Below are positions 1 to 64,000 of a stretch of DNA of 64,000 nt, one piece after another. Source of the DNA: Butyricicoccus sp. Marseille-Q5471 (GTDB taxonomy: Bacteria; Bacillota; Clostridia; Oscillospirales; Butyricicoccaceae); assembly GCF_951230135.1 (NCBI RefSeq), contig NZ_CATNVC010000003.1:310001-374000 (forward strand). Direction: 5' to 3'. How positions within the stretch are numbered: the first letter of the stretch is position 1; each line of letters starts with the position of its first letter. The translations under genes were made by a program, and so were the position numbers. The notes beneath the pieces are model-generated. The model worked only from the letters and a program-made list of their open reading frames with translations. It was not told the DNA's origin and made no database searches.

Positions 1-168
1 GATTCGCTCAAGCGGATGCAGCCCGGTCAGCTGCGCACCGCGTTCGTTCAGACGCTCAATATGCAGCGATGATCCCACAATTATCAGCGCTGCATTGTGC
101 AATGTGGTATGGTTCAATAATGCTCGGATGGTGTCGTCCTCGATTTGGGTGAAAAATGTTTCCGCCAT
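1..168 (-). CDS. N-terminal fragment, possible PAS-type sensor protein
   Basis: Only the first 56 codons lie in the window; the gene continues past the left edge. The ATG at 166-168 (minus strand) follows a clear GGAGG site. Residues 26-45 (ALIIVGSSLHIERLNERGAQ) resemble the opening strands and helix of a PAS fold, in which an I-V-x-x-x-x-x-I-x-x-x-N pattern is common. That would suit a cytoplasmic sensor domain of a kinase, diguanylate cyclase or sigma54-type regulator, but no output domain is visible. The ORF is seen directly; the PAS reading is an inference from a short stretch. Confidence 0.55.
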   Translation of the reverse strand, partial: MAETFFTQIEDDTIRALLNHTTLHNAALIIVGSSLHIERLNERGAQLTGLHPLERI

Positions 169-346
169 CTCTATCCTCCATATCACGCAGCCCGCCCGTA
201 TTTTTTTACGTGAATAGATACGGGCAGGGAGTGCAATACTATATTTAGTGCTTCTAACTTATTATAACACCGCTCTTACAATTATTGCAAAGAAAAATAT
301 ACAAAAAGCCTATCGCTAATGACAAAAATTTCACAAATATTACACC

Positions 347-376
347 TTGCGTCATTTAGTAAAAATAGTGTATAAT
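347..376 (+). promoter_or_regulatory. Predicted sigmaA promoter of gapA
   Basis: TTGCGT at 347-352 and a perfect TATAAT at 371-376 are separated by 18 bp, about 50 bp before the gapA start. A GGAGG at 411-415 gives a well-spaced ribosome binding site. The rest of 169-424 is AT-rich and shows no other gene. Confidence 0.75.
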
Positions 377-391
377 ATGACCATCGACTGA

Positions 392-1435
<1,044 letters not shown>

Positions 1436-1463
1436 TCCATTCCTCGCATCGAAATAGCATAAG

Positions 1464-1493
1464 AAAACGCTCCCTCTCGAGGGAGCGTTTTTT
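1464..1493 (+). terminator. Intrinsic terminator after gapA
   Basis: An 11-13 bp stem (AAACGCTCCCTC pairing with GAGGGAGCGTTT across a TCGA loop) runs straight into a T tract. It lies between gapA and the convergent gene ending at 1502 and may serve both. Confidence 0.9.
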
Positions 1494-1501
1494 GTTTGCC
1501 G

Positions 1502-2590
1502 TTACAGCCCGCAGTCGGACAGCAGCGACAGCGTCAGCATATCGATGATCGAAAGGACGGCGCCGTTGTCAATACTCTGCTCGAGCAGTGCGTTTCGCGC
1601 GTCCCCGTGCTGCTTTGCCTCGGCAAGATAGGCCACACCCTGCTGCACAATTTTCTGATACCGGCCGCGGATGTCGTCGAGCGCTGCTTGGTTCGCTTCA
1701 TCGGTGCCTGCGTCAATCAGCTCGGCGTACATATCAATGACTTCATCGCGCGCGGAGTCCGGAAAATACTCGTGCGGGGCGGTACTGTCAAAAATACACA
1801 GATTCAGCGGCTGTATCAGCACCATGTCAAGGCTCTTGGGGTCAAAGCCGCAATGATATACCTCGACCTCATAGCCGAGCGCAGCGGCCTTCTGCGCGAT
1901 TTTCTTGAGCATGGTGGACTTACCCGAGCCGGGGCGCCCCTTGATGAAATAGCGCTTGCTGAGCGGCGCGGTAATCTGCGGCACATAGTCGAGCGAGCCC
2001 TTATAGGTCGCGCCGCCGAAAAAGCGGTGCCGCGCGATGGTCGGCTCGCCGACCGGCGTTTCGGGCAGCAGCATCGCAATCACCTTGGAGGTGAGACGGT
2101 CGGCCTTGGCAAAATCCATGTGGCCGATGTAAATGGCTTCCCATTCGTCGTGCACCAAAATGGCCTTGGCGAAGGTCTGATAGGCTTTCTCGCTCGCGGT
2201 GTGGATTTGTTCGCCGAGCACGGTCAGCTTTTCGGCGTCGATAGACCCCGTGAGTGCGCCGGTCAGGTCGATGGAGATGACCTTGGAAAAACACTCCTCT
2301 AACCCCTCGGGCAGAAGATGATCGGCAAAAACGCCGATTTTTTGTTGACGCAGAATCAGCCCGTCCAGCTCATCCGGCGCATAGGCCGAGTGGATGCACT
2401 CCAAATCAATGCCCTGCTCCGTCAGCCGGTCGGCCGTTTGGGCGAGCACCGCGTAGCTGCACGGCGTGACCTCACCCGTCAGCACATAGACCGTTTCCAA
2501 ATCGGTCACATTGGTTTCAATGAGATTCTGGTAACCCGCCGAGCTGTTCGCTGCGACGAAATAATGCGTTCGTTTCCCTTGCATGTTCAT
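1502..2590 (-). CDS. PRK06851-type ATPase of unknown role
   Basis: A 362-residue cytoplasmic protein with a P-loop GRPGSGKST at about residues 218-226. The whole sequence resembles the conserved Firmicutes family listed as PRK06851, which appears to contain a duplicated nucleotide-binding region; the function is not established. The ATG is preceded by AGGAGG with good spacing. The gene is on its own, convergent with gapA and downstream of uraA on the same strand, with a terminator hairpin between them, so it is probably a separate unit. Confidence 0.75.
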   Translation of the reverse strand: MNMQGKRTHYFVAANSSAGYQNLIETNVTDLETVYVLTGEVTPCSYAVLAQTADRLTEQGIDLECIHSAYAPDELDGLILRQQKIGVFADHLLPEGLEECFSKVISIDLTGALTGSIDAEKLTVLGEQIHTASEKAYQTFAKAILVHDEWEAIYIGHMDFAKADRLTSKVIAMLLPETPVGEPTIARHRFFGGATYKGSLDYVPQITAPLSKRYFIKGRPGSGKSTMLKKIAQKAAALGYEVEVYHCGFDPKSLDMVLIQPLNLCIFDSTAPHEYFPDSARDEVIDMYAELIDAGTDEANQAALDDIRGRYQKIVQQGVAYLAEAKQHGDARNALLEQSIDNGAVLSIIDMLTLSLLSDCGL

Positions 2591-2663
2591 TCGCTGCCTC
2601 CTTTTTTTCTATCATATGTAGGCAATGCAAATAGCATGTGGAAAAATATGGTGGGGGAAAAGC

Positions 2664-2692
2664 AAAAAGTCAGGACAAATGCCTGACTTTTT
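2664..2692 (-). terminator. Terminator after uraA, member of a repeated hairpin family
   Basis: A perfect 11-bp stem (AAAAAGTCAGG with CCTGACTTTTT) encloses a 7-nt loop ACAAATG as read on the plus strand. It lies just past the uraA stop. Stem length, loop length and loop sequence match two other hairpins at 28669-28697 and 35877-35905. Confidence 0.85.
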
Positions 2693-2705
2693 GTTTTTTC
2701 TGTTT

Positions 2706-3980
2706 TTATTCTTCGGCTTCGTGCAGATCGTTCGACCACTTGAGCTTGTCGAACACGTAGAACACGAGGCTGAGCACCATGCCGACAACAGCCGCCAGCA
2801 CCATGCCCTTGAGCTCAACATTGCCGAGCTTCAGCGCGATGCCCGACAGGCCGACAACGAAGATGACTGAGGTCAGCGTCAGATTGCGGTTTTTGCCGTA
2901 ATCGACCTTGTTATCGACCAGAATGCGGATGCCGGACGTGCCGATCATGCCGTACAGCAGGAAGGAGATGCCGCCGATCACCGGGCCGGGAATGGTCTGG
3001 ATGAGCGCGGCGAGCGGCCCGATGAACGAGCACAGGATGGACAGCACAGCCGCGCCGCCGATGACGCGCACCGAGTACACCTTGGTCATCGCCATAACGC
3101 CGATGTTCTCGCCGTAGGTCGTGGTCGGCACCGAGCCGATGAAGCCGGAAATCATGGTCGAGAAGTTGTCCGCAAACAGCGAGCGGTGCAGGCCGGGATC
3201 CTTCAGCAGGTCGCGGCCGACGATTTTGCTCGTTACAATCTGGTGGCCGATGTGCTCGCTTGCAATAACCAGAATAACGGGCAGAATAATCAAAATCGCT
3301 TCCAGATTAAAGCGCGGGGTCTGGAAGTTGGGGAGTTGGAAGAGCGGCTGACGCAGCGCCGCCATGATTTGTGCGCCTGTGGTCACGCCGGTTGCAACAG
3401 CCGCTACATAGCCCGCGATGATGGAAACCAAAATCGGGATAATCGACAGGAAGCCACGGAACAGCACGTTGCCGAACACCGCAACACCCAGTGTGACGCA
3501 GAATACGATGACGTTTTTCATCTCAACCGCGTCTCCCAGCAGTCCGGCGGTGTTTGCCGCCGTACCGGCAAGCTCCAGACCAATCAGAGCGACAACAGGG
3601 CCCATCGCGGCCGAGGGCAGCACAACGCTAATCCAGTCGGTGCCGAACTTGTAGACGATCAGCGCAAGCACACAGCCGAGCGCACCGACCGCAACAAAGC
3701 CGCCCAGCGCATATTGGTAGCCCCACTGTGAGATGACGATGCCCGCCGGCGCGAGAAAGGCGAAGGACGAGCCGAGATAAGCAGGCGCCTTGCCCTTGGT
3801 GATGGCGATAAAGAGCAGTGTGCCCACGCCGTTCATGAACAGCACGATTGCCGGGCTGATGCCGAACAGGAACGGCACGAGCACCGACGCGCCGAACATA
3901 GCGAACATGTGCTGGATGGAAAGCGGCACGAGCAGTTTTGCCGGTACCTTGTCTTCAATCTGAATGATCTTTCGTTCCAT
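2706..3980 (-). CDS. uraA: Uracil/xanthine permease, NCS2 family (UraA-like)
   Basis: Integral membrane symporter importing a nucleobase, most likely uracil, for salvage. Its 424 residues form a strongly hydrophobic chain compatible with the 14-segment NCS2 fold. The family signature PTTTYGENIGVMAMTKVYS is present, with the substrate-site Glu in YGENIG. An upstream GGGG site precedes the ATG. Only 55 bp separate it from the next gene's end and no pyrimidine attenuator is visible there. Xanthine or another base remains possible as substrate. Confidence 0.9.
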   Translation of the reverse strand: MERKIIQIEDKVPAKLLVPLSIQHMFAMFGASVLVPFLFGISPAIVLFMNGVGTLLFIAITKGKAPAYLGSSFAFLAPAGIVISQWGYQYALGGFVAVGALGCVLALIVYKFGTDWISVVLPSAAMGPVVALIGLELAGTAANTAGLLGDAVEMKNVIVFCVTLGVAVFGNVLFRGFLSIIPILVSIIAGYVAAVATGVTTGAQIMAALRQPLFQLPNFQTPRFNLEAILIILPVILVIASEHIGHQIVTSKIVGRDLLKDPGLHRSLFADNFSTMISGFIGSVPTTTYGENIGVMAMTKVYSVRVIGGAAVLSILCSFIGPLAALIQTIPGPVIGGISFLLYGMIGTSGIRILVDNKVDYGKNRNLTLTSVIFVVGLSGIALKLGNVELKGMVLAAVVGMVLSLVFYVFDKLKWSNDLHEAEE

Positions 3981-4034
3981 TGTGTTATCAAATCCCCTTT
4001 TTTATATGTTTTGGAGCGTTCCCCCGCCCCGGAT

Positions 4035-4877
4035 TTATGAAAATAACGCCAGAATATCGTCCATACGGTCGCAAGCCAGACGATACCCCATGTCGTAACC
4101 CCATTGCAGCTTGTTTATGTCCTTTTCAAAGCTTTCGAGCTTGTGCTCGGGCTGTAGCAGCACCGTATTCTGCGGCTGCTTTTTGACAAGCTGACGGCAG
4201 AAGCACACGGTTTCGTTATAGTGCTTTGCCCGCGCGAGCATCGTTTCGGACAGGTTCGGATATTTGTTCCGCAGCGCGCGCGCCGAAAGCGCGGTGCCGC
4301 GTGTGACGGTTTTGCGGTACTCATCCGGCTGCGTCAGCACGATCAGGTTCTTTTCATTGCCGTCGTGCAGGCTTCTGACAATCGGAATCGGGTCGGCAAG
4401 ACCGCCGTCGTAGTAGGGTGTGCCGTCAATCATGACCACCGGAAAGTAAAACGGAATCGCGCAGGTCGCGCGCAGCATGGTGCTGGGCTTGTCGAGCTGC
4501 TTGCCGTCCAGATACTCGATTTTACCGGTTTCGGCATTGGTCACACCAACCAAAACATTCCCATTATACTTGTTAAAAGTGTCCCAGTCAAATGGAATGA
4601 GCTGGGAGGGAATGGTCTGAAAAACAAAGTCCACGCCGAAAAGCGAGTGGTCGCGCACCAGATTACGCGCGCCGATATAGCGTTTGTCCCCGCGGTAAGT
4701 GGTCAGCACCTCAAGGTTGCGGCCGCGCTGGCGGGATAGATAGGACATGGCGTAGGTGATGCCTGCCGACACACCAATGACGTAATCGAACATTACGCCG
4801 TGGTCAAGCAGGGCATCCATCACACCGCAGGAAAAAACCGGGCGGAAGGTGCCGCCCTCAAGAACCAAACCGGGCAT
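4035..4877 (-). CDS. Patatin-like phospholipase
   Basis: Predicted cytoplasmic or membrane-associated lipid acyl hydrolase of 280 residues. The glycine-rich oxyanion segment LEGGTFR is at about residues 5-11, the nucleophile motif GVSAG (Ser of GxSxG) at about 37-41, and the catalytic Asp in DGGLAD at about 156. The family uses a Ser-Asp dyad, and both parts are intact. I chose the start at MPGLVLEGG because it has an AGGAG site directly upstream and begins where family homology begins. It follows rnr by 40 bp on the same strand and is probably cotranscribed. The physiological lipid substrate is unknown. Confidence 0.88.
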   Translation of the reverse strand: MPGLVLEGGTFRPVFSCGVMDALLDHGVMFDYVIGVSAGITYAMSYLSRQRGRNLEVLTTYRGDKRYIGARNLVRDHSLFGVDFVFQTIPSQLIPFDWDTFNKYNGNVLVGVTNAETGKIEYLDGKQLDKPSTMLRATCAIPFYFPVVMIDGTPYYDGGLADPIPIVRSLHDGNEKNLIVLTQPDEYRKTVTRGTALSARALRNKYPNLSETMLARAKHYNETVCFCRQLVKKQPQNTVLLQPEHKLESFEKDINKLQWGYDMGYRLACDRMDDILALFS

Positions 4878-4917
4878 GTTGCGAAGTCTCCTTTTGATAA
4901 AACCAAGATGTTTCGGG

Positions 4918-7152
4918 TCAGCGGCGGATGCGCGGCGGGCGCTTGCGGCCGCGGGAGGACGCGGGCTTCTTGCCGTTTGGACGGGCAGGCCGCGCACTGC
5001 GCACATCCCGTTTCGCGTCGGCCACGGCGATGGTGTCGGCAGACGGCGCCATTGCGGGGTCGGCAGGGGTGAAGTCGATTTGTCCGGTCACCTCGCTCGC
5101 GCTGACAAGCGTCACGCGGATCGGCGTGCCGATGCTCAGCCGTTTGCCGGTCGACCGGCCGACGAGCGCCATGTGCTCCTCATCGTACTGATAATAGTCT
5201 CCGCCGAGCAGCTCGACGCGGATGAGTCCCTCACAGCCGTTTGCCAGCGCGACGAACACGCCGAACGACTGCACGCCGGACACCTCGCCGTCGAACTCCT
5301 GTCCGATGAACTGGCGCATATAGGCGGCCATAAACAGCTTATCGATGTCGCGCTCGGCGTTGTCGGCGGCCTGCTCGCGCGTGGTGGACTGCTTTGCGGC
5401 CTCCTCGCACATGCCTGCGTCGGTTTTGGCGAATTCCTCACCCAGCAGTGCCTTTTGCAGCATCCGGTGGGCGACAAGATCGGGATAACGGCGGATGGGC
5501 GAGGTGAAATGCAGATAAAACTTGGCCTTCAGGCCGTAGTGGCCGATGCACTCATCGGAATAGCGTGCGCGGGCGAGCGAACGCAGCAGCAGCGTCGGCA
5601 GAATGCGCTGCTTGGGGTCGCCCTTCGCGCCCTTGAGCACGGTTTGCAGCTGGAAGGTATCCTCCGCCTTGGACGGGTCAACGCGGTAGCCGAACGGCCG
5701 CGCGAAGGCCGCGAACACACGCAGCTTTTCGGGGTCGGGGTTTTCGTGGACGCGGTACACGGTCGGGTCGCCGCGCTTGCACATGAATTCCGCAACGGCT
5801 TCGTTCGCCATCAGCATGAATTCCTCAATCAGCTTTTCCGACTCGCCGCGGTCGCGGTACTGTACGTCAATCGGCTTTCCGCTCTCGTCCACAACAATCT
5901 GTGCTTCGGGAATGTCAAGCTCAAGCGCGCCGCGCTCCACCCTGCGCTTTTCAAGCGCGTGGGCAAGGGCGTTCATCCGCTCGGCGGTCGGCACGAGGAA
6001 ATCGTATTCCTTCCGCAGCGCGTCGTCTCCGGCGAGAATGTGGTTTACCTTGTTGTAGGTCATGCGCGCCTTGGAGCAGATGATGGATTTTGCGAACTTC
6101 GCGCCGTAGCGCCGTCCGTCCTTGTCAACCTCCATCAGCGCGGAGAAGGTCAGGCGATCCACATCGGGATTTAACGAGCAGATGCCGTGGCTGAGCGCAA
6201 ACGGCAGCATGGGCACCACGTGTCCCGGATAATAGACCGAGGTACCGCGGCGGTAGGCCTCGGTGTCAAGCGGCGAGAGCGGGGTGACATAGTGGCTTAC
6301 GTCCGCGATGTGCACGCCGAGCAGCATGTGCCCGTTTTCGAGCAGTTCGAGCGAAACCGCGTCGTCAAAGTCCTTGGCGTCGTCGCCGTCGATGGTGAAA
6401 ATCAGCTTGTCGCGCAGGTCAAGGCGGTCGCCCGCCGTCGCCATATCGACTGTTTGGGGAATATTCTCGGCCTGATCGAGCGTTTCGCGCGGGAATTCCT
6501 CAAAAATGTGGTTTTCGTGCAGAATGGCGGCGATGGCGGTTTCCATCGTGCCCTCTGCGCCCAGACTTGCGGAAATGCTGCCCTGCGGGCCGACCGTGTC
6601 GTCGCCGTAGTACGAAACCGCAACGGCGACGCGATCGCCGGGCTTGGCGGTGCCGATGTCGCGCCGGTGGATTTCGATTTCGGGGTATTTCTTGCTCGTC
6701 GGCTCGACGAAGTACCGCTTGCCGCGCAGCTTGAGTTCGCCCGTCAGCTCGCCGCCCGCGCGGGACAGAATGCGGATGACGACAGCTTCGCGCCGGCCGC
6801 GGTTGTTTTTGCGTTCGCTCACCTTGACGAGCACGCGGTCGCCGTGCCATGCGCCGCCGGTCGCGTTCGGCGGGATGAAGAGATCATCCGGCTTGGGCGC
6901 GCCGTCCTCAACCTCGGGTGCAACAAAGGCAAACCCGCGCTCGGTCGCGAGGAACTTGCCCGCGCAGCAGCCGTAATGCGAGGGGACGGCATAGCGGTTT
7001 TTCTTGTTTTTCATGATGCTGCCGTCACTTGTCAGCCGGTCGAGCAGGCTTTTCAGCTCCTGCTTGCCGACGCCGGGCATCACGTGGCGTATTTCTTCAA
7101 TTTTCATGGGCGAAACGAGCTTTTTAAGCAGCTCTTGAATGAGATTTTCCAT
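4918..7152 (-). CDS. rnr: Ribonuclease R, 3'-5' exoribonuclease
   Basis: A processive 3'-5' exonuclease that degrades structured RNA; 744 residues, near normal length. In order: an N-terminal winged-helix-like segment (about 1-60), cold-shock domains (about 65-230), the RNB catalytic domain with the acidic cluster DGDDAKDFDDA at about 255-265, a C-terminal S1 domain (about 620-705), and a Lys/Arg-rich tail ending KRPPRIRR. All four metal-binding aspartates of the D-x5-D-x-D-D motif are present. GGAGGG precedes the ATG. It lacks the secG/smpB neighbours often seen in Firmicutes; a patatin-like gene follows instead. Confidence 0.97.
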   Translation of the reverse strand: MENLIQELLKKLVSPMKIEEIRHVMPGVGKQELKSLLDRLTSDGSIMKNKKNRYAVPSHYGCCAGKFLATERGFAFVAPEVEDGAPKPDDLFIPPNATGGAWHGDRVLVKVSERKNNRGRREAVVIRILSRAGGELTGELKLRGKRYFVEPTSKKYPEIEIHRRDIGTAKPGDRVAVAVSYYGDDTVGPQGSISASLGAEGTMETAIAAILHENHIFEEFPRETLDQAENIPQTVDMATAGDRLDLRDKLIFTIDGDDAKDFDDAVSLELLENGHMLLGVHIADVSHYVTPLSPLDTEAYRRGTSVYYPGHVVPMLPFALSHGICSLNPDVDRLTFSALMEVDKDGRRYGAKFAKSIICSKARMTYNKVNHILAGDDALRKEYDFLVPTAERMNALAHALEKRRVERGALELDIPEAQIVVDESGKPIDVQYRDRGESEKLIEEFMLMANEAVAEFMCKRGDPTVYRVHENPDPEKLRVFAAFARPFGYRVDPSKAEDTFQLQTVLKGAKGDPKQRILPTLLLRSLARARYSDECIGHYGLKAKFYLHFTSPIRRYPDLVAHRMLQKALLGEEFAKTDAGMCEEAAKQSTTREQAADNAERDIDKLFMAAYMRQFIGQEFDGEVSGVQSFGVFVALANGCEGLIRVELLGGDYYQYDEEHMALVGRSTGKRLSIGTPIRVTLVSASEVTGQIDFTPADPAMAPSADTIAVADAKRDVRSARPARPNGKKPASSRGRKRPPRIRR

Positions 7153-7231
7153 AACTTGCCCTCCTGTTTTCTATTATGTAGTATACCATTTTTTTGTGCA
7201 GATTAAAAGGAAAAATGGCGTAAACCTGTGT

Positions 7232-7260
7232 TTGACGGTAACGCCGCCGCATGGTACACT
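7232..7260 (+). promoter_or_regulatory. Predicted promoter of the 7.3-11.0 kb operon
   Basis: TTGACG at 7232-7237 and TACACT at 7255-7260 with a 17-bp spacer, 40 bp before the first start codon of the four-gene plus-strand run. Confidence 0.65.
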
Positions 7261-7299
7261 TACTATGTGATAAAATCGGCAAAAAAAGGGGGTGTCTGC

Positions 7300-7623
7300 A
7301 TGGAGGGAATCCCGATGGCGGTCATTTGTTTCGTGTGCGCGGCAGTGTTTTTCGCGGTGGGCGCGTGGGCAGATCGGCGCAAAACCCCCATGCACTTCTG
7401 GTTGGGCAGCACGGTTGCGCCCGAAAGCATCAGGGACATCCCTGCCTACAACCGCGAAAACGCTGTCATGTGGTGCGTTTACGGGCTGAGCTTTGTCGGC
7501 TGCGGCCTTGCAGCGCTGTGGTCGATGGCGGTCGCGGGCGTGCTGACCATGGTCTGCGGTCTAGGCGGTCTTTTTGTGCTGATTTTCTGGTACAGCCGCA
7601 TTTTGCGCAAGTATAAAGTTTAA
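7300..7623 (+). CDS. Small membrane protein of unknown function
   Basis: A 107-residue protein with an N-terminal hydrophobic segment (about 4-22), a polar middle containing DRRKTPMHFW and two further hydrophobic segments (about 56-98), ending in a basic tail. This suggests three transmembrane helices. The start is at MEGIPMA because AAAGGGGG lies directly upstream. It is the first gene of a run with the SDR, TtcA-like and ABC genes, 13 bp before the SDR gene. I do not recognise the family. Confidence 0.75.
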   Translation: MEGIPMAVICFVCAAVFFAVGAWADRRKTPMHFWLGSTVAPESIRDIPAYNRENAVMWCVYGLSFVGCGLAALWSMAVAGVLTMVCGLGGLFVLIFWYSRILRKYKV

Positions 7624-7636
7624 GGAGGCGCCGCAT

Positions 7637-8395
7637 ATGCGTGCACTGATTACAGGAGCGTCCGCCGGTTTGGGACGCGAAATGGCCAAAATCCTCTCCG
7701 GCATGGGATATGAGCTGACCTTGGTCGCCCGACGGGAGGATCGTTTGCGCACGCTCGCGGCGTCGCTGCCGACGGTGTGCCACATCATCGCCGCCGATGT
7801 GTCGGACGCGGCCGAGTGCCGTCTGCTCTACGAGGCTGCGCGTGGCGAGGATCTCGACATCGTCATCAATAACGCGGGCTTCGGCCTGTTCGGCGATTTT
7901 CTCATCACCGATTTGGACGATGAGCTGCGCATGATTGACACCAACATCCGCGCGGTGCATATTTTGACCAAGCTGTTCGCGCGGGACTTTGTCGGCCGCG
8001 GACACGGGTATATCCTGAACGTTGCGTCCTCGGCCGGCTATCTGCCCGGCCCGCTGATGGCGACCTATTACGCGACCAAAAACTATGTGCTGCGCCTGAC
8101 ACAGGCGCTGCGCGAGGAGCTGCGGCACAAGAAGAGTCCGGTCAAGGTCTGTGCGCTCTGCCCGGGTCCGGTCAATACCGAGTTTAACAAGGTGGCGGGC
8201 GTCAAGTTTGCACTAGGCGGCCTGAGCTGCGAGCGCGTAGCCAAGGAGGCCATCATAGGCATGTTCGCGGGCAAGGCCGAAATCGTCCCCGGCGTGCCGA
8301 TGAAGGCGATGACCGTCGCGCGCCACTTCGCGCCCGACTGGTTGCTCGCGCGCATCACCTATCATTTCCAAGGCAAAAAGGCGGATGGAAAATGA
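7637..8395 (+). CDS. Short-chain dehydrogenase/reductase, NAD(P)-dependent
   Basis: A 252-residue classical SDR. The Rossmann glycine motif TGASAGLG is at about residues 6-13, the NAG motif (NNAGFGLFG) at about 79, and the catalytic Ser-Tyr-Lys triad appears as SSAG then YYATK at about 136-155. The N-terminal region AGLGREMAKIL with RREDR resembles the DltE/YqjQ-like subgroup acting on unidentified aldehydes or ketones. AAGGAGG precedes the ATG. Its stop overlaps the next start by 4 bp, so the two are translationally coupled. The substrate is unknown. Confidence 0.92.
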   Translation: MRALITGASAGLGREMAKILSGMGYELTLVARREDRLRTLAASLPTVCHIIAADVSDAAECRLLYEAARGEDLDIVINNAGFGLFGDFLITDLDDELRMIDTNIRAVHILTKLFARDFVGRGHGYILNVASSAGYLPGPLMATYYATKNYVLRLTQALREELRHKKSPVKVCALCPGPVNTEFNKVAGVKFALGGLSCERVAKEAIIGMFAGKAEIVPGVPMKAMTVARHFAPDWLLARITYHFQGKKADGK

Positions 8396-9195
8396 CAGAA
8401 ATCGAGATTCGGCGCAGTTTACAGCGCGAATTTGTGCGCATACTGCGCAAGCCCTTCGTCCGCGCCGTGCAGGAGTTCGGACTGGTGCGGGAGGGCGACC
8501 GTGTGGCCGTCTGTATTTCCGGCGGCAAGGATTCGATGCTGCTCGCGCTGCTTTTGCAGGATTTGCAGCGCACCCTCCCCTTTTCTTTGACATTTCTCGC
8601 CATGGATCCCGGCTATCAGATCGCGGGGCGGGAAAAGCTGGAACAGAACGCCCGCGAATTGGGCATTCCCCTGGAAATATTCGAGACCAACGTGCTGCGC
8701 GTTGCGGCAAACCACGCGGCCGAGCATCCGTGCTTTTTGTGCGCCAAGATGCGGCGCGGTTACCTCTATGCCGAGGCGCAAAAGCGCGGCTGCAACAAAA
8801 TCGCCCTCGGTCATCACTATGACGATGCAATCGAAACCGTACTGATGGGACTCCTTTACGGCGGGCAGGTGCAGGCCATGCTGCCGCGCGTGCAGTCCAA
8901 GCATTACGAGGGGATGGAGCTGATTCGTCCGCTGTATTTCGTGCGCGAGCGCGCGGTGAGCGAGTGGGTGCGGCACTGTGGCCTGACCTTTTTGCCCTGC
9001 GACTGCCCGGCAAAGCTGCTCGAGCACGACACCAAGCGGGCGGAGATTAAGGCGCTCATCGCCACGCTCGCGGCACAGAATCCGCAGATTGAAGCCAATA
9101 TTTTGAATGCCGTGTCTGGCGTCGACACCGCAAAGCTGCTCGGCTGGCAGGACGCGGACGGCAGACACAGCTTTTTAGACCGCTTCCGTACATAA
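8392..9195 (+). CDS. ttcA: TtcA-like PP-loop tRNA 2-thiocytidine synthetase family protein
   Basis: A 267-residue cytoplasmic PP-loop ATPase. The PP-loop ISGGKDSM is at about residues 43-50, a CxxC pair lies in PCFLCAKMRRG at about 111-121, and LGHHYDDAIET follows. TtcA enzymes bind a [4Fe-4S] cluster through such cysteines and thiolate cytidine 32 of tRNA. Clostridial relatives are often annotated only as TtcA-family ATPases, so the exact tRNA position is inferred. It overlaps the SDR gene by 4 bp and precedes the ABC gene by 19 bp. Confidence 0.82.
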   Translation: MTEIEIRRSLQREFVRILRKPFVRAVQEFGLVREGDRVAVCISGGKDSMLLALLLQDLQRTLPFSLTFLAMDPGYQIAGREKLEQNARELGIPLEIFETNVLRVAANHAAEHPCFLCAKMRRGYLYAEAQKRGCNKIALGHHYDDAIETVLMGLLYGGQVQAMLPRVQSKHYEGMELIRPLYFVRERAVSEWVRHCGLTFLPCDCPAKLLEHDTKRAEIKALIATLAAQNPQIEANILNAVSGVDTAKLLGWQDADGRHSFLDRFRT

Positions 9196-9214
9196 AGAAA
9201 GGAACATCAGAACC

Positions 9215-10966
9215 TTGAAACAATCCACCGGCGCGCTCATGCGCCGTTTTGCACCGTATTTTAAACCCTACCGCCGCGTGCTGGCGCTCGATTTGTTCTG
9301 CGCTGCGCTGACGACGCTGTGCGAGATCGTGCTGCCTCTGATGGTGCGCCATCTCGCCCAGCTCGGCATGGACGACCTGTCGCTGCTGTCGGCGGGCCTC
9401 ATCCTGCGCGTCGCGGCGCTCTACCTTGTGCTGCGCGTGATTGACGTGGCGGCGAGCTATTTCATGTCGAACGTCGGCCATGTGATGGGCGCAAAAATCG
9501 AAACCGACATGCGCAGCGCACTGTTCGGCCATTTGCAGAAGCTGTCCTTCAGCTATTTTGCCTCGACCAAGGTCGGTCAGCTCATGGCACGCATCACGAG
9601 CGACCTGTTCGACGTGACCGAGTTTGCGCACCACTGCCCCGAGGAGTTTTTCATCGCGGGACTGAAAATGGTGGTTTCGTTCGTCATCCTGTGCACGATT
9701 AACGTGCCGCTGACGCTGATTATCTTCGCGATTGTACCGCTGATGGCGGTTGTTTCCTCGAAATTCAACCACAAAATGCGCGCGACCTTCGGCAAAAACC
9801 GCAAGCAGGTGGGCGAGGTTAACGCGCAGGTGGAGGACAGCCTGCTCGGCGTGCGCGTGGTCAAGTCCTTCACGGGCGAGGCGCGCGAGATTGACAAGTT
9901 CGAGCAGGGCAACCGCGACTGGCTCGATATCAAAAAAGAAAATTACCACTGGATGGGCGCGTTCAACGCCACCACCCGCGCGTTTGACGGTGTGATGTAC
10001 CTCGTAGTCATCGTGGCGGGCGGTCTGTTCATGATGTACCGCCAGATTGATCCGGCGGATTTCATGGCTTATCTGCTGTACGTGACGACGCTGCTCGCCA
10101 CCATCCGCCGCATCGTTGAGTTTACCGAGCAGTTCCAGCGCGGTATGACCGGCATTGAGCGCTTTTTCGAGGTCATGGACGCCGTGCCCGACATCCGCGA
10201 TCCGGAAAACGCGATTGAGCTGCAAACCGTGCGCGGCGACATCCGGTTTGAGGACGTGTCCTTCGCCTATGCGGACGATCTGGACACGGTGATTCTCGAT
10301 CATCTCGATTTGGACATTCACGCGGGGCAGTCTGTCGCGCTGGTCGGCCCGTCGGGCGGCGGCAAGACGACGATTTGCAACCTGATTCCGCGGTTTTACG
10401 ATGTAACCGGCGGGCGCGTCACCGTCGACGGACAGGACGTGCGCACGGTTTCGCTCGAAAGCCTGCGCCGCCGTATCGGCGTGGTGCAGCAGGACGTATA
10501 CCTGTTTTCGGGCACGATTTTTGAAAACATCGCCTATGGCAGGCCGGATGCGACACGGGATGAGGTCATCGAAGCCGCGAAGCAGGCGGGTGCGCACGAG
10601 TTTATCGAGGCCACCCCGAACGGCTACGACACCTATGTCGGCGAGCGCGGCGTGCGCCTGTCGGGCGGGCAGAAGCAGCGCATTTCGATTGCGCGTGTGT
10701 TTTTAAAGAACCCGCCCATCCTGATTCTCGACGAAGCCACCTCAGCGCTGGATAACGAGTCCGAGCGGCTGGTGCAGCAAAGTCTGGAGCGTCTGGCCAA
10801 GGGGCGCACGGTGCTGACGATTGCGCACCGGCTGTCCACCATCCGCAGCGCGGACAAAATCGTCGTGCTGACCGAGGAGGGCGTGAGCGAGCAGGGCACA
10901 CACGAGGAATTGCTCGCACAGAACGGCGTATATGCGCATCTGTATGAGCTGGCGACCAAGCTGTAA
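9215..10966 (+). CDS. ABC exporter, fused permease and ATPase (MsbA/LmrA type)
   Basis: A 583-residue half-transporter with a six-helix membrane domain (about 15-310) and a nucleotide-binding domain (about 335-580). Walker A is GPSGGGKTT, the signature is LSGGQKQR and Walker B is ILILDEATSALD. It would act as a homodimer exporting a hydrophobic or peptide-like substrate; specificity cannot be told. Translation most likely begins at a TTG codon at 9215, which follows AAAGGAA; an in-frame ATG at 9239 has no such site. It is last in the operon, before a hairpin terminator. Confidence 0.93.
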   Translation: MKQSTGALMRRFAPYFKPYRRVLALDLFCAALTTLCEIVLPLMVRHLAQLGMDDLSLLSAGLILRVAALYLVLRVIDVAASYFMSNVGHVMGAKIETDMRSALFGHLQKLSFSYFASTKVGQLMARITSDLFDVTEFAHHCPEEFFIAGLKMVVSFVILCTINVPLTLIIFAIVPLMAVVSSKFNHKMRATFGKNRKQVGEVNAQVEDSLLGVRVVKSFTGEAREIDKFEQGNRDWLDIKKENYHWMGAFNATTRAFDGVMYLVVIVAGGLFMMYRQIDPADFMAYLLYVTTLLATIRRIVEFTEQFQRGMTGIERFFEVMDAVPDIRDPENAIELQTVRGDIRFEDVSFAYADDLDTVILDHLDLDIHAGQSVALVGPSGGGKTTICNLIPRFYDVTGGRVTVDGQDVRTVSLESLRRRIGVVQQDVYLFSGTIFENIAYGRPDATRDEVIEAAKQAGAHEFIEATPNGYDTYVGERGVRLSGGQKQRISIARVFLKNPPILILDEATSALDNESERLVQQSLERLAKGRTVLTIAHRLSTIRSADKIVVLTEEGVSEQGTHEELLAQNGVYAHLYELATKL

Positions 10967-10997
10967 GGGATACGAAAGCGGAATTTGAAGACGATTG

Positions 10998-11040
10998 AAA
11001 ACGCGTCAGCCACAAACAGAGTGACTGACGCGTTTGCTTT
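10998..11040 (+). terminator. Terminator after the ABC exporter operon
   Basis: AACGCGTCAG pairs with CTGACGCGTT around a 17-nt loop and is followed by TGCTTT. The T tract is short, so efficiency is uncertain. Confidence 0.65.
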
Positions 11041-11136
11041 GCGCGGCTCAAACGACCAAGTTGAGAAACGGCGTGCCGCATGGTATCATAACAGAAAACA
11101 ACACACCGATCTGTGTATAGAATATTGGGAGATAAA

Positions 11137-11675
11137 ATGGAATCAACAACAACGCACCGTTACCAAATCATTAGCAGAGAGTGGCTGAAGATTCTAGCCA
11201 TGCTGTTTATGCTGTTCGATCACGCTTATATGACCGTGGTAAACGTCGCCGGATACGGATGGATGACACAAATCGGAAGACTGGCGTTTCCCATTTTTGC
11301 TTTTCAGATTACCGAGGGGTATCTGCACACATCGAGCAAAAAGAAGTACCTGCAAAACATGCTGCTGTTCGCGATTATTTCCGAAATTCCATATAATCTG
11401 ATGATGGGCGGACAAATCATCGGGCCGTTTCATCAAAATGTGATGTTTACATTTCTGATTGCCCTGCTCTTTTTAAGGCTGATTGACAAAGTGCGTGCGA
11501 CCAACCTGCACTTCATCAGCAGGGACTTGCCCTGTTGAGTTTACTCTTTATTTGGATGTACAACGGCAAGAAAACACTAAACGGACGTGCGGGAACGGTG
11601 TTTAAATACTTTTCGTATCTGTTCTATCCGGCACATATTTTGCTGTTAAGCCTGCTTGCAATGTATGTGTTGTGA
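11137..11675 (+). pseudogene. Broken traX-like gene (internal deletion with frameshift)
   Basis: The first 130 or so codons from the ATG at 11137 read MESTTTHRYQIIS onward, with WLKILAMLFMLFDHAYM and the GRLAFPIFAFQITEGYLHT motif typical of the TraX family of multi-helix membrane proteins. The frame hits TGA at 11536-11538. Directly afterwards, another frame (from 11535) encodes LSLLFIWMYNGKKTLNGRA and a segment with FKYFSYLFYPAHILLLSLLA, the usual TraX C-terminus, ending at 11675. TraX proteins are usually well over 200 residues, so about 50-60 residues of the middle are missing as well as the frame being shifted. I infer a deletion of membrane segments at about 11520-11540. The family may be an acyltransferase-like pilin modifier; this copy is unlikely to work. 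Confidence 0.8.
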
Positions 11676-11696
11676 CGGCCTACAATCCGAGCCTGA

Positions 11697-11739
11697 AAAA
11701 AAGGGCGTCATCGTTTGAGAAAAACGATGACGCCTTTTG
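11697..11739 (-). terminator. Terminator after the LacI/PfkB unit
   Basis: A perfect stem (GGGCGTCATCGTTT with AAACGATGACGCC) with T-rich flanks on both sides. On the minus strand it ends in a run of seven T, fitting the LacI gene that stops at 11749; it may also stop transcription from traX. Confidence 0.88.
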
Positions 11740-11748
11740 CATATGCTC

Positions 11749-12765
11749 TTATACCCGTTTGCATGACTGCCGCTCCACCAGCGCGGGCTTGATGAGCCGG
11801 CGGGTGTATTCGTCCCGCGCGGGGTTTTCAATCACATCTAGCAGCAGGCTGACTGCGGCTTCCGCAAGCATCTGCTTGCGCTGATCGATGGTTGAAAGCG
11901 TGATTTTGGGCAGCGACGAGTAAATAATGTTGTCAAAACCCAACAGAGACAGGTCGTTCGGAACGCTCAGGCCGAATTCGTCCGCCGCCTGCAGCACGCC
12001 CAGTGCGATGGAATCGGTCGCGGCAAAGATGGCCGTGCCGTCAAACCCGCGCGCAAACGCCTGCTTGCCCAGCGTGTAGCCTGCCGCGATGGAGGACGCC
12101 TCCTCGTGGTTTTCCAACACCTCCGGCTGTCCGCCGAACTGCTCCATCGCGCTGCAAAAGCCGCGAAAACGCAGTTGATGGGTCAGCGAACCCGGGCGCA
12201 GCCCCAGATAAAGCACCTTTTGGTGCCCAAGTGAGTGCAGGTATTCGGCCGCGATGCGTCCGCCCGCGCGGTTGTCGATGCTGACCGCGTTGACCTCGCC
12301 CTCGTCGTCCTCGGCGAGCGAATCGCCAAGCAGCACAGTCGGCACGGTGCGGAAATACTTGGTCACCCACCCGCGCGCTTCGTTGCGCGAGCTGGCCAAA
12401 ATAATGCCGTCCACCTGATGGCCGACCAGAAACTCAAACAGCTCCTCGGTCGCGCTGCCGTCCGGCTGGCTGTTGCACAGCATGACGTTGTAGCCGAGCT
12501 TGCGGGCATAGGTCTCAATGCCCAGCGACAGCTCGGAATAGAAGGGGTTGGTCACATCCGGAATAATCAGACCGAGCACACGGGTCTGGCGGCAGATGAG
12601 ACTGCGCGCGAGAACGTTTGCGCGATAGCCCTCCTGCTCACAGATTTCCAGAATGCGTTTGCGCGTTTGCTCGCTGATCTCATTTGAGCCGCTGAGCGCG
12701 CGCGATACGGTGGCATAGGAAACGCCTGCAATCCGCGCAATATCCTTAATTGTCACACGCCGCAT
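11749..12765 (-). CDS. LacI-family transcription regulator 1
   Basis: A 338-residue repressor with an N-terminal helix-turn-helix (about 4-25: TIKDIARIAGVSYATVSRAL), a hinge helix at about 47-58, and a periplasmic-binding-protein-like effector domain. The start MRRVTIKD is preceded by GGGAGG. It lies 96 bp downstream of the PfkB kinase on the same strand and may be cotranscribed. LacI-type operators are present at the divergent promoters upstream of that kinase and at the PHP gene, so this protein or its paralogue at 19979 is the likely reader. The effector is inferred to be a sugar or sugar phosphate. Confidence 0.95.
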   Translation of the reverse strand: MRRVTIKDIARIAGVSYATVSRALSGSNEISEQTRKRILEICEQEGYRANVLARSLICRQTRVLGLIIPDVTNPFYSELSLGIETYARKLGYNVMLCNSQPDGSATEELFEFLVGHQVDGIILASSRNEARGWVTKYFRTVPTVLLGDSLAEDDEGEVNAVSIDNRAGGRIAAEYLHSLGHQKVLYLGLRPGSLTHQLRFRGFCSAMEQFGGQPEVLENHEEASSIAAGYTLGKQAFARGFDGTAIFAATDSIALGVLQAADEFGLSVPNDLSLLGFDNIIYSSLPKITLSTIDQRKQMLAEAAVSLLLDVIENPARDEYTRRLIKPALVERQSCKRV

Positions 12766-12861
12766 CGTTATCAGTCCTCCCGCGTGCAAATTTTTCGTAA
12801 ATCCATCATACTGTATTGCGGGACGTAAAACAAGCCTTTTTATGTAGAAAATAGACGAAAA

Positions 12862-13740
12862 TCAGTGGTAAAATTCGTTGATATAGGCTTGCACGTCCGC
12901 TTCGCCGCCGCGCAGCGGGCCAGGGGTTTCCATTTTCAGTGAAACTGCGGCGGTGGCGAACTCGAGCGCCTCGCCGATGTCCGCGCCCGTCATGCGCTTG
13001 GCGAGGTACGCGCCGAAGGTGGTGTCGCCGCGGCCGGTGCGTCCCGACAGGTTGCGTGCCTTGACCGGGCAGGTGTAGTAGGTTTCACCGTCAAACACGA
13101 GCATTTCGCTGTTGTGCGAGATGAGAATCTCCTTTGCGCCCCAGTCGTACAGCATTTTCGCGGCGGCACGGCGGTCGTCGGTGCCGGTCAGGATTTCGGC
13201 CTCGGCCGCGTCGGTCTTAAGGAAGTCAAAGTAGTGCAGATAGTCCTTCTTATACGCCCAGTCGTGGAAATTCATCGTACCCGACTCATTATGGCGCAGA
13301 AATCCCTGAATATCCGCCGAAACCTTGCCTTTTTTGGAAAGTGCCTCAATCAGCTCGTTCGGAAAATCGCCGTACAGCAGGCCGGCCAGATGGTACAGAC
13401 CGCAGTCCACATCCGGAATCTGGTCGGGTGTGATGGGGGCGGACTGCGCCAGACATTCGGCGCGGCGGCGCTCGCGGTCGGCGGTGAAATAGGTGTTGCG
13501 CATAAGCGTGGTGTGCGGCGAGGGAAGCAGGGCAATATGGTCGGCGTCGAACTCAAATGCATCTAAAATATCACGGTCTTCGGCGTTAATTTTGACCGAG
13601 GCGTAAACGTTTGCTCCGCCAGCCTTGGCCGCATAGGCACAGAAATAGACCGCGCCGCCGATCTCGTGTACCTCCTGTCCGGTGTAGTCAATGTTGACAT
13701 CTCGGGTCGCAGGTCCAATCAGCATCAAATCATAAGTCAT
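12862..13740 (-). CDS. PfkB/ribokinase-family carbohydrate kinase
   Basis: A 292-residue cytoplasmic kinase. The N-terminus MTYDLMLIGPATRDVN and the GGA segment near residue 29 fit the sugar-binding lid of the PfkB fold. The C-terminal signature appears as SGRTGRGDTTFGAYLAKRM at about 235-253, where the Asp of GRGDT is the catalytic base and the glycines form the anion hole. The family phosphorylates sugars, sugar phosphates or nucleosides. Its promoter carries a LacI-type operator and is divergent from the HAD-ABC operon, so its substrate is probably derived from what that transporter brings in. The particular sugar is unknown. Confidence 0.9.
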   Translation of the reverse strand: MTYDLMLIGPATRDVNIDYTGQEVHEIGGAVYFCAYAAKAGGANVYASVKINAEDRDILDAFEFDADHIALLPSPHTTLMRNTYFTADRERRRAECLAQSAPITPDQIPDVDCGLYHLAGLLYGDFPNELIEALSKKGKVSADIQGFLRHNESGTMNFHDWAYKKDYLHYFDFLKTDAAEAEILTGTDDRRAAAKMLYDWGAKEILISHNSEMLVFDGETYYTCPVKARNLSGRTGRGDTTFGAYLAKRMTGADIGEALEFATAAVSLKMETPGPLRGGEADVQAYINEFYH

Positions 13741-13762
13741 AATTTGTCCTCTTTTCTGTTTT

Positions 13763-13776
13763 CGTAATCGTTTGCG
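13763..13776. promoter_or_regulatory. LacI-type operator upstream of the PfkB kinase
   Basis: CGTAATCGTTTGCG, a near-palindrome with the central CG typical of LacI-family sites. It sits 23 bp before the kinase start, just downstream of a TATACT -10 box (minus strand, 13785-13790). It differs by one base from the site at 28550-28563 and by two from that at 13921-13934. Confidence 0.75.
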
Positions 13777-13879
13777 TTAAGGCCAGTATAGCAGTTTGGT
13801 TGCCAAACGTCTATTGTGCAAATTTGCCGAAAACCGAGGGGGCAATTTCGTATAAATGGGAAAATCGCATGAAACCCCG

Positions 13880-13908
13880 TTGACATCCAGAGTCTGGAAT
13901 GGTAGGAT
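13880..13908 (+). promoter_or_regulatory. Predicted promoter of the HAD-ABC operon
   Basis: TTGACA at 13880-13885 and TAGGAT at 13903-13908, spacer 17 bp. The spacer contains a 13-base perfect dyad TCCAGAGTCTGGA (13886-13898), a possible second regulator site. The LacI-type operator lies directly downstream. Confidence 0.8.
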
Positions 13909-13920
13909 AAGTCCATCAAC

Positions 13921-13934
13921 CGAAAACGTTTGCG
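13921..13934. promoter_or_regulatory. LacI-type operator at the HAD-ABC operon promoter
   Basis: CGAAAACGTTTGCG, positioned about +5 to +20 relative to the predicted promoter at 13880-13908, so a bound repressor would block initiation or escape. It shares CG-x-AA-x-CGTTTGCG with the other two sites. Confidence 0.78.
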
Positions 13935-13977
13935 CAGAACGCGCCGTCGATGAACGGCGCAAAAGGGGGGAAAGTCC

Positions 13978-14757
13978 ATGATCCGAGCGATATTCTTTGA
14001 CATCGGCGGCACGGTGCACACCCAGGACGCAACGCCTGCCAATGACAAAGCTTATGCGGAGGAGCTGCACGGTTATCTGCAGGTTCACGGCATAGAGACC
14101 ACAAAAACGCCAGAGCTTCTGCTTCCACACGTTAATGAAGGCGCAAAGGCCTATAAAAAGTTTACCGAGCAAGAGCTGATCGAACTGCCGGGTGATGTCA
14201 TCTGGAGAGAGTACATGCTGCGGGACTTCGGCATACCGCCTGACCGAATCAAAGGTCTGGGCGAAGAGCTGAGCTACATGTTCGACCGCCGCCGGAAAGA
14301 GATTGTACAGCGAAAAGGTTTGCACGAAACGCTCGAGGCGCTCAAAAGCCGGGGCTACCGGCTGGGCGTCATCTCCAATATTATGAGTGTTACCTTTGTT
14401 CCGCGTATTTTAAAGGAACACGGCGTCGACCAGTATTTTGAAACACTGGTGATGAGCAGCGTGTGCGGTATCCGCAAGCCGCGGCCGGAAATTTTCGAAA
14501 TTGCGCTGCGTGATATGGGGATTTGCAAAAGCGAAGCCTGTTATATCGGCGACACTATTTCCCGGGACGTGCGCGGCGTGCGGAACGCAGGCTGGCCGCT
14601 GATGATTCAAATTGACAATCCCCGCATCTACCACAAGGACGAAAAATACCGCGATATGGGATATGAAGCCGATTTCCGCATTGAAACCCTGCCGGAAATC
14701 GTGCCCATCGTAGAAGCGTATAACCAAAATCTGAGGGAGGGTGCACAAGAAACATGA
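13978..14757 (+). CDS. HAD-family phosphatase 1
   Basis: A 259-residue cytoplasmic HAD-IA hydrolase. Motif I is FFDIGGTVH (nucleophile Asp8; the family's second Asp is replaced by Gly), motif II is SN in GVISN, the Lys is in GIRKPRPEIF, and motif IV is YIGDTISRD. A Gly in place of the acid/base Asp of motif I (DxGGT) is common in some HAD-IA groups, so activity is not excluded. It starts the operon and overlaps the permease start by 4 bp. It is a paralogue of the HAD gene at 22072. A role removing phosphate from imported phosphorylated compounds is inferred. Confidence 0.92.
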   Translation: MIRAIFFDIGGTVHTQDATPANDKAYAEELHGYLQVHGIETTKTPELLLPHVNEGAKAYKKFTEQELIELPGDVIWREYMLRDFGIPPDRIKGLGEELSYMFDRRRKEIVQRKGLHETLEALKSRGYRLGVISNIMSVTFVPRILKEHGVDQYFETLVMSSVCGIRKPRPEIFEIALRDMGICKSEACYIGDTISRDVRGVRNAGWPLMIQIDNPRIYHKDEKYRDMGYEADFRIETLPEIVPIVEAYNQNLREGAQET

Positions 14758-16589
14758 AACCAAAGGACCAGAATTATTCGAAGAGCAGGCGACTGAAAAA
14801 CCAGCTCAAAGCGGTGGTCACCAATCCGTACAACGTAATCGTGCTGATTGCCATCGTACTGCTGACCTATCTGATTGTTCTGCCGCTGCTCGACATGATT
14901 TCCACCACGTTCACACTCGCACAGCGCGATGTGCGGCAGTCCGGCGGCGTCGCCGGAGCGTTCACGCTTTACTACTGGCAGAGACTGCTCGCAAGCAACC
15001 TGACCACCAAGCTGCTGGTGCAGCCGCTGCTCAACTCGCTGCTGATCGGCTCTTGCGTTTCAGTCTGCGCGATTACAATCGGCTCGGTGCTTGCATGGCT
15101 GATGGTTCGCACCGATCTTCCCTTCAAAAAATTCTTCTCGCTTGCGGTTATCATTCCTTATATGATTCCCTCGTGGTGCAAATCGCAGGCATGGCTGACC
15201 ATGTTCAAGACCGAGCGCATCGGCGGCTCGCCCGGATTCCTGATGAGCCTGGGCATCAACGTGCCAGACTGGCTGGCTTACGGCCCGGTGGCCATCATTA
15301 CGGTGCTCTCCCTTCACTATTATGCCTATGCGTACCTGCTCGTCTCGTCCGCACTCAACTCCATTAACTCCGAGCTTGAGGAAATGGGCGAGATTCAGGG
15401 CGCAGGCAAAGCGATGATTCTTCGTAAAATCACCTTCCCGCTGGTGCTGCCGGCTATGCTGTCAGCGGTCATCCTGACCTTCTCCAAGGCCATCGGCACC
15501 TTCGGCGTTATCAATTACTTAGGTTCCAAGGTGAATTTCGTCACCCTGTCCAGCCAGCTTTACATGAACAGCAAGTCACAAAACACCCAAACCGCCTTCG
15601 CAATGGCGCTGATTATGATTTGCATTGCATCGATTTCGGTGTTTGTCAACCAGAAGCTGATTGGTTCGCGTAAATCCTATGCCACCATCGGCGGCAAGGG
15701 CGGCCGCTCAACTCCGATTCGGCTCGGCGCACAAAAACCGATTATCACGATTGTGCTGATTGCCTTCTTCGCGGTCGGCATTATCATGCCGATTCTCATC
15801 CTGATTCTTGAGTCCTTTATGCTCAAGCAGGGCACCTACTCGCTTGCCAACTTAACCACCTATTACTGGGTCGGCGACGGTTCACGCAAGGAGATTATGG
15901 AGGGTCTGCCCGGTATCTTCCGCAATCCAAACTTCATCAACGCACTCATCAACTCGCTCAAGCTGACCTTTGTCAACGGCATCTTCGGCACCATCTTCGG
16001 CCAGATCATCGGTTATATCTGCGCCAAGGGCCGCGGCAAGCTGCATGGCAGAGTGGTGGAGCAATTGGTGTTCATCCCCTACCTGATTCCGTCCATCGCG
16101 TTCGGCGGCATCTTCCTTTCGATGTTCTCTCGTCCGCAGACGCTGTTCGGCGTGACGCTCGTGCCCTCGCTGTACGGCACCTTCGCACTGCTGACCATCA
16201 CCTCGGTTGTCAAGCATCTGCCCTTCGCATCCCGTGCAGGCACGTCCAACATGCTGCAAATCGGCGGCGAATTGGAGGAGGCAGCCGCAATCGCGGGTGC
16301 AGGCTTCTTCAAGCGCTTTGTCCGCATTGTGTTCCCGCTGTCCAAGGGCGGCTTCATCTCGGGCTTCATGCTGATTTTCGTATCCATTATGAAGGAACTT
16401 GACCTGATTATCCTGATTATGACGCCCAAAACGTCCACACTGCCCTATCTCGCGTTCCAGTATGCAAACGGCAACTCGCCGCAGGCGTCCAACTGTGTAG
16501 CAATCGTGATGTTCTCGATTGTATTCCTCGTTTATGCGCTGGCCAACATCTTCGGCGACGCGGATTTGGCGAAGAGCATGGGCGGCTAA
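14754..16589 (+). CDS. ABC importer permease with two fused domains (AfuB/PhnV type)
   Basis: A 611-residue inner-membrane protein with two tandem permease domains of about six helices each (about 25-300 and 320-605). Each carries an EAA-type cytoplasmic loop: ELEEMGEIQGAGKAMILRKI in the first and ELEEAAAIAGAGFFKRFVRI in the second. This fused layout is typical of ferric-iron, 2-aminoethylphosphonate and AfuABC sugar-phosphate importers. With phosphatase genes on both sides I favour a phosphorylated organic substrate. It overlaps the HAD gene and is followed by the hairpin array at 16596-16790 before the ATPase gene. Confidence 0.93.
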   Translation: MKPKDQNYSKSRRLKNQLKAVVTNPYNVIVLIAIVLLTYLIVLPLLDMISTTFTLAQRDVRQSGGVAGAFTLYYWQRLLASNLTTKLLVQPLLNSLLIGSCVSVCAITIGSVLAWLMVRTDLPFKKFFSLAVIIPYMIPSWCKSQAWLTMFKTERIGGSPGFLMSLGINVPDWLAYGPVAIITVLSLHYYAYAYLLVSSALNSINSELEEMGEIQGAGKAMILRKITFPLVLPAMLSAVILTFSKAIGTFGVINYLGSKVNFVTLSSQLYMNSKSQNTQTAFAMALIMICIASISVFVNQKLIGSRKSYATIGGKGGRSTPIRLGAQKPIITIVLIAFFAVGIIMPILILILESFMLKQGTYSLANLTTYYWVGDGSRKEIMEGLPGIFRNPNFINALINSLKLTFVNGIFGTIFGQIIGYICAKGRGKLHGRVVEQLVFIPYLIPSIAFGGIFLSMFSRPQTLFGVTLVPSLYGTFALLTITSVVKHLPFASRAGTSNMLQIGGELEEAAAIAGAGFFKRFVRIVFPLSKGGFISGFMLIFVSIMKELDLIILIMTPKTSTLPYLAFQYANGNSPQASNCVAIVMFSIVFLVYALANIFGDADLAKSMGG

Positions 16590-16595
16590 AAAAGG

Positions 16596-16790
16596 TATAG
16601 GGGAAATCCGATTCCCCCTATATACGAAGTATGGTTCCTTACGAAACCACACTTCGATACCCCCAGGGCGCGGCACTGAGCCGCTGAGTCAAGGTGTATT
16701 TTCCGACAACAAGTGGCCGGAAAATACCGATTGCAAGTCGCTGCGCTCCCACAAGCGCAGCATTCCGACGAGGCAGAGCTTCGGCGGAAT
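16596..16790 (+). repeat. Multi-hairpin intergenic array A
   Basis: Starting 7 bp after the permease stop there are successive hairpins: TATAGGGG with CCCCTATA (16596-16622); CGAAGT-x-TGGTT with AACCA-x-ACTTCG (16625-16656); GTATTTTCCG with CGGAAAATAC around loop ACAACAAGTGGC (16696-16727); CTGCGC with GCGCAG (16741-16760); and a 29-nt hairpin with arms ATTCCG/CGGAAT and core GC-AGA-GC (16762-16790). The second and third match array C and the last matches array B in length and layout. No coding potential is evident. Possible roles are RNA stabilisation, attenuation or a mobile palindromic element. Confidence 0.75.
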
Positions 16791-16822
16791 GGGATTACAT
16801 ATCTGACAAAGGAGTTTCGGGA

Positions 16823-17944
16823 ATGAGCAAAATCGAACTGAAGCATATTGATAAGTTTTACGGCAAAAACCACATCCTCAAGGACGTGGAGCTGACCATT
16901 GAGGACGGCGACTTTATGACCCTTTTGGGGCCGTCCGGCTGCGGCAAGACGACGACCCTGCGCGTGGTTTCCGGTTTGGAAAAACCCCAGAACGGCACGA
17001 TTTACATGGACGGCAAGGAGATTGTCAACGCCGCCGAGGCGCACTTTGCACCCCCGTCCGAGCGCGGGCTCAACCTCGTTTTCCAGTCCTACGCGCTGTG
17101 GCCGCACATGACCGTGCGCGAAAACATCGCCTTTGGTCTGAACATTAAGAAAATGTCCAAGGAAGAGGTCAACAAGCGCGTGACCGATGCGCTCGAGCGC
17201 ATGCAGATCGGTCAGTACATTGACCGCTACCCCTCCGAGCTGTCCGGCGGCCAGCAGCAGCGCGTTGCCATCGCCCGTGCGATTGCGTCCGAACCCCGCC
17301 TGCTGCTGCTTGACGAGCCGCTGTCCAACCTTGACGCAAAGCTCCGCGTTGACATGCGCTCCGAGCTCAAGCGCCTGCACACCGAGACCGGAACGACCAT
17401 GATTTACGTTACCCACGATCAGGTCGAGGCGCTGACCATGTCCACCAAGATTGCAATTTTCAAGGAAGGCGTCATCATTCAGGTCGCGCCGCCGCTGGAA
17501 TTGTACAACAACCCCGCAAACCTGTACGTGGCCGACTTCATCGGCAACCCGCGCATCAACTTTGTCGACGTCAAGGCGACGGTCACGGCCGCCGGCATGG
17601 AAATCGACGGCGCGGCAGGCAAGCTGTCCTTCCCGAAGAGCGATATGACCCCGGGCGCGCCGACGAGCGGCACGTTCGACGCGGTGCTCGGCATTCGTCC
17701 CGAGCAGGTCACAATCAATACCGAGCGCCAGTCCCCCGACGACATCGAAGCGAAGATTTACACCTCGATGCCCGCAGGCTCGGAAACGCTGGTCACGGCT
17801 AAGATGTGCGGCGTGTCCATGGTCATTAAGGCACTGGGCATCACCCATTACAGCCCCGATCAGACGGTGTATCTGTCCATCGATCCGAAGAAAATCAATG
17901 TGTTTGACAAAAAGAGCGAGAACCTGATTAAGTACTCTGTGTGA
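16823..17944 (+). CDS. ABC importer ATPase (AfuC/PhnT type)
   Basis: A 373-residue ATP-binding subunit. Walker A is GPSGCGKTT at about residues 37-45, the signature is LSGGQQQR, Walker B is LLLLDEPLSNLDAKLR, and the switch His is in YVTHDQ. A C-terminal TOBE-like region follows (about 270-373). It energises the permease encoded upstream. The start MSKIELKH is chosen because AAAGGAG lies 9 bp before it. A longer frame upstream would read through the hairpin array and lacks a ribosome site. Confidence 0.95.
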   Translation: MSKIELKHIDKFYGKNHILKDVELTIEDGDFMTLLGPSGCGKTTTLRVVSGLEKPQNGTIYMDGKEIVNAAEAHFAPPSERGLNLVFQSYALWPHMTVRENIAFGLNIKKMSKEEVNKRVTDALERMQIGQYIDRYPSELSGGQQQRVAIARAIASEPRLLLLDEPLSNLDAKLRVDMRSELKRLHTETGTTMIYVTHDQVEALTMSTKIAIFKEGVIIQVAPPLELYNNPANLYVADFIGNPRINFVDVKATVTAAGMEIDGAAGKLSFPKSDMTPGAPTSGTFDAVLGIRPEQVTINTERQSPDDIEAKIYTSMPAGSETLVTAKMCGVSMVIKALGITHYSPDQTVYLSIDPKKINVFDKKSENLIKYSV

Positions 17945-17994
17945 TGGAATATCGCACCAAAATATGAAAAGAGAGCGAGTAAGGAGGCAAATTT

Positions 17995-19227
17995 ATGTTA
18001 CAGCACAAACGATGGTTCGCCGGCACGATGGCGGCGGTAATGGCACTCTCACTGACCGCATGCGGTGGTGGCGGCAGTGACGCGGCAGACCCCGGCGCAG
18101 CGGTCGACCCCAACCAGGAGGCAGCTTCGGGCCAAGCTGAGCTGACACCGTGGGAGCAGTCCTCCGGCATTTTCAACACCGACGAGACCGACGACGAGCT
18201 CTACGAACTGGCCAAGGCAGAGGGCAAGGTCACGCTTTACTCCATTTCCTCCCGCTGCACCAAGGTTGCAGAAGCGTTCAACGCGAAATATCCGGGCGTG
18301 GTGTGCGAACCGTTCGATATTTCAACCAATGAGCTGCTCGAAAAGGTCACCCGCGAATACGATGCAGGCCAGCACGTGGCCGACGTCGTACATATTAAGG
18401 ATCAGGACGGCTCGCTCTACAACGAGTACATTCTGGAAAAGAAGTTCTATAACTATCAGCCGGCGGCGATTATGGATCACATCGATGCGAAGCTGCGCGA
18501 GACGCAGACCCCGTTGTACATCGAGCTGACCCAGCTGTTCTACAACAGCGAAGCCAATCCCGACGGCCCTCCGGTAACGAACATTTGGGAAATCACCCAG
18601 CCGGAGTGGAAGGGACGCCTGATGATGCAGAACCCGCTGGACAACATCTCCTGGGGTTCGTGGATTACCGGCTTCTGCGTGGGCGATGCACCGGCGCAGC
18701 TCGAGGCCGCTTATAAGGAGCTGACGGGCGAAGACCTCGTGCTGTCCGACGGCTGCGAGAACGCAGGCTATGAATTCCTCAAGCGCCTGCATGACAATTC
18801 CCCGATTTTCACCTCGTCCTCGGACGAAATCGCCGAATCAGTCGGCACAAAGGGTCAAGCAAATCCGCCGATCGGCTTCTGCGCGTCCTCTAAGCTGCGC
18901 AAGAACAAGGATAACGACTGGTGCCTCGCGCCGATCAATCTGACGCCGACCACCGGTATTCCGGCCATCAACACCGTATACGTCGTCGAGGGCTGCGAGC
19001 ATCCGAACGCTGCAAAGCTGCTGATTCGCTTCATGATGGGCGGCACAGACGGCGACACCAGCGGCTATGATCCCTTTAACACGCTCGGCGGCTGGCCGGT
19101 GCGCGATGACATCGAACCCGCTGAAGGCTCTACCCCGTACAGCGAAATCAACGTTTCCGACTTTAACCCCACCGACATCTATGACAATATCAACCCTGTG
19201 CGTGATTTCTGGACGCTCTTGGGCTGA
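17995..19227 (+). CDS. ABC importer substrate-binding lipoprotein (AfuA/SBP type)
   Basis: A 410-residue extracellular binding protein. The signal peptide ends in the lipobox LTAC at about residues 18-21 followed by GGGG, so it should be lipidated and held on the outer face of the membrane. The mature protein has the class of fold used by ferric, 2-aminoethylphosphonate and sugar-phosphate binding proteins (KVTLYSISSRCTKVAEAFN near the N-terminus, then EAFNAKYPGV). It completes the importer with the permease and ATPase. The neighbouring phosphatases favour a phosphorylated ligand; iron or phosphonate cannot be excluded. Confidence 0.92.
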   Translation: MLQHKRWFAGTMAAVMALSLTACGGGGSDAADPGAAVDPNQEAASGQAELTPWEQSSGIFNTDETDDELYELAKAEGKVTLYSISSRCTKVAEAFNAKYPGVVCEPFDISTNELLEKVTREYDAGQHVADVVHIKDQDGSLYNEYILEKKFYNYQPAAIMDHIDAKLRETQTPLYIELTQLFYNSEANPDGPPVTNIWEITQPEWKGRLMMQNPLDNISWGSWITGFCVGDAPAQLEAAYKELTGEDLVLSDGCENAGYEFLKRLHDNSPIFTSSSDEIAESVGTKGQANPPIGFCASSKLRKNKDNDWCLAPINLTPTTGIPAINTVYVVEGCEHPNAAKLLIRFMMGGTDGDTSGYDPFNTLGGWPVRDDIEPAEGSTPYSEINVSDFNPTDIYDNINPVRDFWTLLG

Positions 19228-19229
19228 TT

Positions 19230-19466
19230 CGATTGAAACGTTCGTTTCAATCGAGTGTTCCGGCTTCGAACCGCGCCCTTCGGGCACAATTCTTCGCCGG
19301 TTTGTATGAAATCCGAGGCGCATGTCCCCGGATTTCATGAAAATCGCAACGCGATTTTCTATTAAAATGCGCACGGCGCAGGGTTCCAATGAAGCGGAGC
19401 TCCGTTGGAACGGATTCTATAATTGCGATGGTTGCTTTCCGGCGGGGATGACCCGCCGGGAACGAC
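19230..19466 (+). repeat. Multi-hairpin intergenic array B
   Basis: Begins 3 bp after the binding-protein stop. Hairpins: CGATTGAAACG with CGTTTCAATCG (19230-19253); a branched element closed by CCGGC/GCCGG (19260-19300); ATGAAATCCG with CGGATTTCAT (19306-19338); AAAATCGC with GCGATTTT around AAC (19340-19358); a 29-nt hairpin with arms GTTCCAA/TTGGAAC and core GC-GGA-GC (19383-19411); and CCGGCGGG with CCCGCCGGG (about 19439-19461). The 29-nt hairpin matches array A and the AAC-loop hairpin matches array C. The 294-bp gap otherwise holds no gene. Confidence 0.75.
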
Positions 19467-19521
19467 CACTTCCCCGCCCGCGCCGCCCGGCGGCGTGTGT
19501 AATGATTGGAGAAAGATAGCT

Positions 19522-19956
19522 ATGGCGCTTTTTGTTACCAAGGAGGGCAAGCGCAAAAGTCCCATCGTGATGATGTGCTTCCTGCTGTCCCTCGTCTTTG
19601 CGGGCGTGTTCGGCGCGGCCTATGCGCTGCTGGTCGGACCGATGTACCGCCATCTCTACTTTGGCAGCGACCTCATTTCAACCACGGTTCACTGCATTTT
19701 AATTGCCCTGATCGGCACCGCGGTGTGCTGCGTGTTCTTCCTGCTGCACGATAAACGCATGGTGCCGTACAGCTTTGTCGGACTTGCCGTGCTTGTGCTG
19801 ACGTTCTATGTGGCGGCGTTTCAGCTGGAACCTGCCGCACGCGCTACCATGCTGTATGTGGTTTCCCTGTATGGCCTTGCCCCGGTTTTGCTCGGCAACG
19901 CCGTTTCCTGGAGTATTTACTTGAAAATCCGCAAGCCTGCCCCGCAGGCTGACTGA
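19522..19956 (+). CDS. Small membrane protein in the importer operon
   Basis: A 144-residue protein with four hydrophobic segments at about 16-38, 50-72, 80-100 and 110-135, a basic N-terminus (TKEGKRKS) and a basic tail (KIRKPAP), compatible with four transmembrane helices. The ATG at 19522 follows GGAGAAAG. It lies between the binding-protein gene and the LacI gene, 22 bp before the latter, so it belongs to the operon. I do not recognise the family. A role next to the transporter is suggested only by position. Confidence 0.75.
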   Translation: MALFVTKEGKRKSPIVMMCFLLSLVFAGVFGAAYALLVGPMYRHLYFGSDLISTTVHCILIALIGTAVCCVFFLLHDKRMVPYSFVGLAVLVLTFYVAAFQLEPAARATMLYVVSLYGLAPVLLGNAVSWSIYLKIRKPAPQAD

Positions 19957-19978
19957 ATAGAAAGAGGAGGTCGCAGGC

Positions 19979-20977
19979 ATGAAGCGTGTGACCATCAAGG
20001 ACGTCGCCGTGCGTGCGGGCGTCAGCTTTGCGACCGTGTCGCGCGTGCTTGACGACCGCCCCGAAATCAGCGATGCAACCAAGGCGCGTGTGCGCGCCGC
20101 CTGCGCCGAAATGGGTTATGTGCCCAACAAGGCCGCACGCGGACTGGTCATGAAAAATACCAAAACGATCGGGCTCATCGTTCCCGATATTTCGAACCCT
20201 TATTTCTCCGGCTTGGGACTCTCGGTCGAGATGCGTGCGCGGGAGAACGGGTATCGTGTGCTGCTCTGCAATTCGCTGCGCGAAGAAGCGCGCGAAACCC
20301 TCGTGCTGGACAGCCTGCTTTCACAGCAGATCGATGGCCTGATTATCGCGCCCGTCTCGCCCGGCTCCCAGCGCAAGCTGGAGCACGCGCTGGGGTCTAC
20401 CCCGCGTGTGTATCTCGGCAACAACCATGACGATCAGTGCAGCTATGTTGTGGTAGACAACAAGCGCGGCGCGTATGAAGCCACGCGGTATCTGCTCTGC
20501 CTTGGCCATCGCGATATTGCCTTTCTCGGCGGCCGTGAGGGCTCGCGCACGCGGCACTTCCGTATCGCGGGTTTCCGCAAGGCGATGGAGGAAGCCGGAC
20601 TGTCCGGCCGCGAATATCCCAGCCCTGCTGAGGGCGATTCCTACCAGCACAACCACGCGCGTGCGCTGCAGCTTTTCCGCGAAGGCCCCCTTCCCCATGC
20701 GATTTTCGCCTATTCCGACCGCATTGCGCTTTCCGTGCTGCAGGCGGCCGAGGAGTGCGGCGTGCGCATTCCGGAGGATGTTTCGCTGCTCGGCTTCGAT
20801 AATATCGACTTTGCCGGCCTGCCCCGCATCAATTTGACCACCGTTTCACAGCACAAGGCCGAGCTTGGCCGCCGCGCCGTTGATCATCTGTTCGCACAGA
20901 TTGCGGGCGATATGACGCCGGTTGCCGATATCCTCGAGCCTGAGCTGATTATCCGTGACACCTGCCGCCGCCGCTGA
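19979..20977 (+). CDS. LacI-family transcription regulator 2
   Basis: A 332-residue repressor. The helix-turn-helix is at about 4-24 (TIKDVAVRAGVSFATVSRVL), with the hinge helix at about 47-57 and the effector domain after it. AGAGGAGG precedes the ATG. It is embedded in the HAD-ABC-EEP-HAD operon and resembles the regulator at 11749-12765 along its length, including GLIIPD/GLIVPD and LLGFDNI segments. Either could bind the three operators; its place inside the operon would give feedback control. Confidence 0.95.
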   Translation: MKRVTIKDVAVRAGVSFATVSRVLDDRPEISDATKARVRAACAEMGYVPNKAARGLVMKNTKTIGLIVPDISNPYFSGLGLSVEMRARENGYRVLLCNSLREEARETLVLDSLLSQQIDGLIIAPVSPGSQRKLEHALGSTPRVYLGNNHDDQCSYVVVDNKRGAYEATRYLLCLGHRDIAFLGGREGSRTRHFRIAGFRKAMEEAGLSGREYPSPAEGDSYQHNHARALQLFREGPLPHAIFAYSDRIALSVLQAAEECGVRIPEDVSLLGFDNIDFAGLPRINLTTVSQHKAELGRRAVDHLFAQIAGDMTPVADILEPELIIRDTCRRR

Positions 20978-21007
20978 CGGCGAGCCGCCAAAAGGGGGAA
21001 AACCATC

Positions 21008-22045
21008 ATGCTGACAATCGAACCGACGCTCCGGCTGCGCATGGCCGAGCGGCTCGAGCGCGAGCCGCAGTGTGCGCTGATGGATGCCATACCGCAGTTT
21101 GCGCAGGCCGAAATTTGCACCCTGTGTCCGCCGCCCGCACCGGACGGCATGCTGCGCACACTGGTATTCAACATGGAGCGCGGCGTAAACCTACAGGAAA
21201 CAATCGATTTTTTGCGATTTTGCCCCAAAATTCAACCGTTTGACCTGATTCTCGCCAACGAATTGGACGATGGCTGTAACCGCTCGGGAGGGCGCGACAC
21301 TGCGCGCGAAATCGCCGAAGCGCTCGGCCTGAACTACGTATTCGGGTTGGAATTCATCGAATTGACCGACCCAACCCACCCCAAGGGCTATCACGGCAAC
21401 GCGGTGTTTTCGCGCTACCCCATCGTCTGGGCCGAAACGCTGCGCCTGCCCGAAAGCTATAACTGGTACTTTGACCGACAGCGCCGCATCGGCGGCCGAA
21501 ACGCCGTGCTGGCAAAGCTCGACGTGGGCGGAAAACCGGTCGGCGTCGCGTCGATTCATCTGGAAAACCGCACGGACGGTGCAGGGCGGCTCGCGCAGAT
21601 GCAGGCCGTGCTGGACGAGTGCATGCGGGTATTCCCCGGTATGCCGGTCATCCTGGGCGGCGACCTGAACACCAACACCTTTGACGGACGCGACAAGCAG
21701 GAAATCGGCAAACTGGCCGAATGCCCTGCGCTGCAGCAGGAACAGATGGCGCATGTGGACGAATTTGAGCCGCTGCTGCCCCTGTGCGAGCGAGCGGGTT
21801 ACGCGTGGCGGCGGGCATCGGGCGGCGGCGAGCCGACCCGGCGCAAACCCCTGCCGGACGGCAGCACACTGCCCATGCGGCTCGACTGGATTCTGCCGCG
21901 CGGACTGATAACGATGGACAGCCGTGTGGTCTCCACCAAAACGGAGGACTGCGGCTTTGCCCCGGCGGACAGCGCACTTGCCGCCTTCACCGGCGAAGAG
22001 CTAAGCGACCACAACGCAGTTTGGGCAGCGCTCAAGCTGCGATAA
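21008..22045 (+). CDS. Endonuclease/exonuclease/phosphatase (EEP) family hydrolase
   Basis: A 345-residue protein without a signal peptide, so cytoplasmic. EEP metal and catalytic motifs are present in order: Asn in FNMERG (about 58), Glu in LANELDD (about 83), HLENRT (about 184), GGDLNTNT (about 218) and the terminal SDHNAVW (about 333). EEP enzymes cleave phosphodiesters or phosphomonoesters of nucleic acids, lipids or inositol phosphates. Position between a LacI gene and a HAD phosphatase in the importer operon suggests a small-molecule phosphoester substrate, perhaps a phosphodiester opened before the HAD step. This is an inference. Confidence 0.88.
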   Translation: MLTIEPTLRLRMAERLEREPQCALMDAIPQFAQAEICTLCPPPAPDGMLRTLVFNMERGVNLQETIDFLRFCPKIQPFDLILANELDDGCNRSGGRDTAREIAEALGLNYVFGLEFIELTDPTHPKGYHGNAVFSRYPIVWAETLRLPESYNWYFDRQRRIGGRNAVLAKLDVGGKPVGVASIHLENRTDGAGRLAQMQAVLDECMRVFPGMPVILGGDLNTNTFDGRDKQEIGKLAECPALQQEQMAHVDEFEPLLPLCERAGYAWRRASGGGEPTRRKPLPDGSTLPMRLDWILPRGLITMDSRVVSTKTEDCGFAPADSALAAFTGEELSDHNAVWAALKLR

Positions 22046-22071
22046 AAACAATAAAAGGAGGGACTTACAAC

Positions 22072-22833
22072 ATGTTCGACACCATTCTGTTCGACATGGG
22101 GGGCACCCTGGAGGACATCTGGTACAATGCTGAAACAACGGAGGCCGTCACCACGAGGCTGATGGAGACCCTGCACCGGCACGGTTTGGACACAAGCTGC
22201 AACGCCATCACCTTCTGGAACCGCGTCAATGCCGGTGTGGTGCGTTATAAAAAGTGGAGCGAGGAAAACGCGCTCGAAAAGAAGCCAGAGGAGATCTGGC
22301 CGGACTATTATCTGGCGGATTTCGCACTCGACCGAGACAAGGTTGCCGCCATTGCCGAGGAGTTGGCCGACCTGTGGGAGGTCACCTACTACCATCGCGA
22401 GCTGCGCCCCGGCGTGGCAGAGGCATTGCAGGCGCTGCAGGAGCGCGGCTATAAGCTGGGTGTGATTTCCAACACCGCGTCGCTGTATTCCGTGTTTAAC
22501 GTGCTCGAGCGGTACGGTATCCGCGATTATTTTCAGGATGTAACGCTGTCAAGCGTGACCGGCTACCGCAAGCCGCATCCCGGTATTTTTGAAGTTTCCC
22601 TGCGCCAGATGCAGTCCGAGCCGAAAAACTGCGTTTACGTGGGCGATACCCTCTCGCGCGACGTCATCGGCGCAAAGCAGGCCGGCTTTGGCGCGGCCAT
22701 TCAAATCAAATCCTTTCTGTCCCAAAAGAAGGATGTCGGCGTAGCTCCCGATTGCCAACCCGACTGTGTGGTGGACAGTATTCTGGGTGTGGTCGAGTAT
22801 CTTGACCGCGTCAATCCCAACGGCCCGGCATAA
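22072..22833 (+). CDS. HAD-family phosphatase 2
   Basis: A 253-residue HAD-IA hydrolase. Motif I is LFDMGGTLED (nucleophile Asp8), motif II is in GVISNTAS, the Lys is in GYRKPHPGIF, and motif IV is YVGDTLSRD. AAAAGGAGGG precedes the ATG at 22072. It is clearly paralogous to HAD 1 at the other end of the operon: both share the cap region layout and the GDTxSRDVxG segment. Two related phosphatases plus an EEP enzyme in one operon suggest stepwise or alternative dephosphorylation. Confidence 0.92.
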   Translation: MFDTILFDMGGTLEDIWYNAETTEAVTTRLMETLHRHGLDTSCNAITFWNRVNAGVVRYKKWSEENALEKKPEEIWPDYYLADFALDRDKVAAIAEELADLWEVTYYHRELRPGVAEALQALQERGYKLGVISNTASLYSVFNVLERYGIRDYFQDVTLSSVTGYRKPHPGIFEVSLRQMQSEPKNCVYVGDTLSRDVIGAKQAGFGAAIQIKSFLSQKKDVGVAPDCQPDCVVDSILGVVEYLDRVNPNGPA

Positions 22834-22961
22834 GCCGGGGACAGATTGTTTCGCTAAACTCTCTACTCTTTCTCCTTTTTCATCCAGTGTGAGCCGCGTC
22901 CCGAACTACGGGGCGCGGCGTCCACGTATTTCCGGGGAAATCATGAGGAGGTGAAAACCAC

Positions 22962-23660
22962 GTGGGTCAAATCACGATTGTTGATATTATTCTGCGGCTG
23001 CTGGCAGGCATGGGCGTCGGTCTGGCAGTCGGCGCACAGCGGGCGCGCTCGTCGCACCCGGCGGGCATCCGCACGCATATGTTGGTCGCGCTCGGCTCGT
23101 GCGTGGTGATGATTATAAGCTGCATCCTCTATTATCAGACACATGTAGAGTTCGGCACCGCACCCGATCCCGCCCGTCTGGGTGCGCAGGTCATTAACGG
23201 CATCGGCTTTCTCGGCGCGGGCGCAATTCTGCGCGAGGGCTTCACCGTGCGCGGTCTGACGACGGCGGCGAGCGTCTGGTCGGTCGCCTGTCTCGGTCTT
23301 GCGGCTGGTATGGGTTATTATTGGCTGACGTTTCTGGGCACGGCAGCGGTGTTCTTTACGCTCGTGTCGTTTGACGGCATTCAGCAGCGCGTGCGCACCG
23401 GCAACCGTCCCGAGCTTGAAATGGAGCTGGAGTGCGAGCACATGGGCGATGTATTAGTCGAGCTCAACCGATTGGCGGAGCATTATTTTGCAACGCTCAT
23501 CGACCTGTCGTTCGGCCGCACCAAGCACAATACGTACATTATTTCTTTTCGTGCGAATTTCCCGGTCAAGGGCTTTGAGACCGCGCAGCATGAGTTTTTG
23601 CAGCATCTGGCCACCGCGCCGGGACTCATGCGGATGGAAAACCGCAGGGATGCCATGTAA
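22962..23660 (+). CDS. MgtC/SapB-family membrane protein
   Basis: A 232-residue protein with an N-terminal MgtC domain of about four to five helices (about 8-135). The family blocks are GMGVGLAVGAQR, HPAGIRTHMLVALGS and NGIGFLGAGAILREG, with a soluble ACT-like C-terminal part (about 150-232). MgtC proteins affect magnesium and phosphate homeostasis and membrane potential; a precise biochemical role is not settled. The start is a GTG at 22962, decided by GAGGAGGTG 11 bp upstream. It lies 128 bp after HAD 2 and may be a separate unit; a terminator follows. Confidence 0.92.
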   Translation: MGQITIVDIILRLLAGMGVGLAVGAQRARSSHPAGIRTHMLVALGSCVVMIISCILYYQTHVEFGTAPDPARLGAQVINGIGFLGAGAILREGFTVRGLTTAASVWSVACLGLAAGMGYYWLTFLGTAAVFFTLVSFDGIQQRVRTGNRPELEMELECEHMGDVLVELNRLAEHYFATLIDLSFGRTKHNTYIISFRANFPVKGFETAQHEFLQHLATAPGLMRMENRRDAM

Positions 23661-23669
23661 AACCAAAGA

Positions 23670-23701
23670 AAAGCGCCCCGTTTTCATAAACGGGGCGCTT
23701 T
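23670..23701 (+). terminator. Terminator after the MgtC-like gene
   Basis: AAGCGCCCCGTTT pairs with AAACGGGGCGCTT around a TCAT loop. The T tract is short (three T). Confidence 0.75.
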
Positions 23702-23707
23702 GTGCGC

Positions 23708-23736
23708 TTGCAGGGGCGCGGAAGCTATGCTACAAT
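23708..23736 (+). promoter_or_regulatory. Predicted promoter of the DMT transporter
   Basis: TTGCAG at 23708-23713 and TACAAT at 23731-23736 with a 17-bp spacer, 35 bp before the ATG at 23771. A GGGGGGAAA site lies between. Confidence 0.7.
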
Positions 23737-23770
23737 GGGAAAATACGCATAGTTTGGGGGGAAATGATTC

Positions 23771-24685
23771 ATGAAAGTAAAAGGTCCTTTGCTCCTGCTG
23801 TTGGCGGCAATGATTTGGGGCGTGGCGTTTGTGGCGCAGAGCGTCGGCATGGACCATGTCGGTCCGTGGACGTTTTTGTGTGTGCGCTCGCTGATTGCGG
23901 GCGTATCGATGCTGCCCGTGGTCGCGGTGCTCAGCCGAAGCGGCACTGCGCCGAAACAAGCGGCGGAGGAGCGCCGAAACAGCAGAAAAACTCTGCTGAC
24001 GGGCGGAATTTGCTGCGGCACGGTGCTCGGCGTGGCGAGCATTTTGCAGCAGATCGGCCTGCAGTACACCTCGGTCGGCAAGGCCGGTTTTTTGACCGCG
24101 TGCTACATCTTAATCGTGCCGCTGCTCGGCCTTCTGCTTGGCCGCCGCTGCGGCAGACTCGTGTGGTGCGGCGTTGCCGTTGCGCTGCTCGGTCTGTATT
24201 TTCTATGCTTCAAGGACGGGTCACCGCTCAATTTCGGAGACATTCTGGTCTTTATTTCGGCCACCATGTTTTCGGGACATATCCTGCTGATTGACCATTT
24301 CATCCCGCTGTGCAACGGTGTCAAGATGTCGTGCATCCAGTTTTTCGTCTGCGGCGCGGTGGCGCTGCTTGGTATGCTCGTGTTCGAAGAGCCTTCCCTG
24401 CCCCAGCTGCTCGCCGCATGGAAGCCGCTGCTCTATGCAGGCGTGCTGTCGAGCGGCGTGGGATACACCATCCAAATCATCGGTCAGCGCGGCATGAACC
24501 CGACCGTCGCGTCGCTGATTATGAGCCTTGAATCGGTTTTTGCGGTGCTCGCGGGCTGGCTGATTCTGCACCAGCACCTGTCGGGGCGCGAGATGCTCGG
24601 CTGTGTGCTCGTGTTCGTGTCCATCGTGCTTGCGCAGCTGCCGGAGGGCAAAACCAAGTGTGCTGAGCATGCTCAGGCGGAATAG
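23771..24685 (+). CDS. DMT-superfamily EamA transporter
   Basis: A 304-residue integral membrane protein with ten hydrophobic segments arranged as two EamA repeats (about 5-140 and 150-290). Segments such as LLLAAMIWGVAFVAQS at the start and NPTVASLIMSLESVFAVLAG in the second repeat are typical. Members export amino acids, metabolites or drugs; the substrate here cannot be named. It has its own promoter and is followed by the interrupted acetyltransferase gene. Confidence 0.92.
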   Translation: MKVKGPLLLLLAAMIWGVAFVAQSVGMDHVGPWTFLCVRSLIAGVSMLPVVAVLSRSGTAPKQAAEERRNSRKTLLTGGICCGTVLGVASILQQIGLQYTSVGKAGFLTACYILIVPLLGLLLGRRCGRLVWCGVAVALLGLYFLCFKDGSPLNFGDILVFISATMFSGHILLIDHFIPLCNGVKMSCIQFFVCGAVALLGMLVFEEPSLPQLLAAWKPLLYAGVLSSGVGYTIQIIGQRGMNPTVASLIMSLESVFAVLAGWLILHQHLSGREMLGCVLVFVSIVLAQLPEGKTKCAEHAQAE

Positions 24686-24718
24686 CAAGCAATTCATTTT
24701 GATATGGAGGGAAACAGC

Positions 24719-25359
24719 ATGGCGGTCAGCATTGTGGACGGCAGCAGGTATTTAGGGCAACACCGCACAATTCGCGGCTAGCGCCTTAAGCGCACGCTTG
24801 CTTGCATCTTTTCCGTCATATGCGCCAAAAATGCTCGCCAATACACAAAGTATTTGCTGCGCTTTTTGACACATCTGGCAAAAAATCTGACTGCGCAATC
24901 CCGCACTTAGAATTGTGCGGTGTTGCCCTAGACGAAGTGAAGCAGCTCATTCTCGAGTATACGCGCCTTTAAAACCGCGATTTGCATTTTCAGCACATCG
25001 AGCAGGAGCTTGAGGATCTGCAAAGCAAATACGCCGCCCCGAACGGACAGATACTGGTGGCACTGACCGAGGAAGGCACTGTCATCGGCTGTGTGGCGTT
25101 TCGCAGGCTGACGGAAAAACGCTGCGAAATGAAGCGGCTGTACGTGAAGGAGGCGTTTCGCAAGCTGAAGGCGGGACGCGGACTTGGGGAAGCGATTCTT
25201 GCCTCGGCCAAGGCGCAAGGCTATCAGGAAATGGTGCTCGATACGATAAAACCGCTGCAAGGGGCGGTTCATTTGTATGAAAAGCTGGGGTTTGAGCAAA
25301 TCCCCGCGTATTATGACAACCCGATGGACGACGTGATTTACATGCGCCGCGCACTGTAA
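24719..25359 (+). pseudogene. GNAT acetyltransferase gene interrupted by a MITE
   Basis: The original start is the ATG at 24719 after GGAGGGAAA. It encodes MAVSIVDGSRYL and then runs into the MITE at 24755-24928. Removing the element plus one copy of its TA duplication rejoins the frame exactly as GSRY-LDEVKQLILEYTRL. An in-frame TAA follows at 24970-24972, then the frame continues as NRDLHFQHIEQELEDL and a normal GNAT core, with RRLTEKRCEMKRLYV and the acetyl-CoA loop RKLKAGRGLGEAI, to the stop at 25359. So the gene carries an insertion and a nonsense codon. A shortened product from the TTG at 24982 would lack the first helix and has no evident ribosome site. Confidence 0.88.
24755..24928. 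mobile_element. 174-bp MITE with 18-bp perfect terminal inverted repeats
   Basis: Ends are GGGCAACACCGCACAATT (24755-24772) and its exact reverse complement AATTGTGCGGTGTTGCCC (24911-24928), flanked on both sides by TA (24753-24754 and 24929-24930). The interior has no ORF of note. Size, perfect ends and TA duplication fit a non-autonomous element moved by an IS630/mariner-like transposase encoded elsewhere. The insertion split the GNAT gene. Confidence 0.92.
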
Positions 25360-25366
25360 CAACAGA

Positions 25367-25402
25367 AAAGAGGGAGACTGCCGCGGCAGCCTCCCTCTTT
25401 TT
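25367..25402. terminator. Bidirectional terminator between GNAT remnant and P-type ATPase
   Basis: AAGAGGGAG and CTCCCTCTT form the base of a long stem with an inner CTGCCGCGGCAG dyad. T tracts occur on both strands, and genes converge here. Confidence 0.88.
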
Positions 25403-25411
25403 TAGCATGGA

Positions 25412-27685
25412 TTATTTCTTGTAAAGCAGCCGAATCGAGTTCAAAACACACAGCATGGCAACGCCGGAATCGGCAAACACGGCAAGCCACATCGAGGCGA
25501 TGTTCATAAAGCCGAGCACCATGACGAGCGCCTTGACCGCGAGGGCGAAAATGATGTTCTGCCGCGCGATTTTGCCGGTTTCCCGCGCGATAGACACGGC
25601 GGTCGGCACAGCGGACAGCTCGGAGTTCATGAACACCACGTCAGCCGCTTCGATGGCCGCATCCGCGCCCGAGCCCATCGCCGCGCCGACGTCCGCACCC
25701 GCAAGCACGGGTGCATCGTTGATACCGTCGCCGACGAACATCACAGCGCCGTTTTTCGCCCGCAGGTCGCCCAGCGCGTCGAGCTTGTCGCCCGGCAGCA
25801 GACGGGCGCGCACCTCGTCGATGCCGACGGTGGCGGCAACTGCATCCGCGCTGTCCTCCGCGTCGCCGGTCAGCATCGCGGTGTGCAGACCCTGCCGCTT
25901 CATGCGCGAAACCGCATCCTGCGCGTCGTCCTTAACCGTGTCGGCAATCGAAATGTGGCCGATCAGCCGTCCGTCCGCGGCGAGCAGCACCTCGGTGCTC
26001 CCCTTCTCACCCTGATAGCCAGAAAGGTCGATGTTGTACCGCTGCATCAGCTTTTTGTTGCCGCAAAGCACAGTTTTATCAGAAATTTGTGCCGAAACAC
26101 CCTCGCCCGCCTGCTCGCGCACATCGGATACCGGCAGAGGCTGCACGCCCTGCTCGGCTGCCGCCGCGAGGATGGATTTTGCAATCGGGTGGGTCGAGGC
26201 GGCTTCGCAGGCCACAGCCAGCGCGAGCAAATCCTCTGCCCGCTGTCCGTCGACTGGAACGACCTGCTGCACAACGAAATTGCCCTTGGTAATCGTGCCG
26301 GTTTTGTCCATGACAATGGCCTTCACGTCGGCGAGCGCCTCGAGCGAAACGCCGCCCTTAAACAGGATGCCGCGCTTCGAGCCTGCGCCGATGCCCGCGA
26401 AATAGGTCAGCGGAACGCTCAAAACGAGCGCACAGGGGCACGAAATGACCAGAAAAGTGAGCGCGGTGTACACCCATTTCGACCATTCCCCTGTTATAAA
26501 GCCGGGGATGAGCGCGGTCAGCAGTGCGACGAGCACGACGGCCGGCGTGTAAACGCGCGAAAAGCGTGTGATGAAGCGGTCGAGCTTGGGCTTTTGCGCG
26601 GCGGCGTTCTCAACGCTGTCGAGAATGCGCGTGACCATGCTTTCGGACAACTCGTGCGTGACGCGCAGGCAGAGCAGGCCGTCGACGTTGACGCAGCCGG
26701 ACAGCACGCTGTCCCCCGCCGCGGCACGCACCGGTACCGGCTCGCCCGTGATGGCCGAGGTGTCCAGACGGCTTTCGCCCTCGACGACCTCGCCGTCAAG
26801 CGGTACGCGGTCGCCCGGTCGGACGAGCACCAAATCGCCCACGCGCGCTTCGCCCGCGGGAATGGTGCGTGTTGCGCCGTTTTCGCGCAGTTCAACCGTT
26901 TCGGGGCGCAAATCGACCGCGTCCATAATCTGGCGGCGGCTGCGTTCGACCGCGCGATCCTCAAAATACTCGCCGATGCGGTAAAACAGCATGACACCGA
27001 CCGCCTCGGCGTACTCGCCGATGACGACCGCGCCGATGGTCGCGAGCGACATGAGGAAGTTTTCGTCAAACACGCGGCCCTTTGCGATGTTTCGCACCGC
27101 TGTCCACAGCACGCGCCAACCGAGAATGAGGTAGGACGCGAGCAGACAGACGAGCTTGACGGGGGAGGGCAGCGGCAGCGCCATACCTGCGAGCAGGAGC
27201 GCCGCGCCCGCGCCGATTTCAAGCAGCGGATGACCGCCCGAGACTTCTTCGTCCTCGTCCTCCGGGGCGAGCACACGTGCTTCGCTCTCGATCGACGAAC
27301 AGATTTCGCGGATGCGGGGGAGCAGTGCGTCCGGGTTGTCGCCGGTCACGTGAAGCTTGCGGGTTTCGTAGACGAGAACGCAGTCGGAAACGCCGTCCAG
27401 ACCGCTGATTTGGTGCTGCATTTGCGATGCGCAGTGCGCACAGCCGAGGTTTTGCAGGGTATAAATGCATTTTTTGCCGCCCGCGCGGCGATGAGTGTCC
27501 ACAGGAGCAGGGGAGTGGTGATTGTGAGCATGCTCAGCGTGTTCGTGATGGTCGTGCCCGCAGGCGCAATGCTCGCCGTGGTCGTGCTCATGGTGGTCGT
27601 GTCCGCAGGCGCATGCCTCGCCGTGGTCGTGCTCATGGTGGTCGTGCCCGCAGGAGCAGGCCTGCTTTCCATTTAATTCTGCCAT
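25412..27685 (-). CDS. zntA: P1B-type Zn2+/Cd2+/Pb2+ exporting ATPase
   Basis: A 757-residue heavy-metal pump. The order is: a His/Cys-rich N-terminus with three CxCGHDHHEH units (about 9-55), a metal-binding HMA domain with GCAHC (about 80-85), membrane helices, the SCPCALVLS metal-site motif, DKTGTITKG with the phosphorylated Asp, and GDGINDAPVLAGADVG. CPC with the His-rich end favours Zn/Cd/Pb over copper. I place the start at MAELNGKQ because AAGGAGG is 7 bp upstream; an in-frame ATG at 27727 falls only about 10 nt from the predicted transcription start. The promoter carries an ArsR/SmtB-like dyad. Confidence 0.95.
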   Translation of the reverse strand: MAELNGKQACSCGHDHHEHDHGEACACGHDHHEHDHGEHCACGHDHHEHAEHAHNHHSPAPVDTHRRAGGKKCIYTLQNLGCAHCASQMQHQISGLDGVSDCVLVYETRKLHVTGDNPDALLPRIREICSSIESEARVLAPEDEDEEVSGGHPLLEIGAGAALLLAGMALPLPSPVKLVCLLASYLILGWRVLWTAVRNIAKGRVFDENFLMSLATIGAVVIGEYAEAVGVMLFYRIGEYFEDRAVERSRRQIMDAVDLRPETVELRENGATRTIPAGEARVGDLVLVRPGDRVPLDGEVVEGESRLDTSAITGEPVPVRAAAGDSVLSGCVNVDGLLCLRVTHELSESMVTRILDSVENAAAQKPKLDRFITRFSRVYTPAVVLVALLTALIPGFITGEWSKWVYTALTFLVISCPCALVLSVPLTYFAGIGAGSKRGILFKGGVSLEALADVKAIVMDKTGTITKGNFVVQQVVPVDGQRAEDLLALAVACEAASTHPIAKSILAAAAEQGVQPLPVSDVREQAGEGVSAQISDKTVLCGNKKLMQRYNIDLSGYQGEKGSTEVLLAADGRLIGHISIADTVKDDAQDAVSRMKRQGLHTAMLTGDAEDSADAVAATVGIDEVRARLLPGDKLDALGDLRAKNGAVMFVGDGINDAPVLAGADVGAAMGSGADAAIEAADVVFMNSELSAVPTAVSIARETGKIARQNIIFALAVKALVMVLGFMNIASMWLAVFADSGVAMLCVLNSIRLLYKK
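27546..27660 (-). repeat. Tandem 45-bp repeat encoding the His-rich metal-binding tail
   Basis: About 2.5 units of 45 bp inside the ATPase gene. Each encodes a CxCGHDHHEHDHGE-like block. The units are nearly identical in DNA, so recent expansion or slippage is likely. Confidence 0.85.
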
Positions 27686-27710
27686 GGAGTCGTCCTCCTT
27701 ATCAACAATA

Positions 27711-27770
27711 TATGAATACTTGCTCATATGTTCATGTATTCATATTAATCCTGCGGCGGGGTTTTGTCAA
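27711..27770 (-). promoter_or_regulatory. Promoter and ArsR/SmtB-like operator of the metal pump
   Basis: On the minus strand TTGACA (27765-27770) and TAATAT (27742-27747) are 17 bp apart. Directly downstream is an imperfect dyad with arms ATGAATAC and GTATTCAT (27712-27743) enclosing TTGCTCATATGTTCA, close to the 12-2-12 sites of SmtB/CzrA-type zinc sensors. No ArsR gene lies in the window. Confidence 0.78.
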
Positions 27771-27803
27771 TAGGGTATGCAGAAAATCACACGGCATGAA
27801 TGC

Positions 27804-27835
27804 ACAAAAAAAGAGGAGGGCAAAACCTCCTCTTT
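27804..27835 (-). terminator. Terminator after the PHP gene
   Basis: AAGAGGAGG pairs with CCTCCTCTT across a six-nt loop. On the minus strand it ends in TTTTTTTG, just past the PHP gene stop. Confidence 0.88.
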
Positions 27836-27843
27836 TGACGGAT

Positions 27844-28527
27844 TCAATGCTCGTCGTTCGGCTCAATCAGGGTGTAGTTGCCCGAACGCAGCAGCTGTGC
27901 AAATTCGACGCTGTTCCGGGGCAGCGTGTCGCTCAAAATGCCGGACGCGCCCTCGTCGCCGGGACGGTGGCAATCCGATCCCGCGGTCATAATCAGACCG
28001 TGTTCCTCGGCATAGGCGCGGGCGAGGTCGTTGCGGCTGTCGTGGCGGGGATTGATGTTGAGCACCTCAACGCCATCCAGATATTCGGCCGGAGCGGGGG
28101 TGCATTTGTTGCGGAACGGATGCGCCTGCACGAGCAGTGCGCCGTCTGCGCGGTATTTCGGGACGAAGGCAGCCAGTCCCTCGCGGATGACCTGATCCGG
28201 ATCGGCGAGCAGGTCGTGGCTGAAGCCGTAGAGCAGATAATCGTTGTTGGATTCGTCAAAACGCAGCTCCGCGCCCTCGTAAATCAGGATGCCGTACTTT
28301 TCGGCTTCGCGCTTTAAACGGCGGTAGCCGAGCAGAAACGCATCGGTTTTGCTGCCGGGCGCGGTCAGGTCGATATCGGCATAGTCGAAGCATTCGCGGT
28401 TATAGTGGTCAGTGACACAGATGGCGGAATAGCCGGCGGCCGAGTAGGCCTTCATGAGCGCCTGCGCGCCCAGCCAGCCGCAGTGGCTGATGTAGGTGGT
28501 GTGCAGATGGGTCTCGATTTTATACAT
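27844..28527 (-). CDS. PHP-domain metal-dependent phosphoesterase
   Basis: A 227-residue cytoplasmic hydrolase of the polymerase-and-histidinol-phosphatase fold. Metal ligands are visible as ETHLHT (about 5-10), TDHYN (about 37), a Glu/His pair in EGAELRF and QAHPFRN, and SDCHRPG near residue 194. Members split phosphomonoesters or cyclic phosphodiesters of small molecules. The start MYKIETHLHT follows CTGGAGGG. Its promoter carries an operator almost identical to those of the PfkB and HAD-ABC units, so it probably belongs to the same regulon. Confidence 0.9.
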   Translation of the reverse strand: MYKIETHLHTTYISHCGWLGAQALMKAYSAAGYSAICVTDHYNRECFDYADIDLTAPGSKTDAFLLGYRRLKREAEKYGILIYEGAELRFDESNNDYLLYGFSHDLLADPDQVIREGLAAFVPKYRADGALLVQAHPFRNKCTPAPAEYLDGVEVLNINPRHDSRNDLARAYAEEHGLIMTAGSDCHRPGDEGASGILSDTLPRNSVEFAQLLRSGNYTLIEPNDEH

Positions 28528-28549
28528 GATAGCCCTCCAGATGCAAAAC

Positions 28550-28563
28550 CGTAAACGTTTGCG
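28550..28563. promoter_or_regulatory. LacI-type operator upstream of the PHP gene
   Basis: CGTAAACGTTTGCG, a 12/14 symmetric dyad with central CG. It lies about 15 bp downstream of the -10 box and 22 bp before the start codon. It differs by one base each from the sites at 13763 and 13921. Confidence 0.8.
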
Positions 28564-28578
28564 TTTCGTTCTGTGATT

Positions 28579-28607
28579 ATCATAACGCAAATTTCCCAAA
28601 ATGTCAA
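28579..28607 (-). promoter_or_regulatory. Predicted promoter of the PHP gene
   Basis: On the minus strand TTGACA (28602-28607) and TATGAT (28579-28584) with a 17-bp spacer. Confidence 0.85.
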
Positions 28608-28668
28608 GGGCGGGGGGAGCGTATCGAAGAAAAACTCTTCCGCAGGGAAAAACACGACGATAAATAAC

Positions 28669-28697
28669 AAAAAGGCAGGACAAGTGCCTGCCTTTTT
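28669..28697 (-). terminator. Terminator after glgP, repeated hairpin family
   Basis: Perfect 11-bp stem (AAAAAGGCAGG with CCTGCCTTTTT) around loop ACAAGTG. It lies about 90 bp past the glgP stop. Between the two sits a GGGGGAC/GTCCC hairpin (about 28768-28785) starting right after the stop codon, as in array C. Confidence 0.85.
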
Positions 28698-28785
28698 CTC
28701 CTTCAATCGCGCCGCCGCAGCGCAGAAACGGGGGTGTCGAGCCGTTTCCGCGGGAGCGGTACCCATAGGAGGGACTGGGTCCCCC

Positions 28786-31158
28786 TTATCGTGCGGTGGA
28801 CTCGATCTTCCAAATATCGCTCGCGTACTCCGCAATCGCCCGATCGGACGAGAATTTGCCGCAGGTGCAGATGTTGCGCCAGCCCTTGCGCGCGAAGGCG
28901 ATTTCATCGCACGTATCGCGGTTGACGGTCAGCTTTGCGTCCAGATAGCGCCCAAAATCGAGCAGCAGGTAATACTGGTCGGGATTGTGCCACGATGCGC
29001 CCTTGAGAATCGAGTCGTACAGCTCCTGAAAATATCCCGTGCCGCCGTCGTCAAGCGTGCCGTCCACAAGCGCGTCGAGCACGCGGCGGATGCGGCTGTC
29101 CGACTGGTAGAGCGCGTTCGGGTCGTAGTCCGCCGCGCGGTCGTGAATTTCCTCAACATGTGCGCCGAAAATATAGTTGGCCTCCAGTCCCGCTTCCTCG
29201 ACAATTTCGACGTTCGCGCCGTCGAGCGTGCCGAGCGTGACCGCGCCGTTCGCCATCAGCTTCATGTTGCCGGTGCCGCTGGCTTCGGTGCCCGCGGTTG
29301 AAATCTGCTCGGACACGTCGGCCGCCGCAATGATTTGCTGCGCGGCCGTTACATTATAATTGGGCACAAACACCACGCGGATTTTTCCCGCGACGGCAGG
29401 GTCGGCCGCAATCAGGTCGGACACCGCGCCAATCAGCTTGATGATGCCCTTGGCACGCAGATAGCCGGGCGCGGATTTGCCCGCGAAAAAGAAGGTGGTC
29501 GGCGCAAAATCGGAGAGCTCGCCGCTTTTTATCTCAAAATACAGCTCCAAAATCGCCAGAATGCCCAGCAATTGGCGCTTGTACTCGTGAATGCGCTTGA
29601 TTTGCACGTCAAAAACCGTGTCGGGATCGACCTCGATGCCGTGCACGCGCCGCAGCCACGCGGCAAAGGCCTGATGGCGGGTTTTCTTTATTGAAATAAA
29701 CTCCCGCAGCACGCCTTGGTCGTTTTCAAAGGACAGCAGCTCACGCAGGGCGGACAGGTCGGTCAGCCAGCGCTCTGAGCCGAGCAGGCGGGTGAGCAGC
29801 GCCGACAATTCAGGGTTTGCGAGCGCCAGCCAGCGGCGCTGGGTGATGCCGTTGGTCTTGTTCTGGAAGCGCTCGGGGTAGACGGCGTACCAGTCGGCGA
29901 GCACGCTGCTTTTGAGGATTTCGGTGTGCAGCCGCGCGACGCCGTTGACGAAACGCCCTGCGTAAACCGCAAGATCGGCCATGTGCGCCGCGTCCCCCCG
30001 GGTAATGGACATGCGGGAAATGCGGTCGGCAGGCACGCCGCGGTCGGTCAGCTCGCGGTGCAGGCGGGCGTCAATCTGCTCGATGATGGCGTACATGCCG
30101 GGCACGGCGCGTTCAAGCAAGTCCTTCGGCCAGGTTTCGAGCGCCTCGGGCATGACGGTATGGTTGGTGTAGCAGAAGACCGCGCGAGCGATTTCAAATG
30201 CGTCGTCGAAGGAAAGCCCCTCGTTTTTCAGCAGGCGAATCAGCTCGGGAATGGCGAGCACGGGGTGCGTGTCATTGAGCTGCACGGCGTGCAGGGCGGC
30301 AAACTGCAAAAAATCTGTGCCGTGCACGCGCTTGTAGGCGCGCACCATGTCCTGCAGCGAGGCCGAGGAGAAGAAATACTCCTGCTCCAGCCGCAGAATC
30401 TTGCCCTCGTCGCTCGAGTCGTTCGGGTATAGCACCCGGGAAATATCCTCGGCACGGTTTTTGGCTTCAACCGCGCCGTCGTAATCCTGATCGTTAAAGC
30501 GCATGAAATCAAAGGGAATCAGCGGCTCCGCCTGCCACAGGCGCAGCGTGCCGATGTTGTGCGTGCCGTAGCCGATGACCGGCATATCGTACGGCACGGC
30601 GCGGACGGTGTGCCGCCCGAAGGCAACCTCAACCGCTTCCTCGTCGCAGCGCACCGACCACGGGTCGCCCCAGTGCGTCCAGTCGTCCGGCTGTTCCTTT
30701 TGAAAACCCTGCTCGATCTGCTGCTTGAACAGACCGTAGCGGTAGCGGATACCGTAGCCGTCAAGCGGGAGCGACAGGGTGGCGGCCGAGTCGAGATAGC
30801 AGGCGGCGAGCCGTCCCAAACCGCCGTTGCCGAGCGCGGCGTCCTCAACCGACTCCAGTTCCTCAAGCGAGGCGCCCTGCGCGCGCAGCAATTCTTCGAC
30901 CTCCTGCGTCATGCCAAGGCAGAGCAGGTTGTTGAAAATTGCGCGGCCGACGAGAAATTCTGCCGAAAGATAAAATGTATGGCGTGCGGCGGCGTGCGCC
31001 GCGCGGCTGGTGCGCCAATCGGCGGAAATGACGTTCATCATCGCGCGTGACAACGCCATGTGCAGCTCGTTTGGACTGGCTTCGGCGGCCGTTTTGTGAT
31101 ATTCGCGCAGCAAAAATGTGTCCAGTGCGGTTTGTACGGCCTTCATTCGTTCGGTCAT
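28786..31158 (-). CDS. glgP: Glycogen/maltodextrin phosphorylase
   Basis: A 790-residue cytoplasmic enzyme releasing glucose 1-phosphate from alpha-1,4-glucans using phosphate. The pyridoxal-phosphate lysine lies in EASGTGNMKLMANGA near residue 640, and conserved segments such as GNGGLGRLAACYLDS are present. The start MTERMKAV is used because AGGAGGAA precedes it; that site is itself inside the last codons of malQ, which overlaps this start by 4 bp. It ends the malE-F-G-malQ-glgP operon and turns imported dextrins into phosphorylated glucose. Confidence 0.97.
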   Translation of the reverse strand: MTERMKAVQTALDTFLLREYHKTAAEASPNELHMALSRAMMNVISADWRTSRAAHAAARHTFYLSAEFLVGRAIFNNLLCLGMTQEVEELLRAQGASLEELESVEDAALGNGGLGRLAACYLDSAATLSLPLDGYGIRYRYGLFKQQIEQGFQKEQPDDWTHWGDPWSVRCDEEAVEVAFGRHTVRAVPYDMPVIGYGTHNIGTLRLWQAEPLIPFDFMRFNDQDYDGAVEAKNRAEDISRVLYPNDSSDEGKILRLEQEYFFSSASLQDMVRAYKRVHGTDFLQFAALHAVQLNDTHPVLAIPELIRLLKNEGLSFDDAFEIARAVFCYTNHTVMPEALETWPKDLLERAVPGMYAIIEQIDARLHRELTDRGVPADRISRMSITRGDAAHMADLAVYAGRFVNGVARLHTEILKSSVLADWYAVYPERFQNKTNGITQRRWLALANPELSALLTRLLGSERWLTDLSALRELLSFENDQGVLREFISIKKTRHQAFAAWLRRVHGIEVDPDTVFDVQIKRIHEYKRQLLGILAILELYFEIKSGELSDFAPTTFFFAGKSAPGYLRAKGIIKLIGAVSDLIAADPAVAGKIRVVFVPNYNVTAAQQIIAAADVSEQISTAGTEASGTGNMKLMANGAVTLGTLDGANVEIVEEAGLEANYIFGAHVEEIHDRAADYDPNALYQSDSRIRRVLDALVDGTLDDGGTGYFQELYDSILKGASWHNPDQYYLLLDFGRYLDAKLTVNRDTCDEIAFARKGWRNICTCGKFSSDRAIAEYASDIWKIESTAR

Positions 31159-32660
31159 TTGGATTCCTCCTTTGATGCATCGGGTGGAAGACGGCGGTAA
31201 AGCGCGGTATCGTGATATAGCCGCCGCGTAAGGGTTTCGGTGAACGCGCCCGGACGCATGCGCCACGTCCAGTTGCCGCCGAGGGTGGACGGAGTGTTCA
31301 TCCGCGCCTCGCTCCCAAGGCCGAGCACGTCCTGCATGGTGACGATGGCGGTGTCGCCCGCGCTCGCCCAGACGGCACGCATCACGCCCCAGTTCCAACC
31401 CTCTTCGGCGGTCAGGCGCAGATAGGCGCGGGCAAAGGCGGCGTCCTCGGAAGGCGCGGTCTGCATCCAGCCGTTGATGGTATCGTTATCATGCGTGCCC
31501 GCATAGACCACGCAGTTTTTGGTGTAGTTGTGGGGCAGATAGTCGCTGTCCTCGCGGCTGTCAAAGGCAAATTGCAGCAGCTTCATGCCCGGAAAACCCG
31601 ATTCCAGCAGCAAACGGCGCACCGAATCGGTCAGATAGCCCAAGTCCTCCGCGATAATCGGTCGCGCGCCGAGCGCATCGTGCAGGGCGCGAAACAGCTC
31701 CATGCCCGGCCCCTGCCGCCAGCGGCCGTTTTTCGCGTCCGCATCGCCCGCGGGCACGGCGTAATAGGTGTCAAAGCCGCGGAAATGGTCGATGCGCAGC
31801 ACGTCGAACAGGTCAAACTGCCGCCGCACGCGCGAAATCCACCACGAATAGCCCTCGCGGGCGTGCGCGTCCCAGTCGAACAGGGGATTGCCCCAAAGCT
31901 GCCCCTTGTCGGTAAAGCCGTCGGGCGGCACACCGGCAACCTCGGTCGGGCGCAGCGACGCGTCAAGCTGGAACAGACCGGGGTTTGCCCACACATCGGC
32001 GCTGTCCGCCGAAACGTAGATAGGCAAATCGCCGATGATGCGCACGCCAAGGCCGTTTGCGTAGGTCTTGAGCGCCGCCCACTGCCGGAAAAACAGGTAC
32101 TGCGCCGCGCGGCAGAGCGACATTTGGTAAGCATGCTCAAGCCTTGCAGCCTCAAGCGCCTGTCGCTCGCGGAAGCGCAGCCCAAGTTCCCATTCGGACC
32201 ACGGTGCGCCGCCGTGTGCCGTCTTGAGGGCGAAAAACAGCGCGTAATCCTCAAGCCAGTCGGCGTTTTCGGTGCAGAATGTGTCAAAATCCTCGTTTTC
32301 TGTTTCCAGCAGCCGTGAGCATGCTCGGTCGAGCACCTCGAAACGGTGCTGATAGAGCAGGCCGAAGTCCACGTGCTCCGCGTCCTGTCCCCAGTCTATG
32401 GTCTGGTATTCGGCGGGGGCAAGCAGGTGCTCGTCGCACAGGGTGTCGAGGTCAATCAGGTACGGATTGCCCGCGAAGGTCGAAAACGACTGGTAGGGCG
32501 AGTCGCCGTAGCCGGTCGGGCCGACGGGGAGAATCTGCCAAAATGTCTGCCCGGCCTCGTGCAGGCGGTCGACAAAGGCACGTGCCTCAGCGCCCAGCGT
32601 GCCAACGCCCCAACGGGACGGCAGCGAGGTAATGTGCAGCAAAATGCCGCTTGTTCGCAT
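31155..32660 (-). CDS. malQ: 4-alpha-glucanotransferase (amylomaltase)
   Basis: A 501-residue GH77 enzyme that disproportionates maltodextrins, giving glucose and longer chains for GlgP. The N-terminus GILLHITSLPSRWGVGTLG is the family signature. The catalytic residues are consistent with LRIDHFRGF (nucleophile Asp), IAEDLGYLT (acid Glu) and the late GTHDNDT. AAAGGAGGGG precedes the ATG. It overlaps glgP by the ATGA arrangement and lies 16 bp after the second permease gene. Confidence 0.97.
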   Translation of the reverse strand: MRTSGILLHITSLPSRWGVGTLGAEARAFVDRLHEAGQTFWQILPVGPTGYGDSPYQSFSTFAGNPYLIDLDTLCDEHLLAPAEYQTIDWGQDAEHVDFGLLYQHRFEVLDRACSRLLETENEDFDTFCTENADWLEDYALFFALKTAHGGAPWSEWELGLRFRERQALEAARLEHAYQMSLCRAAQYLFFRQWAALKTYANGLGVRIIGDLPIYVSADSADVWANPGLFQLDASLRPTEVAGVPPDGFTDKGQLWGNPLFDWDAHAREGYSWWISRVRRQFDLFDVLRIDHFRGFDTYYAVPAGDADAKNGRWRQGPGMELFRALHDALGARPIIAEDLGYLTDSVRRLLLESGFPGMKLLQFAFDSREDSDYLPHNYTKNCVVYAGTHDNDTINGWMQTAPSEDAAFARAYLRLTAEEGWNWGVMRAVWASAGDTAIVTMQDVLGLGSEARMNTPSTLGGNWTWRMRPGAFTETLTRRLYHDTALYRRLPPDASKEESK

Positions 32661-32676
32661 AAAAAACCCCTCCTTT

Positions 32677-33507
32677 TCAGCCCTTGACCGCGCCCGCGGC
32701 CACGCCCTTGATGATGTGCTTTTGCAGCGCCAGATAAAAAACGATGATCGGCACGATGGCGAGCACAAGCATTGCCATCATCGCGCCCCAGTCGATCGAG
32801 CCGTAGCCGCCCTTGAGGTATTGGATGGCGATGGGCAGGGTTTTGTATTTTTTCTGGTTGAGCACGAGCAGCGGCAGCAGATAGTCGTTCCAAATCCACA
32901 TCGTTTCCAGAATGCCGACCGAAATCAGCGTCGGCCGCAGCATGGGCAGCACGGCGAAGAAGAAGGTCTGCGTGGGTGAGCAGCCGTCAATCATCGCGGC
33001 CTCCTCGACCTCAATCGGAATCGACCGCATGAAGCCGCAGAACAAAAACACGGCCAGACCCGCACCGAAGCCCAGATAAACCGGCACAATGCCGATGGGC
33101 GTGTTCAAACGCAGCAAATCGGTCACCTTGGACAGGGGAAACATGACCATTTGGAAGGGCACAACCATGGCAAACAGGCATAGCGTATAGAAAATGCGGC
33201 TGAACGGCCCGGGCACGCGCGTGATATACCACGCGCACATTGAGGTGCACAGTAAAATGACAGCGACCGACACGGTTGTGATAAACACACTGTAGCCGAA
33301 TGCCCGCCAGAAGTCAATTTTTTCGATGCCAGAGGTGTAGTTCTCCAGCCCGACAAAGGTGTCGGCGTTGGGCAGAGCGAAGGGATAGCGGTTAATATAG
33401 GCCTTGCGCTTGAAGGAGTTCATCAGCACAATCAGAATCGGTGCGATATACACGACCGAAATGACCGAAAACAGAATGGTCAGCGCGGGATTTCGCCTTT
33501 TCTTCAT
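32677..33507 (-). CDS. Carbohydrate ABC permease, MalG-like
   Basis: A 276-residue inner-membrane subunit of a CUT1-family importer with six hydrophobic segments and the EAA loop EVEEAAMIDGCSPTQTFFFA at about 186-205. AGGTGC and GGGAGG precede the ATG, which overlaps the stop of the MalF-like gene by 4 bp. It pairs with the MalF-like protein to form the channel. The ATPase is not in the window; in many Firmicutes a shared MsmK-type ATPase serves such systems. Confidence 0.94.
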   Translation of the reverse strand: MKKRRNPALTILFSVISVVYIAPILIVLMNSFKRKAYINRYPFALPNADTFVGLENYTSGIEKIDFWRAFGYSVFITTVSVAVILLCTSMCAWYITRVPGPFSRIFYTLCLFAMVVPFQMVMFPLSKVTDLLRLNTPIGIVPVYLGFGAGLAVFLFCGFMRSIPIEVEEAAMIDGCSPTQTFFFAVLPMLRPTLISVGILETMWIWNDYLLPLLVLNQKKYKTLPIAIQYLKGGYGSIDWGAMMAMLVLAIVPIIVFYLALQKHIIKGVAAGAVKG

Positions 33508-34346
33508 TGCTGCACCTCCCGCGAGCGGGTCAGGCGTGTCTGAATCATGGCAAGCAGGGCGACGAGCAGGAAGAATACGACCGCCTTGGCCTGTCCCACG
33601 CCCTCCCAACCGGCACGGCCGTAGAAGGTGTTATAAATGTTCAGCGCGAGCAGCTCGGTCATCTGCGAGGGTTGACCGGCGGTCAGCGCAAGGTTCTGGT
33701 CGAACAGCTTGAAGGAATTGGTCAGCGTCAGAAAGGTGCAGATGGTGATGGCAGGCATCGACATCGGCACGGTCACGCGGAAGAGCAGCTGCCGTCCGTT
33801 CGCGCCGTCAATGCGGGCGGCCTCGTACAGCGCGTCCGGAATGGACTGCAGACCCGCGATATAAATAATCATCATATAGCCGATCTGCTGCCAGCACATC
33901 AGCACGACCAGTCCCCAAAAGCCGTAAACGCTGCTGTAGGTCAGCGTACGCCCGAATATGCTCAGAATGCCGTTAAAAATCAGCTGCCAGATGTAGCCCA
34001 GCACGATGCCGCCAATTAAATTGGGCAGAAAAAACACCGCGCGGAATACATTGGTGCCGCGAAAGCTGCGTGTGAGCAACAGAGCGGCCGCAAAGGCCAG
34101 CACGTTAATCAGCACAACGGTGACCGCGGTAAACGCCGCCGTAAACCACAGCGAGTGCAGAAAAACACCGTCACCCGCGAGCGCGCGGTAATTGGCAAGG
34201 CCGGTAAACTGCGCGTCGGAAATGGTTGTAAAGCGGCAGAAAGACAGATAAATGCCCAGAATAAACGGCACGAAAAAGCCGATCACAAAGGCGGCAAGCG
34301 TCGGCAGTGCGAATAGGGCAAAGGTTTTTTTGATGGCCTTTTCCAT
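33504..34346 (-). CDS. Carbohydrate ABC permease, MalF-like
   Basis: A 280-residue inner-membrane subunit with six hydrophobic segments and the EAA loop ALYEAARIDGANGRQLLFRV. It lacks the large periplasmic loop of enterobacterial MalF, as is usual in Gram-positive CUT1 permeases. It follows the binding-protein gene by 74 bp, a gap filled by a strong hairpin (34375-34412), and overlaps the MalG-like gene. Confidence 0.94.
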   Translation of the reverse strand: MEKAIKKTFALFALPTLAAFVIGFFVPFILGIYLSFCRFTTISDAQFTGLANYRALAGDGVFLHSLWFTAAFTAVTVVLINVLAFAAALLLTRSFRGTNVFRAVFFLPNLIGGIVLGYIWQLIFNGILSIFGRTLTYSSVYGFWGLVVLMCWQQIGYMMIIYIAGLQSIPDALYEAARIDGANGRQLLFRVTVPMSMPAITICTFLTLTNSFKLFDQNLALTAGQPSQMTELLALNIYNTFYGRAGWEGVGQAKAVVFFLLVALLAMIQTRLTRSREVQQ

Positions 34347-34374
34347 TGGATACGCTCCTTTTCCGGGGATAAAC

Positions 34375-34412
34375 TGCAGAAAACGGACGGTTTTGTGCGT
34401 CCGTTTTCTGCA
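34375..34412 (-). other. Intercistronic hairpin between binding protein and MalF-like gene
   Basis: A perfect 15-bp stem (TGCAGAAAACGGACG with its complement) and an 8-nt loop, without a strong T tract. Such a structure can stabilise or partly terminate the upstream message, giving more binding protein than permease. Confidence 0.75.
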
Positions 34413-34420
34413 AATTCAGA

Positions 34421-35764
34421 TTAAGCTGCGGGATTCGAGGCCTGATACTCGGTTTTCCAGCCTTCGACAAAGGCGGTTTGAACCGCATCCCACTTGCCGG
34501 TGCCCTGCGCGTATTCGAGCAGCGCCGCGCCCACGCCGTTTTTCCAGGTTTCGCTCGGCATGGTCGTGAAGCACCAGTCAACCGGGGTGTGACCGACTTC
34601 AATGTCCTCGCGCGCGGCCTCAAGCAGCGGGTTATCGGGTGCATACTGGTCGGTAAAGCCGCGGAACGGGCAGACAAAGCCCATGTCGGTCAGCGCGGTC
34701 TTGCCCTTGTCGCTCGTCACGCACCAGCTGAGGAAGTCGAGCGTTGCCATGATGTCCTCATCCTTGGCCTTTTTGTTGACGCACCAGTAGTTTTCCGAAC
34801 CGGTGCACAGACCTTGATTTTCCTCGCCGGGCACGCCGATATAAATCGGCATCATGCCGATGTCGTCATCCTCGACCTCATAGCCGGTGATGTCGTTCCA
34901 CGCCCACGTGCCGTTCTGATAAAACACGGCTTCGCCCATGGCGAACTCCGCCGCCGCGTCGTCACCCGTTTTGCTTGACAGCAGGGCAGGGGCGCAGGTT
35001 GCGTTTTCGATATACAAATCCCAAACCGCGCGATAGTTGTCCAGATATTTGCCCTCAATCGCATCGGTCGTGGATAGGCTGCGGTCGCGGTACTCATAAT
35101 AAACAGGAATGTTCGCAAGGTGGGTCTTGAAGCGCCAGTCGGAGGACGAATCCATGCCGGCCGAGGTGAACGCGCCCTTGACGCCCAGCTCGTCGCGCCG
35201 CGCCTGAATATCCTCTGCAACTGCCTTCAGCGTGGAAAAGTTGTTGATTTCGCTTGCGTTTTTGATTTTTGCATTGTCCAGCTCGCAGTATTTGCTGAGC
35301 AGTTCCTCGTTGTAAATCAGACCGTAGGTCTCGGTCACATAGGCAACGCCCGCGATTTGGTCACCGTTTTTCAGCGCGAAGCTGTCGCTGGTCAGCTCGG
35401 AAACCACGTCCGAGCCGGACAGGTCGTAGCAGTAGGCCTTCCACGCGGCAAGGCCGACAGGGCCGTTGACCTGAAACAGGGTGGGCGCTTCGGATTTTGC
35501 CATTTCGCTCTTGAGCTGCTGCTCGTAGCCGCCGGAAGCCGCGGTCACAACGGTGACGGGCACGCCGGTCTCGTTAGTGTAGGCATTGGCCAGTGCGGTC
35601 CACTGATCGGCCTGCTCGGGCTTGAAGTTGAGGTAATAGACCGCGCCCTTTGCGGTCGGTGTGCCGGTTTCACCGGCGTTGGAATTGGTGTTGTTTCCGC
35701 AGCCGGCTGCCGCGCCGGCAAGCATGGCCGCGCACAGTCCAAGTGCGAGAAGATTCTTTCGCAT
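34421..35764 (-). CDS. Maltodextrin-type ABC binding lipoprotein
   Basis: A 447-residue extracellular solute-binding protein of the CUT1 type. The signal peptide ends in AAGC at about residues 18-21, so it is lipidated. The mature part starts with a polar, Asn/Thr/Gly-rich linker and then KGAVYYLNFKPEQADQW. GAGGAGG precedes the ATG. With malQ and glgP in the same operon the ligand is most likely maltose or maltodextrins; this is inferred from context. Confidence 0.93.
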   Translation of the reverse strand: MRKNLLALGLCAAMLAGAAAGCGNNTNSNAGETGTPTAKGAVYYLNFKPEQADQWTALANAYTNETGVPVTVVTAASGGYEQQLKSEMAKSEAPTLFQVNGPVGLAAWKAYCYDLSGSDVVSELTSDSFALKNGDQIAGVAYVTETYGLIYNEELLSKYCELDNAKIKNASEINNFSTLKAVAEDIQARRDELGVKGAFTSAGMDSSSDWRFKTHLANIPVYYEYRDRSLSTTDAIEGKYLDNYRAVWDLYIENATCAPALLSSKTGDDAAAEFAMGEAVFYQNGTWAWNDITGYEVEDDDIGMMPIYIGVPGEENQGLCTGSENYWCVNKKAKDEDIMATLDFLSWCVTSDKGKTALTDMGFVCPFRGFTDQYAPDNPLLEAAREDIEVGHTPVDWCFTTMPSETWKNGVGAALLEYAQGTGKWDAVQTAFVEGWKTEYQASNPAA

Positions 35765-35843
35765 CGTTTGTTCCTCCTCATAGATTGAGCACAGGTTGCA
35801 TCGACAGGTAGCATATGCCGAATTTGGTGTGTTCATACGAAAA

Positions 35844-35867
35844 AAACCCGCAGAAGCGGGCTTTTTT
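35844..35867 (-). terminator. Terminator 2 after LacI-type regulator 3
   Basis: AAAAACCCGC pairs with GCGGGCTTTTT around AGAA. With the hairpin at 35877-35905 it forms a double terminator separating the regulator gene from the transporter operon on the same strand. Confidence 0.85.
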
Positions 35868-35876
35868 AATGGGGGC

Positions 35877-35905
35877 AAAAAGGCAGGCACATGTCCTGCC
35901 TTTTT
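35877..35905 (-). terminator. Terminator 1 after LacI-type regulator 3, repeated hairpin family
   Basis: Perfect 11-bp stem (AAAAAGGCAGG with CCTGCCTTTTT), identical to that at 28669-28697, with loop CACATGT (ACATGTG on the minus strand). Confidence 0.87.
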
Positions 35906-35945
35906 GAGAATTCTATGTCGCTGCGCTCTGGAGGACGGGGAAATC

Positions 35946-36986
35946 TTACACATTTTCGGCGCAGACGATGCTCATTGCGCCGAGGGCGGGGGTTTGCGCG
36001 GGTGTTTTGCCTTTTTGCAGCATCTCGCGGAGCAGCATCAGCGGCTGATAGCCCTGTCCGTATAAATCCTGTGAGATGGTCAGGTCGAGCCGCCCTTCGC
36101 GCAGCAGGCGTTTGGTCGATTCGGACACATCGTGCGCGATGACGCGGATAAGGCCGGTTTTGCCCGCCGCGCCGATGGCCTCGCAGCACCCGGTGACGCT
36201 GCGGTTGGCCATGTACACCGCGGCAAGATCGGGCGTGCGCGCAATCGCTTCGAGCACCCTGCGGCGGGTGACGGCGTAGTCATTGTAGGTCTCAACGACC
36301 TCAATATGTCCGGTTTGGAAGCCTTTTTCGTGCAATCGGCTGCAAAAGCCGTCCAGTCGGCGGCGGTGGCCGTCAAACTCCAGATTGCCGCACATGGCGA
36401 GCACCCGCGCGTCGGGCGGCACGCATTTGCTCATCAGTTCGCCCGCAATGCGGCCGCTTTTCTCATAATCCTGCCCGACATAGCATACGCGGCGGCTGTG
36501 CGGCAGGTCGGAATTGAGCGTGACGACAGGCACGCCTGCGTCGGCTAACGCGCCGATTCGCGCTTCGACCGCAGGATCACCCACCGCGCACAGCGCGATG
36601 CCGTCCGCGCCCCAGTCGGTCAGGCGGTCAAGCAGCTCAATGACCTCACCCGGCAGCTCGGTGCAGCACTCCAGAAGCGAAACCTCGACCCCAAAATCGC
36701 GGAGCTCCTCCTGCGCCGCCGCAATGCCGCGGCAGACCTCGGTCTTGAAGCGCCCTGTCCAGCTCGGCAGTACCACGCCCAGACGAATCGGCCGGAAGCG
36801 TGCGGCTTCCACCATATGCAGATGTTTCTCGCGCGGGGACAGATAGCCCAGCTCGCGCATTGCGTCCAGCACGCGCTCGCGCACCTCGGTTTTGACATAG
36901 GAGCGGTTGTTCAGCACGCGGTCAACCGTGCCGCGCGACACGCCCGCCCGATCGGCGACCATTTGGATGGTCGGTTGTTTACCCAT
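35946..36986 (-). CDS. LacI-family regulator 3
   Basis: A 346-residue regulator. The helix-turn-helix is at about 5-25 (TIQMVADRAGVSRGTVDRVL), and the effector domain is of the autoinducer/ribose-binding-like type (IRLGVVLPSWTGRFKTEV). The domain layout differs from regulators 1 and 2. It sits upstream of the maltodextrin operon on the same strand, and its own promoter overlaps the dyad CTGTGCACTGCACAG. It could control that operon, itself, or the divergent isomerase gene; the effector is unknown. Confidence 0.93.
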   Translation of the reverse strand: MGKQPTIQMVADRAGVSRGTVDRVLNNRSYVKTEVRERVLDAMRELGYLSPREKHLHMVEAARFRPIRLGVVLPSWTGRFKTEVCRGIAAAQEELRDFGVEVSLLECCTELPGEVIELLDRLTDWGADGIALCAVGDPAVEARIGALADAGVPVVTLNSDLPHSRRVCYVGQDYEKSGRIAGELMSKCVPPDARVLAMCGNLEFDGHRRRLDGFCSRLHEKGFQTGHIEVVETYNDYAVTRRRVLEAIARTPDLAAVYMANRSVTGCCEAIGAAGKTGLIRVIAHDVSESTKRLLREGRLDLTISQDLYGQGYQPLMLLREMLQKGKTPAQTPALGAMSIVCAENV

Positions 36987-37034
36987 GAAAAATCCCTCCG
37001 CTGAAACTTGTTATCCACAGCATAGCACAAAAAC

Positions 37035-37118
37035 CTGTGCACTGCACAGATTATTTTGCACGGACGCGCGGTCAAGGCCGCAGTCAGGGGTGTTTTGCAG
37101 TCCTCCGTGCAATTGCAC
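37035..37118. promoter_or_regulatory. Palindromic TGCAC sites between regulator 3 and the isomerase gene
   Basis: Two perfect dyads, CTGTGCACTGCACAG (37035-37049) and GTGCAATTGCAC (37107-37118), with further TGCAC half-sites nearby (TTGCACGG, GATGCACA, CTGCACA). The first overlaps the probable -35 region of the regulator gene (-10 TATGCT at 37019-37024, minus strand). They are likely operators for regulator 3. The remainder of the 397-bp gap shows no gene. Confidence 0.65.
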
Positions 37119-37245
37119 ACAAATGGGCGATGCACATATTTCTGCACATTCTTAAGCGGATATACCGCTAAAATCGTCGATGGTCAGCAGAATGCAAACC
37201 AAATAGTCCGCTGTGAGAGAAACGGTGCAATCGTCGAAAAGAACC

Positions 37246-37271
37246 AAAAACCCGCCGAAAAGTCTGGCGGG
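37246..37271 (-). terminator. Minus-strand terminator-like hairpin with no obvious gene
   Basis: CCCGCC and GGCGGG pair around a 9-nt loop and, on the minus strand, are followed by TTTTT. No minus-strand gene ends here, so it may end an antisense or small RNA or be incidental. Confidence 0.5.
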
Positions 37272-37289
37272 CAAGCGGGCGCACAGGAA

Positions 37290-37318
37290 TTGACAGCCAT
37301 CCGCCACCGCCCTATAAT
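37290..37318 (+). promoter_or_regulatory. Predicted promoter of the isomerase gene
   Basis: TTGACA (37290-37295) and TATAAT (37313-37318), both perfect, with a 17-bp spacer. Confidence 0.9.
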
Positions 37319-37383
37319 GAGGGCAGAAAGTAACAAAAGCACATAAATTGGGACAGCGGCACGCGCCGCAAGGAGGACATATC

Positions 37384-38172
37384 ATGTTGAAACTCAACCG
37401 TTCGGCCTGCATCGAGCCGATGTACAGTGAAATTCCGTTCCTCGACCGTTTTCAGGCGGCCAAGGACGATAGCTTCGAGTTCGTCGAATTCTGGAGCTGG
37501 ACCGACAAGGATTTGGACGCGGTCAAGGCGGCTGCCGAGAAGGCCGATATCGGCATTTCGGGCTTCAACGGCGACGCGGACTATTCGCTGATCGACCCCA
37601 CCCATAAGGAGAAATACCTCGATTTCCTGCGCCAGTCGGTTGCCGCGGCACAGAAAATCGGCGCAAAGAGCGTCACCATCCACTCGAATGCGCTGGGCGA
37701 CGGCGGTATTGTCGTCAACCACTACACCGAGCTGTCTGACACCGTTAAGCTGTGCTCGATGTACGATATGCTGCTCGAATGCGCCAAAATCGCGGAGGAA
37801 AGCGGCATTGCGATGAACCTCGAGCCGCTCAACATCACGACCGACCACGTCGGCAATTTCCTTGCGCACACGCAGATGGCGGCGGAGATGACCCGCCTGA
37901 TCGGCTCGCCGATGCTCAAGGTGCTGTACGACGTGTACCATATGCAGCTCAACGAAGGCTCGCTGTGCGACACCATCCGCGCCAATGCCGATCAGCTCGG
38001 CCATATCCACGTTGCGGACGCGCCGGGACGTCACGAGCCGGGCACGGGCGAGATTAACTATAATAAGGTGTTCGACTGCCTGCAGGCGTGCGGCTATACC
38101 GGCCGCGTGGGCTTCGAGCTGTTCCCGGAGACCACGACTGCGGAGGCGGTCAAGGCAATCATGTCCTATTAA
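37384..38172 (+). CDS. Hydroxypyruvate isomerase-like sugar isomerase/epimerase
   Basis: A 262-residue TIM-barrel protein of the AP-endonuclease-2 superfamily. Metal ligands fit NLEPLN (Glu, about 145), YDVYHMQ (Asp/His, about 178), ADAPGRHEPGTGEINY (about 208-223) and the final GFELFPE (Glu). The GRHEPGTGEINY block is typical of Hyi/OtnI-type isomerases. The start MLKLNRSA is preceded by AAGGAGG. It has its own strong promoter and a terminator, so it is a single-gene unit. The exact substrate, hydroxypyruvate or another keto-sugar, is not determined. Confidence 0.87.
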   Translation: MLKLNRSACIEPMYSEIPFLDRFQAAKDDSFEFVEFWSWTDKDLDAVKAAAEKADIGISGFNGDADYSLIDPTHKEKYLDFLRQSVAAAQKIGAKSVTIHSNALGDGGIVVNHYTELSDTVKLCSMYDMLLECAKIAEESGIAMNLEPLNITTDHVGNFLAHTQMAAEMTRLIGSPMLKVLYDVYHMQLNEGSLCDTIRANADQLGHIHVADAPGRHEPGTGEINYNKVFDCLQACGYTGRVGFELFPETTTAEAVKAIMSY

Positions 38173-38185
38173 AATCAAAACGATG

Positions 38186-38217
38186 AAAGAGAGCCGCCGA
38201 CCGGAGGCTCTCTTTTT
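38186..38217 (+). terminator. Terminator after the isomerase gene
   Basis: AGAGAGCC pairs with GGCTCTCT and is followed by TTTTT. Confidence 0.88.
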
Positions 38218-38270
38218 CTGTGCGGGGGAGGGGATCGGTGCGTGCATCTTATATAATAAGGAAGAAAAAC

Positions 38271-38301
38271 GGCGTATTGTTACAGGGTGCTGTAATACGC
38301 C
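38271..38301 (+). other. Hairpin upstream of the S-layer gene promoter
   Basis: GGCGTA-ttg-TTACAG pairs with CTGTAA-TACGCC around GGTG, a 12-bp stem with a 3-nt bulge. It lies before the promoter, so it would act as DNA or belong to another transcript. Confidence 0.5.
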
Positions 38302-38342
38302 GCGGGTAATATTACACCCGTGTTACATCGCGGGTCAAATGC

Positions 38343-38372
38343 TTGACGATGGCCAAATGAGTATGCTATGAT
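38343..38372 (+). promoter_or_regulatory. Predicted promoter of the S-layer gene
   Basis: TTGACG (38343-38348) and TATGAT (38367-38372), spacer 18 bp, followed by AAGGAGGAA before the ATG at 38425. Confidence 0.75.
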
Positions 38373-38424
38373 TGACAACGTAAAAAGGGAGCAATCCCAA
38401 AAATATTAAGGAGGAACAACCCCT

Positions 38425-41061
38425 ATGAAGAATCTCAAAAAGGTTCTCGCACTGGTACTGGCGTTCGCTTGCGCGTTCACCATGTTCGCTGGTGCAGCTT
38501 CGTTTACGGATCAGGCCGACATCAAGGCTGTTGATGCCGTAGCTAAGCTTTCGGCTCTGGGCGTTATCAATGGTAACCCGGACGGCTCTTTTAAGCCTGA
38601 AGGAACTGTTACCCGCGCCGAGATGGCCAAAATGATTTATGTTGTCCGCAACGGCGGCAACGACAATGCTGATTCCTACAAGAACATCGCTACTAAGTTT
38701 ACCGATGTGAATGGTCACTGGGCTGCAGGCTTCATCAAGTACTGCGAAGCACAGAAGATCATCGCTGGTAAGTCTGCTACCATTTTCGATCCCGATGGAC
38801 TCGTAACTGGTACTGAAGCTGCTAAGATGCTGCTTGTAACTGCTGGCTACCAGGCTGACAAGGCTGGCCTGATCGGCACTGGCTGGGATCAGAAGACCCT
38901 GGCCCTGGCTTCTGAAGCTGGCCTGCTGGACGACATGGGCGCTACCAATCTGGCAGCTGGCCTTCCCCGTCAGTACGCTGCTCAGATTATCAGCAACGCT
39001 CTGGATACTGACACTGTTGTTTGGAGCGCTGATACCTCTTCTTTCGAGAAGAAGGAAACCAATGTTCTCGAACTCCGCCCGACTGGCGAAGACAGCTCTC
39101 AGTGGGTTAACGTTGTAAAGAATGAGACCGTTGGCCAGAAGTACATGAAGCTTTCCACCTCTTCTGCTGGCATCTTGACTGCTGTCAACAAGGAAGATGC
39201 AAAGGACACCTTCACCGTTACCATTAATGGAACCGACTTTAAGAAGGTTGAGGCTGACTACTCTGATCTGATGGGTCAGAATGTTAAGGTCATGCTCAAG
39301 GATAACGATACCTCTAAGGTATACGGCATCTACGCTGATGATGACTCTAAGGTTGTAGCCTCTGGCTATGTTGGCGCTCTGGAACTGGACGGAACTGAGA
39401 AGGTCAAGCTGAACGGTACCTCCTACAAGCTGGATTCTGCTGACAACACGGGTGAAATCGTTATGACTGCCAACACTGATGAAGCTATGATGGGCTTCGA
39501 TACGTTGGCTGATAAGGTTGTCAAGGGTTCTGTTGACAAGAACTACGCTGCTTCTTCGATCAAGCTCATCGACAATGATGGCGATGGCAAGGTTGACGCG
39601 GCTGTTTACTCTCCTGTTAAGGTTGGTAAGGTTACCGCTGTTTCCAAGTCTTCTATTACTGTTAACAACGGCATCAACACCGTTAAGTTTAAAGATGCAA
39701 CCATCTATGATGGCGTAGCAAAGGACGACTATGTTGCGTTTACCTCTGAGGATAACCTGTCTGCTGACAAGGATCTGGTTGTAAAGCTGGATGTTACTTC
39801 TCAGAAGGTTTCTGGTACTCGTACTGGCGAAATTAAGGTTGACAACACTTGGGTTAAGCTTGCATCTAGCCTGACTGACGTGCCGACGAGCGGCAACACC
39901 TATGATATGGTTATCGTAGGCGGTGTGGTTCTGTTCTCTGACGAGACTGCTGCTGCTTCCAAGGATGTTCTGTACGTCTCTGGCGTAAAGGATTTTGACG
40001 CATATGTTGGCGAAACCAACGGCACTAAGGAAGTTCGCGCTTACTTTACCGATGCCTCTAACAAGACCGTTAAGGTTTCCAAGCTGGATGGTGAGAAGCT
40101 GACCACAAGCAATGAAGCTTCCGTTGCAGCAGCTAAGATGTATACCTACAGTGTTCTGTCTGATGGCACTTATGACATCAAGGCTCTGAGCAGCTCGAAT
40201 AAGGCTGGTTATGACTCCGTTGCTTCCGGCACCACTGGCGGCTATGCTGACCAGAAGATTGCCGGCAAGTCTCCGACCGATGATGCTGTAGTATTTGTAC
40301 AGACTGGCAAGGAAACCAAGGTTCTGACTGGCAAGCAGGTTAAGAACTGGAGTGATTCCGCTCTGACCACTACCTCCTTTGCTTACGCACTGAAGGAAAA
40401 GAACGGTATCAACTATGTTGCTCTGGCAGCACTGGTATCCGCCGCTGACTCTAGCGTACCGGGTGCAACCAAGGATACTATGTATGCTTACCTGACCTCT
40501 GACGGCTATAAGGCTGACAAGGACGGCGAGGATAAGGCCACCTATGAGGTTTGGACTTCTAACGGTGCAGAAACCCTGTATGCTGATACCGCAAGCGTTG
40601 TTTCTAATGCTGTTGCTGGCGCTGTAATTTCTTACAACGTAAATGGCAGCTACATTGAAAACATCAAGGTTAATGCTAACATTGAGAAGGCATTCTCCGA
40701 AGTTGCAATCACCGGCTTTGACTACAAGGCTAAGGGTGAGCTGTCCTTCGTTGCCGGCGCGGCTGTAAACTCTCTGATTGCCAAGGGCGCAAACCAGATC
40801 ACTCTGGACGAGGATTGCGTATTCATCGGCATCAAGGACGAGGATACCGCAGGCGTTGAAGGCGCTACCATGGATCAGATTCAGCTTGCTAATGCAGGCA
40901 AGAACTCGACCAGCGATGCTGAGACTGTTCTTACCAACGCATACGTCGTAGTTGGCGGCGATGACGACAAGGTTATCGCAGTTATCTTCGATGCAGACAG
41001 CAATGAGCTGGATGCTGCTAAGGAACTTGTAAAGACTTCTGGCGATCTCTTTAGCGAGTAA
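38425..41061 (+). CDS. Secreted S-layer-homology-domain surface protein
   Basis: An 878-residue exported protein. The signal peptide MKNLKKVLALVLAFACAFTM is followed by a cleavage-like AGAAS. Two SLH repeats follow: about 26-80 (DAVAKLSALGVINGNPDGSF with RAEMAKMIY) and about 90-145 (FTDVNGHWAAGFIKYCEAQ). SLH domains bind secondary wall polymers. The remaining 700 residues are Thr/Ser/Asp/Lys-rich, probably beta-structured, with no known enzyme motif. Only two clear SLH repeats are seen instead of the usual three. Codons favour GCT, GTT, AAG and TCT, unlike neighbours, as in gapA, so it is probably among the most abundant proteins of the cell and may be the main S-layer subunit. Confidence 0.92.
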   Translation: MKNLKKVLALVLAFACAFTMFAGAASFTDQADIKAVDAVAKLSALGVINGNPDGSFKPEGTVTRAEMAKMIYVVRNGGNDNADSYKNIATKFTDVNGHWAAGFIKYCEAQKIIAGKSATIFDPDGLVTGTEAAKMLLVTAGYQADKAGLIGTGWDQKTLALASEAGLLDDMGATNLAAGLPRQYAAQIISNALDTDTVVWSADTSSFEKKETNVLELRPTGEDSSQWVNVVKNETVGQKYMKLSTSSAGILTAVNKEDAKDTFTVTINGTDFKKVEADYSDLMGQNVKVMLKDNDTSKVYGIYADDDSKVVASGYVGALELDGTEKVKLNGTSYKLDSADNTGEIVMTANTDEAMMGFDTLADKVVKGSVDKNYAASSIKLIDNDGDGKVDAAVYSPVKVGKVTAVSKSSITVNNGINTVKFKDATIYDGVAKDDYVAFTSEDNLSADKDLVVKLDVTSQKVSGTRTGEIKVDNTWVKLASSLTDVPTSGNTYDMVIVGGVVLFSDETAAASKDVLYVSGVKDFDAYVGETNGTKEVRAYFTDASNKTVKVSKLDGEKLTTSNEASVAAAKMYTYSVLSDGTYDIKALSSSNKAGYDSVASGTTGGYADQKIAGKSPTDDAVVFVQTGKETKVLTGKQVKNWSDSALTTTSFAYALKEKNGINYVALAALVSAADSSVPGATKDTMYAYLTSDGYKADKDGEDKATYEVWTSNGAETLYADTASVVSNAVAGAVISYNVNGSYIENIKVNANIEKAFSEVAITGFDYKAKGELSFVAGAAVNSLIAKGANQITLDEDCVFIGIKDEDTAGVEGATMDQIQLANAGKNSTSDAETVLTNAYVVVGGDDDKVIAVIFDADSNELDAAKELVKTSGDLFSE

Positions 41062-41076
41062 TAGCAATAGCTATAA

Positions 41077-41105
41077 AAGTCCCCGACTTCGGTCGGGGAC
41101 TTTTT
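41077..41105 (+). terminator. Terminator after the S-layer gene
   Basis: AAAGTCCCCGAC pairs with GTCGGGGACTTT around TTCG, followed by T. A second small hairpin (ATAGC/GCTAT) precedes it. Confidence 0.92.
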
Positions 41106-41151
41106 CTATGCCCGCGTGAGCGTCACCGCTGTTCCGCCCCCTCACCCGCGC

Positions 41152-41178
41152 AAAAAAGCCGCCCAATGGGCGGCTTTC
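41152..41178 (-). terminator. Terminator after ppa
   Basis: AAAGCCGCCC pairs with GGGCGGCTTT across AAT. On the minus strand a run of T follows. Confidence 0.85.
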
Positions 41179-41182
41179 CTCT

Positions 41183-41803
41183 TTACTTGCTCTTTTTCTG
41201 TGCTTCCTCCGCTTCGGGCGGGTAGGGCAGCACCGGCTTTGACCGGCTCGTCTTGCTCGGCCGCTTGCCGCAGAAATGTACCTGATAGCGCTCCATGCAG
41301 TCCTCAATGACCCCCATCGCTTCCTTGCTCGTCATTGCGTCCGAGGTCGTTGTGTGCTTATGCTCCAACCCCTTGTACACCTCGAAGAAATGCGCAATTT
41401 CGTTGGCGTAGTGCGGGGGCAGCTGGTCAATGTCGTGATAGAAATTCCAAGTCGGGTCCTCGCACGGAATGGCGATGATTTTATCGTCCACCTCGTCGTC
41501 GTCAATCATGCGGATAACCCCAATCGGATAGCACTTCACCATGATTAGCGGATCGAGTATCTCCGAACACAGCACAAGTACGTCGAGCGGATCGCCGTCG
41601 TCCGCGTAGGTGCGCGGGATGAAACCGTAGTTGGCGGGGTAGTGCGTCGAGGTGTATAGGATGCGGTCGAGCCGCAAAAGTCCGGTCACCTTGTCCAGTT
41701 CATATTTCTTTTTGCTGTAAGCGGGAATCTCAATCACAGCCATAAATTCCTTCGGCGTGATATGCTGGGGATCAATGTCATGCCAGATGTTCAAATTTTT
41801 CAT
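41183..41803 (-). CDS. ppa: Inorganic pyrophosphatase, class I
   Basis: A 206-residue cytoplasmic enzyme hydrolysing pyrophosphate to phosphate. The signature DDGDPLDVL (about 66-74) carries three metal-binding aspartates, and KYELDK and YGFIPRTY are conserved substrate-site segments. The start MKNLNIWHD is where family homology begins; AGAAGGG lies close upstream, so spacing is tight. The C-terminus KRPSKTSRSK is a basic extension. It is divergent from ppk, a pairing that links two phosphate-metabolism genes. Confidence 0.94.
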   Translation of the reverse strand: MKNLNIWHDIDPQHITPKEFMAVIEIPAYSKKKYELDKVTGLLRLDRILYTSTHYPANYGFIPRTYADDGDPLDVLVLCSEILDPLIMVKCYPIGVIRMIDDDEVDDKIIAIPCEDPTWNFYHDIDQLPPHYANEIAHFFEVYKGLEHKHTTTSDAMTSKEAMGVIEDCMERYQVHFCGKRPSKTSRSKPVLPYPPEAEEAQKKSK

Positions 41804-41827
41804 TCCCTTCTCAATATTCACAGCAAT

Positions 41828-41856
41828 AGTGTAGCAGATTACCCGCCTGTTCGCAA
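41828..41856 (-). promoter_or_regulatory. Predicted promoter of ppa
   Basis: On the minus strand TTGCGA (41851-41856) and TACACT (41828-41833), 17 bp apart. The start codon is only about 25 bp downstream. Confidence 0.65.
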
Positions 41857-42009
41857 GCAAATTCCGTGTTTTCCGCCGCCGAACATCCGGAAATTGAGAA
41901 CAAACCCGCCTTTTACTCAAAAGAAACAACCAAAAACACCGGAAAATCAGCAACTTTCGACGGATTGTATATTCCTAGAATAATTTACAGAGATTTCACG
42001 CAAAATAGA

Positions 42010-42037
42010 TTGTCGCTTTACGGAACTTCGATATAAT
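42010..42037 (+). promoter_or_regulatory. Predicted promoter of ppk
   Basis: TTGTCG (42010-42015) and a perfect TATAAT (42032-42037) with a 16-bp spacer. The 337-bp ppa-ppk gap otherwise contains only AT-rich sequence. Confidence 0.75.
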
Positions 42038-42140
42038 AAAGGTACAATAGCAGAAAATATGCTAGGATTCGCAGGTTTTCAACAGATATTGCGGCGCAGT
42101 TAGCGCTGCGGCATCGCAAATGCATAGCAGGGGTGTAAAA

Positions 42141-44279
42141 ATGAGCGGTAAAGAGGGATGCGCGGCGTGGGACTTTACGCAAAACAGAGAGCTTTCCTGG
42201 CTGGGATTTAACGCGCGGGTACTTGCGGAGGCGGAGGACGAAAACGTGCCGCTGCTCGAGCGGCTCAAGTTTCTCGCGATTTTCACAAGCAATTTGGACG
42301 AGTTTTTCATGATTCGCGTGGGCAGCCTGACCGACCTTGCGGCAGTCGACAAAAACGCGCGGGACAATAAATCCGGTTTGACCGCCAAAGAGCAGCTGCA
42401 CAAGATTTACGCGGCCGTCACCCCGCTGTACGAGCGCCGCACGCGCGCCCTGCACGCGGTGGAGGAGGGTCTGCGCCGCGAGGGCTTGACACGCCTGCAC
42501 GTTGACCGGCTTGGCTCGGCCGACCAGAAATTCGTGCGGCAGTATTTTAAGAACGTCGTGGCGCCCATCCTGTCGCCGCAGATTGTGGACATGCATCACC
42601 CGTTTCCGCACATCGGCGGCAAGATGCTGCACATCGGCGCACTGCTGCGCGACAAAAAGGACAAGAAGGGCGAGCTGTTCGGCATTCTGCCCGTGCCGTC
42701 CTCGCTGCCGGACGTGCTCTATCTGCCCGGCGGGGACGGGGTGCGCTATGTCTGCGTGGAGGACATTCTCTACCACAACGCCGCGCACGTGTTCGGCATG
42801 TATGAGGTGATCGAAAAAACGGTGTTCTGCGTCACGCGCAACGCCGACATTAACCCGGAGGACGAAGCGTTCGACGTGGAGGCTGATTTTCGCAAGAAAA
42901 TGGAAAAGCTGCTGCGACAGCGCAGACGGCTGGGCGTGGTGCGCGTCGAGCTGGGCCGCGAAATCAGCCGCCGGTTCATTGCATACTTCTGCGATCGCTT
43001 CGGCGTGTCCGACCATCAGATTTTCGTTTCCCATGCGCCAATTAAGATGGAATATGCCTATTCGGTGGGTGACAAGCTGCCTGAAGACGAGCGGCGCGAG
43101 CTGTCCGACCCGCCGTTTGAGCCGCAGCAGCCGGCCATGCTGCCCGCCGGACAGAGCCTGCTCAAAACGGTCACCAAACGCGATGTGCTGCTCTCCTATC
43201 CCTATGAGTCGATGGAGCCGTTCCTGCAGATGATTCGTGAGGCCGCGTCCGACCGGGAGGTGCTATCCATCCGCATCACCATCTATCGCCTGGCTCGCAA
43301 GGCAAAGCTGGTGGAATATCTGTGTGCGGCTGCCGAAAACGGCAAGGATGTGACCGTGCTGATCGAGCTGCGCGCCCGCTTTGATGAGCAGAACAACATC
43401 GACTGGTCAGAGCGGCTCGAGGAGGCCGGCTGCAAGATTATTTACGGCTTCGAGGACTACAAGGTGCACTCGAAAATTTGCCTGATTACGCGGCAGGAGC
43501 GCGGGCAGGTGCGGTATATCACGCAGGTGGGCACCGGAAATTACAACGAAAAGACCGCGCGGCTGTACACCGATGTGTCGCTCATCACGGCAAATCCGTC
43601 GGTCGGTGCGGATGCGGCGGCGTTTTTCAGCAACATGGCGCTCGGCAATCTGGACGGGGAGTACAACCGTCTTCTCGTCGCGCCGCACAGCCTCAAGTCG
43701 AGCCTGCTTGCGCTGATTGACGAGCAAATTGCCAAAGGGCGCGAGGGCTATATCTTGATGAAATTCAACTCGCTGACCGACATTGACCTGATTGAGAAGC
43801 TGAGCGAGGCCTCGTGCGCGGGCGTGCAGATTGAGCTGATTGTGCGCGGCATCTGCTGCCTGCTGCCGGGCGTTTCGGGCAAGACCCAAAATGTGACGGT
43901 GACAAGCATCGTCGGGCGGTTTCTGGAGCATTCTCGTATTTTTTGCTTCGGCACGGGCGCGGCGGAAAAGCTGTACATTTCCTCCGCCGACCTGATGACG
44001 CGCAACACCGAGCGCCGTGTCGAGATTGCCTGCCCGATCGACTCGCCCGAGGTACGGGCGCGGCTGCACGATATTCTGTACGCGATGCAGCACGATTCGG
44101 TCAAGGCGCGTGTGCTGCAGCCGGACGGCAGCTACGTCAAAAAGCCCGCCGTACCCGACCCCATCTGCGCGCAGCAGCTCTTAATGCGGCAGGCGATGGA
44201 CGAAGCGCAGCGCCAGAGCGCCGAAGCCGCGCCCCGCGAGCCGATCTGGAAGCGGCTGAGGGCTCGTTTTGTGAGATAA
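42141..44279 (+). CDS. ppk: Polyphosphate kinase 1
   Basis: A 712-residue enzyme making polyphosphate from ATP. Family blocks are present: NRELSWLGFN near residue 11, FTSNLDEFFMIRVG near 46, and the autophosphorylated His443 in YKVHSKICL. The second conserved His region and TGNYNEKTARLYTDV follow. The start MSGKEGC follows AGGGGTG; a slightly earlier ATG has no site. A GC-rich terminator follows. Confidence 0.97.
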   Translation: MSGKEGCAAWDFTQNRELSWLGFNARVLAEAEDENVPLLERLKFLAIFTSNLDEFFMIRVGSLTDLAAVDKNARDNKSGLTAKEQLHKIYAAVTPLYERRTRALHAVEEGLRREGLTRLHVDRLGSADQKFVRQYFKNVVAPILSPQIVDMHHPFPHIGGKMLHIGALLRDKKDKKGELFGILPVPSSLPDVLYLPGGDGVRYVCVEDILYHNAAHVFGMYEVIEKTVFCVTRNADINPEDEAFDVEADFRKKMEKLLRQRRRLGVVRVELGREISRRFIAYFCDRFGVSDHQIFVSHAPIKMEYAYSVGDKLPEDERRELSDPPFEPQQPAMLPAGQSLLKTVTKRDVLLSYPYESMEPFLQMIREAASDREVLSIRITIYRLARKAKLVEYLCAAAENGKDVTVLIELRARFDEQNNIDWSERLEEAGCKIIYGFEDYKVHSKICLITRQERGQVRYITQVGTGNYNEKTARLYTDVSLITANPSVGADAAAFFSNMALGNLDGEYNRLLVAPHSLKSSLLALIDEQIAKGREGYILMKFNSLTDIDLIEKLSEASCAGVQIELIVRGICCLLPGVSGKTQNVTVTSIVGRFLEHSRIFCFGTGAAEKLYISSADLMTRNTERRVEIACPIDSPEVRARLHDILYAMQHDSVKARVLQPDGSYVKKPAVPDPICAQQLLMRQAMDEAQRQSAEAAPREPIWKRLRARFVR

Positions 44280-44280
44280 A

Positions 44281-44317
44281 AAAAGCCCCCTAAGGCCTAC
44301 GGCCTTGGGGGCTTTTT
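44281..44317. terminator. Bidirectional terminator between ppk and cysS
   Basis: AAAAGCCCCC-t-AAGGCC pairs with GGCCTT-GGGGGCTTTT around a TAC loop. Genes converge here. Confidence 0.92.
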
Positions 44318-44344
44318 GTGTGATGCTTATTGCCTATTAAGGTC

Positions 44345-45763
44345 TTATCCTCTCGTCCACTGCGTGCCTTGGCGCGTGTCCTTGATGGTCACGCCCATGG
44401 CGAGCAGCTCATCGCGGATGCGGTCGGCGGCGGCAAAGTCCTTGTTCTTCTTGGCGGCGGCGCGGTCGGCAATCAGACCTTCAATCTTCTCGGCGTCCGG
44501 ATCGGCGGCGGCGTCTTCGCGCTGCTGCACGATGTTCAGCACGCCCGTCAGCTCCATGAAGAGCGCGTGCGCTGCCTGCAGGAACGCCTTTGTCGCGTCT
44601 TGATGTGCGCCCGAATAGGCGTTGATCTCGCGCGTCAGCTCGAAAATGGCGCTCATTGCGTCAGCGGTGTTCAGATCGTCGTCCATCGCGTCGATGAACT
44701 TCTGCTTGTAGGCCGAAAGCTCGGTGAGCTTTGCCGTCTCTTCGGCGGTCATCGCGTCGCCCGCGGCCTTCTCAATGCGGAATTCGAGGTTGTTGCGTGC
44801 CTCATACAGGCGGGCGAGGGACACCTTGTTCATGTTCAGGCTGTCCTCCGAGTAGTTCAGCGGCGTGCGGTAGTGCGCCGACAGCATAAACATACGGATG
44901 GTCTCATAGCCGAACATCTTCGCCGCATCGCGCACCATAAAGAAATTGCCCTTGGATTTGGACATTTTCTCGTTATCGATGGTCAAAAAGCCGTTGTGCA
45001 GCCAGTAGTTTGCAAAGGTGCAGCCGTTGGCGCACTCGGACTGGGCGATTTCGTTCTCGTGGTGGGGGAAGGTCAGGTCAAGGCCGCCGGAGTGAATGTC
45101 GATCGTCTTGCCGAGGTACTTGTTGACCATTGCGGAGCACTCAATGTGCCAGCCGGGACGACCCTTCGAGCCCCACGGCGTGTCCCACGCAGGCTCGCCC
45201 GGCTTTGCAGCCTTCCAGACGGCGAAGTCCATCGGGTCTTCCTTGAGTTCGCCCACGCCGATGCGCGCGCCCGCCTGCAAATCCTCAAGCGGCTGGTGGC
45301 TCAGCTTGCCGTATTCGGGGAAGGACTTGGTGCGGAAGTACACGTCGCCGTTCTCGGCGAGGTAGGCGTGGCCGTTTTCGAGCAGCGTTTCGACAATGCC
45401 GATGATCGCGTCCATCGTTTCGGTCGCACGGGGATGGCAGGTCGCTTTGTTTACGCCAAGACCAGCTGCATCCGTGTAATATTCCTTGATATAGCGGTCG
45501 GCGATGACGTTGAAGTCCACGCCCTCGTCGTTCGCCTTATTGATGACCTTATCATCAATGTCGGTGAAGTTCTGCACGAAGTTCACCTTGTAGCCGCGGT
45601 ACTCGAAGTAGCGGCGCAGCACATCAAAGACGATGAAGGGGCGGGCGTTGCCGACGTGGAAAAAGTTGTACACGGTCGGGCCGCAGGAGTACATTTTGAT
45701 TTCGCCCGGGGTAATCGGGACGAATTCCTCCTTTTGACGGGTCAGGGTGTTGAATAATTTCAT
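44345..45763 (-). CDS. cysS: Cysteinyl-tRNA synthetase
   Basis: A 472-residue class I synthetase that charges tRNA-Cys. The HIGH-type motif is HVGNARPF within CGPTVYNFFHVGNARPF (about 28-44), zinc ligands include the Cys of CGPT and HHENEIAQSECA, and KMSKS is present in NEKMSKSKGN (about 265). AAAAGGAG precedes the ATG. The upstream leader is a T-box, so expression should rise when uncharged tRNA-Cys accumulates. Confidence 0.98.
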   Translation of the reverse strand: MKLFNTLTRQKEEFVPITPGEIKMYSCGPTVYNFFHVGNARPFIVFDVLRRYFEYRGYKVNFVQNFTDIDDKVINKANDEGVDFNVIADRYIKEYYTDAAGLGVNKATCHPRATETMDAIIGIVETLLENGHAYLAENGDVYFRTKSFPEYGKLSHQPLEDLQAGARIGVGELKEDPMDFAVWKAAKPGEPAWDTPWGSKGRPGWHIECSAMVNKYLGKTIDIHSGGLDLTFPHHENEIAQSECANGCTFANYWLHNGFLTIDNEKMSKSKGNFFMVRDAAKMFGYETIRMFMLSAHYRTPLNYSEDSLNMNKVSLARLYEARNNLEFRIEKAAGDAMTAEETAKLTELSAYKQKFIDAMDDDLNTADAMSAIFELTREINAYSGAHQDATKAFLQAAHALFMELTGVLNIVQQREDAAADPDAEKIEGLIADRAAAKKNKDFAAADRIRDELLAMGVTIKDTRQGTQWTRG

Positions 45764-45827
45764 AAAAAATCTCCTTTTATCGTTTGACCGAATTCGGTTT
45801 GTTCTTATTTGGATGCGGAAATAAACA

Positions 45828-46060
45828 CGCCGCCTCTCAAGGTTTCCCTCAAGAGGCGGCGAACATTCCGTTTTCCGCGGTTCCACTCTTGTTTTCTCGC
45901 TCATGCTCCGCTGTATCGGGCGGATTTCCGCGGGGCGTTGCCCCCGATGCTCCCGGGCGCACTTCGCCGTCCTCTGCCGCAGGGCCTTGCAGCATACGGC
46001 CCCTCTCTGAAGCGGTTTGGATGGGTACTCTTCCCGTTCCTCGCATATTTTCTCACATTA
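45828..46060 (-). promoter_or_regulatory. T-box riboswitch (tRNA-Cys sensing) of cysS
   Basis: On the minus strand AGAGTGGAACCGCG (45876-45889) matches the T-box core AGGGTGGNACCGCG. It is followed by a terminator (CGCCGCCTCTTGAG with CTTGAGAGGCGGCG, 45828-45861). Stem I elements AGAGTA and AGAGAGGGGCCG lie upstream. A TGC within GAAGTGCGCC is the likely specifier codon for Cys. The aminoacyl class fits the downstream gene. Confidence 0.93.
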
Positions 46061-46067
46061 TGCTGTC

Positions 46068-46096
46068 AGTATATCAGCATCCGGCGGCAAAGTCAA
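46068..46096 (-). promoter_or_regulatory. Predicted promoter of the cysS T-box leader
   Basis: On the minus strand TTGACT (46091-46096) and TATACT (46068-46073), 17 bp apart. The -35 box overlaps the last codons of mfd. Confidence 0.85.
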
Positions 46097-49000
46097 GCGT
46101 GCGCGGCAGCCGTGCCCTGCGCCGTTGCGGCATAGCCGTCGACCAGGCGGCGCGCCATGTCCATGGGCGCTTCGTCCTTGTTCAGGCGCAGCGAGACATA
46201 GGGCGTAGACCCTGCGTTGAGCAACAGCCGACCCTTGTACGCCGGGTCGCCGCACAGCACGGACAGGCGGGCAAAATCGGTCTCCGCAAAGGTGACGAGC
46301 AGACGGCCGTCCGCCTGCTTGATTTCGGAAATGCCCTGATCGGAGGCTTTCGCGCGCAGCAGCGCGATGTCCAGCAGGGCGACGGCCTCGGCGGGCGGCT
46401 CGCCAAAGCGGTCGATCAGCTCGTCGAGCATGTCGCTGCGCTGCTCCTCCGAGCGGATGAGCGCGATGCGGCGGTAGAGGTCGACGCGCTGTCCCGCGTC
46501 GGGCACATAGTGGTCGGACAGGCTGGCTGACAGCAGCAGCTCGGCGGCGCAGTCGACGCGCGGCTTTGGCGTTTCGCCCTTTTCCTCCAAAACGGCCTCT
46601 TCGAGCAGCTTCAAATACAGGTCGTAGCCGACGCTCATCATGTGACCCGACTGCTCGGGGCCGAGCACATTGCCCGCGCCGCGGATTTCAAGGTCGCGCA
46701 TGGCGATTTTGAAGCCCGAGCCGAAGGCGGCGTACTCGCGGATGGCGGACAGGCGCTTCTGCGCGATTTCGGAGAGCGCCTTGCCGCGTCGGTAGGTCAG
46801 ATAGGCGTAGGCGTGGCGGCTCGAACGGCCGACGCGTCCGCGGATCTGGTGCAGCTGGGCAAGCCCCATGTTGTCAGCGTTTTCGATGATGAGGGTGTTG
46901 GCGTTTGCGATGTCGATGCCGGTCTCGATGATGGTCGTACAGACCAGAATATCGGTTTCGCCTTCGGCCATCGCGTTCATGGCGGCGGCGATTTCCTTCT
47001 GGGTCATCTTGCCGTGGACAACACCGATTGTCGCGTCGGGCAGGCTCTGCTGCAGCATGGACGCGCACCGCGCAATGGATTCCACGCGGTTGTGCAGGTA
47101 ATAAACCTGTCCGCCGCGCGCCAGCTCGCGGCGCATCGCGTCAAGCAGCACGCCGTCACTGTGCTCGAGCACGTAGGTCTGCACCGGATGGCGGTTCTGC
47201 GGCGGCTCTTCGATGGAGGACATGTCCCGAATGCCGGACAGCGCCATATTGAGCGTGCGGGGGATGGGCGTTGCCGACAGGGTCAGCACGTCCACCTGCT
47301 TGCTCATCTCCTTGAGCGTTTCCTTGTGGGACACGCCGAAACGCTGTTCCTCGTCAATGACAAGCAGACCGAGGTTGCCAAATTTCAAATCCTTGCGGAA
47401 CAGCTTGTGCGTGCCGATGACCAGGTCAATCGACCCCGCGGCCAGCTTTTGCAGGATTTTTTTCTGCTCGGAGCCGGTTTTGTAGCGCGTCAGCAGCTCA
47501 ATGGTAATCGGATGGCCGGAAAAGCGGCGCATTGCGGTCAGATAATGCTGCCGCGCGAGCACGGTGGTCGGCACGAGGATCGCGGCTTGCTTGCCCGCGA
47601 GGATGCACTTCATCACGGCGCGGAGCGCGACCTCGGTCTTGCCGAAGCCTACGTCACCGCACAGCAGGCGATCCATCGGGCGGTCGGACTGCATGTCGGC
47701 CTTGATTTCCTCGATGCAGCGCAGCTGATCCTCGGTTTCCTCATAGGGGAAGGCGTCCTCAAACTCGCGCTGCCATTCGTCGTCCGGCTGAAAGGAAAAG
47801 CCCTTCAGGCGGGCACGTTCGGCGTAGAGCTGCATCAGTCCCTCTGCCAGCTCTTTGGCTGCCGCCTTGGCGCGCGCACGGGAGCGCGACCAGTCCGCGC
47901 CGCCGAGCTTGTTCAGACGGGTCTTTTCGCTGTCGCCCCCGCCGATGTATTTGGAAATGAGGTCAAGGCTGGTCGCGGGTACATAGAGAAAATCCGTGCC
48001 CGCGAAGGCAATTTTGATAAAATCGCGCTCCGCACCGTCCACCTTCATGCGCTCCATGCCGATGAAGCGGCCGATGCCGTGGTGCTCGTGCACAACGAGG
48101 TCGCCGGGCGTGAGGTCGGTGTAGCTTTTCACGCGGTCGCGGTTGGATTTCTTGGGCAGCGTCTTTTTGCGGCGGGCGAGCACCTGTCCCTCGGTCATCA
48201 CGACCAGGCCGAGGTCGGGGTATTCAAAGCCAGCCGACAGCACGCCCTCGGTCACGACGACCTGTCCGGGCTTCGGCAGATTGTGCCCTGCCTTGGCCTT
48301 GATGCCCGCGCCGGCAAGCGCTTCAAGCATATTGTTACACCGCAGCTCGCTGCCGCACACGACGACGACCGCGCGATTTTCACGCTGGAAGGCGGAGATA
48401 TCGGACGCGGCCATGTCCAGATTGCCGCCGTAGGCGTTCATCTGGTTGGCGGTGAAGTTTTCAATCTGTTTGGGCGGCAGCTCGGGAATATTGCCCAAAA
48501 AGGTGTCAAGCCGCACTACAGGGCGCGAAATGCCGCACAGACCCGCGAAATCCAGCGCGTAGTCATTCAAATCGGGCGCAAGCTCGCCGCGCTCGAGCAG
48601 GGCGGTCACGTCCTCGCCGATGCGGTTTGCAAAATCGCGGCACGCATCGCGCAGACGGGGCGTGTCCTCAATCAGCAGCACGGCGTTTTCAGGCAGATAA
48701 TCGAGCGCGCAGGTAAAATCGGGATAAATGAGCGGCAGATATTTGTCCGCGCCGGGCAGTGCACCGGTTTCATGCAGGCGCTCCACGTCGCGGTCGAGGT
48801 TTTGTTCAAGCTCGGGATGCTTTTTGCGGCGAGTTTTGCGCAGAGCGTCCACCGCGCGGCACAGGCCGTCCACGCCATCCGGCGCGAGGTGGGGCAGCGC
48901 TTCCATGCAGGGCAGGCAGAGCAGGGTGTCGCAGGTTTCCAGACGGCGCTGGCTGCCCACGTCAAAGGTGGAGATGGAGTCGATTTCGTCATCCCAGAAT

Positions 49001-49575
49001 TCGACGCGGTACGGGTGCTCGGCCGCGGGCGGAAACACGTCCAGAATGCCGCCGCGCAGGGAGAATTGTCCCGTGCCCTCGACCTGAATGGCGCGCTCGT
49101 AGCCCGCGCGCACAAATTGCTGCACCAGAGGCTCGATGGGCGCGGTCGCGCCGACCGACAAGGTGACAGCGGCGTCCCGCAGCAGGGCAGGGGGCAGCGT
49201 GCGCTGCAGTGCGGCGGGCGCGGAGAGCACGACAAAGGGCGCATCGGATGCCCCAAACAGGGCGGCGATGCGCTTTTGCTCGTACCCGCGCGACACACCC
49301 GCGACGTTGACCATCACAAGGTCACGGCTCGGAATCTGTGCGACGGTTTTTTCGGAAAAGCCCGCAATGTCGGCTGAGAGCCGCGCGGCGGCGGCTTCGT
49401 CGTCAGTCAGCACGCATACAGGGCGCTTGAGGTCAGCCTGCAAAGCCGCCGCGAAGTGCGCCTTGTGTATCGCCGACAGACCGACCGCCAGAAGCGGGGT
49501 TTTGCCGTCCAGCAGAGCCTGCCGGAGCTTTTGATACTCGTCCAGTCCGCCGATGCTTTTTAACAGTTCAATCAT
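46093..49575 (-). CDS. mfd: Transcription-repair coupling factor
   Basis: An 1160-residue ATP-driven translocase that removes stalled RNA polymerase and recruits UvrA. In order: a UvrB-like N-terminal module (about 1-350), an RNA-polymerase-interacting CarD-like domain (LTPGDLVVHEHHGIGRFIG, about 487-505), the helicase core with Walker A GDVGFGKTE and the DEEQ box in VIDEEQRFGV, the TRG motif region, and a C-terminal autoinhibitory domain. Length is normal. It is upstream of cysS on the same strand, but cysS has its own promoter. Confidence 0.98.
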   Translation of the reverse strand: MIELLKSIGGLDEYQKLRQALLDGKTPLLAVGLSAIHKAHFAAALQADLKRPVCVLTDDEAAAARLSADIAGFSEKTVAQIPSRDLVMVNVAGVSRGYEQKRIAALFGASDAPFVVLSAPAALQRTLPPALLRDAAVTLSVGATAPIEPLVQQFVRAGYERAIQVEGTGQFSLRGGILDVFPPAAEHPYRVEFWDDEIDSISTFDVGSQRRLETCDTLLCLPCMEALPHLAPDGVDGLCRAVDALRKTRRKKHPELEQNLDRDVERLHETGALPGADKYLPLIYPDFTCALDYLPENAVLLIEDTPRLRDACRDFANRIGEDVTALLERGELAPDLNDYALDFAGLCGISRPVVRLDTFLGNIPELPPKQIENFTANQMNAYGGNLDMAASDISAFQRENRAVVVVCGSELRCNNMLEALAGAGIKAKAGHNLPKPGQVVVTEGVLSAGFEYPDLGLVVMTEGQVLARRKKTLPKKSNRDRVKSYTDLTPGDLVVHEHHGIGRFIGMERMKVDGAERDFIKIAFAGTDFLYVPATSLDLISKYIGGGDSEKTRLNKLGGADWSRSRARAKAAAKELAEGLMQLYAERARLKGFSFQPDDEWQREFEDAFPYEETEDQLRCIEEIKADMQSDRPMDRLLCGDVGFGKTEVALRAVMKCILAGKQAAILVPTTVLARQHYLTAMRRFSGHPITIELLTRYKTGSEQKKILQKLAAGSIDLVIGTHKLFRKDLKFGNLGLLVIDEEQRFGVSHKETLKEMSKQVDVLTLSATPIPRTLNMALSGIRDMSSIEEPPQNRHPVQTYVLEHSDGVLLDAMRRELARGGQVYYLHNRVESIARCASMLQQSLPDATIGVVHGKMTQKEIAAAMNAMAEGETDILVCTTIIETGIDIANANTLIIENADNMGLAQLHQIRGRVGRSSRHAYAYLTYRRGKALSEIAQKRLSAIREYAAFGSGFKIAMRDLEIRGAGNVLGPEQSGHMMSVGYDLYLKLLEEAVLEEKGETPKPRVDCAAELLLSASLSDHYVPDAGQRVDLYRRIALIRSEEQRSDMLDELIDRFGEPPAEAVALLDIALLRAKASDQGISEIKQADGRLLVTFAETDFARLSVLCGDPAYKGRLLLNAGSTPYVSLRLNKDEAPMDMARRLVDGYAATAQGTAAAHA

Positions 49576-49601
49576 AATTCATCCCTTGCAAACACGCCAA
49601 A

Positions 49602-49625
49602 AGGGCAGATTTTTCAATCTGCCCT
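49602..49625 (-). terminator. Terminator after nifU
   Basis: AGGGCAGATT pairs with AATCTGCCCT around TTTC. On the minus strand TTTT follows. Confidence 0.8.
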
Positions 49626-49647
49626 AGTTTATGCGGAAATTCGGTGA

Positions 49648-50094
49648 TTAATGCTCGTGATGGTCGTGTGCATGGCAGGACGCGCAGTCCATGTCGCAGC
49701 CGAGGATGTCGGTGGGGTCCTTGCCCATGCGCTTGTAGTAGTCCGCAATCGCGCTGCGGAGCGCCTCTTCGGCCAGCACCGAGCAGTGCATCTTGACCGG
49801 GGGCAGACCGTCGAGCGCCTCGGCAACTGCCTTGTTGGTCAGCTTAAGCGCTTCTTCAATCGTCTTGCCCTTGACCATCTCGGTCGCCATCGACGAGGTC
49901 GCGATTGCTGCGCCGCAGCCGAAGGTCTTGAACTTTACGTCCTCGATGATGCCGTCGTCGGAAATCTGGAGGTAGATCTTCATGATGTCGCCGCACTTGG
50001 CGTTGCCGACCTCACCGACGCCGTTTGCGTCCGCAATTTCGCCGACGTTGCGCGGGTTGGTGAAGTGGTCGAGTACCTTGTCGCTGTATTGCAT
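49648..50094 (-). CDS. nifU: Iron-sulfur cluster scaffold protein, NifU/IscU type
   Basis: A 148-residue scaffold that assembles Fe-S clusters from sulfur supplied by NifS. Three cluster cysteines are in GNAKCGD (about 36), KTFGCGAA (about 60) and KMHCSVLAEEALRSA (about 103). The C-terminus adds an unusual Cys/His-rich tail, GCDMDCASCHAHDHHEH, which could bind metal. It lies 75 bp after nifS on the same strand. Confidence 0.95.
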   Translation of the reverse strand: MQYSDKVLDHFTNPRNVGEIADANGVGEVGNAKCGDIMKIYLQISDDGIIEDVKFKTFGCGAAIATSSMATEMVKGKTIEEALKLTNKAVAEALDGLPPVKMHCSVLAEEALRSAIADYYKRMGKDPTDILGCDMDCASCHAHDHHEH

Positions 50095-50168
50095 ATGGAA
50101 CAGTTCCTTTCGTTATCCAATGTTTTCATCAGTCTTTTCGCGGCTTTGCCGGGAAAAGACAGTGTTAT

Positions 50169-51404
50169 TTAGTGGCTGTGCAGCTCGGAAGCCGCGGTCA
50201 GGTTGGGCTTGCCGTTTTCCCACACGGGGGACATCGAGCGCAGCGTTGCAATCACCTTGGTGACCGCTTCGATGACGTAATCCACATCCTCCTCGGTATT
50301 CTGCTCACCGAGGGTCAGGCGCAGCGAGCCGTGCGCAATTTCGTGCGGCAGGCCGATGGCCATCAGCACGTGGCTGGGGTCGAGCGAGCCGGTCGAGCAG
50401 GCCGAGCCGGTCGAGCCGCAGACGCCCAGATTATCGAGCATCAGGATCAGGCCTTCGCCCTCGACTGCCTCAAACACGAACGACGCCGTGCCGGGCAGGC
50501 GGTTGACCGGATCACCGGTGTAATGCGTGTAGGGAATCTTCATCACGCCTTCGACCAGACGGTCGGTCAGGCCGCGCACGTAGCGCATCTTTTCATCCAT
50601 GCCCTCGACCGCGTCGGTAATCGCCGCGGCAAGGCCGATGCAGCCTGCGGTGTTCTCGGTGCCGGAAACCAGTCCCTTTTCCTGTCCGCCGCCGTACACC
50701 AGCGGCTCGAGCGCGATGCCCTTCTTGACATACAGCACGCCAACGCCGCGCGGGCCGCGGAACTTATGTGCCGACAGGCTGAGCATGTCGATGCCCATTT
50801 CCTGCACGTTGATTGGCATGTGGCCGACCGCCTGCACTGCGTCGGTATGAAACTTCGCGCCGACCGCGTGAGCAAGCGCGGCAATCTCCGCAATCGGCTG
50901 AATCGTGCCGATTTCGTTGTTCGCCGCCATGATGGAGACGAGCGCGGTATCCTCGGAGAGCGCGTTTTTCAGCTGCTCCAAATCAACGCGGCCATAGGAG
51001 TCCACGTCGAGATAAGTGACGGTAAAGCCTTCTTTTTCAAGCGCCTCGCAGGTGTAGAGCACAGCGTGGTGCTCAATCTTAGAGGTGATGATGTGCCGTC
51101 TGCCCTTGGCGGTCGGGCCGTGGACAAAGCCACGAATGGCGAGGTTGTCCGCCTGCGAGCCGCCGCCGGTGAAGATGATTTCGCCCGGGGCAAAGTCGTT
51201 TCTCTCATTGACCGGCTCGGCAGCGCCGAGCGCCTTTCCGACTGCGGTACGCGCGTCGTTGAGCGCTTCCTTGGCAGCGCGGCCCATGCGATAAAGGGAG
51301 GACGGATTGCCGTAAAACTCGGTCAGCCACGGCTTCATCGCCTCAAATGCGGTATCCGACAGCGGCGTGGTCGCCGCGTTGTCCGCGTAAACGAATTTTT
51401 TCAT
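50169..51404 (-). CDS. nifS: Cysteine desulfurase, NifS/IscS type
   Basis: A 411-residue pyridoxal-phosphate enzyme that removes sulfur from cysteine for cluster assembly. The PLP lysine lies in SLSAHKFRGPRG, the PLP-contacting His in TDAVQAVGH, and the sulfur-carrying Cys in GSACSTGSLDPSHVL. AAAGG precedes the ATG. With nifU it forms a two-gene ISC-type operon; no iscR lies in the window. The upstream region has a weak TTGCTA/TATATT promoter. Confidence 0.96.
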   Translation of the reverse strand: MKKFVYADNAATTPLSDTAFEAMKPWLTEFYGNPSSLYRMGRAAKEALNDARTAVGKALGAAEPVNERNDFAPGEIIFTGGGSQADNLAIRGFVHGPTAKGRRHIITSKIEHHAVLYTCEALEKEGFTVTYLDVDSYGRVDLEQLKNALSEDTALVSIMAANNEIGTIQPIAEIAALAHAVGAKFHTDAVQAVGHMPINVQEMGIDMLSLSAHKFRGPRGVGVLYVKKGIALEPLVYGGGQEKGLVSGTENTAGCIGLAAAITDAVEGMDEKMRYVRGLTDRLVEGVMKIPYTHYTGDPVNRLPGTASFVFEAVEGEGLILMLDNLGVCGSTGSACSTGSLDPSHVLMAIGLPHEIAHGSLRLTLGEQNTEEDVDYVIEAVTKVIATLRSMSPVWENGKPNLTAASELHSH

Positions 51405-51554
51405 CTATAATCAGCCTTTCCCTAGTAAGAGGATTAGAATTTTTCTCTGTACTAAATATACACCCAGAACGCGTATTTTAGCAAGCGAAAAAAGTGACAA
51501 AGGGACAAGGGGCAATACCCCCGCTTTTCATTATTTTGTGCATTTTGCGTTATT

Positions 51555-52469
51555 TTAACCGCGTTTACGAGGATCTACATGCCGTTTTAGCTTTTGCAGT
51601 ACCGCATCGTACTTCTCCGACCGCGCTGAGGGGTTGCCGCGCAGCAGGCTTTTGCGGGTATTCTTGAGTGCACCGGCGGCCTGCTCGAAGCGGCTTTGCA
51701 GATCGTCGAGACGGTCAAGCAGCTGCTCCTTGGCGTCCGACAGCTGTTCTTTCGCGTCGTCCACCTTGTCGTAAAGCTGATCCTTCACGTCAGAAAGCTG
51801 TTCCTTTGCATCGCCGACGCGCTCGCTCCACTCGCCGCGCGCTTCGTCCACCCGATAGGACAGGTTGGTCAGCTTGACAAACGCGGTGCGGCTCAGCTCG
51901 CGGCGTACCTCGTCGGCCTGCTCGCGCAGTTTGTCCATCTCCTCGAGCACACGCGCCAGATCGAGCGCCGTGCGCACGGACACGCCCACGTCGGACGCAA
52001 ACGAGCCGGACAGCAGGATGACAAGCGTCAGCAGCAGCCAGAACGGCATTGCAATAATCAGCTTTTCAATCGGCGGATGGATGAAATTCGACAAGAACAG
52101 TCCCATTGCGCCCCAGCAGACAGAGCTTTGCAGGCAGATACGCCCCTGGAACTGAAAACGGTGGGTGGAATAATCCCAGTATTTCACCTTAAAGAGTTTT
52201 TCCATCACCACGCCGACCACATATTCAAACGCGGTCGCGCTGAGCATGCTCGCAAGGAACATCCACACGGGATAGCCGGCAAGCGGTAGGGCGATGTGCA
52301 GCAGCATGGTCGCGCCGAAGCCGTAAATGGGCAGCATCGGCCCGCGCAGAAAGCCGCGGTTGACAAAACGGCGCTGCTGCACCGACACGACAGTCGATTC
52401 AAAGCACCAGCCCAGAAAGCAGTATATGTAAAAAATGAGCATCCATTGCAGAAAGGAATAATCGTACAA
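51555..52469 (-). CDS. CmpB-type membrane protein (putative ABC permease family) with coiled-coil tail
   Basis: A 304-residue protein. The first 170 or so residues have about five hydrophobic segments and the CmpB-family pattern FYIYCFLGWCFES, FVNRGFLRGPMLPIYGFGA and WDYSTHRFQFQGRICL. The rest is a charged helix with repeated AKEQLSD/VDDAKEQL units, a likely coiled coil. Translation probably starts at TTG (52467-52469): AAGGAGG lies 9 nt upstream and homology begins right after it. Despite the family label no transport role is established, and no ABC ATPase is adjacent. Confidence 0.85.
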   Translation of the reverse strand: MYDYSFLQWMLIFYIYCFLGWCFESTVVSVQQRRFVNRGFLRGPMLPIYGFGATMLLHIALPLAGYPVWMFLASMLSATAFEYVVGVVMEKLFKVKYWDYSTHRFQFQGRICLQSSVCWGAMGLFLSNFIHPPIEKLIIAMPFWLLLTLVILLSGSFASDVGVSVRTALDLARVLEEMDKLREQADEVRRELSRTAFVKLTNLSYRVDEARGEWSERVGDAKEQLSDVKDQLYDKVDDAKEQLSDAKEQLLDRLDDLQSRFEQAAGALKNTRKSLLRGNPSARSEKYDAVLQKLKRHVDPRKRG

Positions 52470-52531
52470 CGCGGTGAGCCTCCTTCTTTGCCGCTGTTTG
52501 AAAAGATACATGGTATATTTTATATGATTTT

Positions 52532-52561
52532 TTGACTTTTGGCAAGGGAGGGCGTTATAAT
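52532..52561 (+). promoter_or_regulatory. Predicted promoter of the alcohol dehydrogenase gene
   Basis: TTGACT (52532-52537) and TATAAT (52556-52561), spacer 18 bp, 41 bp before the start. Confidence 0.85.
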
Positions 52562-52601
52562 AGGAGTAACAATAACGGAAATCGGCGGAAGGAGAATTCC
52601 C

Positions 52602-53780
52602 ATGCAGAATTTTAGCATCTGTACATCGACCGAGGTCGTGTTTGGCCGCGGCATAGAGGAGCAAATCGGAAAAAAGCTGCACGCACTTGGCGCAACGCGC
52701 GTGCTCGTCCATTTCGGCGGCGCAAGCGCACGTAAAAGCGGCCTGCTTGATCGTGTCGAGCGCAGCTTGACGGACGCGGGACTCAGCTTTATCGAGCTCG
52801 GCGGCGTGTCACCCAATCCCAAGCTGTCGCTTGTGCGCGAGGGCATCGCGCTTGCCAAACGCGAGGGCGTGGATTTCATTCTCGCGGTCGGCGGCGGCTC
52901 GGTCATCGACTCGGCCAAGGGCATCGGCATGGGCGCGGCCACCGGCACAGACCCGTGGGAATTTGCGGCCACCGGCACGGCGCCTGCCTGCACGCTGCCG
53001 GTCGGCACGGTGCTCACCCTGTCGGCGGCGGGCAGCGAGACGAGCAATTCCTGCGTGCTCACCAACGAGGAGACGATGGAAAAGCGCGGCATTACGAGCC
53101 AGACCAATCGCCCGCGCATCAGCTTTATGAATCCCGAAAACACGTTCACCGTTTCCAAATTCCAGACCGGCTGTGGCATTGTGGACATCATGATGCACAC
53201 GCTTGAGCGTTATCTCACACCCGAGGGCGGCGAGAGCGACGTGACCGACCGCATTGCCGAGGGCGTACTCATTGCCACGCGGGACGCAGGCCGCCGCGCA
53301 ATTGCCGACCCGTGCGATTACGAGGCGCGCGCTTCGCTGATGTGGGCGGGCAGCGTGTCGCACAACGACATTACCGGCTGCGGGCGCGGCCGTCAGTTCC
53401 CTGTGCACAAGCTCGAGCACGAGCTTTCCGCCCTGCATGACGAGGTGTCGCACGGCGCGGGTCTGTCGGTGCTGTTTCCGGCGTGGGCGTACTTTGTGCT
53501 CGAGCACGATGTGCCGCGCTTTGCGCAGCTTGCAAACCGCGTATTCGGCGTGGAAATGGACTTTCAGCATCCTGAGCGCACCGCGCGCGCGGGTATCGAC
53601 ACGATGAAGCGGTTTTTCGAAGAAATCGGCATGCCGGTACACATGGCCGAGCTTGGAATTTGCCCCGAAGAGTATGAAAAGCTTGCTCAAAACGCGATGA
53701 AAACAGTCGGCGGTCCGGTCAAGAGCTATGTACCGTTGGACAAGGCCGCGATTCTGGAAATTTTCCGTCTCGCAGAGTAA
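52602..53780 (+). CDS. Iron-containing alcohol dehydrogenase (butanol dehydrogenase type)
   Basis: A 392-residue cytoplasmic NAD(P)H-dependent enzyme reducing aldehydes to alcohols at the end of fermentation. The cofactor motif GGGSVIDSAKG is at about 94-104, and metal ligands fit DIMMHTLERY (Asp/His) and HKLEHELSALHDEVSHGAG (two His). Length and sequence are closest in pattern to the BdhA/YqhD group of primary alcohol dehydrogenases. GGAAGGAG precedes the ATG at 52602. It is a single-gene unit. Confidence 0.94.
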   Translation: MQNFSICTSTEVVFGRGIEEQIGKKLHALGATRVLVHFGGASARKSGLLDRVERSLTDAGLSFIELGGVSPNPKLSLVREGIALAKREGVDFILAVGGGSVIDSAKGIGMGAATGTDPWEFAATGTAPACTLPVGTVLTLSAAGSETSNSCVLTNEETMEKRGITSQTNRPRISFMNPENTFTVSKFQTGCGIVDIMMHTLERYLTPEGGESDVTDRIAEGVLIATRDAGRRAIADPCDYEARASLMWAGSVSHNDITGCGRGRQFPVHKLEHELSALHDEVSHGAGLSVLFPAWAYFVLEHDVPRFAQLANRVFGVEMDFQHPERTARAGIDTMKRFFEEIGMPVHMAELGICPEEYEKLAQNAMKTVGGPVKSYVPLDKAAILEIFRLAE

Positions 53781-53782
53781 AA

Positions 53783-53824
53783 AAGGGAAGCGAAGGACGG
53801 CGCATTTGCCGTCCTTCCTTTTTC
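53783..53824 (+). terminator. Terminator after the alcohol dehydrogenase gene
   Basis: GAAGGACGGC pairs with GCCGTCCTTC and is followed by CTTTTTC. Confidence 0.88.
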
Positions 53825-53845
53825 AAAAAAATCGCCGAGCACCTA

Positions 53846-53875
53846 TTGACAAACGCATGGATACAGCGTTATAAT
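53846..53875 (+). promoter_or_regulatory. Predicted promoter of the tRNA cluster
   Basis: Perfect TTGACA (53846-53851) and TATAAT (53870-53875), spacer 18 bp, 43 bp before tRNA-Asn. Confidence 0.9.
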
Positions 53876-53918
53876 GTTTAGGCTATCACGAGTAAATCAA
53901 GTGGTCGCGCAAGCATAT

Positions 53919-53994
53919 TCCTCAATAGCTCAGTTGGTAGAGCATGCGGCTGTTAACCGCAGGGTCGTTGGTTCGAGTCCAACTTGAGGAGCCA
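53919..53994 (+). tRNA. tRNA-Asn (GTT)
   Basis: A 76-nt cloverleaf with acceptor arms TCCTCAA and TTGAGGA, D-arm AGCTCAGTTGGTAGAGC, anticodon GTT at 53952-53954, T-loop GGTTCGAGTCC and encoded CCA. Confidence 0.98.
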
Positions 53995-54039
53995 AATCGT
54001 GTCCCGTCGTCGCCCCGGCGGCGGGACACACTTTTATTC

Positions 54040-54115
54040 AGGGGTATAGCTCAGCTGGTAGAGCAGCGGTCTCCAAAACCGCGTGCCGAGGGTTCGATCC
54101 CTTCTGCCCCTGCCA
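54040..54115 (+). tRNA. tRNA-Trp (CCA)
   Basis: A 76-nt cloverleaf with acceptor arms AGGGGTA and TGCCCCT, anticodon CCA at 54073-54075 in loop CTCCAAA, T-loop GGTTCGATCC and encoded CCA end. A GTGTCCCG/CGGGACAC hairpin at 53999-54029 separates it from tRNA-Asn. Confidence 0.98.
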
Positions 54116-54118
54116 CAT

Positions 54119-54194
54119 GCTGTTGTAGCTCAGTCGGTAGAGTACATCCTTGGTAAGGATGAGGTCGTCAGTTCAATCCTGATCAACAGCTCCA
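54119..54194 (+). tRNA. tRNA-Thr (GGT)
   Basis: A 76-nt cloverleaf with acceptor arms GCTGTTG and CAACAGC, anticodon GGT at 54152-54154 in loop TTGGTAA, T-loop AGTTCAATCCT and encoded CCA. It follows tRNA-Trp by 3 nt. Confidence 0.98.
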
Positions 54195-54220
54195 CATGGG
54201 AACGCAAGGCGTTTCCGCAG

Positions 54221-54249
54221 AAAAAACCAGTCTTCGGACTGGTTTTTTG
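54221..54249 (+). terminator. Terminator of the tRNA cluster
   Basis: AAAACCAGTC pairs with GACTGGTTTT around TTCG, followed by a T run. Confidence 0.93.
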
Positions 54250-54313
54250 TTTTTATTCATTGATTTGTGCACCGATGGAAAGCAATTCGCGTCCTCCGTG
54301 TGCTTGCCGTGCC

Positions 54314-54353
54314 AAAAACCCGCCCTCCTTGAGTACAGGAGGGCGGGTTTTGC
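54314..54353 (-). terminator. Terminator after the DUF4405 gene
   Basis: AAAACCCGCCCTCCT pairs with AGGAGGGCGGGTTTT around an 8-nt loop, with T tracts on both strands. Confidence 0.9.
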
Positions 54354-54365
54354 GTTTCTTTGCGA

Positions 54366-55187
54366 TTACAGCTGCCGGGAGGAGCGTTTTTTCTGAATCA
54401 GCCAGCAAATTGCACCTGTCAGCACCGAGAAGGTCAAAATCATCGAGCCGAAGGTCGCGCTCTGCTGCACCGCCCGGCTGACACTCGGGGACTGCATGCC
54501 CTTGCCGCCCTCGGACGGGCCGCCGTTGCCCTTGCCGGCTCCGTGGGAGCCGCCGTCCGTGGACGAGGGACGCGTGCCGTCTGCGTTTTCGGGCATACCG
54601 CCGCCCTCGTGCTGACCGCCGGACGGCATGGACGACGTCTGGAACGGCATTGAAAGCCAACGGGAAACACCGGTCGTGGCGAGGTTGTAGCTGCCGAACA
54701 CAACGGCGGCGAGCAGAAATACGGCGAGCAGCCCTGCGCCGACGCGCTGCGGCAAACGGACAAATTTTTGCGCCATGCCCTTGAGGAAGGGCACGTGCAG
54801 GCCGATGTGGATGCCGAGCAGAAAGACGGTCAGCGCGGCGCAGAAGTAGTGCGCGACCTTCCAATAGGGGCTTTGCCCCGAAATGCCGGTCAAAATGGTC
54901 TTGGAAATCATCACGCCGCTCAAGGCAATGACGGCAAAGCAAATCAAGAGCAGCAGATTGATCGCAAAGCCGATTTTGGTCTTGGCAGGCAGATTTTTAT
55001 CGAGCAGCCGCCTGGGCACGGCCTTCAGCCACGGGATATTGAGTGAAATGTGGATGAGAAACACGCCGCAAAGCACCAGACCGCCGACCTCATGGAACTT
55101 CATGCTGATGGTGTTTTTGCTGTAAAATAAGCCGACAGCAAGCAGCAGCAACACATCCAAAATGATTTTTATCGTATTTTTTTTCAT
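54366..55187 (-). CDS. DUF4405-type membrane protein, possible b-type cytochrome
   Basis: A 273-residue protein with about five hydrophobic segments: four in the first 175 residues and one near 240-262. Histidines fall inside the helices (KFHEVGG, FLIHISLNIPW, VAHYFCAALTV, LGIHIGLHVPFLKG), the arrangement used for heme ligation in cytochrome-b-like DUF4405 proteins. A Gly/Ser/Pro-rich linker (about 185-230) separates the last helix. No redox partner gene is adjacent, so a role in electron transfer is a guess. Confidence 0.8.
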   Translation of the reverse strand: MKKNTIKIILDVLLLLAVGLFYSKNTISMKFHEVGGLVLCGVFLIHISLNIPWLKAVPRRLLDKNLPAKTKIGFAINLLLLICFAVIALSGVMISKTILTGISGQSPYWKVAHYFCAALTVFLLGIHIGLHVPFLKGMAQKFVRLPQRVGAGLLAVFLLAAVVFGSYNLATTGVSRWLSMPFQTSSMPSGGQHEGGGMPENADGTRPSSTDGGSHGAGKGNGGPSEGGKGMQSPSVSRAVQQSATFGSMILTFSVLTGAICWLIQKKRSSRQL

Positions 55188-55328
55188 GAACCATTCCCCG
55201 TTTCGTCCGTCAAATACCGTTGTGAACTTCTCTTAGCCTGTATTCTAGGCGTGCGCTGTGAGAAATCCTTGTAGGTTTTGTGGCGGTTTGGTGAAATGGA
55301 AAATATGTAGGATATTCACAAATGCATA

Positions 55329-55361
55329 TAAAAACGACAGCACCGCGCGGACTGCGTCGGT
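55329..55361 (-). terminator. Terminator after murT-gatD
   Basis: ACGACAGCACCG pairs with CGGTGCTGTCGT. On the minus strand TTTTT follows. Confidence 0.9.
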
Positions 55362-55372
55362 GCTGTCGTGCT

Positions 55373-56110
55373 TTACTTTTTGGAAAGACGGTTTTCCATA
55401 TAGCGGTGGGCGTTCTGTTCAAGCGTGTCGTCAAGCGGGGCAAGCGCAATCGGCGCACCATATTTGCGCTCAAGCGCCGTGCGCAGAATAAAATCACACA
55501 AAACGGGGTTTTTGGGCAGCAGCGAGCCGTGCGAATAGGTCGCAAACACGTTCTTGTACCGCGCGCCCTCGGTCTGATCCTCGCCGTTGTTGCCATAGCC
55601 TTCTATCATCTGGCCGAGCGGCGCGACCCCGTCGCCCAGATAGGTTTTGCCCGAGTGGTTCTCAAAGCCGACGACCATCGTTCCGCCGCTTTCATCGGTC
55701 GTGCGGAACATATAGTTGCCGATCATGCGCTCCTTCGCGCCCACCGTGTGCAGGTCGAGCGCACCGATGAAGTCCAGCTGGTGGCCGTCCCACGTCTTGT
55801 AATACTGCCCAAGCATCTGGTATCCGCCGCAGATGGCCAGAAAGGTTTTTTCCTCCTCAACCGCCGCGATAATCTCCTTCGCCTTGCCCGCAGCAAGGTC
55901 GCGCAGCAGAATCTCCTGCTCGAAATCCTGTCCGCCGCCGATGAAGAAAATATCGTACTGCGACGCGTCAAGCGCCTCGCCAATCGAGCATTCGTCCACC
56001 GTCGCCGCGATGCCGCGGTCGGCCAGACGGCGGCGCATCGTGATGATATTGCCGCGGTCGCCGTACAGGTTCAAAATGTCGGGATACAGGTGGCAGATTT
56101 TCAGTTCCAT
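55373..56110 (-). CDS. gatD: Lipid II isoglutaminyl synthase, glutaminase subunit GatD
   Basis: A 245-residue class I glutamine amidotransferase that supplies ammonia to MurT. The nucleophilic Cys lies in FLAICGGYQMLGQYY (about 95), and the N-terminus LKICHLYPDILNLYGDRGN is the GatD/CobQ-like signature. The start MELKICH follows GAGGAGGG. It is 11 bp downstream of murT on the same strand; the pair amidates the glutamate of the peptidoglycan stem peptide, which marks a Gram-positive wall. Confidence 0.96.
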   Translation of the reverse strand: MELKICHLYPDILNLYGDRGNIITMRRRLADRGIAATVDECSIGEALDASQYDIFFIGGGQDFEQEILLRDLAAGKAKEIIAAVEEEKTFLAICGGYQMLGQYYKTWDGHQLDFIGALDLHTVGAKERMIGNYMFRTTDESGGTMVVGFENHSGKTYLGDGVAPLGQMIEGYGNNGEDQTEGARYKNVFATYSHGSLLPKNPVLCDFILRTALERKYGAPIALAPLDDTLEQNAHRYMENRLSKK

Positions 56111-56121
56111 GTTATCCCTCC

Positions 56122-57492
56122 TCATTCATAAAAGGCGTGCACGCTCGTGCGTTTGCCGATTTCGCCGCGCAGATCGAACATCGCGGTGTAGGTCGGCATC
56201 AGGAAGGTCGGCGCGTCGCTCTTGCCGACCTCGTCGAGCAGCTCGCCGTATTCCGCAACGACCTCGATTTGCGCCGCATCAAAGCCCGCGTATTTCAGGC
56301 GCAGCGCCATATCGTCCCGCCGCACGCCCGAAACGAGCACGCGCGTAAACCGTGCCTGCTGTGCGGCAAGCGCTTCAAAATCCACATCCCAAATCCACGA
56401 GATGTCGGTGCCGTCCGCAAAGCGATCGTTGAGCAGAAAGGCAAGCTGACAGGCTGCCTCATCATGCGCGATGAGGTTGATGACCTGATTAAAGCCCGCC
56501 GGATTCTTGACGAGCATCATGCGCGAGGGCGAATTGCCGATCATAAAGCGCTCGGCGCGGCCGAAACCGCACTCAAACTGTGCGAGCGCCGCCACAGCGG
56601 TATCCTCGTCAATGCCGACCACGTGCGCGACGGCGGCGGCAGCGGCGGCGTTATAAATGTTGTAGCCGCCCGGCAGGTTGACGTGCACCTCGTGCACATG
56701 GCCGAACACGGTCAGCTCAATATCGGACGCATCCGCGCCGGTTTTGAGCACGCGGGTGACCGCAACCTCGGGTTTCATGCGGTGATAGCCGCATTTGGGG
56801 CAGCGGAAGCCGCCCAGATGGCCGTAGGTGACATAATCGTACTCGTATTCGGTCTTGCAGTGGATGCAGTAGGGCGCGTCGGACAGCTCGTGCGCGGTGG
56901 TCTCGTAGATCGGCACATCCACGCCGAACCAGACGATGGGATTGGGCACGTCCTCCGCGAGCGACGCGGTCAGCGAGCAGTCGGCGTTCAGGCAGAGCGT
57001 CGCGCCGGGCACGTTCGCGATGCCGGTGCGGATGCTGTTTAAGGTGTGCGTGATTTCGCCGAAGCGGTCAAGCTGGTCGCGGAAAATGTTGTTGACCACC
57101 AGACATTCGACGGGCAGATACTTGCTTGCCGTGCGGAAAGCGGCCTCATCACACTCAATCAGCGCGTGCGTATAGGCGCACCTGCCCGAGAGCGAAACGT
57201 GCTGCGCAAACACCGCGATGATGCCGGTCAGCAGATTTGCGCCCGATTTGTTGGAAAAATACGCAAAACCCGCGTCTGAGAACGCCTGTTCAATCATGCG
57301 GGAGGTCGTGGTCTTGCCGTTGGTGCCGGTCACGACGGTGACGCGCACGCCCTCGGACAGTGCGCCGAGGATGTCACGGTCGATTTTGAGCGCCAGCTTG
57401 CCGGGCAGATTGGTGCCCCCGCGTCCGAGCCTGCGCAGCACTGCGCCGGCGGCTTTGCAGACCGCGAGCGCCAATTTGGTTTTAAATTTCAT
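56122..57492 (-). CDS. murT: Lipid II isoglutaminyl synthase, ATP-dependent subunit MurT
   Basis: A 456-residue Mur-ligase-like enzyme. The ATP loop is VTGTNGKTTTSRM (about 52-64), a zinc ribbon inserted in the central domain has CIHC and CPKC (about 204 and 226), and a C-terminal DUF1727-type domain binds GatD. It converts D-Glu of lipid II to D-isoglutamine using ammonia from GatD. All key motifs are intact. Confidence 0.97.
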   Translation of the reverse strand: MKFKTKLALAVCKAAGAVLRRLGRGGTNLPGKLALKIDRDILGALSEGVRVTVVTGTNGKTTTSRMIEQAFSDAGFAYFSNKSGANLLTGIIAVFAQHVSLSGRCAYTHALIECDEAAFRTASKYLPVECLVVNNIFRDQLDRFGEITHTLNSIRTGIANVPGATLCLNADCSLTASLAEDVPNPIVWFGVDVPIYETTAHELSDAPYCIHCKTEYEYDYVTYGHLGGFRCPKCGYHRMKPEVAVTRVLKTGADASDIELTVFGHVHEVHVNLPGGYNIYNAAAAAAVAHVVGIDEDTAVAALAQFECGFGRAERFMIGNSPSRMMLVKNPAGFNQVINLIAHDEAACQLAFLLNDRFADGTDISWIWDVDFEALAAQQARFTRVLVSGVRRDDMALRLKYAGFDAAQIEVVAEYGELLDEVGKSDAPTFLMPTYTAMFDLRGEIGKRTSVHAFYE

Positions 57493-57654
57493 GTAGCATA
57501 CCCCTGTTTTCGGTAATCAGACATGGGTAGAGTATACCGCATTTTGGATGGGAATACAAGCATGCCGCACGTCGATGAGGTGCGAAACTGACATCTTGCA
57601 TAAACTTTGTGCAGTTTTTTCTACGACCTGCCGCGCCCCTGCAAAAAAATGCAC

Positions 57655-57682
57655 TTGACAAATTACGAAAACCGCTTATTCT
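57655..57682 (+). promoter_or_regulatory. Predicted promoter of the phage-tail-like gene
   Basis: TTGACA (57655-57660) and TATTCT (57677-57682) with a 16-bp spacer, 51 bp before the ATG. Confidence 0.7.
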
Positions 57683-57732
57683 ATGGCATTGCTTATCCAA
57701 ATCCCGCAGCACAACCGAAAGGAGGAATCTGC

Positions 57733-58347
57733 ATGCCCTTTACCGATTATAAAATCACAGCGTTCAGCCAGCCGGTCGCGGCCTTGCCCGATCAGCCGAA
57801 TCTGTCGCCCGAGGCGCTCAAGGCACGGTTTGACGCCTGTCCCGAGCAGCTGCGCCAGTCGCTCAACGCCGTGTGCGACGATGCGGCGCGGCTGGACGAG
57901 CGCGTCGGCGGCATCATCACGGAGACCTTTGGCGATACCATTCCGAAATCCATGCTCCGCACCGAGCTGCAGGCCGAACTGGATGCCAAGGCCGAGAAGA
58001 CCGCACTTGCCGCCGAATCCGCCGCGCGCGAGGCCCTTGCCCAAGTGGTGGCGGACAAATGCAGCGTGACGCTTGGCTTCTATGCGGGCGACGGAACGCT
58101 CCCGCGCACCATTGAGCTTGGCTTTGCAGCCAAGGCGCTGCTCGTCTGGCCCGCGAGCGGACAGGTGGCTTCGAACTACTACACATACGGTGCATTTGTG
58201 CTTGAAGACAAGCCGGCGACCCTGAACAGTGTCAATTTTCTGGAGCTGACGCAGACCGGGTTCACCATCCGCAGCGCGTCTTCCGGCTCGTACTATGCAA
58301 GACTCAATGACAGCGAGCGTACGTATTACTATCTGGCCGTCCGATAA
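57733..58347 (+). CDS. Orphan phage-tail-fibre-like protein
   Basis: A 204-residue protein without signal peptide or membrane segment. Its N-terminal part (YKITAFSQPVAALPDQPNLS then PEALKARFDACPEQLRQSLN) resembles the N-terminal module of tail-fibre or baseplate-associated proteins in Firmicutes prophages. A helical, Ala-rich middle follows (about 75-120), then a beta-rich end. AAAGGAGG precedes the ATG. It has its own promoter and terminator and sits between murT and pfkA with no other phage gene nearby. It could be a domesticated remnant or a protein of another role. Confidence 0.6.
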   Translation: MPFTDYKITAFSQPVAALPDQPNLSPEALKARFDACPEQLRQSLNAVCDDAARLDERVGGIITETFGDTIPKSMLRTELQAELDAKAEKTALAAESAAREALAQVVADKCSVTLGFYAGDGTLPRTIELGFAAKALLVWPASGQVASNYYTYGAFVLEDKPATLNSVNFLELTQTGFTIRSASSGSYYARLNDSERTYYYLAVR

Positions 58348-58354
58348 CCGAAAA

Positions 58355-58390
58355 AAAGAGCCGCCGAACTGCTTGTCCGGCGGCTCTTTT
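58355..58390. terminator. Bidirectional terminator between the tail-like gene and pfkA
   Basis: AAAAGAGCCGCCG pairs with CGGCGGCTCTTTT around a loop of about 10 nt. Genes converge here. Confidence 0.92.
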
Positions 58391-58396
58391 CCGCAG

Positions 58397-59473
58397 TCAG
58401 TCGCCCATTGACAGGCCGAGCGCCCGCGCGGTGCGGACAATCTCGCCGTCAGGCGGCACGGTTTTCAGTTTGCCCGCAACATCAGCGAGCTTGACCGGCA
58501 CAATGCCGCCGTTTTGCAGGCCGACCATGTAGCCGAACTTCTTTTTGCGGACGAGCTCGGCCGCGGCCACGCCGAACCGGGTGGTCAGCAGACGGTCGGC
58601 AGGGCAGGGCGCGCCGCCGCGCTGATAATGCCCCGGAATGGTCACGCGGATCTCCTGCCCGGTGATGGCCTGCAGCTCGGCCGCCAGACGGTAGGAGACC
58701 GAGGGATAGCTCATCGCCGCACGCTGCGCCTTGAACTCCTTTTTGCTCATTTCGGCTTCCTCGCGGCTGATTGCGCCCTCGGCCACCGCGATGATGGAAA
58801 ACCGCTTGCCGTGCTCCGCGCGGGATTCAATGGCCTCGGCGATTTTTTCGGCCGAATAGGGGATTTCCGGTATGACAATCACGTCCGCGCCCGACGAAAT
58901 GCCCGCATACAGCGTCAGCCAGCCTGCTTTGTGCCCCATTACCTCAACGATGAACACGCGCGAGTGGGAAAACGCGGTCGAGTGAATGGAGTCGATGACG
59001 GTCGTGGCGATATCGACCGCCGACTGGAAGCCGAAGGTCAAATCCGTGCCCCAGAGGTCGTTGTCAATCGTCTTGGGCAGGGTGACGACGTTCACGCCGT
59101 GCTCGCTGAGCAGGTTTGCCGTCTTGTGCGTGCCGTTGCCGCCCAGAATGACCAGCACGTCGAATTCGGCCTTTTTGCAGGTTTCAAGCATCTTGTCGAG
59201 CTTGGTCTCCTCGCTGTCCTCCGCGGCCTTTTGCATTTCCTTAAACGGCTGGCGTGAGGTGCCCAGAATGGTGCCGCCGACGGTGAGAATATCGGAAAAA
59301 TCATCCGGCTGCATTTCGTGGTAATCGCCCTCAATCAGGCCGCGGTAGCCGTCCCGGATGCCGTACAGGGTGGCCTTGTCCCCCAGCTCGTGATACAGCG
59401 TTTTCGCCACGCCGCGCAGGGCGGAATTAAGTCCCTGGCAGTCGCCGCCGCTTGTCAGCATACCGATTTTCAT
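58397..59473 (-). CDS. pfkA: 6-phosphofructokinase
   Basis: A 358-residue glycolytic kinase forming fructose 1,6-bisphosphate. TSGGDCQGLN is the phosphoryl-donor loop. The substrate loop reads PKTIDND and the fructose-6-phosphate site MGHKAGWLTL. The donor-site motif is GGNGTH: Gly at the position linked to ATP use, Asn where Escherichia coli PfkA has Asp103, and Lys instead of Gly at position 124, which is typical of pyrophosphate enzymes. The donor is therefore uncertain between ATP and pyrophosphate. The start follows AAGGAGG. Confidence 0.94.
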   Translation of the reverse strand: MKIGMLTSGGDCQGLNSALRGVAKTLYHELGDKATLYGIRDGYRGLIEGDYHEMQPDDFSDILTVGGTILGTSRQPFKEMQKAAEDSEETKLDKMLETCKKAEFDVLVILGGNGTHKTANLLSEHGVNVVTLPKTIDNDLWGTDLTFGFQSAVDIATTVIDSIHSTAFSHSRVFIVEVMGHKAGWLTLYAGISSGADVIVIPEIPYSAEKIAEAIESRAEHGKRFSIIAVAEGAISREEAEMSKKEFKAQRAAMSYPSVSYRLAAELQAITGQEIRVTIPGHYQRGGAPCPADRLLTTRFGVAAAELVRKKKFGYMVGLQNGGIVPVKLADVAGKLKTVPPDGEIVRTARALGLSMGD

Positions 59474-59567
59474 TCGGCTCAGCCTCCTTCTATAAAGTTA
59501 GTATCCTTATTTTACGCTTCTTTGACCGGATTGGAAAGTCAAATCGCCGTAAAATCCAGTTTTCTCC

Positions 59568-59613
59568 TGAAATGCACCGATTATGTCTTCTGACGGGAAA
59601 AACGTGCATTTCA
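59568..59613. other. Inverted repeat in the pfkA-pflB gap
   Basis: TGAAATGCAC (59568-59577) and GTGCATTTCA (59604-59613) are perfect arms around a 26-nt centre, followed on the plus strand by TCGGTATTTTTTTG. It may be a regulator site between the two glycolytic/fermentative genes or a terminator-like stem. Confidence 0.5.
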
Positions 59614-59640
59614 TCGGTATTTTTTTGTGCGGAAAAGCAA

Positions 59641-59669
59641 TTGCGCAGGGACATGCACTGTGTTATTCT
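59641..59669 (+). promoter_or_regulatory. Predicted promoter of the pflB riboswitch transcript
   Basis: TTGCGC (59641-59646) and TATTCT (59664-59669), spacer 17 bp, about 15 bp before the aptamer. Confidence 0.65.
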
Positions 59670-59682
59670 ATGGATAGACAAA

Positions 59683-59787
59683 TTCCCTGCAACTGACGGA
59701 CAAGATGGGCAACCATCGGGGAGCAGGGGTTCCGTAATAGCCGACCGTCTGGGCAGTGTCGCAAGAAAAGCGATGCCGCCCTTTTTT
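59683..59787 (+). promoter_or_regulatory. ZTP (pfl) riboswitch with overlapping terminator, upstream of pflB
   Basis: Aptamer features: ACTGACGG (59692-59699) with GACGG pairing to CCGTC (59745-59749); hairpin GATGG-GCAA-CCATC (59704-59717) followed by GGGGAGC; and the conserved GCCGACCGTCTGGGCA (59740-59755). The terminator is formed by GGGCAGTGTCGC (59751-59762) and GCGATGCCGCCC (59770-59781), then TTTTTTG. Its 5' arm reuses the aptamer's GGGC, so ZTP/ZMP binding should favour read-through into pflB, an ON switch. Confidence 0.93.
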
Positions 59788-59840
59788 GTTACCCTGATAA
59801 AGCGAAAAAGGGCGGGCATACAGAGAAAGAGGAGTATACT

Positions 59841-62069
59841 ATGAACGCTTGGAACACCTTTGTACCCGGCTCTTGGCAGGATGAAGTGGACGTCCGCGAT
59901 TTTATTCAGAAGAACTACACCCCCTATGACGGCGACGCGGATTTTCTCGCGAAGCCGACCGCGCGCACCGAAAGCATGCGTGATAAATTCGAGGGTCTGC
60001 TCGCCGAGGAGCGCGAAAAGGACGGCGTGCGTAAGATCGACACCGACACCGTCATTACCATCACCGCCTTCGGCCCCGGCTATCTCGATCAGGAAAATGA
60101 GGTCATCGTCGGTTTGCAGACGGACGAGCCGCTCAAGCGTGCCTGCAATCCCTTCGGCGGCATGCGCATGGTGCGCGACGCGTGCAAAGCGTATGGCTAC
60201 GAGGTCTCGCCCGAGATTGAAAAGAATTTCACCTACCACAAGACGCATAACGACGGCGTGTTCGCGGGCTACACCAAGGACGTGCGCGAGGCGCGTCACG
60301 TCGGCCTGCTGACCGGCCTGCCCGACGCGTACGGCCGCGGCCGCATCATCGGCGACTACCGCCGCGTCGCCCTCTACGGCGTTGACCGTCTGATTGCCCT
60401 GAAGCAGCACGACAAGGACGCGCTGGGCGATGTGCCGACCACCGAAACCGAAATCCGCTGTGCCGAGGAGCTGACCGATCAGATCAAGGCACTGAAGGAC
60501 ATGGTGAAAATGGCCGCTTCCTACGGCTTTGATATTTCCCGTCCCGCCGAAACCGCGAAGGAAGCCGTGCAATGGGTGTATTTCGCCTACCTTGCGGGCA
60601 TTAAGGAGCAGAACGGCGCGGCGATGAGCCTTGGCCGTGTGTCCACCTTCCTCGATATCTATTTTGAGCGCGATTTGGCTGCCGGCGTGCTGACCGAGAC
60701 CGAAGCCCAGGAAATCATGGACGATTTCGTGCTGCATCTGCGTATGGCGCGTCACCTGCGCACGCCGGAGTACAACGAGCTGTTCGGCGGCGACCCGATG
60801 TGGATCACCGAGGCCATCGGCGGCATCGGCGAGGACGGCCGTCACATGGTCACCAAGAACTGCTTCCGTATGCTGCACACGCTGTACAACCTCAATCCCT
60901 CGGCCGAGCCCAATCTGACCGTATTGTGGAGCGAGCAGCTGCCCGAAAACTGGAAGCGCTTCATCGCTAAGGTTTCGATTGACACCGATGCGCTTCAGTA
61001 CGAAAACGACGACGTGATGCGCCCGTACTACGGCGACGATTACGCCATCGCCTGCTGCGTCTCCGCGATGCGCGTGGGCAAGGACATGCAGTTCTTCGGT
61101 GCGCGCGCCAACATTGCAAAGCTCGTCATGATGGCAATTAACGGCGGCCGCGACGGCATCAAGCTCGAGCAGGTCGGCCCTGAAATGCCCGTATACGAGG
61201 GCGAATACCTCGATTATGACGAGGTCTGCCGCCGCATTGACTTCTACCGTCCGTGGCTGGCCAAGACCTACGTTTCCGCGATGAACACCATCCACTATAT
61301 GCACGACAAGTACGCCTACGAAAAGAGCCAGATGGCGCTGCACGACACCGACGTCCGCCGCCTGATGGCGTTCGGCATTGCGGGCATGAGCTGCATGGCC
61401 GATTCGCTCTCCGCGATTAAGTATGCCAAGGTCAAGTGCATCCGTGACGCGGAGACCGGCATCATCGTCGATTTTGAGACCGAGGGAGAGTTCCCGAAGT
61501 TCGGCAACGACGATGACCGCGTTGATTCTATTGCCTGCGAGCAGGTTCAAGCATTCTATCAGGCGCTGACGCAGTTCCCGCTGTACCGCGGCGCGATTCA
61601 CACGCTGTCCATCCTGACGATCACCTCGAACGTCATGTACGGTAAAAAGACCGGCAACACCCCCGACGGCCGCCGCCGCGGCGAGCCGCTTGCTCCCGGC
61701 GCAAATCCGATGTCGGGCCGCGATACCTCGGGTGCGCTGGCGTCTCTCAACTCGGTTGCCAAGCTCAGCTATGACTACTGCCGCGACGGCATTTCCAACA
61801 CCTTCTCGATCACGCCGGGCGCACTCGGCAAGTCGGAGGAGGAGCGCGTGACCAATCTGGTGAACATTCTGGGCGGTTATTTCGGCCAGAACGCGCACCA
61901 TCTGAATGTCAACGTCCTCAACCGTGAAACGCTGATGGCGGCCTATGAGCATCCGGAGCAGTACCCCAACCTGACCATCCGTGTGTCGGGCTACGCGGTC
62001 AACTTCTACAAGCTCAGCCGCGAGCAGCAGCGCGAGGTTATTTCGCGCACCTTCCACGAGGCGATATAA
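59841..62069 (+). CDS. pflB: Pyruvate formate-lyase
   Basis: A 742-residue glycyl-radical enzyme converting pyruvate and CoA to acetyl-CoA and formate. Active-site cysteines are Cys405-Cys406 in [11 protein letters not shown] and the radical glycine is Gly717 in [15 protein letters not shown] precedes the ATG. The ZTP riboswitch upstream ties formate supply to one-carbon and purine status. The activase gene lies 434 bp downstream, after hairpin array C. Confidence 0.98.
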
Positions 62070-62074
62070 GCTCC

Positions 62075-62445
62075 AAGGGGGACGCTGTCCCCCTTAGATA
62101 CGAAAAAAGTTCCGATGAAACTTTTTTCGATAACCCACTCGCCTTTTCACCGAAAAGGCGGCCGCGCCGCCGCGGTGCGGGCAGTGGTATGTTTCCGATC
62201 ACAAGTGACCGGAAACATCAATTTGACCCGCGGCAACGCCGCGGAAATGGGATGTGCACCCTGAGCACATGCAGGCGCGTCGCGCCGCTCAGCTGCGAAA
62301 AGCCGTTCGTCCTGCACCACCGAAATGCGAAAAGGGTGCTTGCCTCTCGACCGAAAACGGCGGCACGCAGAGAAAACAGGTATTACGCTGCGGAAAGCAG
62401 AGGATTCAAAAGGGGAGGAAAACCGCAGGTTGTCCTCCCTTTTTG
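62075..62445 (+). repeat. Multi-hairpin intergenic array C
   Basis: Starts 5 bp after the pflB stop. Hairpins: AAGGGGGAC/GTCCCCCTT (62075-62095); CGAAAAAAGTT/AACTTTTTTCG (62101-62129); CGCCTTTTC/GAAAAGGCG (62140-62160); ATGTTTCCG/CGGAAACAT around loop ATCACAAGTGAC (62189-62218); CCGCGGC/GCCGCGG around AAC (62228-62244). A terminator-like AAAGGGGAGGA/TCCTCCCTTT (about 62409-62442) ends it. The first, second and fourth match array A and the AAC-loop hairpin matches array B. The 434-bp gap has no evident gene. Confidence 0.75.
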
Positions 62446-62503
62446 CCCCCGCCGCGGGTGCGGCACCACTTCGTCCCCGATATCAGGAAAGGTTGTGAAG
62501 TCC

Positions 62504-63202
62504 ATGCAAGGCCGAATCAATTCCATCCAGTCGCTCGGCGCGGTCGACGGACCGGGACTGCGCTATGTTGTCTTTCTGCAAGGCTGTCCGCTGCGCTGCG
62601 TTTACTGCCATAATCCGGACACCTGGCTGTCCGAGGGCGGTGAACTCCTGACCGCGGACGAGCTGGTCCGGCGGGCGCTGCGGTACCGTCCTTATTGGAA
62701 AAACGGCGGCGGCGTGACCGTATCGGGCGGCGAGCCGCTGCTGCAGGCGCCGTTCGTTGCGGAGTTCTTTGAAAAGCTGCACGAGCAGGGCGTTCATACC
62801 GCGCTCGACACCTCGGGCGTGGGCAATCTGTCTGAGGCCGAGCGGGTGCTCCGCCACACCGATCTCGTGCTGTGCGACCTCAAATTCCTCACCAAGGTCG
62901 ACTATAAACGCTACTGCGGCGCGGATTTTGCACAGGTGGAGCACTTTTTGCAACTGACCGCGATGAAGCAAATTCCGCTTTGGGTGCGTCATGTGGTCGT
63001 GCCCGGCATGACCGACTCGCTCGAGCACATGCGCCGCGTGCGTGACAAAGCGCAAAGCTATCCCAATTTTGAAAAGCTGGAATTCCTGCCGTTCCACAAG
63101 CTGTGCATCGAAAAATATGACCGGCTCGGATTGGAATTTCCCCTGCGCGATACCCCTGCCATGAACGATGCATGGCTCAAGGAACTGATTGAAAAGCTGT
63201 AA
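62504..63202 (+). CDS. pflA: Pyruvate formate-lyase activating enzyme
   Basis: A 232-residue radical-SAM enzyme that installs the glycyl radical on PflB. The [4Fe-4S] motif is CPLRCVYCHNP (CxxxCxxC, about 28-38) and the SAM-binding GGEPLL follows near 77. The start MQGRINSI matches the family N-terminus (short segment, then SIQSLGAVDGPGLR) and follows AGGAAAGG; longer upstream frames run through the hairpin array. The terminator-like hairpin before it may lower its level relative to pflB. Confidence 0.97.
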   Translation: MQGRINSIQSLGAVDGPGLRYVVFLQGCPLRCVYCHNPDTWLSEGGELLTADELVRRALRYRPYWKNGGGVTVSGGEPLLQAPFVAEFFEKLHEQGVHTALDTSGVGNLSEAERVLRHTDLVLCDLKFLTKVDYKRYCGADFAQVEHFLQLTAMKQIPLWVRHVVVPGMTDSLEHMRRVRDKAQSYPNFEKLEFLPFHKLCIEKYDRLGLEFPLRDTPAMNDAWLKELIEKL

Positions 63203-63208
63203 CGCAAC

Positions 63209-63258
63209 ACCGCTCGGTCTGTACGGTCTGTACAAGTCCGGGCGGTTATTTTTTTATC
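63209..63258 (+). terminator. Terminator after pflA
   Basis: ACCGC-t-CGG pairs with CCG-g-GCGGT across a 20-nt loop containing a repeated GGTCTGTAC, followed by seven T. Confidence 0.75.
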
Positions 63259-63352
63259 CCGCCGCGCCGTAGGACACGCTACCCATGACCGGAAAAATAT
63301 GTTATACTGGTAACACTGAAAACCGACCGAAGAGGCGAGGGAGGGTGCAAGT

Positions 63353-64000
63353 ATGGGTCTGTTCCGGCTGATGATTGTGGATGATGAGGATCGTCTGCGC
63401 GAGGGACTGGTGCGGCGCATCGACTGGGAGGCGAGCGGCTTTGCGGTCGTCGGGCAGGCGGAAAACGGGCAGGCGGGACTGGAGCTTTCCGAGCGTCTTG
63501 CGCCCGATGTCATCATCACCGATATCAAAATGCCCTTTATGGACGGACTGGAGATGAGCCGCCGCATTCTGGAAAAGCAGCCGGGTATTAAAATTATCGT
63601 GTTGTCCGGCTTTGATGATTTTGAGTACGCGCAGGAGGCGCTTGCGCTCGGTACGGTCGAGTACATATTAAAACCCATCAGCGCGGACGAACTGGTGCGC
63701 ACACTGGAAAAGGTGCGCGTGCGGCTGACCGATGAATTACAGGAAAAACGCTCGGTCGAGCGTCTTCGGGAGCATTACCGCCGAAGCCTGCCCGTGCTGC
63801 GGGAGCAGCAGCTCGGCCGCCTGCTCGAGAAACGCCGCGCCGCGTCCGAGCCGATTGAGGACGAATGCCGCCGGCTCGGCCTTGACCTGGAGGCCGGCTG
63901 TTATGTGGTCAGCTATGTCATGGCGGAGCGGCAGGGCAGCGGCCTTGGCGAAACGGAGGAGCTGATTCCCGTTTCGCTGCGCGAGCTGACCGAAACGCAG
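63353..64000 (+). CDS. YesN/AraC-type response regulator, N-terminal part
   Basis: The first 216 codons of a gene that runs off the right edge. A receiver domain occupies about 5-125, with acidic pocket DDED, phospho-acceptor Asp in VIITDIKMPFMDGLE, and the KPIS lysine near residue 106. A linker with basic helices follows. YesN-type regulators carry a C-terminal AraC DNA-binding domain and often control sugar-uptake genes with a paired histidine kinase; that part is outside the window. GAGGGAGGG precedes the ATG, and a TATACT -10 box is at 63303-63308. Confidence 0.88.
   Translation, partial: MGLFRLMIVDDEDRLREGLVRRIDWEASGFAVVGQAENGQAGLELSERLAPDVIITDIKMPFMDGLEMSRRILEKQPGIKIIVLSGFDDFEYAQEALALGTVEYILKPISADELVRTLEKVRVRLTDELQEKRSVERLREHYRRSLPVLREQQLGRLLEKRRAASEPIEDECRRLGLDLEAGCYVVSYVMAERQGSGLGETEELIPVSLRELTETQ

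Follow-up and report, generated by a model that had tools for sequence, protein, structure and literature searches.

Hairpin arrays of two related Agathobaculum families, probably spread as IS1182-type MITEs and trimmed in place

IS1272, a member of the IS1182 family, targets stem-loops of unrelated sequence. According to its description (PMC5678879), newly inserted copies replace the stem-loop and leave no duplication, and a pathway that duplicates the entire stem-loop at both ends is drawn in the model as a possibility. Here, we analyze a window (the whole stretch of DNA under study, 64,000 nucleotides) in which an earlier note had described three related hairpin arrays, A, B, and C, between operon genes. 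The observation is confirmed, and the arrays belong to two related families in the genus Agathobaculum that probably spread as IS1182-type MITEs and were trimmed in place. No published description of the array family was found in the literature searched, which lay mostly outside subscription journals.

Hairpin arrays of the window

A and C are of the A-type and B is of the B-type, with alike later hairpins in both families (Table 1). All three lie where the earlier note had placed them and fold better than every shuffle, with z scores of -4.9 for A (200 shuffles), -5.3 for B (200 shuffles), and -5.3 for C (100 shuffles). Perfect inverted repeats with arms of at least 8 nt number 23 in the window vs. 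5–6 in three mononucleotide shuffles. The likenesses reported between arrays also held: by eye, A and C have in common a G-run hairpin, an ATACGAA..GTTCC..GAAAC..TTCGATA hairpin, and a hairpin with the loop ACAAGTG, while a GCAACGC hairpin is common to B and C, and a hand recount of A 16762–16790 against B 19383–19411 gave 20 identical bases of 29. For array C, the start at 62073 stands, but the last hairpin once assigned to it (~62404–62445) falls outside the family; by eye, similar hairpins precede pflA in many congeners that have no array there.

The window copies are bare, i.e., they consist of the array only, between co-directional genes and without terminal repeats or a duplicated hairpin. 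A left terminal repeat was looked for before A, B, and C and direct repeats around B, and neither was found; a T run of four past M4 is absent in all three. A fourth, decayed array gives weak model matches (R1, E 0.012; R2, E 0.019). The arrays have no Rfam match at the gathering score, and an E-value scan of 11 loci returned sub-threshold matches only, except for a T-box elsewhere in locus L004. The earlier proposal of an undescribed structured family is upheld as to the family and its absence from Rfam, but not as simply a structured RNA family, given that complete relatives look MITE-type.

Table 1. Hairpin arrays of the window and their parts (window coordinates).
Feature	Position	Strand	Remarks
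Array A	16596-16790	+	A-type
A, M1: G-run hairpin TATAGGGG..CCCCTATA	16596..16622	+	stop codon 16587-16589, M1 6 nt beyond
A, M2: ATACGAA-n-GTTCC..GAAAC-n'-TTCGATA	16622..16659	+	
A, M3: GC-rich hairpin CCCCC..GCGGC..GCCGC..GGTG	16660..16697	+	outer pairing weak in A
A, M4: loop-ACAAGTG hairpin	16696..16727	+	3' side without T run
A, two extra hairpins	16740..16790	+	16740-16761 perfect inverted repeat; 16762-16790 resembles B 19383-19411
Array B	19229-19466	+	B-type
B, H1: TCGATTGAAA..TTTCAATCGA	19229..19254	+	stop codon 19225-19227, H1 1 nt beyond
B, H2: CCGGC..CGCGCCCTTCGGGC..GCCGG	19260..19300	+	
B, M4-type hairpin ATGAAATCCGAGGCGCATGTCCCCGGATTTCAT	19306..19340	+	
B, M5: GAAAATCGCAACGCGATTTTC	19339..19359	+	from perfect inverted-repeat scan
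B, extra hairpins of the window copy	19383..19466	+	19383-19411 and 19439-19459
Fourth A-type array, decayed	~28669-28793	-	M4 intact (28669-28697); M2 damaged; M1 remnant overlaps stop codon 28786-28788
Array C	starts 62073	+	A-type
C, M1 hairpin	62073..62097 (core 62075-62095)	+	few nt past pflB stop codon 62067-62069
C, M2 hairpin	62098..62132	+	
C, M3 region	62133..62186	+	hairpin 62140-62160, then more
C, M4: TGTTTCCG..ACAAGTG..CGGAAACA	62187..62219	+	
C, hairpin CCGCGGCAACGCCGCGG	62226..62246	+	

Distribution, gene context, and stem pairing

Both types are dispersed through Agathobaculum. At least 10 A-type and at least 4 B-type copies lie in the window's genome, seven congeners have at least 4–23 A-type and at least 2–60 B-type matches per genome, and the A-type is present in at least 15 of the 295 genomes sampled from the order; these are lower bounds because the number of candidates scored was capped at 150 for each genome (at 13 in the sample of 295 genomes). 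The pattern scan returned 110 stretches, and a pairing filter kept 82 rows, among them a chance match inside a called gene (L157); 83 matches were counted and 82 places analyzed, including one mirror match. Five stretches lie on viral contigs, with well-paired copies in two, both on the same contig.

A-type copies of the seven congeners are sense in 73 of 79 cases and antisense in 6 (p 1e-15), and co-directional genes flank 79 of 81 copies vs. 143 of 192 gaps taken as background (p 9e-7). Both p values overstate the effect because copies that share an orthologous site do not count as independent. M1 mostly begins within a narrow range of up to 9 nt from a stop codon (53 of 74 A-type copies in these congeners), and a T run of at least four, resembling an intrinsic terminator, stands in or after the 3' arm of M4 in 48 of 81 A-type copies. 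Genes were called with a simple, non-standard codon-score caller, and those outside the window (rpmJ, rpsM, grpE, dnaK, infB, rbfA, nusG, rplK, dnaX, etc.) are what we take them to be from their protein sequences. Arrays recur at orthologous gene pairs across several species. At rpmJ-rpsM, all seven genus loci examined carry an array, in some cases diverged, and the A-type and B-type both occur and replace each other; at infB-rbfA and at nusG-rplK, one genome has the array in antisense, and other genomes have it in sense. Of 23 pflA loci, 22 have a pflB-like gene before pflA, and the model matches an array at the site of array C in one of the 22 pflB-pflA gaps of the genus.

A covariance-model search, the check proposed in the earlier note, returned many intergenic sites with a fixed hairpin order and covariation above shuffled and slid controls; neither outcome named there as refuting, i.e., no covariation above phylogenetic background, or matches limited to these loci without a shared order, was observed. 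The model from 54 A-type copies scores A at 90.1 bits and C at 64.1 bits, and that from nine B-type copies scores B at 128.5 bits, values that are not independent since A, B, and C are included in the alignments. The 54 copies (alignment A1) were selected from 63 references that remained once 16 named loci and copies more than 95% alike had been removed; the nine left out belong to a third subtype. In these 54 of 63 selected copies, both-side changes fill 221 cells vs. 60.5 ± 6.0 in shuffles, and the covariation score is 0.372 vs. 0.114 when shuffled and at most 0.069 with the 3' partner slid.

The stems vary strongly with complementarity kept, and nearly all pairs are Watson–Crick (3513 pairs vs. 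49 mismatches). Transitions account for 87 of 119 mismatches. In a test of low power, G-U is no commoner than A-C (14 vs. 21 in a first count and 44 vs. 43 in a relaxed count), and the pairing therefore does not point to RNA in particular; a control set of terminator-like hairpins from the pattern-scan loci gave 21 G-U vs. 15 A-C. Between orthologous M2 stems, there are 68 double Watson–Crick changes vs. 18 single and 5 other double changes, and by eye, entire M4 stems are swapped for types known elsewhere in the family. Covariation alone does not prove that the trimmed arrays act as RNA, and the earlier contention that selection on structure follows from the paired changes alone finds no support as stated. 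The complete relatives resemble MITE-type mobile DNA.

Complete copies and a proposed origin

Complete B copies carry terminal inverted repeats of the form TSAGnCTGTCGAAAAA. Such an element has, in order, a hairpin with the left terminal repeat (TGAGACTGTCGAAAAA) as its outer arm, the array, and the right terminal repeat (CTTTTTCGACAGACTGA). Among the 20 B copies of genome G221, 13 have the left repeat (0 of 390 control windows), 19 have the right repeat by a looser pattern (23 of 390), and 12 have both. The combination typical of MITEs, terminal inverted repeats without a transposase gene, is therefore present in the G221 copies and not in those of the window. Direct repeats at the insertion site, a further MITE feature, were found at a score of at least 14 around 16 of the 32 B copies tested vs. 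0 of 992 cross pairs, a rate that applies to better-scoring copies because the 14 of 46 left out were weaker ones; in G221, they flank 11 of 20. The remaining half of the 32 have none, and the 14 weaker copies, searched in a poorer window only, likewise have none, all staying below score 13. That earlier window, which started too late, had given 12 of 46 B copies vs. 2 of 2070 controls. By eye, the duplicated flanks are hairpins, mostly terminators, in keeping with the stem-loop targeting expected of an IS1182-type MITE. In the window's own genome, one of four B copies alone has a duplicated hairpin.

A flanking direct repeat or terminal repeat was found in 0 of 81 A-type copies of the seven congeners, so the case for complete ancestors of A and C is argued from Angelakisella and from the similar modules of B. 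Angelakisella A-type copies have a similar hairpin (GAGCGTGTCGAAAAA..) ahead of M1, and at one locus of this genus (L135), two A-type copies are flanked by copies of one terminator. An exact-seed search of 100 copies for direct repeats returned L135 twice, L017, and a fourth row, L104, that is an artefact; its controls gave 0, 6, and 0, the six being unexplained and probably a slicing artefact as with L104.

Some IS1182-family elements have ends that resemble the terminal repeats. One IS1182-family fragment of the genus (L452) has CAGCCTGTCGAAAAAG directly past a terminator hairpin, ~90 nt before the transposase match, and another (L446) has TTTCTCGACAGGCTGA as its end, with a 24-nt palindrome immediately following; both ends are closely similar to the B terminal repeats, in fragments that score far under the family cut-off (~67 vs. 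270 bits). Among four longer IS1182 copies searched for their ends, L440 (GGGACTGTCGCACTA) and L441 (GGGGCTGTTGCAAAAC) have related ones and L449 and L444 unrelated ones. The window's genome has a single, weak IS1182-family match, and the IS1182-family search found no intact IS with the exact ends of the MITE. We propose that an IS1182-family transposase, acting in trans, would recognize a stem-loop, as a rule that of a transcription terminator, and would join the element to the base of this stem-loop in both strands, which would duplicate the entire hairpin at both ends. Complete copies would then be trimmed in place into bare arrays behind stop codons, which most likely survive because a tight hairpin chain is tolerated in a polycistronic transcript; the chain may serve as an attenuator or mRNA-end protector. 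Insertion at terminators does not predict so fixed a position after stop codons within operons, which speaks against this explanation, and arrays at all seven rpmJ-rpsM loci would suggest more than idle debris.

The same context could reflect host-encoded cis-acting operon RNAs (attenuators, processing or stabilizing structures), inherited vertically and captured later by the MITE form. This unlikely reading would account for the sense orientation behind stop codons among co-directional genes, the recurrence at orthologous gene pairs, the covariation beyond both controls, and the terminator-like T runs, but it fits poorly with the transposon-like complete B copies, the swapping of types at rpmJ-rpsM, the antisense arrays at infB-rbfA and nusG-rplK, the rarity of array C at pflB-pflA, the missing T runs in A, B, and C, and, as far as so weak a test goes, the lack of a G-U excess. 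A real possibility, short of likely, is that the paired changes arise from DNA processes, namely template switching in palindromes and whole-hairpin exchange between copies, and not from selection on structure. The near-perfect Watson–Crick stems, the predominance of double changes in orthologous M2 stems, and the wholesale exchange of M4 stems argue for it, but the mismatches are mostly transitions, as stepwise compensation predicts, and the G-U counts, read beside the terminator-like control, have little power to decide.

An origin as REP/RAYT-type repeats moved by a Y1 transposase is suggested by the short repeated hairpins, the stem mismatch (C.A in M2), and the conserved tetranucleotide ahead, traits that we take to be REP-like. 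It is highly improbable and was rejected, as Y1_Tnp (PF01797) has no match in the window's genome (E 0.001); matches occur in 9 of 26 genomes searched, both array-bearing and array-free, and neither the terminal repeats nor the duplicated hairpins agree with such an origin. Hairpins behind stop codons also recall integron attC sites, an idea that was set aside since the genes on either side appear to have housekeeping roles.

Significance and comparison with known systems

If spread as IS1182-type MITEs is accepted, the copies trace a natural progression, with a transposon-like element apparently attacking terminator hairpins at one end and trimmed, structured spacers in housekeeping operons at the other. 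The bare arrays may, tentatively, be domesticated intercistronic RNA, i.e., mobile hairpin chains kept sense and at a fixed spacing behind stop codons that would uncouple the expression of neighboring genes, with stems free to drift while paired and the A-type and B-type interchangeable for the same slot. Should they act in RNA, a transposon gave the genus a ready-made part for operon tuning. The arrays also caution against taking every intergenic repeat with strong covariation for a regulatory RNA.

Among described systems, REP/RAYT palindromes (PMC3733652) share with the arrays numerous short hairpins at gene ends, but the arrays are longer and compound and have other ends, in a genome without a Y1 transposase match. 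Like IS1272 of the IS1182 family, the array element has stem-loop targets, and terminal repeats related to its own occur on some of the IS1182 copies found in the genus and the family. Unlike IS1272, it has no transposase gene, and the hairpin is duplicated, whereas newly inserted IS1272 copies replace it (PMC5678879); the sixteen duplicated sites support the stem-loop-duplicating pathway that was previously just a drawn possibility for IS1272. The bacterial MITEs Chunjie and QMITE2 and the pneumococcal BOX, RUP, and SPRITE repeats (PMC10969869; PMC3049150) are likewise short, repeated, intergenic, and RNA-folding, with trimmed copies that lack ends and insertions of element in element. Unlike those elements, the arrays are built of hypervariable self-complementary stems in a fixed order behind stop codons, and their target duplication is a whole hairpin.

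The hairpin arrays as a modular family

DNA searches of the window's genome returned partial relatives of the hairpin arrays A, B and C elsewhere in that genome, and folding these relatives revealed the module order M1-M2-M3-M4 followed by further hairpins. M1 is a G-run hairpin, M2 reads ATAC-n-GTTCC..GAAAC-n'-GATA, M3 is a GC-rich hairpin, and M4 is a hairpin that in most cases has A on the 5' side and T on the 3' side; its loop is, for example, GCGCATGT or GCAAAGC. This is the A-type layout (arrays A and C); B-type arrays (array B) open with a different pair of hairpins, followed by M4-like and M5-like ones. A, B and C each fold better than all their shuffles, and at gathering score the only Rfam matches in the window are three tRNAs and a ZMP/ZTP riboswitch, none of them on the arrays.

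Arrays and neighboring features of the window
Feature	Position	Remarks
M4-like hairpins	2663-2693; 35876-35906	standing alone behind gene ends; CAAAAAGTCAGG..CCTGACTTTTTG type; terminator-like look, loop close to the M4 loop
ABC permease gene	14754-16589	two BPD_transp_1 stretches (Pfam)
Array A	16596-16790	starts 6 nt past the permease gene, ahead of an ABC ATPase gene
Gene	17995-19227	no Pfam match; probably a binding protein, judging by its position in the ABC operon
Array B	19229-19466	starts 1 nt past the preceding gene
ZMP/ZTP riboswitch (pfl motif)	59679-59761	just upstream of pflB
Array C	from 62073	few nt past pflB; pflA-type radical SAM gene next
Hairpin	62404-62445	upstream of pflA

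One pattern scan of named genomes gave 110 stretches, and 82 rows pass a pairing filter; these are mostly from the window's genus, Agathobaculum, but also from Angelakisella massiliensis, Flavonifractor, Pseudoflavonifractor and Butyricicoccus faecihominis, and from further assemblies that carry the labels Eubacteriales, Oscillospiraceae, Clostridium or uncultured bacterium. A covariance-model search finds at least ten A-type copies in the window's genome (E <= 1e-11) and 4 to 23 matches in each of seven congeners; in an order-wide sample, 15 genomes out of 295 have matches, representing 5 of the 149 genera and including all six sampled genomes of the genus. B-type copies number four in the window's genome, a fifth match overlapping an A-type copy; there are 2 to 60 matches in congeners, and 12 of 20 chosen genomes have them overall, although weak matches in this survey include A-type copies. 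All copy counts of either type are lower bounds or include weak matches. The family that the earlier note proposed from three arrays is real, its members recurring in modular order across genomes, and the model search it recommended finds them in many intergenic places.

In an Angelakisella massiliensis locus (L073), the A-type unit stands in tandem, with four M1-M2 units and, between the tandem units, a hairpin resembling the left-end hairpin of that locus. By eye, a short hairpin sequence, AAGGTGNATYGCCCCGCAGGGGCAAGAGA..CCCTGGGG, is nested within M3 at two loci (L078, L108) and within M4 at a third (L168); it is perhaps another small mobile hairpin that targets loops.

Paired changes

Among 54 aligned A-type copies, non-independent as members of one repeat family, 96.0% of cells are paired (81.3% in shuffles), both sides are changed in 221 cells (60.5 in shuffles), and the covariation score is 0.372, compared to 0.114 in shuffles and at most 0.069 with slid partners. 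M2 stems located at orthologous gene pairs are distinguished by 68 double Watson-Crick changes versus 18 single ones. Covariation is far beyond chance, which bears out the paired changes reported in the earlier note; their reading as selection on structure is weakened by this non-independence and by DNA processes internal to palindromes, which can produce the same changes.

Placement and turnover between genes

Two sense genes flank 64 of the 82 filtered rows, and two rows, both in Angelakisella, lie between convergent genes; 14 have one uncalled flank, and two overlap a called gene. In the seven congeners, where gene orientations rest on our own gene caller, 73 of 82 places are co-directional and sense, seven antisense (one a mirror hit), one convergent and one divergent. 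Without the mirror hit, 79 of 81 A-type copies lie in co-directional gaps; among 192 gaps that measure 60-800 nt and lack an A-type array, 143 are co-directional (p 9e-7), these gaps coming from the pattern-scan loci and hence from different stretches. At least one of the ten A-type copies in the window's genome (L192) lies between convergent genes, and the same may hold for L191. Of 74 copies that have a sense gene upstream, 53 have an M1 that overlaps the stop codon or starts no more than about 9 nt past it (offsets corrected by hand, as computed values were 2 nt too large); in nine copies the TAG within M1's TATAG serves as stop codon. A, B and C each begin shortly past a stop codon.

The rpmJ-rpsM gap was read in 30 loci of the family. 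The seven from the genus all have an array there: one is B-type (131.5 bits) and six are A-type, scoring 53.9 to 112.6 bits, with clear decay in the lowest scorer. A single locus of another genus (L237) has an A-type match (47.6 bits). The remaining 22 are array-free; apart from L238, their gap spans 22-34 nt or holds other hairpins. The leader before rpsM (L228-L257), conserved by eye in the long-gap genera of the family, reads ..GACAAGCAC..GCGCTGCAGGGGCGGAGGCGGCCCCTATACTG.. and variants, and may be an S4-binding leader of the alpha operon; a sub-threshold Alpha_RBS match lies at L035:1259-1369 (-), with 27.3 bits against a gathering score of 38. Copies at infB-rbfA (L331) and nusG-rplK (L324) are antisense, and other genomes have sense copies there. 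At pflB-pflA, the site of array C, the model matches 1 of 22 loci with an upstream pflB. By eye, M1 remnants may persist in three others (L469, L476, L482), so array loss elsewhere is as possible as late gain at C. The hairpin at 62404-62445, which the earlier note took as the end of array C, has similar counterparts by eye in many congeners without an array, and does not belong to it.

Terminal repeats, proposed trimming and a candidate parent

Many B copies of one genome (G221) have the hairpin TGAGACTGTCGAAAAA..TTTTTCGACAGTCTC ahead and CTTTTTCGACAGACTGA behind, the ends being mutual inverted repeats; among 20 tested copies, 13 have the left repeat, 19 the right (by a loose pattern) and 12 both. 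An identical hairpin, by eye mostly a terminator, stands outside both ends, and local alignment of left with right flanks scores at least 14 in 16 of 32 B copies versus 0 of 992 cross pairs. In Angelakisella A-type copies, a similar hairpin precedes M1 and the right end is similar too (best in L073, by eye); two of them have a terminator on either side. At L428, a B element with a left terminal repeat abuts, by eye, an A-type M1-like hairpin, as if it had targeted it; flank alignment found no duplicate of this hairpin on the opposite side.

Our conclusion is that both families most likely dispersed as IS1182-type MITEs (non-autonomous transposons), with the window copies as probable trimmed versions, since no left terminal repeat was found ahead of A, B or C and no flanking repeat around B. 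By eye, the putatively trimmed form starts where the left-end hairpin of complete copies ends. A T run of at least four at M4 makes partial termination possible in many A-type copies (48 of 81). A, B and C have no such run, so M4 would not terminate there, and protection of the upstream message, or a harmless structured spacer, would fit better. An RNA role of the trimmed arrays is possible. The most fitting label for the arrays is a new IS1182-type MITE family that has trimmed descendants within operons.

An IS1182 transposase model has matches in 9 of 17 genomes, above cut-off in three. In one fragment (L452), CAGCCTGTCGAAAAAG follows a terminator hairpin; another (L446) has a terminal TTTCTCGACAGGCTGA with a palindrome next. 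The ends of four longer IS1182 copies are related in two and unrelated in two. According to Wan and co-workers (PMC5678879), new insertions of IS1272, an IS1182-family element, strike stem-loops and replace them; they also drew an additional pathway that would duplicate the entire stem-loop, and it is this drawn pathway that the B elements fit.
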